The notes under the pieces are model-generated. The model saw only the letters and a program-made list of their open reading frames with translations. It was not told the origin of the DNA and ran no database searches. Position numbers and translations under genes: made by a program. This document shows, in pieces, positions 1 to 50,769 of a DNA stretch of 50,769 nt. The stretch spans positions 1 through 50,769 of the forward strand of contig CAJXQM010000019.1 of the NCBI GenBank assembly GCA_913058145.1, read 5' to 3'. This stretch comes from an uncultured Colwellia sp. GTDB taxonomy: Bacteria > Pseudomonadota > Gammaproteobacteria > Enterobacterales > Alteromonadaceae. Numbering within the stretch: the first letter of the stretch is position 1; every line of letters begins with the position of its first letter.

Positions 1-50
1 GATCTACACCTCTCTATTCGTCGGCAGCGTCAGATGTGTATAAGAGACAG
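1..50 (+). other. Illumina Nextera i5 adapter (not genomic)
   Basis: The first 50 bases match the Nextera i5 side: the end of the P5 arm (1-9), an 8-base index CTCTCTAT (10-17), the read-1 adapter (18-31) and the 19-bp Tn5 mosaic end (32-50). Genomic sequence therefore starts at 51. Read in the minus frame the adapter yields the familiar artefact peptide ending in SYTHLTLPTNREV on the yejM ORF. Confidence 0.98.
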
Positions 51-1161
51 GAATTTTTTCATTAAATAAATCGTTAAACCACAAAGCATTGCTATTGCCC
101 TCATCATTTTTTTTACTGATTAATGTATAACTGCTAGCTAAATTTTGCTGTTCCATTGCTTGAAATAATAAAGGTTTAGTTTGCTGTGCTATGATATCTT
201 TTTGGTAAATACTTGGTAGTGAATAAAAGAGATTAAACCAACTATTATCTAATAATGCCGTATCTACATGGTTGTTCAGCTGATAATTTGCCACGCTGAT
301 GCGACGTTCAACCTGCTGTAATTGCCCCCTATTTAACTGTTCGTCAGTAAGTATTAAAAATACTGATTGTGTTGTTACGGTTGTTTTTGAACATTGTGAT
401 TCACTTAGTTGAGGATAATTGGAGATAGCACGACTAAAAGAGAGTGGGCTCGTTGTCCGCTCAATATAATTATCAATATCAAACAAACCATACTTGGTTA
501 GCAGTGTTTTTGCTGTTGCGGGATATGATAACGGCAATACAGTGTCTTGGCGTAATACGTCATAATCAAGATTTGCATCGGCCCAAATATGAGTTAAGTG
601 ACTAAAGAAAAAAGCTAATACTAAGACGACAATGACAAAACGGGAAAAAATTGTTTTTTGTAGTTGTTTCAAATGTTTCCAAGCATAATTACTTAGCGTA
701 AATTCGAATCCTAAAATAAGAATAGCTAACATGCCACTAACAATATAAAAAAAACTATTAGTTTCTACTATTTCTTTTATCAACTCGATAATTTGTGAGC
801 TAGAAGAAGCATTTAGGTGATAGCCTAAACGGCTATAAATAAAACCATCAAGAATTAGTAGTAGCAGACCAAACGTAAAAATAATGGATCCACTCGTACG
901 AATCACCTTGGTATTTGGCCACACTAGTGTGAGTGGAAATAAAATTAAGACAAAACTCATAAAGGTTAAAAAAGCAATATGACTAACCCACGTTGTAATC
1001 AGGTATATTTGCCCTAATAAGGTATCTGGTGCTGTTTCGCTAAATAAATAATAAGAGGATAGGATGATAGCGGCAATAATATTAAAAAAAGTGAACCAAT
1101 GGCTCCAGCTAATTAAATGTAACAGTTTTTTGCTATAGCTTTTTGTATCAAAAGAGACCAT
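51..1161 (-). CDS. yejM: YejM-type inner-membrane protein, N-terminal part (DUF3413), truncated at contig end
   Basis: About 370 residues of genuine sequence remain. The first ~190 residues hold five hydrophobic segments typical of the DUF3413 membrane domain of YejM/PbgA/LapC; the start of the periplasmic sulfatase-like domain follows. In enterobacteria this protein monitors lipopolysaccharide level by acting on the LapB/FtsH control of LpxC. The gene lies just downstream of yejL on the same strand and opposite yejK, as in E. coli, which supports the call. The last ~15 residues of the open frame come from the adapter at 1-50 and must be discarded. The sulfatase-like domain is missing only because the contig ends here. 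Function is inferred from family. Confidence 0.85.
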
Positions 1162-1202
1162 TGATTATTATTCTTCTCTGTTTTTGTCTTTAATTGTAAG
1201 TA

Positions 1203-1421
1203 CTAATGAGTTTTTTGGATAGATTGTTTTAATGCGCGGCTAAAATTGTCTACAATAGTACTTTGCTGATCAGCAGGGATTTTGCTAATAACGTTGGTGA
1301 TGGTATTGCCTAAACACATTAAGGCTAAATCTGTGGTTGCTGATTCGTTAACAAGAACATCCATTAATTCTTGAATAATTTTTTCTACACGTTCGTTGGA
1401 GTATTTCGATACAATAGGCAT
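1203..1421 (-). CDS. yejL: YejL family protein (UPF0352/DUF1414)
   Basis: This 72-residue protein starts [16 protein letters not shown] and matches the length and pattern of the YejL family, small helical cytosolic proteins of unknown role. It precedes yejM by about 40 bp on the same strand, so the two are probably co-transcribed. The divergent neighbour is yejK. The E. coli arrangement yejK / yejL-yejM is conserved here. No catalytic motif is visible. Confidence 0.88.
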
Positions 1422-1521
1422 AATGACACTTAATTGCTGATGATAAATTTAATTGCGTTAGTTTATCAAATGCCTGAACAATATACTAATAAAGTCACTT
1501 GAGTATTAATATGAGTATTAC

Positions 1522-2661
1522 ATGAGTTTAATCATTTCAAATATTGCATTACATTTCCTTTCTAAAAAAGAGGAGTCAGGGGAGGTTTTATTACGATTAG
1601 GCCCTGAAAATTTAAAACCTGAACAGGGTGCGACGAGTACTAAAATATCGGCATTTGTTGATGGTTTACATGCTATCTATAATGGCAAGGCTAGTAAGGC
1701 TTATGGCAGTTTCACTACCATGCCAATGGCAGGTAATATTGCCTACAGTAGTGAAAATAGTAGTAACAACAGTGAAATGAAAACTGCTCGCTTTGTTGAT
1801 TTGATGGAAAGCTATTTTAATGATAAGCAAAGCTTTTATAACTTTAGCACTCAAGCAGCAAACAGTTTAAAAAATGAAATTGAAAAATATGATTTAGACG
1901 AAACCGGTTATCTTATTGTTTGTCATTACGAATATATGGGCGGACGATTTTTACTTGTGGCTGTTATTCCTGTGTCTGAGCATTATAGTGTTGATGGTGA
2001 ACTGAATATTTCTGCCGATCAGCACTTAGATATCAATAAATTACAATTAGCGGCACGCATTGATTTATTTGATTATCAACAAAATGCCAGTGGCAATCGT
2101 TATATTTCTTTTATTAAAGGCCGTGCAGGACGTAAAGTCTCTGATTTCTTTCTAGATTTCTTAGGCTGTGAAGAAGGTTTAAACTCAAAAGAGCAAACAC
2201 TAACCTTAGTTCGTGCGGTTGAAGATTATGTTTCTGTAAACCAATTAGATGCCGGTGAAAAACAACAAACACGAAAAGAATTGCTCAATTACTGTAAAGA
2301 ACAAAAATCGAGTTCACAGGATGTTTCAATACAAGAAATAGGCAAGGTTATAGGCCATACAACAACAGATTCTACTGGTCAGAGCCAAGACTTTTATCAA
2401 TTTTGCCAAGAACAATCATACCCGATTGAAGAGTCTTTTCCCCATGATCAGACTGTTGTTAATAAAATAACTAAATATTCGGGTTACGGTAATGGAATAA
2501 GTATAAGCTTTGAGCGTAGCCATTTTGGGCAAGATGTGGTTTATAATCCGCATAATGATTCTATCATTATTTATAAAGTACCACCCAATTTGAAAGAACA
2601 ATTACAAACGTTGCTTGCTAATGCCAGCGATATAAATGGCGAGTCAGAAACACTTGAATAA
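1522..2661 (+). CDS. yejK: Nucleoid-associated protein YejK (NdpA)
   Basis: The 379-residue product belongs to the YejK/NdpA family: the N-terminus SLIISNIALHFLSKK and the central KGRAGRKVSDFFLDFLGC segment are typical. It is somewhat longer than the E. coli protein (335 aa). Family members bind the nucleoid, and E. coli YejK interacts with topoisomerase IV. It is transcribed away from yejL, with about 100 bp between them for both promoters. An upstream ATG closes after four codons, so the start at 1522 is the sensible one. The Shine-Dalgarno is weak. Confidence 0.88.
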   Translation: MSLIISNIALHFLSKKEESGEVLLRLGPENLKPEQGATSTKISAFVDGLHAIYNGKASKAYGSFTTMPMAGNIAYSSENSSNNSEMKTARFVDLMESYFNDKQSFYNFSTQAANSLKNEIEKYDLDETGYLIVCHYEYMGGRFLLVAVIPVSEHYSVDGELNISADQHLDINKLQLAARIDLFDYQQNASGNRYISFIKGRAGRKVSDFFLDFLGCEEGLNSKEQTLTLVRAVEDYVSVNQLDAGEKQQTRKELLNYCKEQKSSSQDVSIQEIGKVIGHTTTDSTGQSQDFYQFCQEQSYPIEESFPHDQTVVNKITKYSGYGNGISISFERSHFGQDVVYNPHNDSIIIYKVPPNLKEQLQTLLANASDINGESETLE

Positions 2662-2786
2662 CACGTTTAAGGATTGAATTGTGGTTACGTGTTACGTAAT
2701 AAATTTAATTTTAAATAAAAATTTCAAAGGCTTACCTTGTTTAGTTAAATTAGTCTGAAAATAAAACAATATTGGAAATAACTAGA

Positions 2787-3830
2787 ATGACATCTCAAAT
2801 CAGTACTCTTACTATTACTCGCCCTGACGATTGGCACGTACATTTACGCGATGGTGAAGTATTAAAAAATACAGTGGCTGATACTAGTCGCTATTTTGGC
2901 CGCGCTATTGTTATGCCAAATTTAGTACCACCAGTAACGAATGCAGAGCTGGCAAAAAGCTACTATGATCGAATTATGGCGGCTTCACCAATTAAGCATT
3001 TTAAACCCTTAATGGTGCTTTATTTAACAGACAATACCAGTGCTCAAGATATTATTGAGGCGAAAGAGTCAGGCATTGTTTATGCGGCAAAATTATATCC
3101 TGCTGGCGCGACAACTAACTCGTCTTCTGGCGTTACTGATGTTGCTAAGTTAAAAGCTGTCTTTGCGGCAATGCAAAGCGTTGGTATGCCATTATTGATT
3201 CATGGTGAAGTAACCACTAATGACATTGATATTTTCGATCGTGAGCAAGTGTTCATTGATACTATATTAGCCCCCTTAGTTGCTAGCTATCCAGATCTTA
3301 ACGTAGTGCTAGAGCATATCACCACCAAAAATGCGGTAGACTTTGTGCAAAGTGCGGGTAACAACGTAGCAGCAACCATTACCGCACATCACTTACTATT
3401 TAACCGTAACGATATGTTAGTTGGAGGCATTCGTCCCCACTATTTCTGTCTACCTATTTTAAAGCGCAATATTCATCAACAAGCACTTATTGAGGCAGCA
3501 ACTAGTGGTAATGACAAATTTTTCTTAGGTACAGATTCAGCGCCTCATGCACAGCATGCTAAAGAATCAGCTTGTGGCTGTGCCGGCTGTTATACCGCGC
3601 ATGCCGCAATAGAGCTATATACAGAGGTGTTTGAACAAGAAAATGCATTAGATAAGTTAGAGGCTTTTGCTAGTTTAAATGGCCCCACCTTTTATCAGTT
3701 ACCCGTAAATGAAGATACAATCACGTTAGTTAAGAAAGCATGGCAAGTACCTGCAACATTAAGCTTTGGCAATGATGTTGTGGTACCTGTTCGTGGTGAT
3801 GACAGCATTGCTTGGCAAGTTGAAGATTAA
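2787..3830 (+). CDS. pyrC: Dihydroorotase
   Basis: This class II dihydroorotase interconverts carbamoyl-aspartate and dihydroorotate in de novo pyrimidine synthesis. The expected metal ligands are visible: H17 and H19 in [10 protein letters not shown], the carboxylated lysine K102 in [13 protein letters not shown], histidines in LIHGEVT and LEHITT, and the catalytic aspartate in LGTDSAPH. With the ATG at 2787 the product is 347 aa, the usual length (E. coli 348). An upstream TTG at 2772 would add five residues, but GGAA sits about 10 bases before the ATG. It forms a same-strand run with the QueD-like and M23 genes. Confidence 0.96.
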
Positions 3831-3875
3831 GAAAGTAAGTTTAAAGATTAAGTAAAGCGAGTTTAAAGGATAAAA

Positions 3876-4757
3876 ATGCAATTATTTGTAAATGATTTAA
3901 CCGTGATTGATTTCTCTTACCTTTGTAAAGAGCGCGGTATTGTAGGTGAAAGCTGGATCGTTGATGTGTTACTTGATGGCTCGTTAAATGAGCAATCGAT
4001 GGTACTTGATTTTGCCATTGTTAAAAAGCAGATTAAAGCGATTATTGATGATGCGGTTGATCATAAATTATTGTTGCCAATGCAGGCCGATGAATTGATT
4101 TTAGCTGATTCACCTCATCACAAAAATCATAAAACCCTTGATTACCGTAGCGATCGTGCTAGTTATTATATGCAATCACCTTATTGTGCTTTTGCTCAAA
4201 TTGATTGTTTAGTTATAAACGTTGCTACCGTCACTGAGCACTTGAATGCCATCATTATGGCCGAGCTACCTGCAAATGTTAAAGGGTTAACCTTGATTTT
4301 GCGTCCTGAAAATATTACCACTGACTATTATCATTACACCCATGGTTTAAAACTTCATGATGGTAATTGTCAGCGAATTGCCCACGGACATAGATCTAAA
4401 ATTCAAATTTTAATCGATGATGAAAGAGAAGCTACGTTAGAAGCTGCTTGGTGTAAGCGCTGGAAAGATATCTATATTGCCAGTGAAACCGATAGAATTT
4501 CTGCCAACGACATTCAGTTATCTGCGCTAGCAAAAAACAATTTAACACCCGATCACCAATATTTCAGTTACACCGCACCACAAGGTCGATTCGATATTGC
4601 CGTTGAATGTAAAGTGCTTGATGTCGTTGATTGTGATTCAACGGTGGAATTACTCGCCGATTTTATTGCCAGGCAACTTAAAAAAGAACTAACCAACAAA
4701 ACGGTTAAAGTTATAGCCTACGAAGGTGTTGCTAAAGGGGCGATTGTCAGTGTGTAA
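3876..4757 (+). CDS. 6-carboxytetrahydropterin synthase-like protein, duplicated domain
   Basis: The 293-residue protein resembles the PTPS/QueD family, but it is about twice the size of E. coli QueD and appears to contain two halves. The zinc-type motif AHGHRSKIQILID lies near residue 167, and the C-terminal half ends in YEGVAKGA, a typical family ending. Such long QueD-like proteins occur in Shewanella and relatives. Standard QueD makes 6-carboxytetrahydropterin for queuosine, but no other queuosine gene is next to it, so the exact reaction here is inferred. It follows pyrC by 45 bp and its stop overlaps the start of the M23 peptidase gene. Confidence 0.75.
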   Translation: MQLFVNDLTVIDFSYLCKERGIVGESWIVDVLLDGSLNEQSMVLDFAIVKKQIKAIIDDAVDHKLLLPMQADELILADSPHHKNHKTLDYRSDRASYYMQSPYCAFAQIDCLVINVATVTEHLNAIIMAELPANVKGLTLILRPENITTDYYHYTHGLKLHDGNCQRIAHGHRSKIQILIDDEREATLEAAWCKRWKDIYIASETDRISANDIQLSALAKNNLTPDHQYFSYTAPQGRFDIAVECKVLDVVDCDSTVELLADFIARQLKKELTNKTVKVIAYEGVAKGAIVSV

Positions 4758-5580
4758 ACTGAAAAAATGTTATGCTTTGGCCATGGTTAGTTTAAGTATT
4801 TTACCTGTTATTAGTGCTCAAGCAGAAATACAGCTGTCAGGTGAAATAAAGCAGGGTGGTTTAGTCATCGGAAAAACTGAGGCTAACAATAGGGTAACAT
4901 TAAATAAGACTGTACTAACGGTATCTAAGCAAGGTGATTATGTGTTTGCTTTTTCCCGTGATGATAAAACGCAATACACCTTAACGATTACCTCGCCAAC
5001 AGGAAAGATAGAAACACAAACGTTTACCCCTTCAACACGTGATTATAAAATATCTCGTGTTGAAGGTATTAGTAAAAAAATCATGAACCCAAATAAAAAA
5101 GCTAATGTCCGTGCAGGTGAAGATCGCGCTGCAATAGTTAAAGTGCGCAAAATATCTAGTAACTTAACGGATTTTAGCCAGGGATTTATTGCACCAAGAA
5201 GCTCTAGCATAACGGGCGTTTACGGTAGTCAGCGTTTTTATAATGGCGTGCCTAAAAACCCACATTTTGGTGTTGATTATGCGGGACAAATTGGTGCCCC
5301 CGTAAAAGCACCTGCCAGTGGCACTGTTTTATTATGGGTGCCAGATATGTTTTATTCTGGAGGTACCCTGGTGATTGATCACGGTCATGGCATCACCTCC
5401 AACTTTTTACACTTAAGCGCTTCAATGGTAAAAGTGGGTGATAAAGTAAAGCAAGGACAGGTCATTGCTAAAGTAGGTAATTCAGGGCGAGTCACTGGCC
5501 CTCATTTAGACTGGCGTATGAATTGGCATCAGGTTAGGTTTGATCCACAACTAGCAATGAAAGTAAGTGCTCTAAAATAG
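4750..5580 (+). CDS. Secreted M23-family (LytM-like) peptidase
   Basis: A signal peptide (basic start, hydrophobic core, ISAQA|EI) is followed by a beta-rich N-terminal region and a C-terminal M23 domain. The domain has the metal motif HFGVDYAG, the DHGHG motif and the closing GNSGRVTGPHLDW. It probably cleaves or binds peptidoglycan cross-links in the periplasm. I chose GTG at 4750: it overlaps the upstream stop by 8 bp, has an AAGGGG Shine-Dalgarno about 10 bases before it and gives a clean signal peptide. A longer frame from GTG 4726 is possible. All expected zinc ligands seem present, so this looks like an active enzyme rather than an EnvC/NlpD-type activator. Confidence 0.88.
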   Translation: MCKLKKCYALAMVSLSILPVISAQAEIQLSGEIKQGGLVIGKTEANNRVTLNKTVLTVSKQGDYVFAFSRDDKTQYTLTITSPTGKIETQTFTPSTRDYKISRVEGISKKIMNPNKKANVRAGEDRAAIVKVRKISSNLTDFSQGFIAPRSSSITGVYGSQRFYNGVPKNPHFGVDYAGQIGAPVKAPASGTVLLWVPDMFYSGGTLVIDHGHGITSNFLHLSASMVKVGDKVKQGQVIAKVGNSGRVTGPHLDWRMNWHQVRFDPQLAMKVSALK

Positions 5581-5589
5581 TGTAGCTCA

Positions 5590-6498
5590 TTAAAAAGGCA
5601 GTGCTTTTGCTGCTTTTGTCTTGGCTTTTTCATCACGTCTATCATAATTTTTTGTTGTTTCAACTGACGAATGGCCCATTAAATCCTGCACTAAGAATAC
5701 ATCTTCACCATTTTCTAGTAACTTAGTCGCAAAGGTTCTACGTAAATCATGTGGCGTTAATCTCTGTAAACCGGCTTCTTTATAACGGCGAATAACAATA
5801 TCATAAATTGTTTGCCCTGAAATTGGCTCGTTGATCAAACGATTACCTTTTCTCGCTCGTAAAAATAAAGGCCCAGGCATTAATCCGCGTTCATCTAGCC
5901 AGGTGTCAATGATTTCTAAATTTCGATCATGCAGGGCATTTATTCGTTCCTTATTACCTTTACCCATTACTTTTATCGAGCCATCTCTAATGTTCAAATC
6001 AGATAACATAAGACCTGCAGCTTCATGACGGCGTAAACCTGCACCGTATACCAAGGCAATGACAGCAGCATCACGCATAGCGATAACACCATCTTGAGCC
6101 ATACAATAATCAATCAGAGCATTAAGTTCGTCAAGATCTAACGCGCGACCTTTAATACTACGAGTCCCTTTAAAGCGTTTTATTTCTTTAATATGTTGAT
6201 AGTTTTCAACAGACAATAATTTTTTACGCCAAGCTTCTTTAGCTACGCCTTTAAGTGCGGAAAGGTACACATTGATAGTGGCCGGTGATTTCCCTTCATT
6301 AGATAAATCAGAAAGTAACATGAGAATTTTTTCATAATGTAATTGTGACCAGTCATAATCTTGATGCCGTTTATTTTTAGCAAACCTAAAAGCAATAATA
6401 TTAAGAAGCGATTTTATCGTGACGCGACTTTGTTTAGACTGCAGGGAAAGCAAATAAATATCAGAGGCAGTATGTAGACTAAAAAGTTTATGAGTCAT
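5590..6498 (-). CDS. Tyrosine recombinase / integrase (XerC/D-like, about 302 aa)
   Basis: An N-terminal SAM-like DNA-binding domain is followed by a catalytic domain with the tyrosine-recombinase set: R in GAGLRRHEAAG, K in GKGNKERI, HDLRR, GHSSVETT and the tyrosine in KNYDRR. It ends in a basic tail, KTKAAKALPF. The ATG at 6498 is preferred over 6504 because AGGA lies 6 bases upstream. It is not a housekeeping XerC/D (different tail, isolated context) and shows no sign of the extra integron-integrase insertion. It is divergent from the SOS-boxed umuDC remnant and probably served a mobile element that inserted or decayed here. Confidence 0.9.
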   Translation of the reverse strand: MTHKLFSLHTASDIYLLSLQSKQSRVTIKSLLNIIAFRFAKNKRHQDYDWSQLHYEKILMLLSDLSNEGKSPATINVYLSALKGVAKEAWRKKLLSVENYQHIKEIKRFKGTRSIKGRALDLDELNALIDYCMAQDGVIAMRDAAVIALVYGAGLRRHEAAGLMLSDLNIRDGSIKVMGKGNKERINALHDRNLEIIDTWLDERGLMPGPLFLRARKGNRLINEPISGQTIYDIVIRRYKEAGLQRLTPHDLRRTFATKLLENGEDVFLVQDLMGHSSVETTKNYDRRDEKAKTKAAKALPF

Positions 6499-6652
6499 AA
6501 ACATTCCTAAAATTAATGTTAACTAACAATGGTTGGCTAGAGAAAAATATAGAGCTACGCTAACTAAGAAGTAAATGTAATTACCTATATTACCGGCGCT
6601 TGAACAGCCGATGTAAATTAAACTTATATACTTAACACTTCATAAATTAAGT

Positions 6653-6699
6653 AAACCGCACTATACTGTATATAATTACAGTTCATTATAGTGCGGTTT
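6653..6699. repeat. 13-bp perfect inverted repeat bracketing a LexA box
   Basis: Arms AAACCGCACTATA (6653-6665) and TATAGTGCGGTTT (6687-6699) are exact reverse complements separated by 21 bp. The LexA-type operator fills most of the spacer. The right arm contains the presumed GTG start of the umuDC remnant. It could form a cruciform or RNA hairpin, or be a recombinase core for the integrase next door. Its role is unknown. Confidence 0.8.
6666..6681. promoter_or_regulatory. LexA (SOS) box
   Basis: CTGTATATAATTACAG is a perfect match to the gammaproteobacterial LexA consensus CTGT-N8-ACAG with an A/T-rich centre. It lies 10 bp before the GTG of the umuD-like remnant and about 170 bp from the divergent integrase, so it is the operator of the former umuDC operon and could still put its remnant under SOS control. 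Confidence 0.88.
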
Positions 6700-7182
6700 T
6701 ATATTAAAGTCATTCCAATAGTTGCAGAAGCCGGTATCTCTGGCTTTGAATCTCCAGCAGCAGAATATAAAGAGTTAGGTCTATCGCTGGATCAATTAAT
6801 TATAAAAAATCCTAATGCAACTTTTATTGGGCAGGCCTCAGGACAGTCAATTTGGAAAGAAACTAGGCTTCCTGTTGGGGTTGGTTTTGGTGAAACAGCA
6901 ACACTGTCAAAAGCCGCAAATCATGCAGCTAAAAAGCTATCTGGTTTTAATGGCGTAGCGGTTATTGATAGTAAAATAAGTAGACAAGAAATACTAAGGC
7001 GTATGGATGTAGAAGATGTATGGGGTGTTGGACGTAAAGTAGCAGCACGTTTGAAGCTTGAAGGCATTAATAATGCGGTTCAGTTATCAAAGCAAAACCC
7101 TAAGAATATACGAAAACAATTTAGCGTAGTGACTGAACGAACAGTAAATGAATTAAATGGCAAATGCGACGAGAATTGTTAA
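6691..7182 (+). pseudogene. umuDC remnant: UmuD N-terminus fused in frame to an internal UmuC segment
   Basis: Residues ~6-50 match UmuD, including the cleavage-region motif EAGISGFESPAAEY and the start of the catalytic serine motif (ASGQS). At that point the sequence changes into UmuC: LPVGVGFGETATLSKAANHAAKK, then VEDVWGVGRKVAARL and FSVVTERTVNELNG, after which it stops. The UmuD lysine, the first ~100 UmuC residues (with part of the polymerase active site) and the UmuC C-terminus are all missing. An internal deletion of a umuDC operon explains this. The LexA box upstream is intact, so the 163-aa chimera might still be made on DNA damage, but it cannot be a polymerase or protease. The GTG start is uncertain. 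Confidence 0.85.
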
Positions 7183-7363
7183 GCCCTCAATATACTAGTC
7201 AATGACGAGATATCCCTAAAATAGATTGTTAGTCATAGGCAAAAAAAGTGAATAGGGCGTAGAATACTCTATTAAATCGTTCGGGTTTTTGGCTGTGAAA
7301 TGCAAAAAATTATGCTGTACTTTCAAGAGTTAATGGATACTGGGCAATAGGATTTACCTTATT

Positions 7364-7867
7364 ATGTATACTAAAAAGCAAGATACGAAGCCACAAGTAA
7401 TTTCTTATGAACGCGTCAAATCCTATATGCAGTGGATGATCGAAAGGTATGGTGATTACTCAGCTAAAACACTGTTACAAAAGGCGAATTTATTGTTTAA
7501 AGACGATAAACAATTCAATGAACCCGCACTAGATTATCTCATAGAGCGGGGAATTGTGGATGACCATCGTTATGCAGAACGTTTAACCGTTGCTCTAATA
7601 GAGAAAAACATTGGGCCTAACAAAATAAAAGAGAAGCTGTATGCAAAAGGCTTCTCATCCCAAACAATCAATGATTGCGTTAGTGTAATAGAAACAACCG
7701 ACGAAGATTATTTCGAGAAAGCACTAACCTTAAAAATAAGAAAGTTTGGCGAAGGTCCTATTGAAGAGCTGAAGTTAAAACAGAAAGCGTTACGGCATTT
7801 GATATCAAAAGGATTTTCCTATTCAATGGCAAACAAAGCGGTTAGCTATACAGGTAATGAAGATTAG
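7364..7867 (+). CDS. RecX-family regulator
   Basis: This 167-residue, helix-rich protein has RecX features: YAERLTVALIEKNIGPNKIKEKLYAKGFS and a C-terminal LRHLISKGFSYSMANKAV repeat. RecX binds RecA filaments and limits their extension or activity. It is not beside recA, where the gene usually lies; it sits in an islet with integrases and an SOS-gene remnant, so it may be an accessory copy carried by a mobile element. No clear LexA box is seen upstream (a CTGT at 7314 lacks its ACAG partner). An AGGA lies about 12 bases before the ATG. Confidence 0.75.
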   Translation: MYTKKQDTKPQVISYERVKSYMQWMIERYGDYSAKTLLQKANLLFKDDKQFNEPALDYLIERGIVDDHRYAERLTVALIEKNIGPNKIKEKLYAKGFSSQTINDCVSVIETTDEDYFEKALTLKIRKFGEGPIEELKLKQKALRHLISKGFSYSMANKAVSYTGNED

Positions 7868-8341
7868 TTTTAATGTAGATTTTAGATGACAATATTTTTA
7901 AAATATAACTTATTAAAATACATATTTTAAAAGGTAATATATATTGAGTTTGATCCTATTACACAAGATTTTATTGCAACATCTAACGTCTTTGTGTATG
8001 CAAACAACTATCATTGCCTTTATATAAGTCATTGTAATATTTAACATTACATTATCACCTGACTGTTTTTTTGAAATAGCATTCAATGTAACCCTTGTGT
8101 AAAAAACAATTTAAAAGCGGAAAAATAATAACGAATTAGGGTTAACTCAATTGAATAAACTTAAGCGAGTATAATGATCAAGCGCTTAATTGTCGTATAG
8201 AAAATGTAGTGGCTAAATTAATAAAAGATCTACGCCTTATGTATTAATAAATCATTCAGCATAACAGTAACGTTTTATTAATACGTGCTGTGATAGTTAT
8301 CGCTGGTTTATCTATCAACGATTAAAAAGTATAACACCACC

Positions 8342-8556
8342 AATTAAGTCATCTCGACAATTAATATCATCGTCAAGAAATTAGTGATTAAGTGCCCATT
8401 TACAATATAGGTGTGATGACCGACAACAGTGTTGTCGCCAAATGTTATTTCATTCAGAAGCTGACATTTTCATCAATCAACGACCAAACACTAAAAGGGG
8501 TGGCGATAGCATTCCTTGTGAAAACGATTGTCGGCTTTATTATTACACTGATGCAT
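8342..8556 (-). pseudogene. Decayed coding relic with frameshifts, family unknown
   Basis: Reading the minus strand from 8556, one frame gives VIIKPTIVFTRNAIATPF and continues to WSLIDENVSF before a stop. The next frame carries on with EITFGDNTVVGHHTYIVNGH, and the third with FLDDDINCRDDLIGGVILF. Together these read like one continuous protein interrupted by two frameshifts. The GDNTVVGHH segment faintly recalls hexapeptide-repeat acyltransferases, but I do not recognise the family. The relic stops abruptly at the palindrome at 8558. Confidence 0.4.
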
Positions 8557-8557
8557 A

Positions 8558-8597
8558 CCCACTAAGTCCGATACCTTTTAGTATCGGACTTAGTGGG
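8558..8597. repeat. 17-bp perfect palindromic hairpin
   Basis: CCCACTAAGTCCGATAC (8558-8574) and its exact reverse complement (8581-8597) flank a 6-base loop. It lies about 190 bp beyond the 3' end of the second recombinase gene. A related, imperfect copy lies at 10077-10112 just upstream of that gene. It could be a recombination site or an element end. As a terminator it lacks a clear T-run on either side. Confidence 0.75.
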
Positions 8598-8788
8598 TAA
8601 GGACTATATTGTCAGTTTTCAGCCGTGATTTGTTGTAGATATGAATAGTGTAAATTGATTGCTACGCCAATTCTAACAAGCTTTGCTTACAATGCCTGGT
8701 CAGAACTCACAGAGCGTTACTTGTTTAAATATAGAAAATGGTCTTATAGCTTATGGCTCAGTCGTCACTTTTACTATTTAACGTGCTG

Positions 8789-10027
8789 TTAATCAACTTT
8801 TCGTTTTCGACCACTTTCAGCTCTAATTTTATTTTCTGACTGAACATATATAGTGTCTGTTGTTGCCATGCTCGCATGACCTAAGTCTTCAGAAAGATCT
8901 TTTAAAGCGCGACCGCGCTCAATTTCCATACTTGCGCCAGTATGTCGAAGCCAATGTGTCGTCGCTTCTTTAAGTTTTATAGATTTATTTTCACCTTCAA
9001 CTTGTTTCATTCGCATAAAGGCTTGATCGAATACACATTGCACTAAACGCCTGAGATGCCTTGAGGTCATTCCTCCTTGACCACGCACTTTTTCAACCAA
9101 CACATTATTATCGCCGCTTGTTGGAAGCCCAGAAAGTCCACGCGATAAACGATAGCGTTTTAAAAAAGGCATAAAATCAGGCGGCACCGTTGTATCACGA
9201 AGCTTTCTGCCTTTTCCAAATATTTTTAACCACCAGTTTTGATCTTCATCTTGCCAGAAATGTCCCATAATAGGTGACCAATGATCACGTTCAGACAGCT
9301 CTGAAATTCGTAAAAATAACGTTTTTAATGAGGCAATTACAAAAAGGTTTCGTTCATATAAAGGGTCTTCATTGGCCATAGATACTGCTGTATCTAATAA
9401 GTATTGCCATTGAGAGCTGGATAACCTTTTCACTTCTTTTACTTGTGCATCGCTAATAAAGTGCTTGCAATCCTTTTTAGCGATTTGTGCAGGATTTCCA
9501 TGGCACAGTTCTTCACCCATCAAGTAGTTATAAAACACAATGATGGCAGTAAATGTAGACGTTAATGTTTGTTGTGATGGACGATATTTTTTCTTATCAA
9601 CCTCTTTAGATATCTGGCTTTTAGCCGCTTGCATTTTAAACGGTCGCCATAACTCATTTGAAATAAAGTAACTGTTGTTAAGTTTGAATCGTTCTTGGCT
9701 ACTGGTGCCTATCCAATTTATAGGAGGTTTCCAACAAAAGTCGGCATATTCTAAAATATCAGTTTTGCGTAATTCATTTATAGGAGATTTTTTTTCGAGA
9801 AATGACCACAATAAAAACTTCTCAATTTCATTACGAAATCTATCATAAGTATGAACAGATTTATTTCGACCCGTATACTCAAGAAATGATTTTCCCCATT
9901 GCCAATGATTTAAGCTCCATGAGGGACTGATCGCTATAAAATCATTAAGTGCTGGGTAATCAGCACTATCTAATTCACATAGTTCGGCATAAGTTGGATA
10001 TAAAGGTGCAGGAGTTATTTTTCGCAT
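8789..10027 (-). CDS. Tyrosine recombinase / phage-type integrase (about 412 aa)
   Basis: This large recombinase is unrelated in sequence to the one at 5590. It has a core-binding N-terminal half (to about residue 200) and a catalytic half with R in LFLRISELSER, K in GKGRKLRDT, HWLRHTG, LGHASMATTD and tyrosine in TIYVQSENK. The expected R-K-H-R-H-Y set is complete. The ATG at 10027 is preferred to GTG 10033; neither has a good Shine-Dalgarno. Palindromic sequences related to each other flank the gene (8558-8597 and 10077-10112). It probably belongs to a small mobile element whose other parts have decayed. Confidence 0.85.
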   Translation of the reverse strand: MRKITPAPLYPTYAELCELDSADYPALNDFIAISPSWSLNHWQWGKSFLEYTGRNKSVHTYDRFRNEIEKFLLWSFLEKKSPINELRKTDILEYADFCWKPPINWIGTSSQERFKLNNSYFISNELWRPFKMQAAKSQISKEVDKKKYRPSQQTLTSTFTAIIVFYNYLMGEELCHGNPAQIAKKDCKHFISDAQVKEVKRLSSSQWQYLLDTAVSMANEDPLYERNLFVIASLKTLFLRISELSERDHWSPIMGHFWQDEDQNWWLKIFGKGRKLRDTTVPPDFMPFLKRYRLSRGLSGLPTSGDNNVLVEKVRGQGGMTSRHLRRLVQCVFDQAFMRMKQVEGENKSIKLKEATTHWLRHTGASMEIERGRALKDLSEDLGHASMATTDTIYVQSENKIRAESGRKRKVD

Positions 10028-10076
10028 AAACACTACAGAACAAGAATTGAGATTAAAACTATTCTATTCTGCCCTA

Positions 10077-10112
10077 CCCCTTAAGTCCAATACCAAAAAT
10101 TATGGACTCAAG
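10077..10112. repeat. Imperfect palindrome, diverged copy of the 8558 hairpin
   Basis: CCCCTTAAGTCCAATACC resembles CCCACTAAGTCCGATACC at 8558 in 15 of 18 positions, and an inverted GGACTCAAG follows at 10104. It lies 50 bp upstream of the 412-aa recombinase, so the two palindromes bracket that gene. The remaining bases to 10259 show nothing else. Confidence 0.5.
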
Positions 10113-10259
10113 AGTAAGTGCCTAATCAATAGCCTTACTCATATTTCAAGTCAATAACACCTGCTGTTTTATTAATGGTATTTTCGCTATCGCTTTATGG
10201 TAGCCTATCGTATCCATGGTTATTAGCCCCCTTTTAATTAAGTGTGATAGATGAATAGA

Positions 10260-10616
10260 CTATATAAACAAGTCTTTAATGTTGGTTAAGTCGCTTTTGC
10301 CGGTACTAATTTCATCTGGTGTTAAGCCAGATAATTCATGAGGAAAAACTAACCACTCTTTAGATTCATGCACAAAATAGTCAGGCGTGATATCAACTTG
10401 TTTATTTGTTGGCTTGTACCAAGGACAAGCAACACGAACATCTTTAGGCATGTTATTACGCATTAATAACTCAAGTTGGCTAATAAGCGCTTTGATGCTA
10501 CGACCTGAATCAAAAACATCATCAACAATGAGTAAGCCATCATTAGCGTTGGCATTTTCAATGATATAATGTAAACCGTGTACTGTAATTTCTTTACATG
10601 ACTCACTGATTACTAT
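10260..10616 (-). pseudogene. Phosphoribosyltransferase lacking its N-terminal half
   Basis: The open frame runs from 10616 without a usable start. It encodes KEITVHGLHYIIENA, the PRPP-binding loop LLIVDDVFDSGRSIKAL, then RVACPWYKP and WLVFPHELSGLT to a normal-looking C-terminus. This is the C-terminal half of a hypoxanthine/guanine-type phosphoribosyltransferase of about 180 aa; the N-terminal half is absent. The frame begins inside the last codons of the upstream Nudix gene, so a deletion or insertion seems to have joined the two. An internal ATG at 10463 would give a 67-aa product without the PRPP loop. It is probably non-functional. Confidence 0.75.
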
Positions 10617-11127
10617 CTAACGCTCGCGCAATTTTCTTCAGTAGAAAGGTTTCTCTTTCAATAGATAGACCTTTTTTAGGGCTAACTTTAATTGTGTTTT
10701 CATTGTGCTGAATAGCTTCAAATATATTTACCCAAACAGGTTTCATACCGTTTTGAATTTCATGACTTTCAAATGCTGTTTCAGCCAAAGTTTTGCTAAT
10801 TTTACAGATGTAACAATATGACAGCATATGAATAATATCAAAATGCTCTTTATACCAAGGACGGTACTCTTCATATAAACCGAATTCCGATAACACCTCA
10901 ATATTTTGTGCTCCAGTCTCTTCTTTTAGCTCTCTTTTTAGACCATCCGTCAAGGACTCGCCTTCCTCAACGCCACCGCCTGGTAAACTATAATCGTGAT
11001 AACGTTCTGTATAGAGTAATAATATATTTTCACCCTCAAGGACAATAGCTCGAGTTGCTTTTCGAGTTAAACAAGTCCCTTCAAGGTCAGGAAGGCTTGG
11101 GTGTTGGGTTGATCTTAATAATTGCAT
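10603..11127 (-). CDS. Nudix hydrolase
   Basis: This 174-aa protein carries a full Nudix box, GGGVEEGESLTDGL followed by KRELKEETGA, at about residues 50-73, matching GX5EX7REUXEEXGU. Nudix enzymes hydrolyse nucleoside diphosphate-linked compounds with Mg2+; the substrate cannot be read from the sequence. The last codons overlap the truncated phosphoribosyltransferase frame. The C-terminal ~35 residues could have been altered by that junction, but the protein has a normal length. Confidence 0.88.
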   Translation of the reverse strand: MQLLRSTQHPSLPDLEGTCLTRKATRAIVLEGENILLLYTERYHDYSLPGGGVEEGESLTDGLKRELKEETGAQNIEVLSEFGLYEEYRPWYKEHFDIIHMLSYCYICKISKTLAETAFESHEIQNGMKPVWVNIFEAIQHNENTIKVSPKKGLSIERETFLLKKIARALDSNQ

Positions 11128-11498
11128 AATAAAAAGGGGTACATCGAAGAAAGAAGAGAGGCATATTACTTGTTCTTTCTATTAATAAAAATAAAGGCGC
11201 TATATTAGCACTGAACTCATTAGGTTTCATCGCCTCGACTAAACTATTTACCTGAGTTATAAACAGCTGGGAAAATACTAATCAATCATTATTTTAGTAG
11301 ACGATAACGCTTTCTAGTCTGCTTCTACTAACTACCTTAGTTCATCATCACAAACACTAATAATATCACCTCAAACAGTTAGTATTTTCGTTAATGACTA
11401 AAAATCAGGAGTTAGTGATATATATCAGTGTTTTTTATCACTAATCAGAGTTAACTACTTATTGTAACTAGATTGTTAATTCATTAGTGGAAATAACT
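11128..11498. other. Intergenic region before the nfeD operon
   Basis: This 371-bp AT-rich gap separates the divergent Nudix and nfeD genes and marks the left edge of the stress-gene block. The only clear signal is the palindromic site at 11415-11428. A TAGATT about 45 bp after it could be a -10 element, but this is weak. Confidence 0.5.
11415..11428. promoter_or_regulatory. CTGAY-N4-RTCAG palindrome (site 1)
   Basis: GTGATATATATCAG, one base from the 14-bp consensus seen repeatedly in this window; core TGAT-N4-ATCA as in FNR-family sites. It lies about 71 bp before the nfeD start. Confidence 0.6.
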
Positions 11499-12908
11499 AT
11501 GTGTAAATTTTTGGGGATATTTTGTTTTTTTTGGAGCGCTGTTATCTCAGCAGAACCCGCAACGTCATCAGAAACACAGCTATCTAAACAACTAGTAAAT
11601 TTATCTCAACAAGAAAAAAATATTACTACAAGCCAATCATATGTGCCATTATTAACCATTAAAGGTGCCATAGGACCTGCAATTAGTGACTATTTAGTAC
11701 GAGAAATAGACAGTGCTAACATGCTTAATAACATCCCTTTAATTATTATAACACTCGACACTCCTGGTGGTCTAAGCGCTAGTCTAAGAGATATTAATCA
11801 GAGTATCTTAAACTCAAACATTCCAATTGCCTGTTTAGTTTACCCACAAGGTGCACGTGCGGCTAGCGCAGGCACTTACCTATTATATGCTTGTCATATA
11901 GCCGCTATGGCTCCTGCTACAACGCTTGGTGCAGCAACGCCTGTTAATATTTCGGCTCCAATGACATCGTCTACAAAGAATAAAGAACAAGTAAGTACAC
12001 CTTCTACAATGGAGAAAAAAGTATTAAATGATGCAATCTCTTATATTCGCTCACTAGCACAATTACGTTCACGTAATGAACTATGGGCTGAAAAAGCAGT
12101 TGCAGAGGCTGCAACATTAACAGCAAAAGAAGCACTAAAAGAAAATGTCATCACCTTAATAGCCCGATCTCCACAAGCACTATTAAATAAACTAGATGGC
12201 AGAAGGATATCAATAAAACAGCAAAACATAGAATTATCATTGAATAATGCTCGTATAGTTAGCAAAAATCCCGACTGGCGGAGCCAATTTATTGCCACCA
12301 TTACCAATCCTAATATTGCCTACATATTAATGTTACTAGGTATTTACGGTTTGCTATTAGAGTTCTACAGTCCTGGCGTAGGTATAGCAGGTATCACCGG
12401 AGGTATATCCTTACTGGTCGCTTTATATGCCTTTCAGTTATTACCATTAAATTTTGTAGGTGTTGCCTTACTTTTGTTAGGAGTCGTGTTAATGCTCATG
12501 GAATCACTTATACCAAGTTTTGGTGTATTTGGTGTTGGAGGTATTGGCGCTTTTCTTATTGGTTCTATATTTTTATTCGACACAAAACTTGATCAATTTA
12601 AAGTATCGCTCCCGTTGATTGGAGGTTTGGCTTTTATATCTGCGATATTTATCATGTTCGCCCTAGGTGTTATCTACCGAGCACGAAAAAATAAAATTGT
12701 CAGTGGTCAAGAAGAAATAATTAATGCTTGGGTCACTGTAGAGGATGATTTTATTGATAATGGTTTCGTATTTTTTAATGGCGAGCGTTGGGCGGCTAGT
12801 AGTAAAGAGCGATTGAAAAAACATCAACAAGTACAAGTGAAAACTATTAATGGTTTAACTCTGGTTTTAGTACCACAAACAACAATAACAGCCAATACTA
12901 AGGAGTAA
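11499..12908 (+). CDS. NfeD-family membrane serine protease (ClpP-class, long form)
   Basis: The 469-aa long-form NfeD has a signal peptide (cut near VISAEPAT), a ClpP/SppA-like protease domain with [10 protein letters not shown] and the nucleophile S123 in ARAASAGTY, then four or five membrane segments (about residues 265-400) and a C-terminal OB-fold-like NfeD domain. Family members cleave stomatin-type proteins, and the next gene encodes one 4 bp away, a classic pair. Start: ATG 11499, with TGGAA 8-10 bases upstream, preferred over GTG 11487. It is first in a five-gene operon and is preceded by a CTGAY-N4-RTCAG site. Confidence 0.92.
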
Positions 12909-12912
12909 AGTA

Positions 12913-13698
12913 ATGACACTATTATTTACTAATACTGAATTATTCACCGGCTCAATCATATTTTTACTTCTTGCGCTTTTGTTTAGTGCATTTAAAATTT
13001 TACGAGAATATGAACGAGGAGTTATATTTTTACTTGGACGATTTTATAAAGTCAAAGGGCCTGGTTTTATTATTGTTATTCCTTTTATTCAACAGATGGT
13101 TAAAGTTGATTTGCGTATTGTAGTCATGGACGTACCCAGCCAAGATGTTATCAGTCGCGATAATGTTTCAGTAAAAGTTAACGCGGTTATATACTTTAGA
13201 GTAATTGACCCGCAAAAAGCCATTATCAATGTCGAAAACTATTTACAGGCGACTTCTCAGCTAGCACAAACCACCCTGCGCTCTGTATTAGGACAACATG
13301 AGTTGGATGAAATGTTGGCTAATAGAGAGATGTTAAATGCTGATATTCAAACTATTTTAGATGTTAGAACCGACAGCTGGGGCATAAAAGTTTCTAATGT
13401 CGAGATTAAACACGTTGATTTAAATGAAAGTATGATACGCGCCATTGCCAGACAAGCTGAAGCAGAACGTACGCGTAGAGCGAAAGTTATTCACGCTAAA
13501 GGTGAAATGGAAGCATCTACTCAACTAACTCAAGCAGCCAATAAACTTGCCGAAGAGCCTGATGCAATCATGCTACGTTATTTACAAACATTAACTGAAA
13601 TTGCGGGCGAAAAAAATTCTACTATCATTTTTCCTATACCCATGGAGCTGATCAGCGGTTTAGTGAATTCTGTCAAAGAAAAAACTAAGGGATTATAA
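12913..13698 (+). CDS. Slipin (stomatin/SPFH-domain membrane protein)
   Basis: A single N-terminal membrane segment (about residues 10-28) is followed by an SPFH domain: [40 protein letters not shown] and [19 protein letters not shown] helical C-terminal part ends in [18 protein letters not shown]. At 261 aa it is of normal slipin length. Slipins form large membrane-microdomain cages, and this one is the likely partner and substrate of the upstream NfeD protease. It shares a 1-bp stop/start overlap with the downstream cytochrome gene. Confidence 0.94.
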
Positions 13699-14153
13699 TG
13701 AAATATATCATGCTTATATTACTCATTAGTATGTCATTAGCCCTTTATAGCTGTAATAAAGGGCTTGATTCACCTCTAGGATTTAGTCTGCCTAAAGGGA
13801 ATAGTAAAATAGGAGAAAGAGTCTTTTTAGAATACAAATGTTTAGCTTGTCACTCACTTAAAGGCATTGAGGACAGCAGTATCGCAAAAAACAAAAATAT
13901 ATCTGTTCTTATTGGCAGCGATAAAACTCACCTAGTTACTTACGCTGAATTAGTCACTTCGATAATCAATCCTTCTCATAAATTTTCCCGTCCTTATTCG
14001 GACATAGAAAAAACATCGGAAGGTGTATCAAAAATGAAAAATTTTAATGATGTCATTACTGTGACAGAACTTATTGATTTAGTTTCTTTTTTACATCCCT
14101 ATTATGAATTCATTCCTTATGGACAAACCAAATATCAATATTATCCACAATAA
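13698..14153 (+). CDS. Lipoprotein monohaem cytochrome c
   Basis: The 151-aa product has a lipobox (SLALYSC, lipidated C19) and one haem-binding CLACH motif (C48, C51, H52). The N-terminal DSPLGFSLPKGN precedes the haem site. SKMKNFNDVITVTEL offers a methionine as the sixth ligand, and an unusual C-terminal tail ends in IPYGQTKYQYYPQ. The same architecture recurs in the gene at 23168-23620. It should sit on the outer face of a membrane and carry electrons; the partner is unknown. The ATG overlaps the slipin stop, so the pair is translationally coupled. Confidence 0.85.
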   Translation: MKYIMLILLISMSLALYSCNKGLDSPLGFSLPKGNSKIGERVFLEYKCLACHSLKGIEDSSIAKNKNISVLIGSDKTHLVTYAELVTSIINPSHKFSRPYSDIEKTSEGVSKMKNFNDVITVTELIDLVSFLHPYYEFIPYGQTKYQYYPQ

Positions 14154-14170
14154 TAATTACAGGAGTTTAT

Positions 14171-15559
14171 ATGAATATTAAATTTTTAGGGGCTACACGA
14201 GAAGTAACCGGTTCTTGCTATTTGGTTCAAGTTAACAACAAAAACATTCTGCTGGAGTGTGGCATGTTACAAGGTTCTTATCAGCATGAACGACACAACC
14301 GTGATCCTTTCCCTTTTGATGTCGCTGATCTAGATGCCGTTATTGTCAGTCATGCACACCTTGATCACACGGGTCGATTACCTATGTTAATAAAAGAGGG
14401 TTTTCATGGTTGTATCTATACACATAATGCCACCGTAGATTTATGTAAAATTATGCTAGTAGACTCAGGTTATATTCATGAAAAAGAAGCTCGTTGGGAA
14501 AATAAAAAACGCGAACGTAAGGGCTTAGCATTAATTGAACCTCTTTATACCACAGCAGAAGCAGACACAACATTACAGTATTTTAAAGGGCTTAATTATG
14601 ATGATGATATTGAAATATGCCAAGGTGTTAAACTAACATTTAGAGATGCGGGTCATATTATTGGATCGGCTATTGTTGAATTAACACTGACTGAAAATAG
14701 TGTAAGCAAAAAAATAGTATTTAGTGGCGATTTAGGACATAAAAACGCACCAATTTTACGTGACCCATTTAAAGTTAAATATGCTGATTTAGTCATAATG
14801 GAAAGTACTTACGGTGATAGGCTACATCGAAGTTGGGAGGATACTTGGCAAGAAATGGGTGAGATTATTGCTGATGCAAAAAGCAATAAAGGAAATATAT
14901 TAATTCCTGCTTTTACCGTTGGTAGAACACAAGAGTTACTCTATGAATTTAAACAACACTTTGAGCAATGGCAGCTAGGTGATTGGCAAATTTTTCTCGA
15001 TAGCCCTATGGGTATTAAAGCGACGAATGTTTATGCCAAACATAGCGAAGTTTACGATAATAAAGCGATAAATATTCAACAAGACCATGGTGGTATATTT
15101 GATTTACCTAATCTGCATATGTCAGAAACGACTAATTATTCAATGAAAATTAATCAAATAAACTCGGGGGCAATTATTATTGCGGGTAGTGGTATGTGTA
15201 CGGGTGGTCGAATTAAACACCATTTTAAACATAATATTTGGCGTAAAAATGCACATGTGCTTATTGTTGGCTTTCAAGCGAGAGGTACATTAGGTAGAGC
15301 ACTGGTTGATGGCTGTGAGAACATTAATTTATGGGGTGAAAAAATACAAGTTAATGCGACTATTCACACCATCGGTGGTTTTTCCGCCCATGCTGATCAA
15401 CAAGGTTTGCTAGATTGGTACCGCGGTTTTGAAAATAATCCACCCGTAGTACTCGTTCACGGCGAAGAAGCAGCGATGGAAGTACTCGCACAAAAATTAA
15501 AACATCAATACCAAGTTAATGTTATACAAGCAAGCTATAGACAAAATATTATTATCTAA
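14171..15559 (+). CDS. MBL-fold / beta-CASP metallo-hydrolase (RNA-specificity domain)
   Basis: This 462-aa protein has the metallo-beta-lactamase motif HAHLDH (H61, H63, D65, H66), GDLGH, a central beta-CASP domain, GSGMCTGGRIKHH and a C-terminal SAHAD motif, ending in the RMMBL-type domain. It resembles CPSF73/Ysh1-like nucleases. Bacterial members of this length are assumed to process or degrade RNA, but biological substrates are mostly unknown. It lies 17 bp after the cytochrome gene with AGGAG before its start, so it is part of the operon. Its link to a stress operon suggests RNA turnover under stress, which is inference. Confidence 0.9.
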   Translation: MNIKFLGATREVTGSCYLVQVNNKNILLECGMLQGSYQHERHNRDPFPFDVADLDAVIVSHAHLDHTGRLPMLIKEGFHGCIYTHNATVDLCKIMLVDSGYIHEKEARWENKKRERKGLALIEPLYTTAEADTTLQYFKGLNYDDDIEICQGVKLTFRDAGHIIGSAIVELTLTENSVSKKIVFSGDLGHKNAPILRDPFKVKYADLVIMESTYGDRLHRSWEDTWQEMGEIIADAKSNKGNILIPAFTVGRTQELLYEFKQHFEQWQLGDWQIFLDSPMGIKATNVYAKHSEVYDNKAINIQQDHGGIFDLPNLHMSETTNYSMKINQINSGAIIIAGSGMCTGGRIKHHFKHNIWRKNAHVLIVGFQARGTLGRALVDGCENINLWGEKIQVNATIHTIGGFSAHADQQGLLDWYRGFENNPPVVLVHGEEAAMEVLAQKLKHQYQVNVIQASYRQNIII

Positions 15560-15575
15560 CAAGCAGGACACATTT

Positions 15576-16028
15576 ATGTATAAACATATTTTATTTGCAA
15601 CAGAGTTGAATGAAACTAAAAGCTACATCGAGAACAAAGTCACGCAATTACAGCAGCTCACTCAAGCTAAACTGAGTGTTATCCATGTAGTAGAACCTAT
15701 ACCTAACGTTTATTACGGTGGTGTTTACGGTGTCATTCCCGGTTTAGATTCTTCAGATAGCATTGGCACTACAAGAATATTAGAAGAGCGTGCCAAAGAT
15801 ATACTGCAAGCTTTGGTTAAAAGACTCAAGCTTACAGAGCAAGACTTACATATACCTATAGGCCATACCAGTGAGGAAATATTAGCTTTTGCCCAAAAGG
15901 AAAACGTTGATTTAATTATAGCAGGCAGTCATGGTGTTCATGGTTTACAAGTATTATTAGGCTCTACCACTAATGCCATTGTACACGGGGCAACATGTGA
16001 TGTATTAGCCGTACGCTTCAAAGAATAA
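15576..16028 (+). CDS. Universal stress protein (UspA family)
   Basis: This single-domain, 150-aa Usp starts MYKHILFATEL and has the ATP-binding signature AGSHGVHGLQVLLGSTTNAIV near the C-terminus (G-2X-G-9X-G-S/T). The ATG at 15576 has GCAGGA upstream; the open frame extends further but overlaps the MBL gene. It is last in the nfeD operon. Usps of this type bind nucleotide and respond to energy or oxygen limitation, which fits the neighbouring genes. Confidence 0.93.
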   Translation: MYKHILFATELNETKSYIENKVTQLQQLTQAKLSVIHVVEPIPNVYYGGVYGVIPGLDSSDSIGTTRILEERAKDILQALVKRLKLTEQDLHIPIGHTSEEILAFAQKENVDLIIAGSHGVHGLQVLLGSTTNAIVHGATCDVLAVRFKE

Positions 16029-16088
16029 AAACAGTTTTGGTAAAAATCTTATAGATAATTAGCACCATAACTTAATTTTATACTCTAA

Positions 16089-16102
16089 CTGATAAATATA
16101 AT
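16089..16102. promoter_or_regulatory. Possible degenerate CTGAY-N4-RTCAG site
   Basis: CTGATAAATATAAT has a perfect left half and a right half with two mismatches. It lies 180 bp before the adaptor gene at 16282. It may be a weak site or chance. Confidence 0.25.
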
Positions 16103-16281
16103 AGTTAACATTATAGCCTTCAGGTAGAAGCAAGTGGTCGGTTCGCATCTCGCAACATTAGTCCTATTAAAATCTACAAAACTTGGTTTAAATAAGGGAC
16201 GGCTAGTTGTTCTCCTATGCTGGTGATAACGTATTGTTAATACTTGCTTAATTGCACGATATCAATATTTATGAGGGCCTT

Positions 16282-17457
16282 ATGATAAAGAAAATAAGCT
16301 TGGCTATATTACTTATTGCCGCTGGCCTACTTATTTGGCAGCTAAATAAGTTTGATATACTAACCGTTGAGACCGCCAATGTTGATATTGGTTTAACCGA
16401 AACAACGGTTGTTAATACTCGGGCAGGTTCTATAACTGCTTGCCAACGCTCAAAGTTAGCCCTTTCCGTCGGAGGGCAAATAGCAGCAATTAATGTCAAG
16501 GAAGGGCAGCAAGTTAAACGCGGCGACATTCTGCTTAACTTGTGGAATAAAGATCTTAAAGCGCAAGTACACTCAGCGGAAGCCAGTGTTGTCGCAGCTG
16601 ATTTTACCCAGCGAAGTTTGTGTATCGTCAATCAATCAGATCAACGTGAAGCCTTTCGTCTGAGCAATTTAATCACTAAAAATTTAGCTTCTCAAGGACA
16701 GTTTGATCTTGCTCAGGCCAAAGCCCACGCAAGCAAGGCGGCTTGCTCCTCGGCTAAGGCTAGCTGGCAACAAACAAAAGCCATGTTAGCGCAAGCACAA
16801 GCCATTATTGAAAAAACCTATTTGGTTGCTCCATTTGATGGCACTGTGGGTGAAATATCAGGCGAAATAGGCGAATTTAGTACGCCGTCACCACCCGGTG
16901 TACCTACCCCACCAGCCATTGATTTACTCACGACTGATTGCCACTATGTTACCGCGCCCCTTGATGAAGTTGACGCAGGTAAAATAGCTTTAGGTATGCC
17001 CGTTAGAATTACCTTAGATGCATTTCGTGGACAGATGTTTATGGGTAAAGTAAAACGCATAGCGGCCTATGTTCAAGATTACGCGAAACAAGCCCGTACT
17101 GTGGACATAGAAATTGTTTTTGATACGACTCAAAACCTACCAGATTTATTAGCGGGTTATAGTGTTGATGTCGAAATAATTTTGGCTAGCGCCAGTAATA
17201 GTCTACGTGTACCAACTGATGCAATTATTGACAATAATACCATTTACATTCTCAATAACCTTGGGATGATAGAGAAAAAAAATATCAGCTTAGGACTAGC
17301 TAACTGGGAGTTTACTGAAGTCACTCAAGGTTTGAAAAAAGCAGATAAAGTGATCATTAATGCCGCCAATATAGTGAATATTCGTGCAGGATTATCCGCT
17401 GTATCTACACAAGAGCGCAGACAAGAAAAATCAACAGAGTATACAAATAATGACTGA
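16282..17457 (+). CDS. HlyD/RND-type periplasmic adaptor of an ABC exporter
   Basis: An N-terminal membrane anchor (ISLAILLIAAGLLIW) is followed by a biotinyl-lipoyl-like hairpin (GGQIAAINVKEGQQVKRGDIL), a short helical hairpin, a second lipoyl half (VAPFDGTVGEISGEIGEF) and a beta-barrel domain. This is the MacA-like adaptor that bridges an inner-membrane ABC transporter to an outer-membrane channel. The ATG at 16282 has GAGGG 5 bases upstream, giving 391 aa. The stop overlaps the ATG of the next gene. Substrate is unknown. Confidence 0.9.
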   Translation: MIKKISLAILLIAAGLLIWQLNKFDILTVETANVDIGLTETTVVNTRAGSITACQRSKLALSVGGQIAAINVKEGQQVKRGDILLNLWNKDLKAQVHSAEASVVAADFTQRSLCIVNQSDQREAFRLSNLITKNLASQGQFDLAQAKAHASKAACSSAKASWQQTKAMLAQAQAIIEKTYLVAPFDGTVGEISGEIGEFSTPSPPGVPTPPAIDLLTTDCHYVTAPLDEVDAGKIALGMPVRITLDAFRGQMFMGKVKRIAAYVQDYAKQARTVDIEIVFDTTQNLPDLLAGYSVDVEIILASASNSLRVPTDAIIDNNTIYILNNLGMIEKKNISLGLANWEFTEVTQGLKKADKVIINAANIVNIRAGLSAVSTQERRQEKSTEYTNND

Positions 17458-18184
17458 TAACGCTATTATCAATATCAGTGATATTAACAAAACCTATCAA
17501 GTGGGTGAACAGCCCCTGCACGCCTTACAAAATATTAAACTTAACATTAAACAAGGTGAATATTTATCATTGATGGGCCCTTCAGGCTCTGGCAAATCAA
17601 CGTTACTCAATATGATCGGTTTACTCGATAGACCCGATACAGGTCAGTATCAACTACAGGGCGAAAACACCGAATTATTAACCGAAGAGCAACGAGCACT
17701 ACTGAGACGAAAATATATCGGTTTTGTTTTTCAATCGTTTCATTTGATCCCAAGGTTAACCGCATTAGAAAATGTTGAATTACCACTCATGTTAGCGGGT
17801 GTAAAACCCAAATTGCGTAGGGAAAAATCCAGTAAGTTATTATCTGAGCTTGGTTTAGGTAATCATCTTGGGCAATTACCTAAACATTTATCTGGGGGAC
17901 AATTACAGCGAGTCGGTATTGCCCGAGCCTTAATTACCGAACCCACTATATTGCTTGCCGATGAACCTACCGGCAATTTAGATCAAAGTTCAGGCCAAGA
18001 AGTTACCGATATTTTAGAGCGTTATAACCGAAATGGCATCACCTTGTTAGTGGTAACTCATGATCTAGCTTTGGGTAATCGCGCCCGGCGACAACTTAAT
18101 ATGATAGATGGCGTCATTGTTACTGATACGCGATTATCAACGATAAAAATTAAGCAATATGAGCAACAGGGGTCAAGTCAATGA
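17450..18184 (+). CDS. ABC exporter ATP-binding protein (MacB/LolD-like)
   Basis: This 244-aa ATPase has Walker [11 protein letters not shown]-loop [21 protein letters not shown], signature LSGGQLQR, Walker [13 protein letters not shown] and a switch histidine (VVTHD). It is of the MacB/LolD class, which powers FtsX-fold permeases. The ATG at 17450 overlaps the adaptor stop, and its own stop overlaps the first permease ATG, so the three are coupled. Unlike MacB, ATPase and permease are separate proteins. Confidence 0.93.
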
Positions 18185-19383
18185 ACCTAGCGGATCATTG
18201 GCTGTTTAGTTACCAAGCCTTGGCCCGTCATCGTTTACGTAGTGCAATGGTATTACTTGCCATTGGCATGGGAGTATCATCGGTGCTATTACTAACGAGC
18301 ATTGGTGAAGGTGCGCGCTTATTCATCGAACAAGAGTTTTCCGCCTTAGGGTCAAAAATGTTGATTGTCTTACCCGGGAAAAAAGAAACTACCGGCTCTT
18401 CCCCACCCCTTTATGGCACCAGTCCACGTGATTTAACCATCGAAGATGCTCAAGCACTAAAAAATATCCGAACGATAAGCCATGTTGCCCCTATTATTGC
18501 GGGTACTGCCACCGTGTCGAACCAATCATTGTCACGTGACATCATCATTATTGGCACCAATAGAGAAATGTTTACGGTACGTAATTTAAGCGTTAAACAA
18601 GGCAGAATGTTACCTAAAAATAGTGAAACTCGCGCGACTCCAGTTTGTATTCTAGGTGCAAAATTAGCAGAAGAACTCTTCAAAAAAAGCTCGCCACTGG
18701 GGCAATGGCTGCGTATTGGTGAATATAAATACCGCGTTATTGGTTTGTTGGAGCAACGTGGTGAATCATTAGGGTTAGACCTGCGAGATATGGCAATAAT
18801 TCCCGTGCGATCAGCGCAAATGTTATTTAACTCTCCTGCCTTGTTTCGTATTTTACTACAATTAAAACAAACCAAATTTGAAACGAGTACCATAGTAAAA
18901 ATAAATAAAACCATCGCCCAGCGTCACGAAGGCGAAGCCGATATTACGATTATCAGTCAAGACGCGATGTTAAGTTCATTCAATAAAATTATTGTTGCCG
19001 TTACCGCCAGTATTGGTGCTATTGCGGCTATCAGTTTAATTGTTGCAGGCATATTAATTATGAATGTCAGTTATATTAGTGTTTCACAACGACGAGAAGA
19101 AATAGGGCTGTTGAAATCACTTGGCGCCAGTGGCCGTGAGGTACGTCTGATTTTTATTATATCCTCCTTAGTCATCACCAGTTTTGGTACGCTTGCAGGC
19201 TTGATACTTTCTTATAGTATCGTCTTTATTATCCAGACTAATTTTCCAAGTATACCGCTAGCTATACCTTGGTGGTCTACACTCGCAGCGATATTCATGT
19301 CTTTTATCATGGCATTATTATTTAGTTGGTTACCCGCCAATAAAGCCGCCGCCGTTGATCCTATATTGGCTTTGAGGGGATAA
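18181..19383 (+). CDS. ABC exporter permease 1 (MacB/FtsX fold)
   Basis: The 400-aa permease has one N-terminal membrane helix, a large periplasmic MacB_PCD domain (about residues 45-255) and three C-terminal helices of the FtsX fold. It ends in PANKAAAVDPILALRG, a typical MacB ending. It is clearly paralogous to the following gene: compare LPGKKETTG with TPGKTETFG after the first helix. The two probably form a heterodimer. Start ATG 18181 overlaps the upstream stop. Confidence 0.92.
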   Translation: MNLADHWLFSYQALARHRLRSAMVLLAIGMGVSSVLLLTSIGEGARLFIEQEFSALGSKMLIVLPGKKETTGSSPPLYGTSPRDLTIEDAQALKNIRTISHVAPIIAGTATVSNQSLSRDIIIIGTNREMFTVRNLSVKQGRMLPKNSETRATPVCILGAKLAEELFKKSSPLGQWLRIGEYKYRVIGLLEQRGESLGLDLRDMAIIPVRSAQMLFNSPALFRILLQLKQTKFETSTIVKINKTIAQRHEGEADITIISQDAMLSSFNKIIVAVTASIGAIAAISLIVAGILIMNVSYISVSQRREEIGLLKSLGASGREVRLIFIISSLVITSFGTLAGLILSYSIVFIIQTNFPSIPLAIPWWSTLAAIFMSFIMALLFSWLPANKAAAVDPILALRG

Positions 19384-19389
19384 TATAAA

Positions 19390-20586
19390 ATGAGATTAAC
19401 AGATTATTTAACTTGGATTTATTGCGCTGTCAATGCTCAAAAGAGACGGACATTGTTAACAATATTTGGTTTTAGTGTTGGTATTTCTGCCGTGATCTTA
19501 CTCAATACTATTGGCGAGAGTTTACGACAATATATTTTAAACGAATTTACCCAGTTTGGTAGTCATATTGTTGCTGTAACACCAGGTAAAACAGAAACCT
19601 TTGGTGTGGGAGCATTACTTAATACCGTACGACCACTTACGCTTGAGGATGCAATCAGTCTAGAACGTTTGCCGGCCGCTAAATATGTCGTTCCTGTAGT
19701 CATGGGAACAGCCCAAATTAAATGGTATCAACGAGGACGCTATACTGACGTTGCAGGTATCACGGCTCCTGCTTTAAACGCTTGGCAATTAACACTCGCT
19801 CAAGGCAAGTTTTTACCCGCTGATGATATATTAACACCACGTGCTTTTGCCGTGTTGGGCGCAACATTAAAACAAGAGTTATTTTCCAATAATAATGCCA
19901 TTGGTGAAAAAATTCATGTAGGTAGCCACAGCTATAGAGTCATAGGTGTGCTTAAAGAGAAAGGTGAATTTATTGGCATAAATTTAGATGATATTGTGTA
20001 CATTCCAACGGCAAAGGCATTACGTTTATTTAATCGTAATAGTGTTATGGAAATAGATATTTTCTATCATGAAAATATTGCCACAGCTAAATTTAGCCAG
20101 CAAGTAAGTAAGTTGTTAATTTCCCGTCATCATAGTGAAGACTTCACCCTAGTCACCCAAGACGATATGCTAAAAAGTTTAGATGAAATTTTACGCTTCG
20201 TTAAGTATGCTGCCGCAGGGTTAGGCATAATTTCTTTGCTTGTCGGTGCGGTAGGTATTATTACTATTTTAACCATTACTGTTACCGAGCGTAGTCAAGA
20301 GATAGGCTTACTTCGGGCGTTGGGCTCTTCATCCGCTCACATACGTTATTTTTTTCTGGGTGAAGCGGTTATTATCGCATTAATTAGTGGTATTTTAGGT
20401 TATATTATATCAATGACTTTATTGTTTATTGCAAAATTATTTTTACCCGCGATGCCGATTTTTTTTGAACCATTAGCCTTAATATTTGCCCTGATTATCT
20501 CTACCGTTATTGGTGCCTTAGCAGGTTGGCAGCCAGCGAGTAAAGCGGCTAAACTTGAGCCTGTACTTGCGTTACGTGCTGAGTAA
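19390..20586 (+). CDS. ABC exporter permease 2 (MacB/FtsX fold)
   Basis: The 398-aa paralogue of the preceding permease has the same one-plus-three helix layout and a periplasmic MacB_PCD domain, ending in QPASKAAKLEPVLALRAE. The 6-bp gap to permease 1 indicates one operon. Two distinct permeases with one ATPase and an adaptor make a complete MacAB-like exporter apart from an outer-membrane channel, which is not encoded here. Confidence 0.92.
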   Translation: MRLTDYLTWIYCAVNAQKRRTLLTIFGFSVGISAVILLNTIGESLRQYILNEFTQFGSHIVAVTPGKTETFGVGALLNTVRPLTLEDAISLERLPAAKYVVPVVMGTAQIKWYQRGRYTDVAGITAPALNAWQLTLAQGKFLPADDILTPRAFAVLGATLKQELFSNNNAIGEKIHVGSHSYRVIGVLKEKGEFIGINLDDIVYIPTAKALRLFNRNSVMEIDIFYHENIATAKFSQQVSKLLISRHHSEDFTLVTQDDMLKSLDEILRFVKYAAAGLGIISLLVGAVGIITILTITVTERSQEIGLLRALGSSSAHIRYFFLGEAVIIALISGILGYIISMTLLFIAKLFLPAMPIFFEPLALIFALIISTVIGALAGWQPASKAAKLEPVLALRAE

Positions 20587-20631
20587 AGTTTCTTTGTAAC
20601 TTTTATCTCTGTAATAAGGAGTTATCACCTC

Positions 20632-22161
20632 ATGTTAAAACTCAAATCCGTTGCCATCGATACCTTTAAAGAAAATGTTGCCTATTTACATCGCGATTGT
20701 CCTCTTTACCGCACCGAAGGTTTTCAGGCATTAATGAAAATAGAAATATATATAAAAGGCAATGGTGGTCCTGTACTTGCTGTGCTAAATATTGTTGATG
20801 ACTGCGCTATTGTTGATATTAATGAACTGGGTTTAAGTACCCAAGCTTTTAGGCAATTAGATAAAAAGCAAGGAGTTAACGTAAGAATTGCGCCCGCTAA
20901 ACCGCCAATTTCTCTTAAAGCGGTACACCGAAAAATTGCAGGTCAAACCCTGAACAAAAATGAATTTCATATTATTTGCCAAGATATATTAGAAAACCGT
21001 TATTCAAAAATGGAAATTGCTGCTTTTTTAGTCGCCTGTAGCCATAATGGCTTAGAACGTGAAGAAGTCTTTTTTTTAACGAAAGCCATGGTTGACACCG
21101 GTAAAACCTTGAACTGGGGCGAAGCTATTGTGGTAGATAAACATTGTATTGGTGGCATTCCAGGCAATCGTACCACCATGATAGTGATGCCGATAATAGC
21201 CGCTCACGGTATGCTAATACCTAAAACCTCTAGTCGTGCTATTACCTCTCCTGCGGGTACCGCTGATACCATGGAGGTATTGGCTAATGTCGAACTTTCC
21301 ATAGAACAAATGCAAAAAGTTGTACAGCAGCATCGCGGTATGTTGACTTGGGGAGGGACGGCAAGATTAGCTCCCGTGGATGATATTTTAATTTCAGTTG
21401 AACGACCATTGTCTATGGACTCAACTGGACAACTAGTGGCGTCTATCTTATCTAAAAAAATAGCGGCAGGCTCAACCCACCTGCTTATTGATATTCCCGT
21501 AGGTGCTTCCGCTAAAATTCATCATAATCAAGAGGCGTTAGCCTTAAGGAAATTATTTGAATATATTGGCGATCTCTTTGGTTTACATATCGATGTGGTT
21601 ATTAGTGATGGCTCTCAACCTATAGGTAATGGTATTGGTCCTGCGTTAGAAGCAAGAGATGTACAGCAAGTTTTAAGCAACAAAAAAAATGCCCCTAGTG
21701 ATTTAAGGGAAAAATCATTACGCTTAGCGGGAAGAATTTTAGAGTTTGATCCCGATGTTAGAGGTGGCCAAGGTTATATTATTGCGAGAGATATTTTAGA
21801 ATCTGGTCGTGCATTTGAAAAAATGAAAGCCATAATTTCAGCACAAGGGGGACAGAACAAAAAACAAAGTACGGCCGCGTTAGAGTATTCAGTAATAGCC
21901 CAAAAAAGTGGCTATATTTACGCAATAGATAACTTAAAAATAGCGCGTATAGCAAGCCTGGCTGGCGCACCTATAGATAAAAATGCGGGTATTGATCTTA
22001 TTAAAAAAGTAGGCGATAAAATAAAAAAGGGTGACACTCTTTTTACTATATACGCCTGTTTTAAAAGTGACTTTGAATTTTCTATACAATTTTCTGATGA
22101 AAACAATGCTTATGATATAGGGGAAAATCCGCCCTTGACAGATGATAACTACTTTATTTGA
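20632..22161 (+). CDS. AMP phosphorylase / thymidine phosphorylase family enzyme (archaeal-type, 509 aa)
   Basis: The product is longer than DeoA (about 440 aa) because of an extra ~85-residue N-terminal domain typical of the archaeal AMP-phosphorylase group. It contains the pyrimidine-phosphorylase signature [18 protein letters not shown], the glycosyltransferase-3 core [17 protein letters not shown] and a C-terminal PYNP domain ([15 protein letters not shown]). Characterised archaeal members phosphorolyse AMP/CMP/UMP to base and ribose 1,5-bisphosphate; bacterial members are often annotated as thymidine phosphorylase. The PRPP synthetase 21 bp downstream supports a ribose-phosphate or nucleotide salvage role. 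No ribose-bisphosphate isomerase or RuBisCO is in the window. It lies 45 bp after the exporter genes, possibly co-transcribed. Confidence 0.85.
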
Positions 22162-22182
22162 TTTTATATATTAGGAGTTACT

Positions 22183-23082
22183 ATGACCATAATACTGGGG
22201 TTTGACGATTATTTATACCCTGCTCAGCAGCTAGCCCAAAGTTTATTGATCCCGTTTAAAAAGGTTGAACTGCATCAATTTCCCGATGGTGAAACAAAAG
22301 TGACTTTGCCGGTAAAGTTACCGAGACAAATTATTCTATGTCGAACATTAAATCAGCCTAATGCAAAACTCATTGAACTGATCATAACTTCTTCAGCAGC
22401 AAGAGCCCAGGGAGTTGAACATATTACTTTAGTAGCGCCTTATTTATGCTACATGCGCCAAGATATTGCTTTTAATACAGGAGAAGCGGTTAGCCAAAAA
22501 ATAATAGGCCATTTACTCGGTACCTATTTTGATCGTGTTATTACCATTGACCCACATCTGCATCGCATCAATAGCTTAAGTGAAGCAATTTCAAGCAATC
22601 AAGCTATTGCTTTGCACGCTAGCAGCGCTATATCTACATTTTTACAACAACATTTTACCCAACCGGTGTTGATTGGCCCTGATCAAGAATCCGAACAATG
22701 GGTTAAAGCAATAGCCAAGCCTTATCAGTGGCATTATACAATCGCTACTAAAGAACGTTTAGGTGATAAAAATGTTGTTATAACTTTAGAAACTAATGGT
22801 CAAGAGAATCACAACGAAGTAACCCTAACAAATCGAGACGTTATTATTGTTGACGATATTGCCAGTACAGGACAAACGCTTGAACAAGCAGTAAAACAAA
22901 TACAACGACAAGTACCAGCGAGTATTTCAATCATAGTGACACATGCATTTTTTGTGGATAACGCCATAACAAGACTAACTCATATGGGCGTTGATAATAT
23001 TTGGAGTTCGGATAGTGTACTGCATAACAGTAATGCCTTTAGTATTATAGACATCATAGCAGAGCAACTTAAACTATCTTAA
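22183..23082 (+). CDS. Ribose-phosphate pyrophosphokinase (PRPP synthetase), accessory form
   Basis: This 299-aa enzyme has FPDGETKV, YLCYMRQDIAF, the histidine motif DPHLHRI, GPDQES and the PRPP-binding loop VIIVDDIASTGQTL. It makes PRPP from ribose 5-phosphate and ATP. It is a little shorter than the housekeeping Prs (about 315 aa) and diverges from it, and no ispE/pth neighbours are present, so it is likely a second, specialised copy. It has an AGGAG 6-7 bases before the ATG and follows the AMP-phosphorylase-like gene closely, suggesting salvage of nucleotide-derived ribose phosphates. Confidence 0.88.
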   Translation: MTIILGFDDYLYPAQQLAQSLLIPFKKVELHQFPDGETKVTLPVKLPRQIILCRTLNQPNAKLIELIITSSAARAQGVEHITLVAPYLCYMRQDIAFNTGEAVSQKIIGHLLGTYFDRVITIDPHLHRINSLSEAISSNQAIALHASSAISTFLQQHFTQPVLIGPDQESEQWVKAIAKPYQWHYTIATKERLGDKNVVITLETNGQENHNEVTLTNRDVIIVDDIASTGQTLEQAVKQIQRQVPASISIIVTHAFFVDNAITRLTHMGVDNIWSSDSVLHNSNAFSIIDIIAEQLKLS

Positions 23083-23167
23083 TCTTATAAACATCAGTTA
23101 GTAACAAAATAAATCACCATTGGAGATAAATCTGTTGGTGTTTTATCTCTTTTAAATCATTACACGG

Positions 23168-23620
23168 TTAATACCCATAAAATTGATAGTTAGTACTACG
23201 ATAGGGTATTAATTCATAATGAGGTTGTAAAAATGTTACTAAATTAACCAATTCAGTTATTGTCATTACATCATTAATGTTTTTCATTTTAGATTCACCC
23301 TCCACAGCAATAATAGCCAGAGGATAACCTTGAGTAAGTTTATGCGAAGGGTTAATAACACTAGTCACCAGATCAGCATATGTTTTTACTTTGGTTGACT
23401 TGCCCCCTAAACGAACATTTAAATCAGGGTTGTTTATACCTGTAGCTTGTTCGATACCATTAATATGATGGCATGCTAAACATTGATATTTAGTCAACAC
23501 CACGGCTCCTTTTTTAACATTACCCTCAGGCAAGCTAAATCCTAGGGGTGAATCGGGTCCTCCTTCACAACCGATGAGGATCAAGCTAATTAAAGCAATA
23601 CATAATAATAAATATTTCAT
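23168..23620 (-). CDS. Lipoprotein monohaem cytochrome c (paralogue of the gene at 13698)
   Basis: The 150-aa product has a lipobox (LILIGC, C18), the conserved PDSPLGFSLPEGN, the haem motif CLACH (C47, C50, H51), SKMKNINDVMTITEL and a tail ending in IPYRSTNYQFYGY. It shares length, order and all these blocks with the cytochrome in the nfeD operon. The C-terminal Tyr-rich tail is conserved between the two and is not part of a standard class I cytochrome. It is last in a minus-strand set with the SGNH hydrolase and the 50-aa ORF. Confidence 0.85.
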   Translation of the reverse strand: MKYLLLCIALISLILIGCEGGPDSPLGFSLPEGNVKKGAVVLTKYQCLACHHINGIEQATGINNPDLNVRLGGKSTKVKTYADLVTSVINPSHKLTQGYPLAIIAVEGESKMKNINDVMTITELVNLVTFLQPHYELIPYRSTNYQFYGY

Positions 23621-23658
23621 AAAAACTCCTAAATAAATATAAATAGACTGATAACTTC

Positions 23659-24384
23659 TTACGGGTTCATGTCATCTAAAGTCGATGTAATTGTTTTAGC
23701 GGCTTGATTTGCCCAAACTTGATAGGCTATTTTGGATGGATGAAATCCATCCTTGGCGATATACTTAGGTTCAATTGACGCATCAATATCAAAATTAGTA
23801 CATTGGCTAAAGTTACCTACAATAACGGTTAATAAGCTATTTAACCGCTTAGAACGCTCTCCCCACCACCAACGTAAAGGCTGAGGGAATGTCGTAAATT
23901 CTTGCATGGGAGGAAGGTTTGAGAGGAGTATTTTTTTAACCGAAAATTTCGATACCAAAACATTGATCATTACATTCATATTTTTCCCCCATCGTCCAGA
24001 ATGAGTAAAATGAGTGACGTCATTAACGCCAATCGACACCAGTACTATATCAAACGGTTCTTCTTGCAAGTTTTGTAGCATGTCCAATACATCCACAGCT
24101 GTAGCACCTGTCTTTGCAAGCAATTTCCAGTTAACGCTATAATGATTTCCAAGTAATGATGATAACTGTCCTGCTAATGCATCTTCTTGCCCATCAACAC
24201 CAACACCTAGCGCGGCGGAATCACCAATGATGAGCAACTTCAATTCATTGCCACTACCACAAACGCCTAAACGATCACCTGTAGGCTCAGGTAACGATAA
24301 AGTCATTTTATTGATGAAAAGAGCTTGTGGTATCAATACTGGCATTAATAATATTGTTGTTATTTGATGGAACAAATTAATCAC
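23659..24384 (-). CDS. SGNH/GDSL hydrolase, exported
   Basis: The protein begins with a hydrophobic signal or anchor and then shows the SGNH blocks: IGDSAALGVGVDGQ (nucleophile Ser), GATAVDVL, VSIGVNDVTHF and the Asp-His pair DGFHPSKIAY. The family includes esterases, lipases and acetyl-esterases; the substrate is not evident, but lipid turnover fits the neighbourhood. The start is uncertain. GTG 24384 lies directly against AAAGGAGA (spacing too short), so TTG 24375 nine bases after it may be used. The cytochrome gene follows 38 bp downstream. Confidence 0.85.
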   Translation of the reverse strand: MINLFHQITTILLMPVLIPQALFINKMTLSLPEPTGDRLGVCGSGNELKLLIIGDSAALGVGVDGQEDALAGQLSSLLGNHYSVNWKLLAKTGATAVDVLDMLQNLQEEPFDIVLVSIGVNDVTHFTHSGRWGKNMNVMINVLVSKFSVKKILLSNLPPMQEFTTFPQPLRWWWGERSKRLNSLLTVIVGNFSQCTNFDIDASIEPKYIAKDGFHPSKIAYQVWANQAAKTITSTLDDMNP

Positions 24385-24418
24385 TCTCCTTTAATTTTAT
24401 CCGCTAAAACGGATATTT

Positions 24419-24571
24419 CTAGGGGTTAATTTCATCCAATTCTCTTTCATTGAGTTGGTCAATAAGCTTAAACTCTAGCGCTTCAAGTTCCCTTAACTCT
24501 TCTCGTGTTGCGCTTTTATTAGCTTCTTTCTTTGTCAGTACCGATAAACGGTTATGCTCACGAATTTGCAT
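24419..24571 (-). CDS. Small charged protein, 50 aa, unknown
   Basis: This short ORF begins MQIREHNRLSVLTKKEANKS and ends QLNERELDEINP. It is rich in Lys, Glu, Arg and Leu and could form one long helix or coiled coil; no signal peptide or metal motif is seen. It lies 35 bp upstream of the SGNH gene on the same strand and 59 bp downstream of a palindromic regulatory site, with TATTCT as a possible -10 near 24597. That placement supports it as a real first gene of the operon. No family recognised. Confidence 0.5.
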   Translation of the reverse strand: MQIREHNRLSVLTKKEANKSATREELRELEALEFKLIDQLNERELDEINP

Positions 24572-24629
24572 AATTAACTCTAGTAATCAATAAAGAATAC
24601 AGTGTCGTTCAAACACCCACATATTAAAA

Positions 24630-24643
24630 TGATAAATATCAGC
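24630..24643. promoter_or_regulatory. CTGAY-N4-RTCAG palindrome (site 2)
   Basis: The core TGATAAATATCA is at 24630-24641; the full match from 24629 is ATGATAAATATCAG, one base from consensus. It lies 59 bp before the 50-aa ORF that starts the minus-strand SGNH/cytochrome operon. Confidence 0.6.
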
Positions 24644-24655
24644 AGAGTTAGCATA

Positions 24656-25132
24656 TTATTCTACGTTAAATTTTGACTGTTTCTTTTTGAGGTGTTCGAC
24701 ATGAACGATTAATGTGTCGACTGTGTCTTTTAATAAATCTAGCTCATCAACCGTCAGGTCATTTAACTGTTCGAGGTTGTACTCTATGGTATCAATTATC
24801 TTTTTATAAGGGCGCTGCATTGGTCTCATAAAATAGGTAGTAACTGTTGCTACAATGGTTCCAAAAAATAACATCGAACCAATCACTATCCACAGACCAC
24901 CAACTAATTGAGCAGCACCAGATACCGGTGCATCAGCAATTCCAGCAGTAGAAAATGCAGCTACTCCCCAATATAACGCTTTCCCATATGAATTGATTGA
25001 CGTTCCTTCAATACCGCTTTCGGCCAGGTAAACTCCCGCAGCAAAAATTAGCCACAAGATGACTAATAACAACACCATTTTTGTAAATGGGGTATGAATA
25101 GATATATCATTAATTAATTTCTTAAATCGCAT
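24656..25132 (-). CDS. Two-TM potassium-channel-like protein with degenerate filter
   Basis: The 158-aa protein has two hydrophobic helices (about residues 18-36 and 78-100) around a re-entrant pore-like loop, LYWGVAAFSTAGIADAPV, followed by a charged C-terminal helix. The layout is that of Ion_trans_2 (KcsA-like) channels, but the K+ filter TVGYGD is replaced by STAGIAD. It may be a channel with altered selectivity, a regulatory subunit or a non-conducting relative. The IS element is inserted about 80 bp upstream of its start, so its original promoter may be lost. Confidence 0.6.
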   Translation of the reverse strand: MRFKKLINDISIHTPFTKMVLLLVILWLIFAAGVYLAESGIEGTSINSYGKALYWGVAAFSTAGIADAPVSGAAQLVGGLWIVIGSMLFFGTIVATVTTYFMRPMQRPYKKIIDTIEYNLEQLNDLTVDELDLLKDTVDTLIVHVEHLKKKQSKFNVE

Positions 25133-25228
25133 ATGTCTTATAACTATTTACATTATGAAGCTTTTTACTATTGCCTTGTAAAATCATTCTGCATCATTGA
25201 CCTTTTTGACGTGGTCAACTAAATGCAG

Positions 25229-25882
25229 TCAACCTAGTGAAGCAACCATTTCTAACTTTCTATCCACTGATTCAAAACCGTTAGGACTTTGATAATCCAG
25301 ATACGAATGATGTATCAACCCTTTTTTGAGTTGTCGTTGCCAAACAGCCATTGTCAACGCATCACAAACAAGCTGTGCTTTTATTCTTGACCCTATGCTC
25401 CAACCCACTACTTTTCGTGAATATAAGTCAATCACGACACATAAATATAACCAACCTTCTGATGTCCAAATGTAGGTAATATCACCTACCCACACTTTAT
25501 TTGGCGCTTCAACAGCAAAGCTTTGCTTTAGCTCATTTTGATAAATGGGTTTGTTATGGTCGCTGTTCGTTGTGGCTTTGTATTTCTTTTTATAACGAAC
25601 CCAAACATTTGCTTCTTTCATTAGTTGAGCCGTCTTACGTCGGCTAACCGGAAAGATTAATGTTTTGAGTACTTTTTTAATCCGCCTAGCGCCATAAGTC
25701 TTGTCACTGAATTTGGCAATATCTTTGATCAACTCAATCATTTTTTGATGTGTTGTATCATCAACGGTACTTACTTTACGCTTTTGAAAACTATAGAAGT
25801 TATTACTTTTAACATACAGAACTTGGCACCTCACTACCACTGGCCTGATCTTCTTATGTTGGGCAATAAACGAATATTTCAC
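25229..25882 (-). pseudogene. IS3-family orfB transposase with internal deletion
   Basis: The 217-aa frame has the HTH_21 region (KTYGARRIKKVLK) and an rve integrase domain with the first two acidic residues, in VWVGDITYIW and VVIDLYSRKVVGW. After GLIHHS the sequence jumps directly to YLDYQSPNGFE, which in full IS3 transposases belongs near the C-terminus (the RRHSYLGYxSP region). The block containing DRGSQY and the catalytic Glu (normally about 60-80 residues) is missing, presumably lost between the two similar HHS/RHS sequences. The frame is otherwise open, but the enzyme should be inactive. Confidence 0.82.
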
Positions 25883-26160
25883 TTCGTTTCTTTGGCAAAG
25901 AAGACCGTCGCTTTTTTTAGGATCTCACGCTCCATTTCTAAACTTTTTACTTGTGCTTTTAAGTTGCTGATTTCTTCTTTCTCTGGTATTAACTTCCCGT
26001 CACCACGAAAAGCGTGACCAGCCTCTTTGAACCAGCGACCTAACATATTAGGATTAACACCTAAGTTTCTTGAGGCTTCTGCCTGGGTATAGTTTTGCTC
26101 AACGACTAAAGTGATTGCATCAAGGTTGAATTCTTTTGAATATATTTTACGTTTTGTCAT
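25879..26160 (-). CDS. IS3-family orfA (HTH transposase subunit)
   Basis: The 93-aa OrfA has a helix-turn-helix (QAEASRNLGVNPNMLGRW) and a C-terminal leucine-zipper-like helix (EKEEISNLKAQVKSLEMERE). An A7G run at 25911-25918 (minus strand) near its end is the typical -1 frameshift site that would make OrfAB. It is intact but useless for transposition without a working OrfB, unless another copy acts in trans. Confidence 0.85.
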   Translation of the reverse strand: MTKRKIYSKEFNLDAITLVVEQNYTQAEASRNLGVNPNMLGRWFKEAGHAFRGDGKLIPEKEEISNLKAQVKSLEMEREILKKATVFFAKETK

Positions 26161-26247
26161 TTTCGATCTCCAATTAAGATTATTATCTCTTAACTAGGTA
26201 GTCTAATCCATTAGACCAAGTCAGTTGACCTATTTGGCAGTCATACA

Positions 26248-26634
26248 TTATTTATCAAGGGTAGATGCTTCAGCTATAGAATTTTTAACTAAAGTAGCGA
26301 CTTCTTCAGAAGTGTTAGTCACAACATCATAAGCTTCTTTAGCTGAAGCAGAAATTTTTGCTTGAAGCTCTTCAGTGAAAACTTTTTGTTTTTCAATCGC
26401 GGTAGTTAAATCTTTTTCCTCTAATAACGCTTTAGTTTGGGCTACACTATCGTTCATGATTGAAATAATTAATACGGATTGTTGGTTGAGTAGTTGTATA
26501 ACTGTTTTAGTACTAATTTCTGCAAGACTGTTTAATGGCTGCATAACTGTAGAGAAATGGTCTGTAGAGAACTGGTCTGCATTATTTATTGATTTCATTG
26601 CAGTAGCAAATTCTTCAGCTAATTGTATAAACAT
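26248..26634 (-). CDS. Phasin-family protein
   Basis: This 128-aa, largely helical, Ala/Glu/Lys-rich protein has no signal peptide and resembles the small phasins that coat polyhydroxyalkanoate granules (FATAMKSINNADQ, AKISASAKEAYDVV). The ATG at 26634 has TAGGA about 9 bases upstream. No PHA synthase lies nearby. A 458-bp upstream gap contains a palindromic regulatory site. The family is loosely conserved, so the assignment rests on composition and pattern. Confidence 0.7.
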   Translation of the reverse strand: MFIQLAEEFATAMKSINNADQFSTDHFSTVMQPLNSLAEISTKTVIQLLNQQSVLIISIMNDSVAQTKALLEEKDLTTAIEKQKVFTEELQAKISASAKEAYDVVTNTSEEVATLVKNSIAEASTLDK

Positions 26635-27092
26635 AATTAAAATTCCTATTTTGGTTTGTTGTGTACTGCGTCGGCGCAGGATGATTTAAAACTTGTGTAA
26701 TTAGTTAAAAGGTTGTCGGCAACAGCCTGTTACTCGCACGGCAGAAATGATTCAAAAAATTAACTATCTGATAAATAAATAATAAAAGCCAAAAACTTTT
26801 GGTTAGCATTTAACAAGCCTATGCAGTTGCTCAGGTAATGTAATACCTTGCATAATAATATAGCCTTATTATTTTGGGTTTTCTCTGACATAAATCAGTT
26901 CTTTATAGGTTTTTAAAATTAAAGGTAATAACCAGAAACTACGAAGTCAACAGTAGGAACCTTAGTGGCTCTTGAATATGTAATAACGCTATGTACTCTT
27001 AACTAGCGCCAGTGATTGCGAAAAACAATGGACAGTGGACTCACTTTACTAATACGTTTAAAAAGAATCTTAAGCCACGTTAGTTCTTTTTT
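26635..27092. other. Intergenic region between phasin and cation ATPase
   Basis: 458 bp without a convincing gene. It holds the palindrome at 26885-26898, about 250 bp before the phasin start, and a weak GGTTGTCGGCAACAGCC hairpin near 26711. Nothing else was recognised. Confidence 0.5.
26885..26898. promoter_or_regulatory. CTGAY-N4-RTCAG palindrome (site 3)
   Basis: CTGACATAAATCAG is an exact match to the consensus, in the gap upstream of the phasin gene. Confidence 0.6.
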
Positions 27093-29693
27093 TTAACTAT
27101 TGCTAAGCCATTTTTTATGTATTTCGTCCACTACTATAAGTAACAACGCTATACATAAAAGTACCAACCATTGCCACAAAGACACAGGAGATAAATTTAG
27201 TAATTCTTTTAAACCTGGCGTGTACATGGCACCAATGTGAACACTTTGGGCAGCAAGCATACCAAACAGCAAAAATTTATTACCGAAAAAATACTGTTTA
27301 AAAATAGACTGGCTTTCTGAGCGGCTATTTAATACATGGACATTCTCAAACAGTACCATCAACAATAGTGTAATATTTCTTGCTACGTCTTCATCAATAC
27401 CTTGATCAATTTGCCACTTAAATACGCCAAATGCTAATGTTCCCATCACTATAGCGTTAACAACCACCCGCTCAATCATCAAACGATTAAAAATGGGTTC
27501 ACTAGGAAGTCTTGATGGTTTGGTAAGCTCGTTACCTTCAGCGGGTTCAAAAGCCAATGCTACATCTTGTATACCATTGGTCACCAGGTTAAGCCAAAGT
27601 AGCTGCAATGGAAATAATGGTAGTGGCGTGCCAAATAAAAGTGAATAGATCACCAATAATATTTCAGCTGCACCTGTTGATATTAGTAAAAATATCACTT
27701 TACGAATATTGCTGTAAACAATACGACCTTGTTCAATCCCCTTAACAATGGATGAAAAATCGTCATCCGTGATAATAATGTCTGCACTTTCTCTTGCCAC
27801 ATCAGTCCCACGTAAACCCATAGCAATCCCGACATGTGCATGACTTAATGCGGGGGCATCATTAACACCATCCCCAGTTACAGCTACAAAGTCTCCATCG
27901 TGCATCAACTGTTCTATTATCTGTTTCTTTTGATGGGGTGATACCCGAGCAAAAACATTGGTGCTGTGTACACATTCACTAAAATAATGACTGCCCTGTT
28001 TATGGCTTTTTTCTAATTCTTTCCCCGTTACTGCTTGCATGTTAATTATGTTAGCATTGTTATTTGTAATGCCGGCTTGCTCGGCTAGAGCTAATGCTGT
28101 TTTAGGATGGTCACCGGTTATCATTGCCACATTTATACCTGCTCTTTTACAATCAGCAACTGCAGCAATTACTCCGGGTCTTAATGGATCTATCATACCA
28201 ACCATGCCAATAAATGTTAATCCATGCAAGGTTTCCTCAAGTGACTTTGGGGGGCTGTCCAAAATTGTATATGCCAGCCCCAAAACGCGATAGCCTTTGC
28301 CAGCAAGCTGATTCGCTTTAACCTCTATCTCAATAGAAGAACCATCGTCGAGCATCGTCAGTAACGTTTCAACACTGCCTTTAACAAAAAGGTGATATTC
28401 ACCTTCCACCAGATTTAAGGTTGCACAATACGCCTGTTCTGATTCATATGGTATTTGGAGTATTTGAGGGTAACGACTGCGTGCCTCTTTATAGTCAATC
28501 CCATTTTTTTTCGCTAACACTAAAAAAGCAACGTCAACCATATCACCCTGCCCGTGCCAATCTTCTCCTATTTTCTCTAAGTAGGATTCGTTAGCCAATA
28601 TCCCAGCATGAATCATTAGCTTAAGCAGTAAAATATTAGCTTTCCCTGGTTCTACTACCTCCACTACACCGTTTAAGTCTAAACCTTCACCAGTCACATT
28701 ATATTGACTGCCATCTGCCAGTAAAAGTCGCTGAATGGTCATCTCATTAACCGTTAAAGTGCCGGTTTTATCTGATGCAACGTAAGTACAAGAGCCTAAT
28801 GCCTCAACAGCAACTAAGTTTCTAATGATGACTTGCACCTTAGACATTCTTCGCATGCCGATCGCCAATGCAACAGTTATTGCAGCAGGCAGGCCTTCTG
28901 GAATAGCAGAAACCGCCAATGCTACCCCTAGAAAAAATACACTAGCAAGATCATTCCCACGTGCTAAGGTGATAACAAAAATCAAGGTAATTAAAATCAA
29001 AATACCGTAGGTAATACGTAAGGTAAATATTTCAATTCGTAATAATAATGGTGGCTTGGTTTGTTGCTCTTTTACATCCGCGGCAATTTTTCCTATTTCA
29101 GTATTAGCACCTATAGCCATAACGTAACCACTTGCTCTGCCCTTCATCACAACCGTACCAGCATAACAATATTGGTGATTATCACTAAGGCTACTTCCTC
29201 TATTTTGGAGTGATTTATCAGCGGCAATTGACTCACCTGTCAGCATGGATTCATCAACTTGTAAATCTTGACTGGACGATAATTGAATATCTGCGGGCAC
29301 TTTATCGCCAGACACTAATAACACCAAATCACCTAACACTACATCGCTAGTATTAATAATGATTTTTTTGTCATCACGAATCACAGTAGTAGTTGAAGGC
29401 ACCATTTTTTTAAGCGCCTTTGCTGCTTTTTCAGCAGAAAATTCTTGAATAGAGCCTATTGCGGCATTAAGAATAAGTACAACAAGAATAAAAAACGCAT
29501 TAATAGTTTGACCGAGAAGGTAAGATAAAATGGCTGCTGCCAACAATACATAAATAAATGGGCTTTTAAACTGGCGGAAAAAAATTTTAAAAATTCCAGG
29601 TGTAACGGCTTCGGGCAAAATATTAGCACCATACTCAGCTAACTGTTGCTTGGCTTGAATACTCGTTAGATTTTTTAAATATGGCGGCGTCAT
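27093..29693 (-). CDS. P2-type cation-transporting ATPase (Ca2+/Mn2+-like)
   Basis: This 866-aa P-type ATPase has the N-terminal cation-ATPase domain, actuator motif TGES (152-155), the TM4 motif AIPEGLPAA (PEGL 265-268, as in Ca2+ and Na+/K+ type P2 pumps), the phosphorylated D308 in SDKTGTLT, ITGDHPKTA and the hinge GDGVNDAPAL, followed by a C-terminal membrane domain. PEGL excludes heavy-metal (CPC) and Kdp types; Ca2+ or Mn2+ export is the best guess. GAGG lies 6 bases before the ATG. The formate-channel gene is 23 bp upstream, so the two form an operon. Confidence 0.93.
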   Translation of the reverse strand: MTPPYLKNLTSIQAKQQLAEYGANILPEAVTPGIFKIFFRQFKSPFIYVLLAAAILSYLLGQTINAFFILVVLILNAAIGSIQEFSAEKAAKALKKMVPSTTTVIRDDKKIIINTSDVVLGDLVLLVSGDKVPADIQLSSSQDLQVDESMLTGESIAADKSLQNRGSSLSDNHQYCYAGTVVMKGRASGYVMAIGANTEIGKIAADVKEQQTKPPLLLRIEIFTLRITYGILILITLIFVITLARGNDLASVFFLGVALAVSAIPEGLPAAITVALAIGMRRMSKVQVIIRNLVAVEALGSCTYVASDKTGTLTVNEMTIQRLLLADGSQYNVTGEGLDLNGVVEVVEPGKANILLLKLMIHAGILANESYLEKIGEDWHGQGDMVDVAFLVLAKKNGIDYKEARSRYPQILQIPYESEQAYCATLNLVEGEYHLFVKGSVETLLTMLDDGSSIEIEVKANQLAGKGYRVLGLAYTILDSPPKSLEETLHGLTFIGMVGMIDPLRPGVIAAVADCKRAGINVAMITGDHPKTALALAEQAGITNNNANIINMQAVTGKELEKSHKQGSHYFSECVHSTNVFARVSPHQKKQIIEQLMHDGDFVAVTGDGVNDAPALSHAHVGIAMGLRGTDVARESADIIITDDDFSSIVKGIEQGRIVYSNIRKVIFLLISTGAAEILLVIYSLLFGTPLPLFPLQLLWLNLVTNGIQDVALAFEPAEGNELTKPSRLPSEPIFNRLMIERVVVNAIVMGTLAFGVFKWQIDQGIDEDVARNITLLLMVLFENVHVLNSRSESQSIFKQYFFGNKFLLFGMLAAQSVHIGAMYTPGLKELLNLSPVSLWQWLVLLCIALLLIVVDEIHKKWLSNS

Positions 29694-29716
29694 TTCTACC
29701 TCGTTATTTATATTTT

Positions 29717-30568
29717 TTATTCTGAATAATTATTAGCTTTTGCAACTCGTCTATAAATCACATGATAGACCAAACCAACCAACACACTACCACCGACCAA
29801 ATTACCTAAAATTACTGGTACTAAATTACTAGCAAACCCAAGCCAAGAGACTGATTCGGCAACAAAAGACGAATGGCCAAATTTTTTTATAAGCATCGCT
29901 AATGGAATGAAATACATGTTGGCAATGCAATGCTCAAAACCAGCAGCCACAAAGGCTGAAATTGGAAAAACAATGGCAATGGTTTTATCAATAATCGTGC
30001 GACCCGAAAATGCCATCCAAACTGCTAGACAAACCAGCACATTACACAATACACCTCTGAAAAAAGCGGTCCCCATTGGCATACTCGTTTTGGCAATAGC
30101 GATGTTTATGTATTGCTCTGCTATCGCACCATTATTCATTTCGGTATGACCTGAAAGAAAGACTAATAGGGCTAATCCAGCAGCGCCTATAAAATTAGCA
30201 AAGCATACAATTAACCAGTTTTTTAACAGTTCTTCACTAGAAATTTTCCCTGCAGCCCAAGCCATCACCAGTAAATTATTACCGGTGAATAACTCTGCAC
30301 CCGCAACAATTACCAAAATCAGGCCCAGAGAGAATGTCAAACCGCCTAACAATTGGCTGCTAGCAAAACTTAATGTGGCGTCCGATTTAACAATCACAAA
30401 ATACAGCGCACCTAAACCTATAAATGCTCCCGCAAGAACACCTAACATCACCATAGAAAGCAAGGGTAATTTAACTTTTGCTACGCCAATATTATTTACT
30501 CGCTCGGCAATTTGTTTGGGAGAAAAAGCATCAGAACCAAATATTTCAGACATAGTAGCAACCGACAT
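29717..30568 (-). CDS. Formate/nitrite transporter (FNT) family channel
   Basis: The 283-aa product has six predicted membrane helices and FNT features: LGGLTFSLGLILVIVAGAELFTGNNLL, NFIGAAGLALLVF, GVLCNVLVCLAVWMAF and AGFEHCIANMYFIP. The conserved pore histidine is in FEHCIAN. It should carry formate (or nitrite) across the inner membrane. A formate dehydrogenase is encoded divergently next door, so formate is the likely substrate. It shares a promoter region with that gene, containing one palindromic site. Start 30568 (or M6 at 30553) is not settled by a Shine-Dalgarno. Confidence 0.93.
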   Translation of the reverse strand: MSVATMSEIFGSDAFSPKQIAERVNNIGVAKVKLPLLSMVMLGVLAGAFIGLGALYFVIVKSDATLSFASSQLLGGLTFSLGLILVIVAGAELFTGNNLLVMAWAAGKISSEELLKNWLIVCFANFIGAAGLALLVFLSGHTEMNNGAIAEQYINIAIAKTSMPMGTAFFRGVLCNVLVCLAVWMAFSGRTIIDKTIAIVFPISAFVAAGFEHCIANMYFIPLAMLIKKFGHSSFVAESVSWLGFASNLVPVILGNLVGGSVLVGLVYHVIYRRVAKANNYSE

Positions 30569-30645
30569 TCATGGTAGGGTTTGATTGAATAATAAACATA
30601 ATAACAACCAGCCATCTGCTTAAGTATTGATCAGTTAACCATTGA

Positions 30646-30659
30646 CTGATTTTTGTCAG
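30646..30659. promoter_or_regulatory. CTGAY-N4-RTCAG palindrome (site 4), shared divergent promoter
   Basis: CTGATTTTTGTCAG is an exact consensus match lying 78 bp from the FNT start and about 77-98 bp from the formate dehydrogenase start. One bound regulator could serve both directions. Confidence 0.65.
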
Positions 30660-30699
30660 GCAAATAAATATTATGTACATAATGTGATTTATTCATGTC

Positions 30700-30705
30700 T
30701 ATAAT
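30700..30705 (+). promoter_or_regulatory. -10 element of the formate dehydrogenase operon
   Basis: A perfect TATAAT with no good -35 at the right spacing. The implied start site near 30712 puts the palindrome centre (30652.5) at about -60, the spacing of a class I CRP/FNR-type activator. Confidence 0.5.
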
Positions 30706-30735
30706 AAAACTCAAAATATAAAAATATATGTTGAA

Positions 30736-32847
30736 ATGACGAGGCTAGCATTGATCATGGTTGATGACTTAATAAGCACTATTTGCCCCTATTGTGGTGT
30801 TGGATGTGGCATTAATTTAAAAGTGAACGAACTCGGGCAACTTAAAAGTGTAGAGCCTCAGTCTAATCACCCTATAAGCCAAGGAAAGCTTTGCGACAAG
30901 GGGTGGAGTACCGCTTATGCTGTTACCAATAAAAACCGTCTTACTCAGCCATTAAAGCGAATAAAAAATGAGTTTTTTCCGATTAGTTGGGACGAAGCAC
31001 TGTCCACCATTGCAGTAGAGTTAAATCAAATTTTAGACGATAGTGGTCCTAAAAGTATTGGTATAATCAGTAGTGCCAGAGCGACAAATGAAGATAACTA
31101 CGCAGCACAAAAATTTACCCGTACCGTTTTAAAATCCAATAATATTGATCATTGTGCACGTATTTGCCATAGCCCTACCGTTGCTGGTTTAAAACAATCA
31201 CTAGGCTCGGGAGCAATGACCAACAGTGCAAGTGAAATTTTCGACACCGATCTTATTATGGTGTTTGGCGCTGATCCAACAGAAAATCATAGCATATTGG
31301 GCGGTCATATCATGCAGGCCCACCTTAAAGGATGTGAGTTAGTGGTTGTAGATCCTAGAAAAACACGTCTTGCTAAACTTGCTAATATTCATTTACAACT
31401 TAATTTAGGCAGTAATATTGCACTTGTTAATGCCATGTTACACGTTATTATCAAAGAAAAGTGGTACGACGAAAACTTCATTAATGAACGCTGTAATGGC
31501 TTTAAGTATCTTGCTCAACATGTAGCGCAATTAACACCAGTATCGGTTGAGGCAATAACAGGTCTAAAAGCTGTCGATATTTATCAAGCGGCAAAACACT
31601 ATAGCCAAGCAAAACGAGCAATGATTTTTTATGGTATGGGTATCACTCAATACATGAGTGGAACCAATAATGTCATTTCACTCGCTAATCTTGCTCTGAT
31701 TTGTGGCCATATAGGAAAAAACGGGACAGGTGTTAATCCGCTTCGAGGTCAAAATAATGTTCAAGGTGCATGTGATATGGGGTGCCTACCCAATGTTTAC
31801 CCTGGATATCAATCCGTCATTGACACTAATATACAAACAAAATTTTCAAACGCGTGGCAATGTGATCTTGACCCACTAGAAGGGCTTACCTCAATGGGTA
31901 TGACAAAGGCAGCGTTGGCCGGAGATTTACATGCACTGATACTTTTTGGTGAAGATCCTGTTGTAACAGACCCCGATCAGAATCATGTTAAAGCGTCGTT
32001 AAAAAAATTAGATTTATTCGTGGTTGCCGAACTTAGTATGACGGAAACAGCTAAACTTGCTGACATTATATTACCCGCCGCATCATTTGCCGAAAAAGAT
32101 GGAACATTTACCAATTGTGAACGTCGTGTGCAATTAGTTAATCAAGCACTAGAACCCTTAGGCGTGGCTATGGGAGACTGGCAGTGGTTACAAGCCTTAG
32201 CTAAAAAAATGGGTAGTGATCAACTAAATTGGAAAACTAGTGAAGATGTATTTAATGAAATGACCTCATTAAATCCTTCATATGAGGCGATGACTTATCA
32301 AAAACTGGCCAAAAATCATGGATTACAATGGCCATGTAATAACGAAAACCCAACAGGTACTAGACTACTACACGCGAATACTTTTCCGATAGGAAAAGCC
32401 AGGTTAATCAGCGTAAATCATACTGATATTGATGAACCTACCGATGATGAATATCCATTGTCGTTAACAACTAATCGTCTCCATTTTCATTATGGCTGTG
32501 GTTCAATGACTCGTAACTCGCCATTGCTAGAACGAGAAACACCACCAGGAATTTTATTTATTAATCCTGAAAATGCAAATACGTTAAACATAGCTCATCT
32601 TGATGCAATAGGCGTAAAGTCTAGACGCGGATATATAGAAACACGAGCGATAATTACTGGTGATGTGCCAATAGGCTTAGTTAGCATGCCATATCATTTT
32701 AAAGAGGCTCCTTCTAATCAGCTCACAAATACAGCACAAGATCCAGTCACAAAGATGCCAGAATTAAAAGCTTGTGCCGTGTCTGTGATACCGTTACCAA
32801 AAGGAGTCGAGCCTAAGTCCATTCAACAGTTATTGGAGGGTGATTGA
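30736..32847 (+). CDS. Formate dehydrogenase catalytic subunit, molybdopterin type with cysteine
   Basis: The 703-aa protein resembles FdhF-type formate dehydrogenases. An N-terminal [4Fe-4S] site uses C17, C20, C24 and C53. The active-site segment ARICHSPTVAGLKQS has Cys144-His145 where E. coli FdhF has Sec-His. The molybdopterin domains follow, with a molydopterin-dinucleotide-binding C-terminal region from about residue 575. It oxidises formate to CO2 (or the reverse). The next two genes, overlapping by 1 and 11 bp, supply Fe-S and flavin subunits. The start is uncertain: ATG 30736, TTG 30751 (GAGG 6 bases before) or ATG 30757. Confidence 0.92.
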   Translation: MTRLALIMVDDLISTICPYCGVGCGINLKVNELGQLKSVEPQSNHPISQGKLCDKGWSTAYAVTNKNRLTQPLKRIKNEFFPISWDEALSTIAVELNQILDDSGPKSIGIISSARATNEDNYAAQKFTRTVLKSNNIDHCARICHSPTVAGLKQSLGSGAMTNSASEIFDTDLIMVFGADPTENHSILGGHIMQAHLKGCELVVVDPRKTRLAKLANIHLQLNLGSNIALVNAMLHVIIKEKWYDENFINERCNGFKYLAQHVAQLTPVSVEAITGLKAVDIYQAAKHYSQAKRAMIFYGMGITQYMSGTNNVISLANLALICGHIGKNGTGVNPLRGQNNVQGACDMGCLPNVYPGYQSVIDTNIQTKFSNAWQCDLDPLEGLTSMGMTKAALAGDLHALILFGEDPVVTDPDQNHVKASLKKLDLFVVAELSMTETAKLADIILPAASFAEKDGTFTNCERRVQLVNQALEPLGVAMGDWQWLQALAKKMGSDQLNWKTSEDVFNEMTSLNPSYEAMTYQKLAKNHGLQWPCNNENPTGTRLLHANTFPIGKARLISVNHTDIDEPTDDEYPLSLTTNRLHFHYGCGSMTRNSPLLERETPPGILFINPENANTLNIAHLDAIGVKSRRGYIETRAIITGDVPIGLVSMPYHFKEAPSNQLTNTAQDPVTKMPELKACAVSVIPLPKGVEPKSIQQLLEGD

Positions 32848-33887
32848 TGAACATTTATTTACTCGATGATATTAAAAAATTACAGTTACATTTAACTTAT
32901 CAATATCAACTACATCAAATAGTTAAAAATAACCAAGGACAAAGTCATTGGCAGCAGATATCAACTGATCAATTTCCTACTTTGCTACATGAAAAAGCAC
33001 AAACTTCCATTAAAGATTTCTTTTTTGCTCAACAAGAAAATATACTAGTTTTTAACGGGGAATATTTTCAGGAGACATTGCCCTCACCTAACCCTTTTGT
33101 TTTATTTGGCGTACAAAGTTGTGACTTGGTTGCTGTAAATTATCAGGATAAATTTTTTAAAAATGATCCCTATTACCAAGCAAGACGAAAACACTGTTTG
33201 CTTGTTGGTCTAGATTGTATTTCACCCTGTGAACATGGCTTTTGTCCAACGGTTAATGCAGGCCCCGGCGTAAGAAGTCACACCGCTGATTTGATTTTAC
33301 ACCCATTAGTTAATCAGCCTTTAGAAAAACCACAATGGCTACTCATTGAAGGCTCAGAAAAAGGCGCAATGGCAATAAAGCATATGACCATTAAAGGTCA
33401 GCCACTTGAGACAGCACATTGGCATTATCTGACTCAACGTGATTTAACACTTAAAGCCTGCAAGCAAAAATTCTCAGACGATAGTCATATTAATATCGCC
33501 ATTGAAAAAATAAATAACAATAATGTTTCAGCCGTTTTTTGGCAAAAAGTAGCCATTCAATGTATAGGCTGTTCTGGTTGTACTAGCTTATGCCCTACTT
33601 GTTCATGTTATGGAACACGAAGCATAAAATTACCAAATGACAATATTTCACAAGAAAGGTTTTGGGATTCTTGTTTGTATGAAGGTTTTCAAAAAGAAGC
33701 AAGTTTTCATAATCCAACAGCAGAAGCAGGAAAACGTGTTGAACGTTTTTGGCGTCATAAATTTAGTGATGGCATTGCAACAGAATTTGATCGCTATGGT
33801 TGTGTTGGTTGTGGTCGATGTGAACAAACGTGTCCCGGTGTGATTGGTGTACATTCAATAATGAAAAGGATAGCCAATGATGCTTAA
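32847..33887 (+). CDS. Iron-sulfur electron-transfer subunit (AsrA / sulfhydrogenase-beta-like)
   Basis: The 346-aa protein carries two Cys-rich ferredoxin clusters: C-x2-C-x2-C-x3-C-x2-C-x-C at about 239-254 and CVGCGRCEQTCPG at 319-331. It resembles AsrA of anaerobic sulfite reductase and the beta subunit of sulfhydrogenases. Here it follows a formate dehydrogenase and so should move electrons between the molybdenum subunit and the flavin subunit. ATG 32847 overlaps the FdhF stop (TGATG), with GGAGGG upstream. Extra cysteines (CDLVAV, CISPCEHGFC) may bind another cofactor. Confidence 0.85.
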   Translation: MNIYLLDDIKKLQLHLTYQYQLHQIVKNNQGQSHWQQISTDQFPTLLHEKAQTSIKDFFFAQQENILVFNGEYFQETLPSPNPFVLFGVQSCDLVAVNYQDKFFKNDPYYQARRKHCLLVGLDCISPCEHGFCPTVNAGPGVRSHTADLILHPLVNQPLEKPQWLLIEGSEKGAMAIKHMTIKGQPLETAHWHYLTQRDLTLKACKQKFSDDSHINIAIEKINNNNVSAVFWQKVAIQCIGCSGCTSLCPTCSCYGTRSIKLPNDNISQERFWDSCLYEGFQKEASFHNPTAEAGKRVERFWRHKFSDGIATEFDRYGCVGCGRCEQTCPGVIGVHSIMKRIANDA

Positions 33888-34722
33888 TCATATCCCTGAC
33901 TCTATTGAAATTATTGATTATAAAGATGATGGTAAAGATACCCGTCATTACCGTTTTCGACTCTTGAGTAAAACTCATCATTCGCACTGGCATGAGACAC
34001 AAGCAGGCCAATTTTTTATGCTTAATGTACCTGAAGTTGGTGAAGCACCATTTACATTCACTGAGCCACCTAATGAGCAAAATGAATTTAGTGCACTCAT
34101 TCGTAAGATGGCTAGTGTTACTTCCGCTTTATTTGATCTGTCTAAAGGACAAATTGTCGGTGCGCGTGGCCCTTTTGGGCAAGGTTGGCCACACACAATA
34201 TTGAAAGATGAATATATATTAATTGTAGCTGGAGGTTGCGGCCTAGCACCTCTTGTTCATTTAATTAACACCCTAATAGCGACTACCGAAAATAAAAAAA
34301 TCGTTTTGATTTACGGGGCGCGCGATGAACAAAGTCAGATGTTAATTGCACAGCAAAAGCGGTGGCTAAAAACAATAACTATTTATCATACCCTTGATCA
34401 AGTATCTGAGGATTCAAATTTCAATGATGGCTTTAATTTACTAAAAGGGACTCCTTTAGACGTATTACCTCAGGCTCTTTCCTCTTTTAATTCCCTACCG
34501 AGCAAAGTATTACTTTGTGGACCAGAAGTGATGATGAACAGTATTGCCCAAACGAGTATTGGAAGAGGAATTCCTGAGACATCAATTTATTTGTCGTTAG
34601 AACGAAGAATGCACTGTGCGGTTGGTCTTTGTGGCCATTGTTATCTTGGCGATCAATACGTATGTAAACAAGGTCCGACCTTTAGTTGGCAACAACTGCA
34701 ATCTTTTAGGTCAACCGCCTAA
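33877..34722 (+). CDS. FAD/NAD(P)-binding oxidoreductase subunit (AsrB / sulfhydrogenase-gamma-like)
   Basis: This 281-aa ferredoxin-NADP reductase-fold protein has an FAD-binding beta-barrel (AGQFFMLNVP), the NAD(P)-binding motif VAGGCGLAPLVHLI, GPEVMM, and a C-terminal [2Fe-2S] site C247, C252, C255, C263. The layout is that of AsrB, HydG and the PyrK-type electron-transfer subunits. It probably links formate oxidation to NAD(P)+ reduction, directly or with ferredoxin. The ATG overlaps the previous stop by 11 bp; translation is coupled. Confidence 0.88.
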   Translation: MMLNHIPDSIEIIDYKDDGKDTRHYRFRLLSKTHHSHWHETQAGQFFMLNVPEVGEAPFTFTEPPNEQNEFSALIRKMASVTSALFDLSKGQIVGARGPFGQGWPHTILKDEYILIVAGGCGLAPLVHLINTLIATTENKKIVLIYGARDEQSQMLIAQQKRWLKTITIYHTLDQVSEDSNFNDGFNLLKGTPLDVLPQALSSFNSLPSKVLLCGPEVMMNSIAQTSIGRGIPETSIYLSLERRMHCAVGLCGHCYLGDQYVCKQGPTFSWQQLQSFRSTA

Positions 34723-35010
34723 CATTAAAAATGAACTTTTTGTTTTTAACTCGCCTTATAATGTTGCTATGAACAAGATAATAAAATGCTTAGAGCAAAT
34801 CTGTTATGAGTGACATTTGTCAGAAACTAGATCATGGTTAGGTGCTAACATTTCTTTGTAAATAGCAGCTAAGATGAATTTTTTAAAATAACTTATTGAC
34901 TACTATTTTGCAGCAGTACTTAACAAAGCGATATTTGTTTTTTTTATTGCTTAACCACGCCAACGACTGCTTACTCCTTGGCGTCATAATTTATATTTGG
35001 AGATATACTC
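34723..35010. other. Intergenic region before hsp20
   Basis: This gap of just under 300 bp holds the palindromic site at 34810-34823 and little else. No heat-shock (sigma-32) promoter is obvious, so hsp20 may be driven by the regulator of the palindrome. Confidence 0.4.
34810..34823. promoter_or_regulatory. CTGAY-N4-RTCAG palindrome (site 5)
   Basis: GTGACATTTGTCAG, one base from consensus, 187 bp before the hsp20 start and just past the formate dehydrogenase operon. Confidence 0.55.
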
Positions 35011-35475
35011 ATGTCATTATTTAAACACCAGCCTTTAACAACAAGACCCCAATTGCCAGTATTTTCGCAGTTATCACACGAAATTGACCGACTTTTCGGT
35101 AACGGTTACCAGATGAATAACCGACATTCAGATTTACTAGCCGATGTTTGGCAGCCTTCCACAGATATAGAACAACGAGATAATCAATATATTGTCAGAG
35201 CTGATATTCCTGGTGTTGATCCAAAAAACATTAATGTTTCTATGGATAATGGTAATTTAGTAATTGAAGGGAAAAGAGAAAGTAAAGCAGAAGAGAAACA
35301 AGATAACTTCTATCGACTAGAACGCTCTTACGGTAGTTTTTATCGAAGCTTTAATTTACCTAATGCGCAAGATGCTAAAAAAATTGAAGCACATTGCAAC
35401 AATGGTGTGTTAGAAGTTATTGTTCCTAAAGTTGTCGCGGAAAAACATAAGAAAATCGAAGTAAAAGTAGATTAA
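35011..35475 (+). CDS. Small heat-shock protein (Hsp20/alpha-crystallin family)
   Basis: The 154-aa product has a variable N-terminus, then the alpha-crystallin domain: DIEQRDNQYIVRADIPGVDP, VIEGKRESKAEEKQDNFYRLER, SYGSFYRSFNLP and NGVLEVIVPK. It holds unfolding proteins in a refoldable state. GGAG lies 9 bases before the ATG. It is convergent with lon, the two sharing a hairpin between them. The C-terminal IXI motif is not typical, as is common in this subgroup. Confidence 0.94.
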   Translation: MSLFKHQPLTTRPQLPVFSQLSHEIDRLFGNGYQMNNRHSDLLADVWQPSTDIEQRDNQYIVRADIPGVDPKNINVSMDNGNLVIEGKRESKAEEKQDNFYRLERSYGSFYRSFNLPNAQDAKKIEAHCNNGVLEVIVPKVVAEKHKKIEVKVD

Positions 35476-35484
35476 CTACACTAA

Positions 35485-35513
35485 TTATCTGGGCTAAAGA
35501 CGAGCCCAGATAA
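35485..35513. terminator. Shared hairpin between hsp20 and lon
   Basis: TTATCTGGGCT (35485-35495) pairs perfectly with its reverse complement at 35503-35513 across a 7-base loop. It lies between two convergent genes and can serve both, although neither side has a long T-run. Confidence 0.65.
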
Positions 35514-35543
35514 AATAATATTAACATGATTAGTTAACAGGTT

Positions 35544-38009
35544 TTATATTTTGTTAGTTAGTGCTTCAGTCAATACGGTATTCACATCGTCAGCTAAGAC
35601 AAAGCGCATCTTGTCCTGAATAGACTCTGGCAGGTCACTTAAATCTTTCTCATTTTTCTCTGGCAAAATAACAGTAGTTAAACCGGCGCGGTGTGCAGCC
35701 AAAATTTTATCTTTTATACCTCCCACGGGTAATACCAAACCTCGTAAGGTGATTTCACCCGTCATACCAATATGATTACAAACAGGCCTTTTTGTTAATA
35801 ACGAGACTAACGCGGTAATAAGAGCAACCCCCGCAGATGGCCCATCTTTAGGGATTGCTCCTGCTGGTACATGAACATGGATATCGGTATGCTCAAAAAA
35901 GTCTTCAGCAATACCTAAATGCTTCGCTTGGGATCTTACGTAACTTAACGCGGCTTCAACTGATTCGCGCATTACATCACCTAATTGTCCGGTAATGGTT
36001 AACCCTTTTTTACCTAGCATAGCGCTAGCTTCAATAAATAATATATCGCCACCAACGGCGGTGACGGCTAAACCGATCGCGACCCCTGGACGTTCAGTAC
36101 GTTCGGCAACATCATAAGAAAATGGGGGTTTACCAATTAATTCTTCCAACACGCCATTATTTACAATGAGCGATTCGCCACTATTTTTCGCTATTTTTAT
36201 CACTAATTTACGACAAATAGCGCCTAGGCGGCGATCCAAACTCCGTACACCCGCTTCACGTGTATATTGTCGAATAATGCGAATCATCGCTGTATCACTG
36301 ATGGTTAATTCATCAGCTTGTAAGCTATTTTCCCGTAATTGCCGCGGTAATAAATAGCGTTTTGCAATATGAAGTTTTTCATCATCGGTATAGCCCGATA
36401 AGGTAATGACTTCTAATCTATCTCGTAACGCGGCAGGAATAGAATCTAGTTGATTAGCAGTGGCAATAAACATTAACTGACTAAAATCAAAAGCAACTTC
36501 GAGATAATGATCACGAAATTCTCTATTTTGTTCGGGATCTAGGACTTCAAGCAGTGCTGCCGCAGGATCACCTCGCTGATCACCACCAACTTTATCAACT
36601 TCATCCAATAAAATCACTGGATTATTAGATCCTACATCTCGTAATGCTTTAATAAACCTACCGGGCATCGCGCCAATATAGGTTCGACGATGACCTCGAA
36701 TTTCAGCCTCGTCATGTATACCACCTAAGCTGATACGAATTAATTTACGACCTAAAGCATGTGCTATCGAATGACCTAAAGAGGTCTTCCCAATACCTGG
36801 AGGACCAACAAAACAAAGGATCACACCTTCCCTCACCTGACGGATATGGTTGGACGGCTCACTATTTTCTATTGGTTTAGCTAATTGTCTCTGCTGTCGC
36901 AGTTGTCTTACCGCTAGATATTCTAAAATACGTTGTTTTATTTTTTCTAATCCATAATGATCTTCATCAAGTATTTTTTCAGCCAGCTTAATATCTAAAA
37001 TGCCTTCGGCTGTTTTTTTCCAAGGCAGCGCGATTAACCAATCAAGGTAGGTCAATATCAGGCCCGACTCTGAAGATGATTGCGGGATATGTTCTAAACG
37101 CGTAATCTCTTGAGTTGCTTGTTCTTGTGCTTCACTTGACATACCACTGGCTTCAATTTTTTTTCGGTATTCATCTATTTTAACTTGTTGACCATTCTCT
37201 TCACCCAATTCACGTTGAATAGCCTTGATTTGATGCCGTAATACATTGTCACGTTGTGCCTTGTCCATTTCATCATGAGCATCACTTTGTATTTTTTTAC
37301 CAAGCTCTAATACTTCCATTTCGTGTTGGATCAGATTGGTCAGTTTAAGCATTTTTGCCACAACATCTTTCAAACTAAGTATCTCTTGTGCATCTTTGAT
37401 GTTAATTCGCATACTAGAGCTGATTAAATAGACAAGTTGACGACAATCTTCTGTTTGGGTTAATGAATTCATTAAGGATTGCGGTAAATAAGAAAGTATA
37501 TTAATTAATTTGCCAAACGACTTTATCAAATTATTGCGTATCGCTTCAGCTTCAACGTCCCCCTCTTCGGGTTCTATATCATCAACCACTTCAATTTTAG
37601 CTCGTAAATAGGGTTTTTCACTAAGCCAAGCGTCGACTGAAAATTTATCAAGCCCTTGTAACAAAACAGTAGTCTGATTGTTTTCAGCCAGAGAGATCCT
37701 CAGTATTTGTGCAATACAACCTACCTGATAAAGATCATTAGGATTTGGTTGTTCCACGTGTTGATCTTTACAGGCAATAGTAGCCAATAAATTATTACCG
37801 TCAGCCACGTTCTTTAGCAATTTTAATGATCGCTCTTGGTCAACAGAAATGGAATTAACATTGTAAGGGAATAAAACCAAATTTCGTAATGGTAATACAG
37901 GTAAATTATCAGGGATTGCGACTGACTCTTTGTTTTGTTGATGAACATTGACTGTACCCTGGCCATTACCATCTTTTATTTCAATATCTTTCACTTTAAT
38001 ATCTGACAT
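35544..38009 (-). CDS. LonA-type ATP-dependent protease, accessory copy
   Basis: The 821-aa product has the N-terminal Lon substrate domain ([13 protein letters not shown]), a coiled region, an AAA+ module with Walker [10 protein letters not shown] (402-409) and Walker [10 protein letters not shown], and the protease domain with nucleophile Ser in KDGPSAGVA (about 725) and Lys in [14 protein letters not shown]. The ATG at 38009 has a GGAGG Shine-Dalgarno and is preferred to the frame-extending 38048. The N-terminal extension and the absence of clpX/hupB neighbours suggest it is not the housekeeping Lon. It is convergent with hsp20. Confidence 0.93.
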
Positions 38010-38587
38010 CACTGTCCTCCTTAATTCTAATAAAACTAATGAATTCACAACTAACTTTTGTCATTTTATGATCACGGATACAATGCATAATATGATTGAG
38101 CAAACTTTTACGTTTCATCAATTAGACATCACTAGTCATTCTGATATCAGCAAGTGTAAACATTTATCACCTTTAAACGATCAACCACTTTAAATTCAAA
38201 GAGTTCATTAAGAATAATAGTAATCCCCTTTATTGAATTACACGCTGATATTTATCAGTTTAATTTCGTAATATTATGGTTAAGGTTATTCTGGTTAAAG
38301 TAATAACGTAGACTCATTCATACAATAGACTTATGATTTATATAGATATTCCTATGAAGTAGCCCGTTATTGGTATTAAAGATTATAGTAAAATAAATGG
38401 AGAAATAATTGCATTATACTTGGTTGTAGCATATTTTTATAATCACTTTAGTCCGATATGCTAAACCGCATACAACGAATAATCTGTATCAATAATAAAT
38501 ACGAGTCAGTGTTCAACAGTTTTTACTAAAACTTAATGAACAGGGAAATGGCAGGAAGTACACTATGTGTCTGAAGGGAGTCAGGTG
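38010..38587. other. Divergent intergenic region, lon / response regulator
   Basis: 578 bp, AT-rich, no gene. It contains the exact palindrome at 38245-38258 and a shorter related palindrome CTGATATCAG at 38141-38150, 132 bp before lon. Both promoters must lie here. Confidence 0.5.
38245..38258. promoter_or_regulatory. CTGAY-N4-RTCAG palindrome (site 6)
   Basis: CTGATATTTATCAG, an exact and fully symmetric outer match, lying 236 bp from lon and 330 bp from the response-regulator start. Confidence 0.6.
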
Positions 38588-39253
38588 ATGGAGTTAAAAG
38601 TACACAAAATTTTTATTGTTGATGATCATGAACTTATCCGCCAAGGATTATGTCAATTGGTTAATGGCGAAATAGACATGCACATTTGTGGTGAGGCTGC
38701 CGATGTTCACGGCGCACTTAAAATGAGGAACACTCTAACGCCAGATTTGGCCATTGTTGATCTATCACTGCCCGATGGTAGTGGCCTTGATCTGATCAAG
38801 CAACTTCATAACTGGCTCCCCGGCATGCACATTATTGCCTTGTCGATGCACGATGACGAATTGTATGCGGAAAGAGCCTTAAATTGCGGAGCACGAGGTT
38901 ATATCAATAAGCAAGATTCAGCGCATAAATTACTGGTCGGCATAAGGCAAGTGATGAACAACAAAATCTTTGTTAAACCTGAGATTACTGAAAAAATACG
39001 TAAAAAATCATCAATCAAAACCACAGGTAAAAATGTTCTTAGCACGAATATACTCACCAACAGAGAACTGCAAGTATTTGAAAGTATTGGACAAGGCATC
39101 AGTACAAAAAAAACAGCACAATTACTTAACGTGAGTATAAAAACGATTGAAAGCCACCGACGTCATATCAAAGATAAGTTCAACTTATACTCTGGAATAG
39201 AGTTAACACGCTCGGCTATATTGTGGTACTTAGAAAAAAACCAAGCAAAATAA
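38588..39253 (+). CDS. Orphan LuxR/NarL-type response regulator
   Basis: This 221-aa protein has a receiver domain with acidic pocket D12-D13, phospho-acceptor D58 in AIVDLSLPDGSG, Ser in ALSMHDD and Lys near 109 in YINKQDS. A LuxR-type HTH follows: LTNRELQVFESIGQGISTKK and SIKTIESHRRHIKDKF. No histidine kinase is encoded in the window. The ATG at 38588 has AGGGAG upstream; GTG 38567 is an alternative. Its place in the middle of the palindrome-bearing genes makes it a candidate regulator of them. Confidence 0.92.
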   Translation: MELKVHKIFIVDDHELIRQGLCQLVNGEIDMHICGEAADVHGALKMRNTLTPDLAIVDLSLPDGSGLDLIKQLHNWLPGMHIIALSMHDDELYAERALNCGARGYINKQDSAHKLLVGIRQVMNNKIFVKPEITEKIRKKSSIKTTGKNVLSTNILTNRELQVFESIGQGISTKKTAQLLNVSIKTIESHRRHIKDKFNLYSGIELTRSAILWYLEKNQAK

Positions 39254-39534
39254 ACCACTATTGGCCAAAATAAAATTTTATTATAAATATTCACTTAACT
39301 CAATATTCTGATGTATCGAATAGGTTGTTTATTACTCAATAATTAGGCTAGAGTCGCTTAGAGCATTTTTCCCTCAGATGCCTGAGACAGTGGTAAGCAA
39401 TTTGTTTTTGACCAGTATGGCATGATGAGTAACCATAATACTGAACAGAAAAAATATTTATCTACAATTAGTTAAACTGGTTTTACCCAATAAAACGGTG
39501 TTTTTAGATACATTAATAACCTCAGGGACTTTAT

Positions 39535-40203
39535 ATGCCAGCAGGACTCCTTGCCATTATATTTTTATTTTTTTTACTGATACTTTGGCCATTCATATTT
39601 ATAGATTTGATGTTACTTGCGCTTTATAAACTAGGCATTTCACCCTTGATGGGACTCGTTATAGTTTTAGCCATTATTATTGGTAGTTTTATCAATATTC
39701 CTATCAAGCGTTACCCAATAATACACCCCAAATCACCTAATACCCGGATGGTATTTGGTTTAACACCTTGGTTATCTCCAAGGGTTATTAAACGAGATGA
39801 ATTGATTATAGCGGTAAATGTTGGCGGCTGTGTTGTACCATTATTATTGACGCTGTATCTATTAGTCCCTTTATTAATAGCTTCTACTGTAGTCATATCG
39901 ATTATTGCTATCATAATCAATGTCGCTCTTTGCTATCGTATTTCTGAACTAAAACCTGGTATTGGAATTTTAATGCCCGCTTTTTATCCAGGGGTCATCG
40001 CGGCGCTCTCTGGATGGTTACTTTATCCTGAAAATCCGTCAGCTATTGCATTTTGCTCTGGGGTGTTAGGCCCGCTAATCGGTGCCGATGTATTACGCTT
40101 AAACCAAGTTGTGAAATTGGGTGGTGGTAGCGTCAGTATAGGTGGCGCAGGAACATTCGATGGTATTGTTATCTCTGCTTTTATCGCCTTATTATTATCT
40201 TAA
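39535..40203 (+). CDS. DUF1614 membrane protein
   Basis: The 222-aa protein has about six hydrophobic segments and DUF1614 patterns: KLGISPLMGLVIVLAIIIGS, NVGGCVVPLLLTLYLL, and GVLGPLIGADVLRL followed by GGAGTFDGIVISAF. The function is unknown. The repeated Gly/Asp motifs in helices suggest a transport or intramembrane catalytic role, which is conjecture. AGGGA lies 9 bases before the ATG. No palindromic site is seen upstream in the 281-bp gap. Confidence 0.8.
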   Translation: MPAGLLAIIFLFFLLILWPFIFIDLMLLALYKLGISPLMGLVIVLAIIIGSFINIPIKRYPIIHPKSPNTRMVFGLTPWLSPRVIKRDELIIAVNVGGCVVPLLLTLYLLVPLLIASTVVISIIAIIINVALCYRISELKPGIGILMPAFYPGVIAALSGWLLYPENPSAIAFCSGVLGPLIGADVLRLNQVVKLGGGSVSIGGAGTFDGIVISAFIALLLS

Positions 40204-40335
40204 TATTGGGTAAAGTAAGCTAGATAACGTAAACCTGAAGAGATTGAACACTGTGATGCTAAAAAATAAACGATATAAACCTAGGCCGTTAACAAAATTG
40301 TTCAGAATATAAAATTAGGACCAAAAGTCCCTATT

Positions 40336-41886
40336 ATGTATATTGCAATTTTGTTGTATGATTATCTAAACACTTTTTTTCGTAATGAATTTAGCATTGC
40401 ATTATTTGAGTTGGGTTTTATGCAAATATTTGAAAAATTGGTTGAATGGATTACAATCCATTGGGTAACCATCATAGTTATTTTCCATATTAGCTTATCC
40501 CTTCTGACATCGGTGCATGTACTTCTGTTCAAAGAAAACGAACGTACGTCATTGGCCTGGATTGGCCTTGTTATACTATCCCCTGTTGTTGGAATCCTAT
40601 TTTATTGGTTGTTTGGGATAAATCGTATTAAGCGTTCCGCGCTAAAAAAACATCCACAAAGCCTTAAAAAAGACTTTCGCCACCAAGAAACCCGCATTAA
40701 ATATCACCATCTACCCAAAAACTGGCATTCAGCAATTATAGCGGGACATAGAATTAACCCCGTTAATTACGTTGCAGATAACAGTGTTGAACCACTCATC
40801 AATGGGGATATGGCCTACCCGGCTATGATTAAATCCATTCATGGTGCCAAGCGTTATATCGTTTTATCAAGTTATATATTTGATTATGATCCTCTTGGAC
40901 GCCAATTTATTAACGCGTTAACCCAAGCACATCAGCGGGGTGTGATTGTAAACGTATTACTTGACAGAATAGGCATTGGATATAGTTGGCACAAATCAGA
41001 CAGAGCTTTAAAAAAACTAGGGGTAAGAACCGCTCGTTTTTTACCCACCATTTCGCTTACTAGTATTCGCTTTATTAACCTAAGAAACCACAGGAAAATA
41101 CTCTGTGTGGATGGTGAAGTAGCTTACATCGGTGGAATGAACGTAAGCCAGAATAATGTTGTTAAATCCGCAGCACATCCCATTGATGATATTCAATTTA
41201 AAGTAACAGGCCCAGTGATTGACCAGATTAGTCAGGTTTTTATAGAGGATTGGTTTTTTGCTACACGTGAGTTAATTAAATTTCCCCGCTATAGTATAAA
41301 GACAAGTTCTAACTCAGTGGAGCAAACAAACGATAAATCCGTCATTGCCCGAGTTATTCAAGATGGTCCTGATGAACACCATAATAGAATACGGTGGACC
41401 CTAATTAACGCATTAGTCTGTGCGCAAACAAGCGTAAAAATTATGACACCTTATTTTATACCCGACCAAACATTAATGACTTCTCTTCACGCAGCGGCAT
41501 TGCGTGGCGTGTCAATCGAAATTATTGTACCTGAACACAGTGATATTCCCATTGTGGACTGGGTGATGGAAGCAAATTTCTTAAGAATAATAGAGCACGG
41601 TATCCAGGTATACAAAAGTAAAAGGCCTTTTGACCACAGTAAAATTGTTATTATTGATGACATCTGGTCATTTATAGGCTCTACCAACTGGGATGCTAGA
41701 AGTCTGGAATTCAATTTCGAAATCAACCTAGAGTGTTTTGATACCAATCTCAATGCAAAACTAACAAAATTCTTTACCATAAAAAAACAAAATGCTACAC
41801 CCGTTATTAAAGATGAAATTAATGGATTGCCCACCTACAAAAAAATTCGGAACAACTTATTTCGTTTATTTTCACCATATATGTAA
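40336..41886 (+). CDS. Cardiolipin synthase-like phospholipase D protein
   Basis: Two N-terminal membrane helices (about residues 42-92) are followed by two PLD domains, each with an HKD motif: HRKILCVDGEVAYIGGMN and HSKIVIIDDIWSFIGS. This is the layout of bacterial cardiolipin synthases, which join two phosphatidylglycerols. The start is uncertain: 40336 gives 516 aa, while an internal ATG at 40420 gives 488 aa, closer to the usual length. The EEP-family gene follows 59 bp downstream, a common partnership. Confidence 0.88.
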   Translation: MYIAILLYDYLNTFFRNEFSIALFELGFMQIFEKLVEWITIHWVTIIVIFHISLSLLTSVHVLLFKENERTSLAWIGLVILSPVVGILFYWLFGINRIKRSALKKHPQSLKKDFRHQETRIKYHHLPKNWHSAIIAGHRINPVNYVADNSVEPLINGDMAYPAMIKSIHGAKRYIVLSSYIFDYDPLGRQFINALTQAHQRGVIVNVLLDRIGIGYSWHKSDRALKKLGVRTARFLPTISLTSIRFINLRNHRKILCVDGEVAYIGGMNVSQNNVVKSAAHPIDDIQFKVTGPVIDQISQVFIEDWFFATRELIKFPRYSIKTSSNSVEQTNDKSVIARVIQDGPDEHHNRIRWTLINALVCAQTSVKIMTPYFIPDQTLMTSLHAAALRGVSIEIIVPEHSDIPIVDWVMEANFLRIIEHGIQVYKSKRPFDHSKIVIIDDIWSFIGSTNWDARSLEFNFEINLECFDTNLNAKLTKFFTIKKQNATPVIKDEINGLPTYKKIRNNLFRLFSPYM

Positions 41887-41945
41887 TGGTATCCATAAAT
41901 GAATACTCCTTGGTATCATAAGTTTTATTACAGGCGGATATTTTA

Positions 41946-42719
41946 ATGATTAAAAGTCGGTATAGCACAGTTGAATCCCTAAAAATTATGGGGCGCGCTT
42001 CCAAACAGATGATGGGGCCAAACATCGAGATATTACTGTGGAATGTTTTTAAATGCAGGAAAAAGGGATGGCAAGAAGATTTTATAACTCTTATTTGTGA
42101 CAAAGATTTAATTCTTTTGCAGGAAGCCATTATAAATTCACCCTTCGACATCCATTTTAACAAATCGTTACAACATCAATGGATTATGGCGCGCAGCTTC
42201 AGAAATATACAAACCAACATTGAAACTGGTGTTAAAACTGGATCTACTGTTGCGGCAAAAAAACATTTTTTTTCAGCGTCAATCCACAGCGAACCCATCA
42301 CAAAAACAAAAAAAATGTTGCTGGCAACCCTGTATCCATTACATAACCTTGAGCAATCATTGCTCGTTGTAAATTCTCATATTATCAATTTTGTTTCTTT
42401 CGAAAAATTCAGAGCGCACCTAGATCAAGTTTTTAAAACGTTAGAACATCATGATGGGCCCATATTATTAGCAGGTGATTTCAACACATGGAATGGGAAA
42501 CGATTTAAATATTTTCATAAGCGTGCCCTATCATTTTCGTTAGACGAAGTACAAATGATGCGTCAACCAAGGCTAAATCATTTATTACAGCATCTTGACC
42601 ATATATATTGTCGCGGATTAGAGGTAGTCAATGCCCACGTACATACACATATTCACTCTTCTGATCACTACCCAATTAGCTTGTCTTTACGTACATTAAA
42701 TCCAACTAGAATAAAATAA
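41946..42719 (+). CDS. Endonuclease/exonuclease/phosphatase (EEP) family protein
   Basis: The 257-aa protein shows the EEP motifs LLWNVFKC, ILLQEAI (metal-binding Glu), NSHIINF, LAGDFNTWNGKR, LDHIYC and SSDHYPI. The family covers AP endonucleases, sphingomyelinases and phosphodiesterases; next to a cardiolipin synthase gene, a phospholipid or phosphodiester substrate is plausible. It has no signal peptide and resembles YafD-type proteins. Confidence 0.85.
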   Translation: MIKSRYSTVESLKIMGRASKQMMGPNIEILLWNVFKCRKKGWQEDFITLICDKDLILLQEAIINSPFDIHFNKSLQHQWIMARSFRNIQTNIETGVKTGSTVAAKKHFFSASIHSEPITKTKKMLLATLYPLHNLEQSLLVVNSHIINFVSFEKFRAHLDQVFKTLEHHDGPILLAGDFNTWNGKRFKYFHKRALSFSLDEVQMMRQPRLNHLLQHLDHIYCRGLEVVNAHVHTHIHSSDHYPISLSLRTLNPTRIK

Positions 42720-42990
42720 CGTCATTGCTTTTACCCTAATCCATTTATTAAATTCTCAATCATAGACATCCTACAACTACTTGTCTTCAACGAATGTTGG
42801 CCAGACCTTAAACAGGTTATTAATAATACTATGACACAATAGAAATAGAGCCTGGTTTGATTAGAATATTGAGGTCTATTAAGCACTAATATCTAATGCT
42901 CTCGCCGCTAAAGCGCCCTTCTGTAAGCCAATAAAAGACTATTGCAAATTAATAATAAAACCAAATCACATGACTAATGAGAATAAAAAC

Positions 42991-43004
42991 CTGATAAAAA
43001 TCAG
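42991..43004. promoter_or_regulatory. CTGAY-N4-RTCAG palindrome (site 7)
   Basis: CTGATAAAAATCAG, exact consensus, the distal of two tandem sites before the PEP-CTERM gene. Confidence 0.6.
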
Positions 43005-43049
43005 AGAAATACAAGTCAATAAACATAAAAAAAATTGTTATTCATCCTT

Positions 43050-43063
43050 CTGATATTAGTCAG
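43050..43063. promoter_or_regulatory. CTGAY-N4-RTCAG palindrome (site 8)
   Basis: CTGATATTAGTCAG, exact consensus, 59 bp from site 7 and 138 bp before the PEP-CTERM start. Confidence 0.6.
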
Positions 43064-43200
43064 TTACTCAGCTGCTATTCACCTTATACCATGTCCTCAG
43101 GTTTGAAAGGTTAATTAACGGGAGAGAGTATCGACTAAAAAAGTTGCAATTAATTATGAATATATTTGGGTATATAACTTGAAGGATAAGGAAATCAACT

Positions 43201-44058
43201 ATGACAACAATACGAATACATTCACGCTCACTGTTAATCAGTGCCGCATTAGCGGCAAGTACCTCTCTGCTTTCATTGGGGGCTCATGCAGGAATAGTGT
43301 ACAACGGTTACGCAGACATTGAATACTGTCTAAATAGTGTGACCTCAGTGACTGGGTCAAATAACGGTAACAATCCAGGGGCTTGCCAGAGTAATGGCTG
43401 CGGCAGCGGGAATGGCAGCGGCAGCGGCAGCCAAGGTTGGTCAGTTTCATCAAGTAGTGATATCTATGATTTGAATGCTTCATCCAGTGGTTCTGGGGTA
43501 GCGAGCACTGATAGTATGATCGGTGCTGCTACCAACTGGAGTTTAGGAGATTCATTTATTCAAACGTCGGAATCCTATGGTGGTGCAAGCGGCAATGGTT
43601 CTGCCGACTCATTTATAGAGTCAGAATTTTTCATTTCTTTTACCAATAATCTTAATACTCCACTCAGTTTCGAATTTTTATTTAGCTCGTTCGTTAGTGC
43701 CGATATAGATGTAAATGGCAGTTTAGGTACAAATGATGACAGCAGTAGCTATGCAGAAATATCCTTATTCGATAAGGATATGGATGAATTGTTTTTCTCA
43801 TCAGCAGAAGCATTTATCGGTGGTGATCTTATTAGTTCAGAGACTAACGACAATCAAAGCCTTAGAGTCAATTTACAAGGTAAAGAAAGCAATGAGATTT
43901 ACGGAATAGTGTATAGCGACGGTTACGCAGAATCCGTGCGAGAGTCTGTATCCGTACCTGAGCCATCAATAATTTGGTTGATGACCTTAGGTCTGTTCGG
44001 TTTACTGACCCAAAAAACTCGTCAACGCTCAAATAATCACATTAAAAATATGATGTAA
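43201..44058 (+). CDS. PEP-CTERM-anchored exported protein
   Basis: The 285-aa protein has a signal peptide (LLISAALAASTSLLSLGAHAG), a Gly/Ser-rich low-complexity region with four cysteines (about residues 60-85), a beta-rich body and a C-terminal PEP-CTERM sorting signal: VPEPS, hydrophobic WLMTLGLFGLL, then basic KTRQR. Such proteins are processed by exosortase and displayed or released at the cell surface, often with exopolysaccharide. No exosortase is encoded here. The AAGGA Shine-Dalgarno is good. The large exported protein follows 33 bp downstream. Confidence 0.85.
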   Translation: MTTIRIHSRSLLISAALAASTSLLSLGAHAGIVYNGYADIEYCLNSVTSVTGSNNGNNPGACQSNGCGSGNGSGSGSQGWSVSSSSDIYDLNASSSGSGVASTDSMIGAATNWSLGDSFIQTSESYGGASGNGSADSFIESEFFISFTNNLNTPLSFEFLFSSFVSADIDVNGSLGTNDDSSSYAEISLFDKDMDELFFSSAEAFIGGDLISSETNDNQSLRVNLQGKESNEIYGIVYSDGYAESVRESVSVPEPSIIWLMTLGLFGLLTQKTRQRSNNHIKNMM

Positions 44059-44091
44059 AAATTTAGATAACACTATCAAAAGGAAAATACG

Positions 44092-46584
44092 ATGTTAAAA
44101 AAAATCATTCGAAAATCGCCTATCGCTATAGCCATATTAGCAGCAACATTACATGGTAATGCAATGGCAGAAATTGAGTTTAGCCAACAGAAAACATTGT
44201 CCGAGAACAATCTCGCAAATAAAACCAAACTTGGTCGTATGGGCAATGGTTGGTTGATTTCTGTCTATGGTGACGCCAACGGACCCGAGGTGTATGACAC
44301 TAAAGCTGACGACACTAGGCTCGCTCGGGACATTTATGTCAAAACCTGTCATCCAGCGAAGAATGAGAGTCAATGTGCGCTGGCAGAAGACTGGAGCGCA
44401 CCTATTAACCTATCTAATACTGCGGAATTGTCCAGTATTTCTACGGGTTGGAATGAAGATTTAGGGGTAGCACATCCAGTTCCCTTTCACGGAGATGCTG
44501 AAAAACCGAATATTTTTGTTGCTGGTAACTTTGCTGTTGTAACCTGGATGAGTAAATATTGTCCCGGCGGAAATCAGAGATACATAAGCTATGACGAGCG
44601 TGAAGGCCTTAGCGTGCCTTTCTCCTGTCTTTATGCATCCTACACCAATAATGTTGCGGGTATTTTGGGGATTGATGATAATCCTGACGAGCCCGCTGTA
44701 TGGAGTACACTGCAGTTGACCGATGGCAAAAGAGATGCAAAATCAGACTTTAATAAAGGCTTAAGTGTTGATGGTAAGGGTTTATGGACTATATCCTGGC
44801 AGGAAGATCCGCACGGTCTTCAACTTGGCGGCGCCGAGGGACCGGGAGAAGGTGCTTCAGGGGCAAATGTCACTCATGGTACCGATGTCTGGTATTCCTA
44901 CACCGAAGATCTTATGGGGACGCCTTTATCAATACCGGTAAGAATCACCGATAACTACACTAACGATGGATCAGGCGGTAATACCAGCCCAATTTTTCAT
45001 CCTAGTGATCCAAATACTGAAATAGAGACGATAGAGCGTGGGAATACCGGAGCAGCCAGACCTAATCTTATGCTGGTCGGTGGCAGCCCTGTTCCTATCG
45101 CTGTTATCGCTTACGAAGAGAGCAAAGGCGCTGAGAGGCTCGATTCGGGTAAACTCATCCGCTATCATGAGTTCCCATTTAACCAACCACCCGCGTCAGC
45201 TGGCTTGTATAAAAGTGGAGAGCCTGGCTGTGTCATTAGCGATCCACTCGAAAATAGCCGTCGTGTACGTTTTGTCGCTCAATCCAATGCATCATTGAAT
45301 GGCTTGAGAATGGGTGTATTCTGGAGACAGGGATTTCCGACTGAAGGTGGACCAGCAGATATTATGGTTCGCACCGGCAATAAGACAGAAGCTGAAGGCT
45401 CAACAGGTCTTAGACCTGAAGATATGCAGCCCGCAGTAGATCCTACTTGTAGAGAATCAGACTATTTGGTTGTGCGAGAACTTACTAATACGTCGGCAAG
45501 TAATATCAGTAGTAATACGGTTCCATGGTCTGCTATAAATTCTGCCGCCACGGATCCAACTATTATAAACAATCTTTCGGATACGTCATTAACGAACCCA
45601 TACGAAGATGCTAAAGCACATCGTGCTGCGATTGTTGGTGATGATCTCTACATCGGCTATTCATATGCGAAAGACTGGGCGGTTGCTACGGTTATAGATC
45701 TGGACAACTATAACTTCTGGTTGAGACGCTATAACGCAGCGGGTCTTACAAACGAAACATTCAACCAGGGTTGGACCAAGGCTAAAAATGTCTCGAATAT
45801 TGATAATGTAAAAATTCACGTTAAAGAGCCTCGTTTAGTGAAAACTCCAGGTAGTGGCATGGGCTGTGATCTCGTTGTTCCTGCTGACTCTATCTATCCA
45901 GAGAATTGTCAAAGCAAGAGCACTCTGATCCTTGGCTGGGGAACAGAGACAAACGTCTACGGCCATATAGGAGAGTCTGAAGAGAATGATATCTACTATA
46001 CTCGCACCACAGATAAAGGCGTGACTTTTGAAGAGCCATCTGTTGTCCCGAATATTGGAAATAACAACCGATTCGAATCTCAGTTACGACCTTCACCTGC
46101 GGGCAATATTATCTGGACAGTATGGAACGAAAAGGTCGATGGCACTGGTGGTACTTTGGCTAATCTGAGTGTAACTGACGAGAGTGATCAGACGGTAGAT
46201 GTGCCACAGCCCCCCATAGGAAGCGTAACACCGAACAATCCTCCGGGAACCGATGTTGATGTGGTCTTGTCGAGCTTGGTCGTACCATCAAGAGCTAGCA
46301 TTAACACACCAGACATAGCGGTTGTCGTGCGAATAAGCAACAATGACTTAACCAGTGATGCATCGGGAACAGTTACGGTTAAAGGCATATCCTCTAGAGG
46401 TGAGGTTGTAGAGTTCACCGGCTCATTTAGTGCATTAGCGGCGAATGATAATGTGGACTTTACATTCAATTGGACCACACCTTCTAGACCGACGACTTTT
46501 AATTGGACCGCAACAGTTGCTGCTGACGATGATTCGGATACCAGCAACGACACAGCTACGGCGTTAACCAGAGTTCGTCGTTGA
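44092..46584 (+). CDS. Large exported protein, beta-propeller-like, with C-terminal CARDB/Ig-like domain
   Basis: The 830-aa protein has a signal peptide (AIAILAATLHGNAMA|EIEF) and many Trp/Asp-rich repeats that recall sialidase/BNR propellers (WLISVYGD, VVTWMSKY, YYTRTTDKGVTFEEPS). From about residue 720 there is a beta-sandwich like CARDB domains (VVLSSLVVPSRASINTPDIA). No C-terminal anchor is visible. I cannot name a function; NCBI-style names such as choice-of-anchor protein may apply. The base composition looks richer in G+C than its neighbours, which may mean transfer. It is probably co-transcribed with the PEP-CTERM gene. Confidence 0.75.
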   Translation: MLKKIIRKSPIAIAILAATLHGNAMAEIEFSQQKTLSENNLANKTKLGRMGNGWLISVYGDANGPEVYDTKADDTRLARDIYVKTCHPAKNESQCALAEDWSAPINLSNTAELSSISTGWNEDLGVAHPVPFHGDAEKPNIFVAGNFAVVTWMSKYCPGGNQRYISYDEREGLSVPFSCLYASYTNNVAGILGIDDNPDEPAVWSTLQLTDGKRDAKSDFNKGLSVDGKGLWTISWQEDPHGLQLGGAEGPGEGASGANVTHGTDVWYSYTEDLMGTPLSIPVRITDNYTNDGSGGNTSPIFHPSDPNTEIETIERGNTGAARPNLMLVGGSPVPIAVIAYEESKGAERLDSGKLIRYHEFPFNQPPASAGLYKSGEPGCVISDPLENSRRVRFVAQSNASLNGLRMGVFWRQGFPTEGGPADIMVRTGNKTEAEGSTGLRPEDMQPAVDPTCRESDYLVVRELTNTSASNISSNTVPWSAINSAATDPTIINNLSDTSLTNPYEDAKAHRAAIVGDDLYIGYSYAKDWAVATVIDLDNYNFWLRRYNAAGLTNETFNQGWTKAKNVSNIDNVKIHVKEPRLVKTPGSGMGCDLVVPADSIYPENCQSKSTLILGWGTETNVYGHIGESEENDIYYTRTTDKGVTFEEPSVVPNIGNNNRFESQLRPSPAGNIIWTVWNEKVDGTGGTLANLSVTDESDQTVDVPQPPIGSVTPNNPPGTDVDVVLSSLVVPSRASINTPDIAVVVRISNNDLTSDASGTVTVKGISSRGEVVEFTGSFSALAANDNVDFTFNWTTPSRPTTFNWTATVAADDDSDTSNDTATALTRVRR

Positions 46585-46904
46585 TGGACAGTAAACTGTA
46601 ATTGGTGTATTCGAACGCTGCCGATGACCGTAGAGTCTTTGGCAGCAATCATAATTACTCGACTTGAAATGGTGTAAGTGAAGTACTTACACCATTTATA
46701 TTAATCTAACAATCTGCTTAGGCTCGAATAACCGCGTAACAAAATAAATGGTATCAAAGACATACTATTGAGCATTATGTTAACATCATTATATTAAATT
46801 ATCTCATGCCTTTTCTTGAGCAATTCAACCTAAGCTCTATATCAATTCATTACTACCTTTGAACATAATACCTAGCTAAGTGCTCCCATCAGAGATACGT
46901 TTTA
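46585..46904. other. Intergenic region between convergent genes
   Basis: 320 bp separating the large exported protein from DUF2202. It has a strong hairpin at 46667-46697 and a weaker GCTGCC...GGCAGC stem about 46617-46646; no gene seen. Confidence 0.5.
46667..46697. terminator. Strong bidirectional hairpin terminator
   Basis: AAATGGTGTAAGT pairs perfectly with ACTTACACCATTT over a 5-base loop. It is 80 bp past the 830-aa gene and between convergent genes; A- and T-rich arms allow it to work in both directions. Confidence 0.75.
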
Positions 46905-47585
46905 TTAACGTCCTAGAATGTCGTCTACCTGTTCTTGTGTAAGTACCTGTGCTGTGTAATTTCCTTCGCCTATTTGTTTCTCAATATTTCGAACATAGGC
47001 TCGTAGATGGTTTTTTGAACCAGCGAGTAAATTTCCATAAAGACGCTGTATATCGGGGTTATCTGTATATATTTTACCGCACTCAGATACGTCATTGATT
47101 TCGTTATCAGTGTCCACTATTACTTCAGGGCACTGATTAATATCAAGCATATCTAGTTCTTCAATGAATGCGCCAACATACATAGCTTCAAGCTTACTGA
47201 CCAATCCTCTTCCAACTAAAACACTGAATTCATGAGTAAAGTACTTACCATAATCTTTGCCCGTAAAAGCGCCTACGTTATCATTTGTATTCGGATTAGG
47301 AATACCATATTTTTGAAGCATATCGGCAACCGCGCATTTGTGTCTTTCTTCCGAATCATCAATTTTACCGAAAATTTTTGCCTGTGGATATTTGGAACCA
47401 AGTGTAATATAGACATCACGCGCAAGTTTCTCTTCTTCACACATAAATTCCAAATGTGTTTGTTCATTGAAATCTAATGTGCGCTTGCTATTGTTCTTGT
47501 ACTTGTTGGCATTAACAGGATTCATACTTAATGCTATTCCCAAGACCGAAAACCCTATAATAATAGTTTTAGTTCTAATTTTCAT
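46905..47585 (-). CDS. DUF2202 ferritin-like protein, exported
   Basis: This 226-aa protein has an N-terminal hydrophobic signal (IIIGFSVLGIALSMNPVNA), then a four-helix, ferritin-like DUF2202 domain: LEFMCEEEKLARDVYITLG, EERHKCAVADMLQKYG, YVGAFIEELDML and SKNHLRAYVRN. Conserved Glu and His residues suggest a di-metal site; the biological role is unknown. It is convergent with the upstream block and preceded at about 217 bp by a palindromic site. Confidence 0.85.
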   Translation of the reverse strand: MKIRTKTIIIGFSVLGIALSMNPVNANKYKNNSKRTLDFNEQTHLEFMCEEEKLARDVYITLGSKYPQAKIFGKIDDSEERHKCAVADMLQKYGIPNPNTNDNVGAFTGKDYGKYFTHEFSVLVGRGLVSKLEAMYVGAFIEELDMLDINQCPEVIVDTDNEINDVSECGKIYTDNPDIQRLYGNLLAGSKNHLRAYVRNIEKQIGEGNYTAQVLTQEQVDDILGR

Positions 47586-47801
47586 TCAAAACCCCTTGCT
47601 AATCGTTAATGGTGAAAAGTTTGTGTATTACTTCGAATCATCAGTAATACATGGTTTGACATTGCCTCTATCAACCTAAATTTGAAATAGCTTTAGTTAA
47701 TATTTAATTAACTAAAGCACTCCGAGATCCTAAAACAATGACGCTTGCAAAAACAAATGGTAGTTAACTTGAAAGAAAACGCACAAAAAAATACTCAATA
47801 G

Positions 47802-47815
47802 ATGACAAATATCAT
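47802..47815. promoter_or_regulatory. CTGAY-N4-RTCAG palindrome (site 9)
   Basis: ATGACAAATATCAT: core TGAC-N4-ATCA matches, both outer bases differ. 217 bp before the DUF2202 start. The weakest of the ten. Confidence 0.45.
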
Positions 47816-48011
47816 GATTGTCAAACTTTATTGTGCGTCTTTATTTTCAAATTTAGGGGTTTTTCATAAAGATGATCAACAGTGTAGTTGAAGTATACTT
47901 CCATCAGTACTTAACTTAGCTATGGTGCTGCCAATGTTGATTATTATAAGTATCATCATATTTTTACTTACAGTATTCATAAAATATACTTAATTTTTCA
48001 TGACTCTTGCC

Positions 48012-48025
48012 CTGATAAATATCAT
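48012..48025. promoter_or_regulatory. CTGAY-N4-RTCAG palindrome (site 10)
   Basis: CTGATAAATATCAT, one base from consensus, 63 bp before the 67-aa ORF, with TATATT or TATTAT about 15-20 bp after it as a possible -10. Confidence 0.55.
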
Positions 48026-48087
48026 ATTGTTGAAACCGTATATTATGTATTGTTGATGATGATTTTTTCAACAATCAAGCACTTATT

Positions 48088-48291
48088 ATGAAATTAAACT
48101 CCATTATTTTTATGTTAATATCTTTACTTATATTAACATATCGAAATAAGGCTCGAGTAATAGTGGATGCTGACACTTTCTTTTCATTGGTGACTACGAC
48201 TAGTGTAGTAAAAGCTGAAGGGACCTATGACAACACTTCTATTTTGGTTGATAAGTTGCAAATTATTGATTGTGGAAACAGTTGTCTTTAA
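48088..48291 (+). CDS. Possible small membrane or exported protein, 67 aa
   Basis: The ORF encodes a hydrophobic N-terminus (LNSIIFMLISLLILTY) and a short polar tail with a terminal CGNSC pair of cysteines. No family is recognised and no good Shine-Dalgarno is seen, so it could be spurious. A palindromic site and a TATATT-like -10 upstream, and a hairpin (48321-48337) shortly after its end, argue that it may be a real gene of the same regulon. Confidence 0.35.
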   Translation: MKLNSIIFMLISLLILTYRNKARVIVDADTFFSLVTTTSVVKAEGTYDNTSILVDKLQIIDCGNSCL

Positions 48292-48320
48292 TTATTATTC
48301 GGTTATTTAGAGGAGTTAGA

Positions 48321-48337
48321 GTGGGTAAAATACCCAC
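48321..48337. terminator. Short hairpin after the 67-aa ORF
   Basis: GTGGGTA / TACCCAC with a 3-base loop, 30 bp past the 67-aa ORF. No T-run follows, so it is only a possible terminator. Confidence 0.35.
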
Positions 48338-48391
48338 CGACAACACTTCTTGACGAACAATGGGTTTTGGACCTGTACGGTAATGATATAG

Positions 48392-48414
48392 GTCGCTTTG
48401 ACTACCAAAGCGAC
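48392..48414. terminator. Hairpin at the 3' end of aroG
   Basis: GTCGCTTTG and CAAAGCGAC form a perfect 9-bp stem with a 5-base loop, 10 bp past the aroG stop. Probably the aroG terminator, though the T-run is lacking on that side. Confidence 0.6.
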
Positions 48415-48423
48415 TTTAAATGG

Positions 48424-49476
48424 TTACACGGTTCTTCTTGCGGTTACCGCATCAGATAACTGAGCCAATAAAGTTTCCGTATCTTGCCAACCAATACAAG
48501 CATCAGTAATACTTTGACCATAAACTTCAGCCTTACCATTAACAAGTTTTTGATTTCCTTCAACCAAGTTACTTTCAACCATCACACCAAAAATATTTTG
48601 ATTACCTTGGCTAATTTGCTTGCTAACATCAGTAGAAACTAACATTTGATTTTCAAATTTCTTACTTGAATTAGCATGACTAAAATCAATCATTATTTTA
48701 GTATTTAACTCATTTTCTGCTAGCTGTTGCGTCACGGTTTTAACGCTATTTTGGTCAAAGTTTGTAGTTTTACCTCCGCGTAAAATTATATGACAATCAC
48801 TATTACCTGTTGTTTCAATAATCGCGGCATGACCGAACTTTGTAACCGATAAAAAATGATGTGAAGCAGCAGCTGATCCAATCGCATCGATAGCAATTTT
48901 TACCATTCCGTCCGTACCATTTTTAAAACCTACAGGGCAAGATAACCCTGATGCCAACTCTCGGTGAACCTGTGATTCAGTAGTGCGTGCACCAATTGCG
49001 CCCCAACACATAAAATCAGCCATATATTGCGGAGTCATCATATCTAAGAACTCTCCCGCAGTAGGTAAACCTAGATTATTTAATTCAAGTAATAATTCAC
49101 GACCAATGCGCAAACCATCATTAAGCTTAAAGCTATTGTCCATATAAGGGTCATTAATAAGCCCTTTCCAACCAACGGTTGTTCGTGGCTTTTCAAAATA
49201 AACACGCATAACAATTTCTAAGGTATCTTTATACTTGTTACGCAGCTCAACTAAACGTTGACCATATTCAAGTGCCGCTTTAGGATCATGAATTGAACAA
49301 GGTCCAATAATCACCAGTACACGATCATCTTTATGATTTAAAATGTTGTGAATTGCAGATCGACCAGAAACAACTGATTTAGTTGCTTTCTCTGACGCTG
49401 GAAATCTTTCCAGTAATGCGATAGGAGGTAATAAATCTTTTATTTTATTGATGCGCACATCGTCAGTTTGATACAT
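48424..49476 (-). CDS. aroG: 3-deoxy-7-phosphoheptulonate synthase (DAHP synthase), AroG-like
   Basis: The 350-aa class I DAHP synthase condenses phosphoenolpyruvate and erythrose 4-phosphate, the first step of the shikimate pathway. Motifs include VIIGPCSIHDP, MRVYFEKPRTTVGWKGLI, GARTTESQVHRELASGLS, IILRGGK and MIDFSHANSSK, and the whole length aligns well with E. coli AroG (phenylalanine-sensitive); AroF/AroH types cannot be fully excluded by eye. A hairpin follows the stop. The upstream region shows an unusual palindrome (49528-49543) but no clear TyrR box. Confidence 0.95.
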   Translation of the reverse strand: MYQTDDVRINKIKDLLPPIALLERFPASEKATKSVVSGRSAIHNILNHKDDRVLVIIGPCSIHDPKAALEYGQRLVELRNKYKDTLEIVMRVYFEKPRTTVGWKGLINDPYMDNSFKLNDGLRIGRELLLELNNLGLPTAGEFLDMMTPQYMADFMCWGAIGARTTESQVHRELASGLSCPVGFKNGTDGMVKIAIDAIGSAAASHHFLSVTKFGHAAIIETTGNSDCHIILRGGKTTNFDQNSVKTVTQQLAENELNTKIMIDFSHANSSKKFENQMLVSTDVSKQISQGNQNIFGVMVESNLVEGNQKLVNGKAEVYGQSITDACIGWQDTETLLAQLSDAVTARRTV

Positions 49477-49996
49477 AATTTTTCTCTTTTTACCTCATTG
49501 AGAGGTTTGCTATAGGTTATAAATATTTGATATATCTATATCAGCGCCACTTCAAAATACGAATTTCAAGACAATTAAGTAAATCATGATCAAGGTGTAT
49601 CATATTATTAAAGGTTGTTCCGTTAGAAATATATATAACGTTGAGTATATTTTGCTCAGAAGTCCCTTAGGGGCTAGTTTAGAAACGTTTTATGAGCGTT
49701 ATTGAGGTAGCTTGCCTACAAAATCATTCTCTGCGGCAATTTAGCAGTCTTAGAGTATTAATACTAGAGTATTCAAATGAATAACGAACAAAAAAGCGAT
49801 ATAATGACCCAATAGATAAAATACCTTAAGGAAAATAAATGATTGATAATACATTGCCTCTACTCGATTTACATCGGCATTGAAATTCAATAGTGGTGAG
49901 TTTTCTATCAAATAAGAATAAAATAGCTTTGCTATCTTACAATAAAATATTTTAATCAATGAAACAGTAAATAAAAAGAGTAACGGAGCAATGACA
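49477..49996. other. Divergent intergenic region, aroG / XapX gene
   Basis: 520 bp, AT-rich. Holds a 16-bp palindrome TGATATATCTATATCA at 49528-49543, 52 bp before aroG; its half-sites are wider apart than in the 14-bp motif family. An open frame at 49750-49959 (minus) looks spurious: no Shine-Dalgarno and poor composition. Confidence 0.45.
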
Positions 49997-50167
49997 ATGG
50001 CAGAGGTTTTATTAGCGTTGGCAACAGGTGTGTTTGTTGGTATTTTATTTTCAGTATTAAAACTACCCTTACCTGCACCTCCCGTCGTATCAGGTATAGC
50101 GGGTATAGTTGGAATTTACCTTGGTGGTATTGGTTATCAATGGATCATAGAGCAATTTTTTAACTAA
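49997..50167 (+). CDS. XapX domain protein (DUF1427)
   Basis: This 56-aa membrane protein starts MAEVLLALATGVFVGILFSV and has KLPLPAPPVVSGIAGIVGIYLGG, the hallmark of the XapX domain, in two hydrophobic segments. Function is unknown. GGAG lies 8 bases before ATG 49997, preferred over 49991. Confidence 0.85.
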   Translation: MAEVLLALATGVFVGILFSVLKLPLPAPPVVSGIAGIVGIYLGGIGYQWIIEQFFN

Positions 50168-50335
50168 TATTTTTTAATGATAAGCAGTAATCAGTTTGAT
50201 TTATAATTGATAAATTTAATTAGCAAACACTAAAATTAGTAATATACCCTTGCTAGCAGTATCAAAATTTAGATCAGGTTAGAAACTTACTGAATTATTT
50301 CAATAAAACTCAACTTTACAATAAGCTATTTCGAA

Positions 50336-50596
50336 TCACTCAAGTAATGAGTGATCTTCTGGTAGCTGTTTAACAATCCATAAAGCAAGTTTACGTTTCA
50401 TGTGAGGTTGATCTTCACTCTCAACAGCTAGTGGCTGAATTAACTTATCATTGACTAATAAACGATAAAGGCTTTCTATTTTATCCTTGGCCGAGTTTGT
50501 TGATGAAAAATTTTTGTAACCACGATTCACTGCGTATTTTTCACCAATAACTAAGGATTTCTTTAATAATTCAGCTTCATTTTTTAATTTTTTCAT
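50336..50596 (-). CDS. DUF5062 family protein
   Basis: The 86-aa protein starts MKKLKNEAELLKKSLVIGEK and has SAKDKIESLYRLLVNDK, IQPL and KRKLALWIVKQLP, matching the DUF5062 family of small helical cytosolic proteins of Shewanella, Vibrio and Colwellia. The function is unknown. It starts about 125 bp from the right adapter and is complete. Confidence 0.8.
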   Translation of the reverse strand: MKKLKNEAELLKKSLVIGEKYAVNRGYKNFSSTNSAKDKIESLYRLLVNDKLIQPLAVESEDQPHMKRKLALWIVKQLPEDHSLLE

Positions 50597-50721
50597 TTTG
50601 ATAACTTCTTAATTTTCAAACTAAAGTTAAGATGCGTTAAAAGATGTTGTAAGTCAATTATCTATTAAGTTTATTAATAAATTTAAATAATATTGATTTA
50701 CACTATCTTTCGTAGTTATAC

Positions 50722-50769
50722 CTGTCTCTTATACACATCTCCGAGCCCACGAGACTAAGGCGAATCTCG
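50722..50769 (+). other. Illumina Nextera i7 adapter (not genomic)
   Basis: The 19-bp Tn5 mosaic end in reverse complement (50722-50740), the read-2 adapter (50741-50755), the 8-base index TAAGGCGA (50756-50763) and the start of the P7 arm (50764-50769). The contig's real sequence ends at about 50721. Confidence 0.98.

Follow-up and report, generated by a model that had tools for sequence, protein, structure and literature searches.

Which regulator reads the palindrome CTGAY-N4-RTCAG that recurs between the genes of this Colwellia contig? A first-pass annotation of the window, that is, the whole stretch of 50,769 nucleotides, had proposed that ten copies of the 14-mer mark a stress or low-oxygen regulon. 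All ten were recovered at the positions described, all are intergenic, and the match grades agree: five exact copies, four with one outer base off and one with both off. The sites are listed with the presence or absence of a TANNNT element exactly 22 bp on (offset 22), where recorded:

11415..11428, plus strand: GTGATATATATCAG, precedes the nfeD/SPFH genes; one outer mismatch; TANNNT absent at offset 22
24629..24642, minus strand: precedes the 50-aa ORF / GDSL lipase operon; one outer mismatch; TANNNT absent at offset 22
26885..26898, minus strand: exact; precedes the phasin gene; TANNNT 22 bp on
30646..30659, no strand assigned: exact; between formate channel (minus) and formate dehydrogenase (plus); no TANNNT at offset 22
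34810..34823, plus strand: precedes hsp20; one outer mismatch; TANNNT 22 bp on
38245..38258, no strand assigned: exact; between lon (minus) and the response regulator gene (plus); TANNNT 22 bp on both ways
42991..43004, plus strand: exact, the distal of two before the PEP-CTERM gene; no TANNNT at offset 22
43050..43063, plus strand: exact, proximal, before the PEP-CTERM gene; TANNNT 22 bp on, minus direction only
47802..47815, minus strand: ATGACAAATATCAT, weak, before the DUF2202 gene; both outer bases off
48012..48025, plus strand: precedes the 67-aa ORF; one outer mismatch; TANNNT 22 bp on

At exactly offset 22 in the direction of the gene named, only four of these ten sites (26885, 34810, 38245 and 48012) carry TANNNT. 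Conservation in orthologous promoters, proposed earlier as a check, was found in three related genomes (G640, G651 and G516). The promoters of nfeD orthologs bear CTGAY..RTCAG in all three, GTGATATATGTCAG lies upstream of the orthologs of the 50-aa ORF / GDSL lipase operon in G651, and the formate channel/formate dehydrogenase and lon/response regulator sites have C..G in four of four genomes. The genes of the island bear out the predicted low-oxygen and stress character of the set:

11487..12908, plus strand: NfeD-family protein, putative target
24656..25132, minus strand: ion-channel-like protein inside the island, below Pfam cut-offs
26248..26634, minus strand: phasin, putative target
27093..29693, minus strand: P-type cation ATPase inside the island, nearest to Ca-type models and below their cut-offs
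29717..30568, minus strand: formate/nitrite channel, putative target
30736..34722, plus strand: three-gene molybdopterin formate-dehydrogenase-like operon, putative target
35011..35475, plus strand: Hsp20, putative target
35544..38048, minus strand: Lon protease, putative target
38567..39253, plus strand: NarL/LuxR-type response regulator (placed at 38588 in the first-pass annotation), putative target rather than motif reader
43201..44058, plus strand: PEP-CTERM protein, putative target
46905..47585, minus strand: DUF2202 protein, putative target
48088..48291, plus strand: 67-aa ORF without a Pfam match, putative target

With at most one mismatch allowed, the window holds 18 matches against 3.09 expected, a number reached by none of 100 shuffles. 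Half of them (4321, 17634, 23084, 31967, 36477, 37674, 37725, 38571 and 47133) had not been listed before, and eight of these nine overlap ORFs of at least 120 aa. The earlier statement that the flanking regions are free of the motif holds for exact sites only and fails once one mismatch is admitted. Intergenic DNA makes up 16.6% of the window and contains five of five exact sites (binomial p 1.3e-4) and 10 of the 18 with up to one mismatch (binomial p 1.9e-4). Outside the window, 10 of 19 exact sites fall within ORFs of at least 90 aa. The whole genome (3.0 Mb) has 24 exact sites versus one for the reversed pattern; five of the 24 fall within the 50.8-kb window (Poisson p 6.5e-5), where their density is about 12-fold above the genome-wide one.

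Promoter geometry suggests a family for the palindromes. In four genomes, a TATAAT-like -10 element is enriched at one offset, 22 bp past the 14-mer, which puts the site centre near -41.5. Over 53 curated site-to-gene orientations from the four genomes, with near-copies and both directions of divergent sites counted, the mean -10 score was 3.13 at offset 22 and at most 1.39 at every other offset from 8 to 49; a strong -10 occurred in 19 of the 53 at offset 22 and in no more than seven at other offsets. An uncurated control of 44 flanks of 22 exact C..G sites likewise peaks at 22, and 0 of 2000 shuffles reach that peak; it covers the own window plus the C2 stretch, G640 and G516, with G651 dropped as a near copy of G640. 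The predicted -10 at offset 22 would centre the sites near -41.5 of sigma-70 promoters, as FNR-type sites are, and from their sequence the palindromes look like class II FNR-type activator sites. The earlier assignment of the sites to the FNR superfamily is supported.

The likeliest reader of the palindromes appears to be a second FNR rather than the response regulator. It is encoded on another contig (C2:80650-81348), outside the window and the island, and its surrounding 20 kb contain no TGAY-N4-RTCA core. This paralog has a Crp-type HTH (PF13545 match over the cut-off) and the recognition helix LASETVSR, with Ser where other FNRs mostly have Val/Ile. Cluster cysteines C12, C15, C21 and C111 are invariant among ten aligned members of the paralog clade. 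Some shorter database entries of this clade lack the N-terminus. E196, S199 and R200, corresponding to the E-S-R contacts of the FNR HTH named in PMC4505428, are invariant in 26 of 26 clade rows. Residue 195 is Ser in 25 of the 26 (near-copies included) and Val/Ile in 24 of 24 FNRs of related islands. The Ser (S) clade also departs at HTH positions 185, 204 and 205. At residue 195, E, D, Q or T is found in some other FNR-like proteins, Pro in P0046, and Ser in P0116, which lies outside the S clade. Against the NCBI Fnr model NF008365 the paralog scores 146.4 bits, below the cut-off of 228, and if the palindromes are its sites, its operator is not the canonical TTGAT-N4-ATCAA. The C/G outer bases support the earlier suggestion of a regulator distinct from canonical FNR; the Dnr/Crp-like protein named there found no support, the candidate being a four-cysteine FNR paralog outside the window.

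In the tree, the S clade groups with the island FNRs at 99/97 support, as common descent of these proteins would predict. This tree contains 95 of 109 rows, after removal of seven near-copies and of seven rows that were outliers or had long branches; with the long-branch rows kept, support is 86/72. Among 395 same-family genomes, only four (G000, G516, G640 and G651) have this type of paralog, and in the latter three it lies at most 17 kb from the ortholog of the response regulator. That ortholog, at 57% identity or more, occurs in the same four genomes and in G058; eight more genomes reach only 32-38%. Further S-clade proteins are encoded on metagenome contigs (P0006, P0023, P0049 and P0051) and in a Colwellia strain (P0047). 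In 98 family and 369 class genomes, the 58 loci of the best hits (L082-L139) are all non-Ser. The 295 order genomes gave matches only in the own genome and in G038, which is canonical, and the two matches on viral contigs both have ordinary helices.

The bare genome-wide count of the 14-mer was rejected as a test of this assignment because it fails to sort genomes by paralog (24, 28, 32 and 38 with the paralog versus 7-33 in 11 genomes without). Counting the site together with its -10 element does separate them. Site+N22+TANNNT gives 7, 8, 5 and 7 strand hits in G000, G516, G640 and G651 (6, 7, 3 and 5 distinct sites) versus 0-2 each, six in all, in 12 control genomes without the paralog, hand-picked by genus. 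The corresponding TTGAY composite occurs 3-5 times in the four paralog genomes and 2-8 times in the 12 controls.

The outer operator base follows the helix residue across islands. In the intergenic half-sites pooled from the own genome, G640 and G516 (n=68), it is C in 51, A in 8, G in 6 and T in 3; G651, left out of the pool as a near copy of G640, has C 16, A 3, G 2 and T 1. The 24 Val/Ile islands (n=102) have T 87, A 11, C 3 and G 1, the canonical TTGAY. In the same-family G058 island, whose Pfam-identified FNR has Ile (helix AIETASR) and counts as a Val/Ile case, the base is T 15, A 1 and C 2 (n=18). Inside ORFs, the outer bases are mixed (T 20, A 13, C 8 and G 3 in S genomes; T 50, A 38, C 27 and G 15 in Val/Ile islands). 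The 24 islands are those of 42 response-regulator loci with a recognised FNR helix; 22 are titled gammaproteobacterial, and L025 and L029 only proteobacterial. Short pieces of L027, L032, L044 and L052 show no FNR helix and hold one or two TTGAY and no CTGAY each, and that of L062, also without a helix, holds two TTGAY and no CTGAY. The remaining 13 loci belong to other groups and were left out; they contain one TTGAY and two CTGAY in all. It is probable that the FNR dedicated to the island and its operators changed specificity jointly; the tree and the commoner state point to the direction Val/Ile to Ser and T to C. In PMC1274295, this operator base is correlated with the residue at the equivalent position of CRP, 180, and Ser or Pro there pairs with T, not C, in HcpR; Ser alone therefore does not dictate C. 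With a single S clade there is essentially one switch, and the site counts cannot be treated as independent.

The NarL-type response regulator at 38588, proposed initially, could read the palindrome in a DosR-like manner. Its gene lies inside the island, its own promoter holds a site, and its helix reads KTIE[ST]HRRHIKDK in S genomes versus KTIETHQA[HNR]IK[KR]K in readable Val/Ile islands; the spacing of half-sites in the DosR box is similar. However, the G058 response regulator has yet another helix (KTIETYKSNIKRK), although the G058 sites are TTGAY like those of the other Val/Ile islands, so that at least two dissimilar helices accompany one operator. The -41.5 position and the TGA-N6-TCA spacing are, moreover, traits of FNR. 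The 800 bp upstream of the response regulator gene lack a TGAY-N4-RTCA core in 23 of the 24 Val/Ile islands, a weak point because a kinase gene precedes the regulator in the two loci read and the promoter may be farther away. We regard a role of this protein as reader as improbable.

Still less probable is a neutral C, with TTGAY and CTGAY both read by the cell's main FNR, which does occur here and has an ordinary helix. The degenerate outer bases at 11415, 24629 and 34810 would fit such tolerance, but C makes up 51 of 68 intergenic outer bases against 8 of 44 in ORFs, and the scanned stretches of the four S genomes contain five T..A copies in ORFs and no intergenic one. The scarcity of composite CTGAY promoters in genomes without the paralog also speaks against it, as does a promoter described in PMC5934665, which Fnr1 alone could not activate any more after changes at positions 14 and 7, an effect that the authors attribute to the missing 3' A. 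Least probable is a heterodimer of main FNR and paralog acting where one half of the site is canonical; Herbaspirillum seropedicae Fnr3-Fnr1 offers a precedent (PMC5934665), but T is nearly absent from the outer position (3 of 68 half-sites).

The paralog, as preferred reader, resembles E. coli-type FNR / ANR (box TTGATNNNNATCAA) in its cysteines, E-S-R contacts, TGA-N6-TCA spacing and class II position, but has C/G instead of T/A outer bases and Ser instead of Val/Ile before the E. L024 and L033 resemble FixL-FixJ-FixK cascades in that genes for a PAS histidine kinase, an FNR-like protein and a LuxR-type regulator are adjacent; here, in contrast, no kinase is found among the genes scanned beside the regulator, and the regulator's promoter holds an FNR-type site. 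As described in PMC5934665, H. seropedicae similarly has several cluster-bearing FNRs (Fnr1, Fnr3) with partly separate promoters, and Fnr3 activates a phasin and targets NarXL; the outer T/A of the Fnr3 motif is merely poorly conserved there, whereas here C/G replaces it and the sites are concentrated in one genomic island. Pseudomonas putida likewise has several FNRs per cell, three according to PMC4505428, but all bound the canonical FNR box in preliminary shift assays and differ in oxygen sensitivity. HcpR shares the co-variation of CRP position 180 with the operator base, and differs in using G versus T, in lacking cluster cysteines and in pairing Ser/Pro with T (PMC1274295). By its description in PMC6127331, the low-oxygen-activated locus of Burkholderia cenocepacia also clusters low-oxygen stress genes (Usp proteins, heat shock protein).

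Judging by sequence, we consider it likely that an FNR-type oxygen sensor dedicated to the island, and encoded elsewhere in the genome, uses the palindromes as its operators. At low oxygen, the paralog would hold a [4Fe-4S] cluster and dimerise, and the dimer would bind CTGAY-N4-RTCAG centred near -41.5, acting on sigma-70 promoters in class II fashion. This would turn on the NfeD operon, the response regulator gene and the genes for phasin, Hsp20, Lon and the formate channel and dehydrogenase. In this lineage, helix (Val/Ile to Ser) and operator (T to C) would have changed together, a joint change that probably keeps the island apart from the main FNR of the cell. More tentative, and in our view possible without being quite probable, is a fully insulated rewiring, in which one helix change (Val/Ile to Ser) and one outer-base change (T to C) split the oxygen regulon into two orthogonal FNR circuits per cell, the ancestral version being kept in related bacteria.

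These islands apparently preserve the before-and-after states of a natural switch in transcription-factor specificity, Val/Ile with T versus Ser with C, in related islands with class II promoters. They would permit a direct test of the means by which a duplicated global regulator avoids cross-talk with its other copy, and of what FNR residue 208 recognises. It is also predicted that searching for the standard FNR box alone would miss oxygen regulons in these bacteria.

All ten CTGAY-N4-RTCAG palindromes proposed in the first-pass annotation were recovered at their positions in the window (11415, 24629, 26885, 30646, 34810, 38245, 42991, 43050, 47802 and 48012). At up to one mismatch, about 3 copies would be expected in the window, and 18 are present. 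Intergenic DNA accounts for 16.6% of the window and harbours 10 of these 18 copies, including all five exact ones. The source genome holds 24 exact copies, five of them within the 50.8-kb window, and a single copy of the reversed-pattern control. Because 10 of the 19 exact copies outside the window lie inside ORFs of at least 90 aa, the putative regulon is likely concentrated in the window, with a few outlying members. Two exact matches elsewhere in the genome (C12:57779 and C26:33643) follow the pattern CTGACTARCGTCAG and have G and C centrally; they are intergenic, yet unlike the island sites, and possibly represent another repeated element.

The genes downstream of the window sites are:
NfeD
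50-aa ORF and GDSL lipase
phasin
formate channel and formate dehydrogenase
Hsp20
Lon
NarL-type response regulator
PEP-CTERM protein
DUF2202 protein
small ORF

In G640 and G516, the two same-family genomes scanned for target genes, sites additionally precede genes for Usp proteins, AMP-binding enzymes, a P-type ATPase, a GGDEF protein and a CBS protein. The lon/response-regulator intergenic region keeps CTGAyATTTATCAGTT in four genomes, and the formate channel/dehydrogenase region keeps CTGATTT-N3-TCAG. Further features of the window are:
8789-10033, phage-integrase-like gene close to the island edge
20632-23082, pyrimidine-nucleoside-phosphorylase-like gene adjoining a PRPP-synthase-like gene
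25229-26160, IS3-family transposase genes between an ion-channel-like gene and phasin

When sites from four genomes were oriented to their genes (53 orientations), a TATAAT-like hexamer appeared at a single distance, 22 bp past the 14-mer (mean score 3.13, 19 strong), all other offsets from 8 to 49 scoring at most 1.39. Offset 22 was again the best in an uncurated control comprising 44 flanks of 22 exact C..G sites from the source genome and the G640 and G516 stretches, and 0 of 2000 shuffles equalled its score. If the hexamer starts at -12, the centre of the site falls at -41.5, where class II CRP/FNR activators bind. Within the window, TANNNT stands at exactly 22 bp toward the listed gene in 4 of the 10 sites. 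Three promoters of the source genome (26857-26898, C2:238262-238303 and C1:90935-90976) have in common a block that extends from the palindrome via AACCCAAAATAATAAGG to the -10; they stand before phasin, a gene of HlyD type and a gene whose product has a transcriptional-regulator C-terminal domain. The outlier sites C2:238290 and C1:90935 match the phasin site over a longer block reaching the -10 element, a pattern resembling duplication of a single promoter.

Four proteins of the source genome match the Crp HTH model, and two of them carry the FNR cysteines: one ordinary FNR and one paralog (C2:80650-81348), which adjoins a P-type ATPase (neighbours named by reading). The paralog is a candidate reader of the palindromes; it retains the four cysteines and the E-S-R contacts, with the helix LASETVSR. 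Its gene is not part of the island, and the surrounding 20 kb yielded no core site. Ser precedes E in 53 of the best 120 of 375 relatives above threshold from a 5.8-billion-protein collection (P0002-P0054 except P0046, with Pro, and P0045, a fragment, plus P0057 and P0116), P0116 carrying it although outside the paralog's clade (S clade). In the alignment, 25 of 26 clade rows have Ser at this residue (195), all 24 FNRs from islands of other proteobacteria have Val or Ile, and the 45 ordinary FNRs have Val, Ile, Leu or Met; among the listed relatives, E, D, Q and T also occur there in FNR-like proteins. Residue 195 aligned to Val in solved FNRs, and via the E-T-V motif we take it to be equivalent to CRP Arg180 and E. 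coli FNR Val208. According to one study, CRP position 180 co-varies with the same operator base that differs here, and HcpR proteins having Ser or Pro at the equivalent position use T (PMC1274295), so that helix context must matter. A search of the open-licence literature returned no paper on the motif (four spellings) and none on FNR paralogs and cross-talk bearing on the present case; the nearest precedent found is H. seropedicae Fnr3 (PMC5934665).

The paralog type occurs in 4 of 395 same-family genomes: the source genome, G516, G640 and G651. These genomes, together with G058, encode a response-regulator ortholog of at least 57% identity; a further eight have matches of 32-38%. In G516, G640 and G651 the paralog lies at most 17 kb from the response regulator. 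In G640 and G651 it adjoins the orthologous lipase gene; together with the IS3 genes, this suggests that the island may have been rearranged around 25229-26160 in the source genome. The window contains 5 exact CTGAY..RTCAG copies, and the 80-kb stretches of G640, G651 and G516 contain 6, 6 and 10, respectively; for TTGAY..RTCAA the counts in the same order are 0, 1, 2 and 2, every copy being inside an ORF. In G058 (60 kb), whose island FNR carries Ile (AIETASR), the ratio is reversed, with one CTGAY copy, 16 bp from the island FNR gene, versus eight TTGAY copies, six of them intergenic.

Genome-wide, the bare 14-mer is no commoner in paralog genomes, which counts against a naive reading. The composite of site, N22 and TANNNT gives 7, 8, 5 and 7 strand hits in the source genome, G516, G640 and G651, respectively, and 0, 0, 1, 0, 0, 0, 2, 1, 1, 0, 0 and 1 in 12 others (one-sided Mann-Whitney p 0.0013, on strand hits). 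Distinct sites are fewer (6, 7, 3 and 5), since divergent sites are counted twice, and at least one (C1:217846) is inside an ORF. The canonical TTGAY composite occurs 3-5 times in the four paralog genomes and 2-8 times in the 12 others.

In 24 proteobacterial loci, a Val/Ile FNR gene lies 1.3-1.8 kb from the response regulator on the opposite strand. These loci hold 53 TTGAY..RTCAA and 4 CTGAY..RTCAG copies (reversed controls, 4 and 7), with a -10 peak for TTGAY sites at 21, reached by 0 of 1000 shuffles, and a smaller one at 22. In the loci examined (L024, L033 and L037), sites precede Hsp20, Usp, cytochrome oxidase, CBS, antiporter and radical-SAM genes. The outer base of intergenic half-sites is C51 A8 G6 T3 in the Ser islands versus T87 A11 C3 G1 in the Val/Ile islands; inside ORFs it is mixed in both. 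A PAS histidine kinase gene stands directly 5' of the response regulator in L024 and L033 (8352-10640), between the FNR and regulator genes. In the window the preceding gene is lon, on the opposite strand, rather than a kinase gene, and the response regulator may therefore be an orphan. In the tree, the island FNRs group with the S clade, apart from 46 ordinary FNRs (support 99/97, weakening to 86/72 with long-branch rows retained). The proposed switch of operator and FNR is essentially one evolutionary event, so the many sites are not independent.
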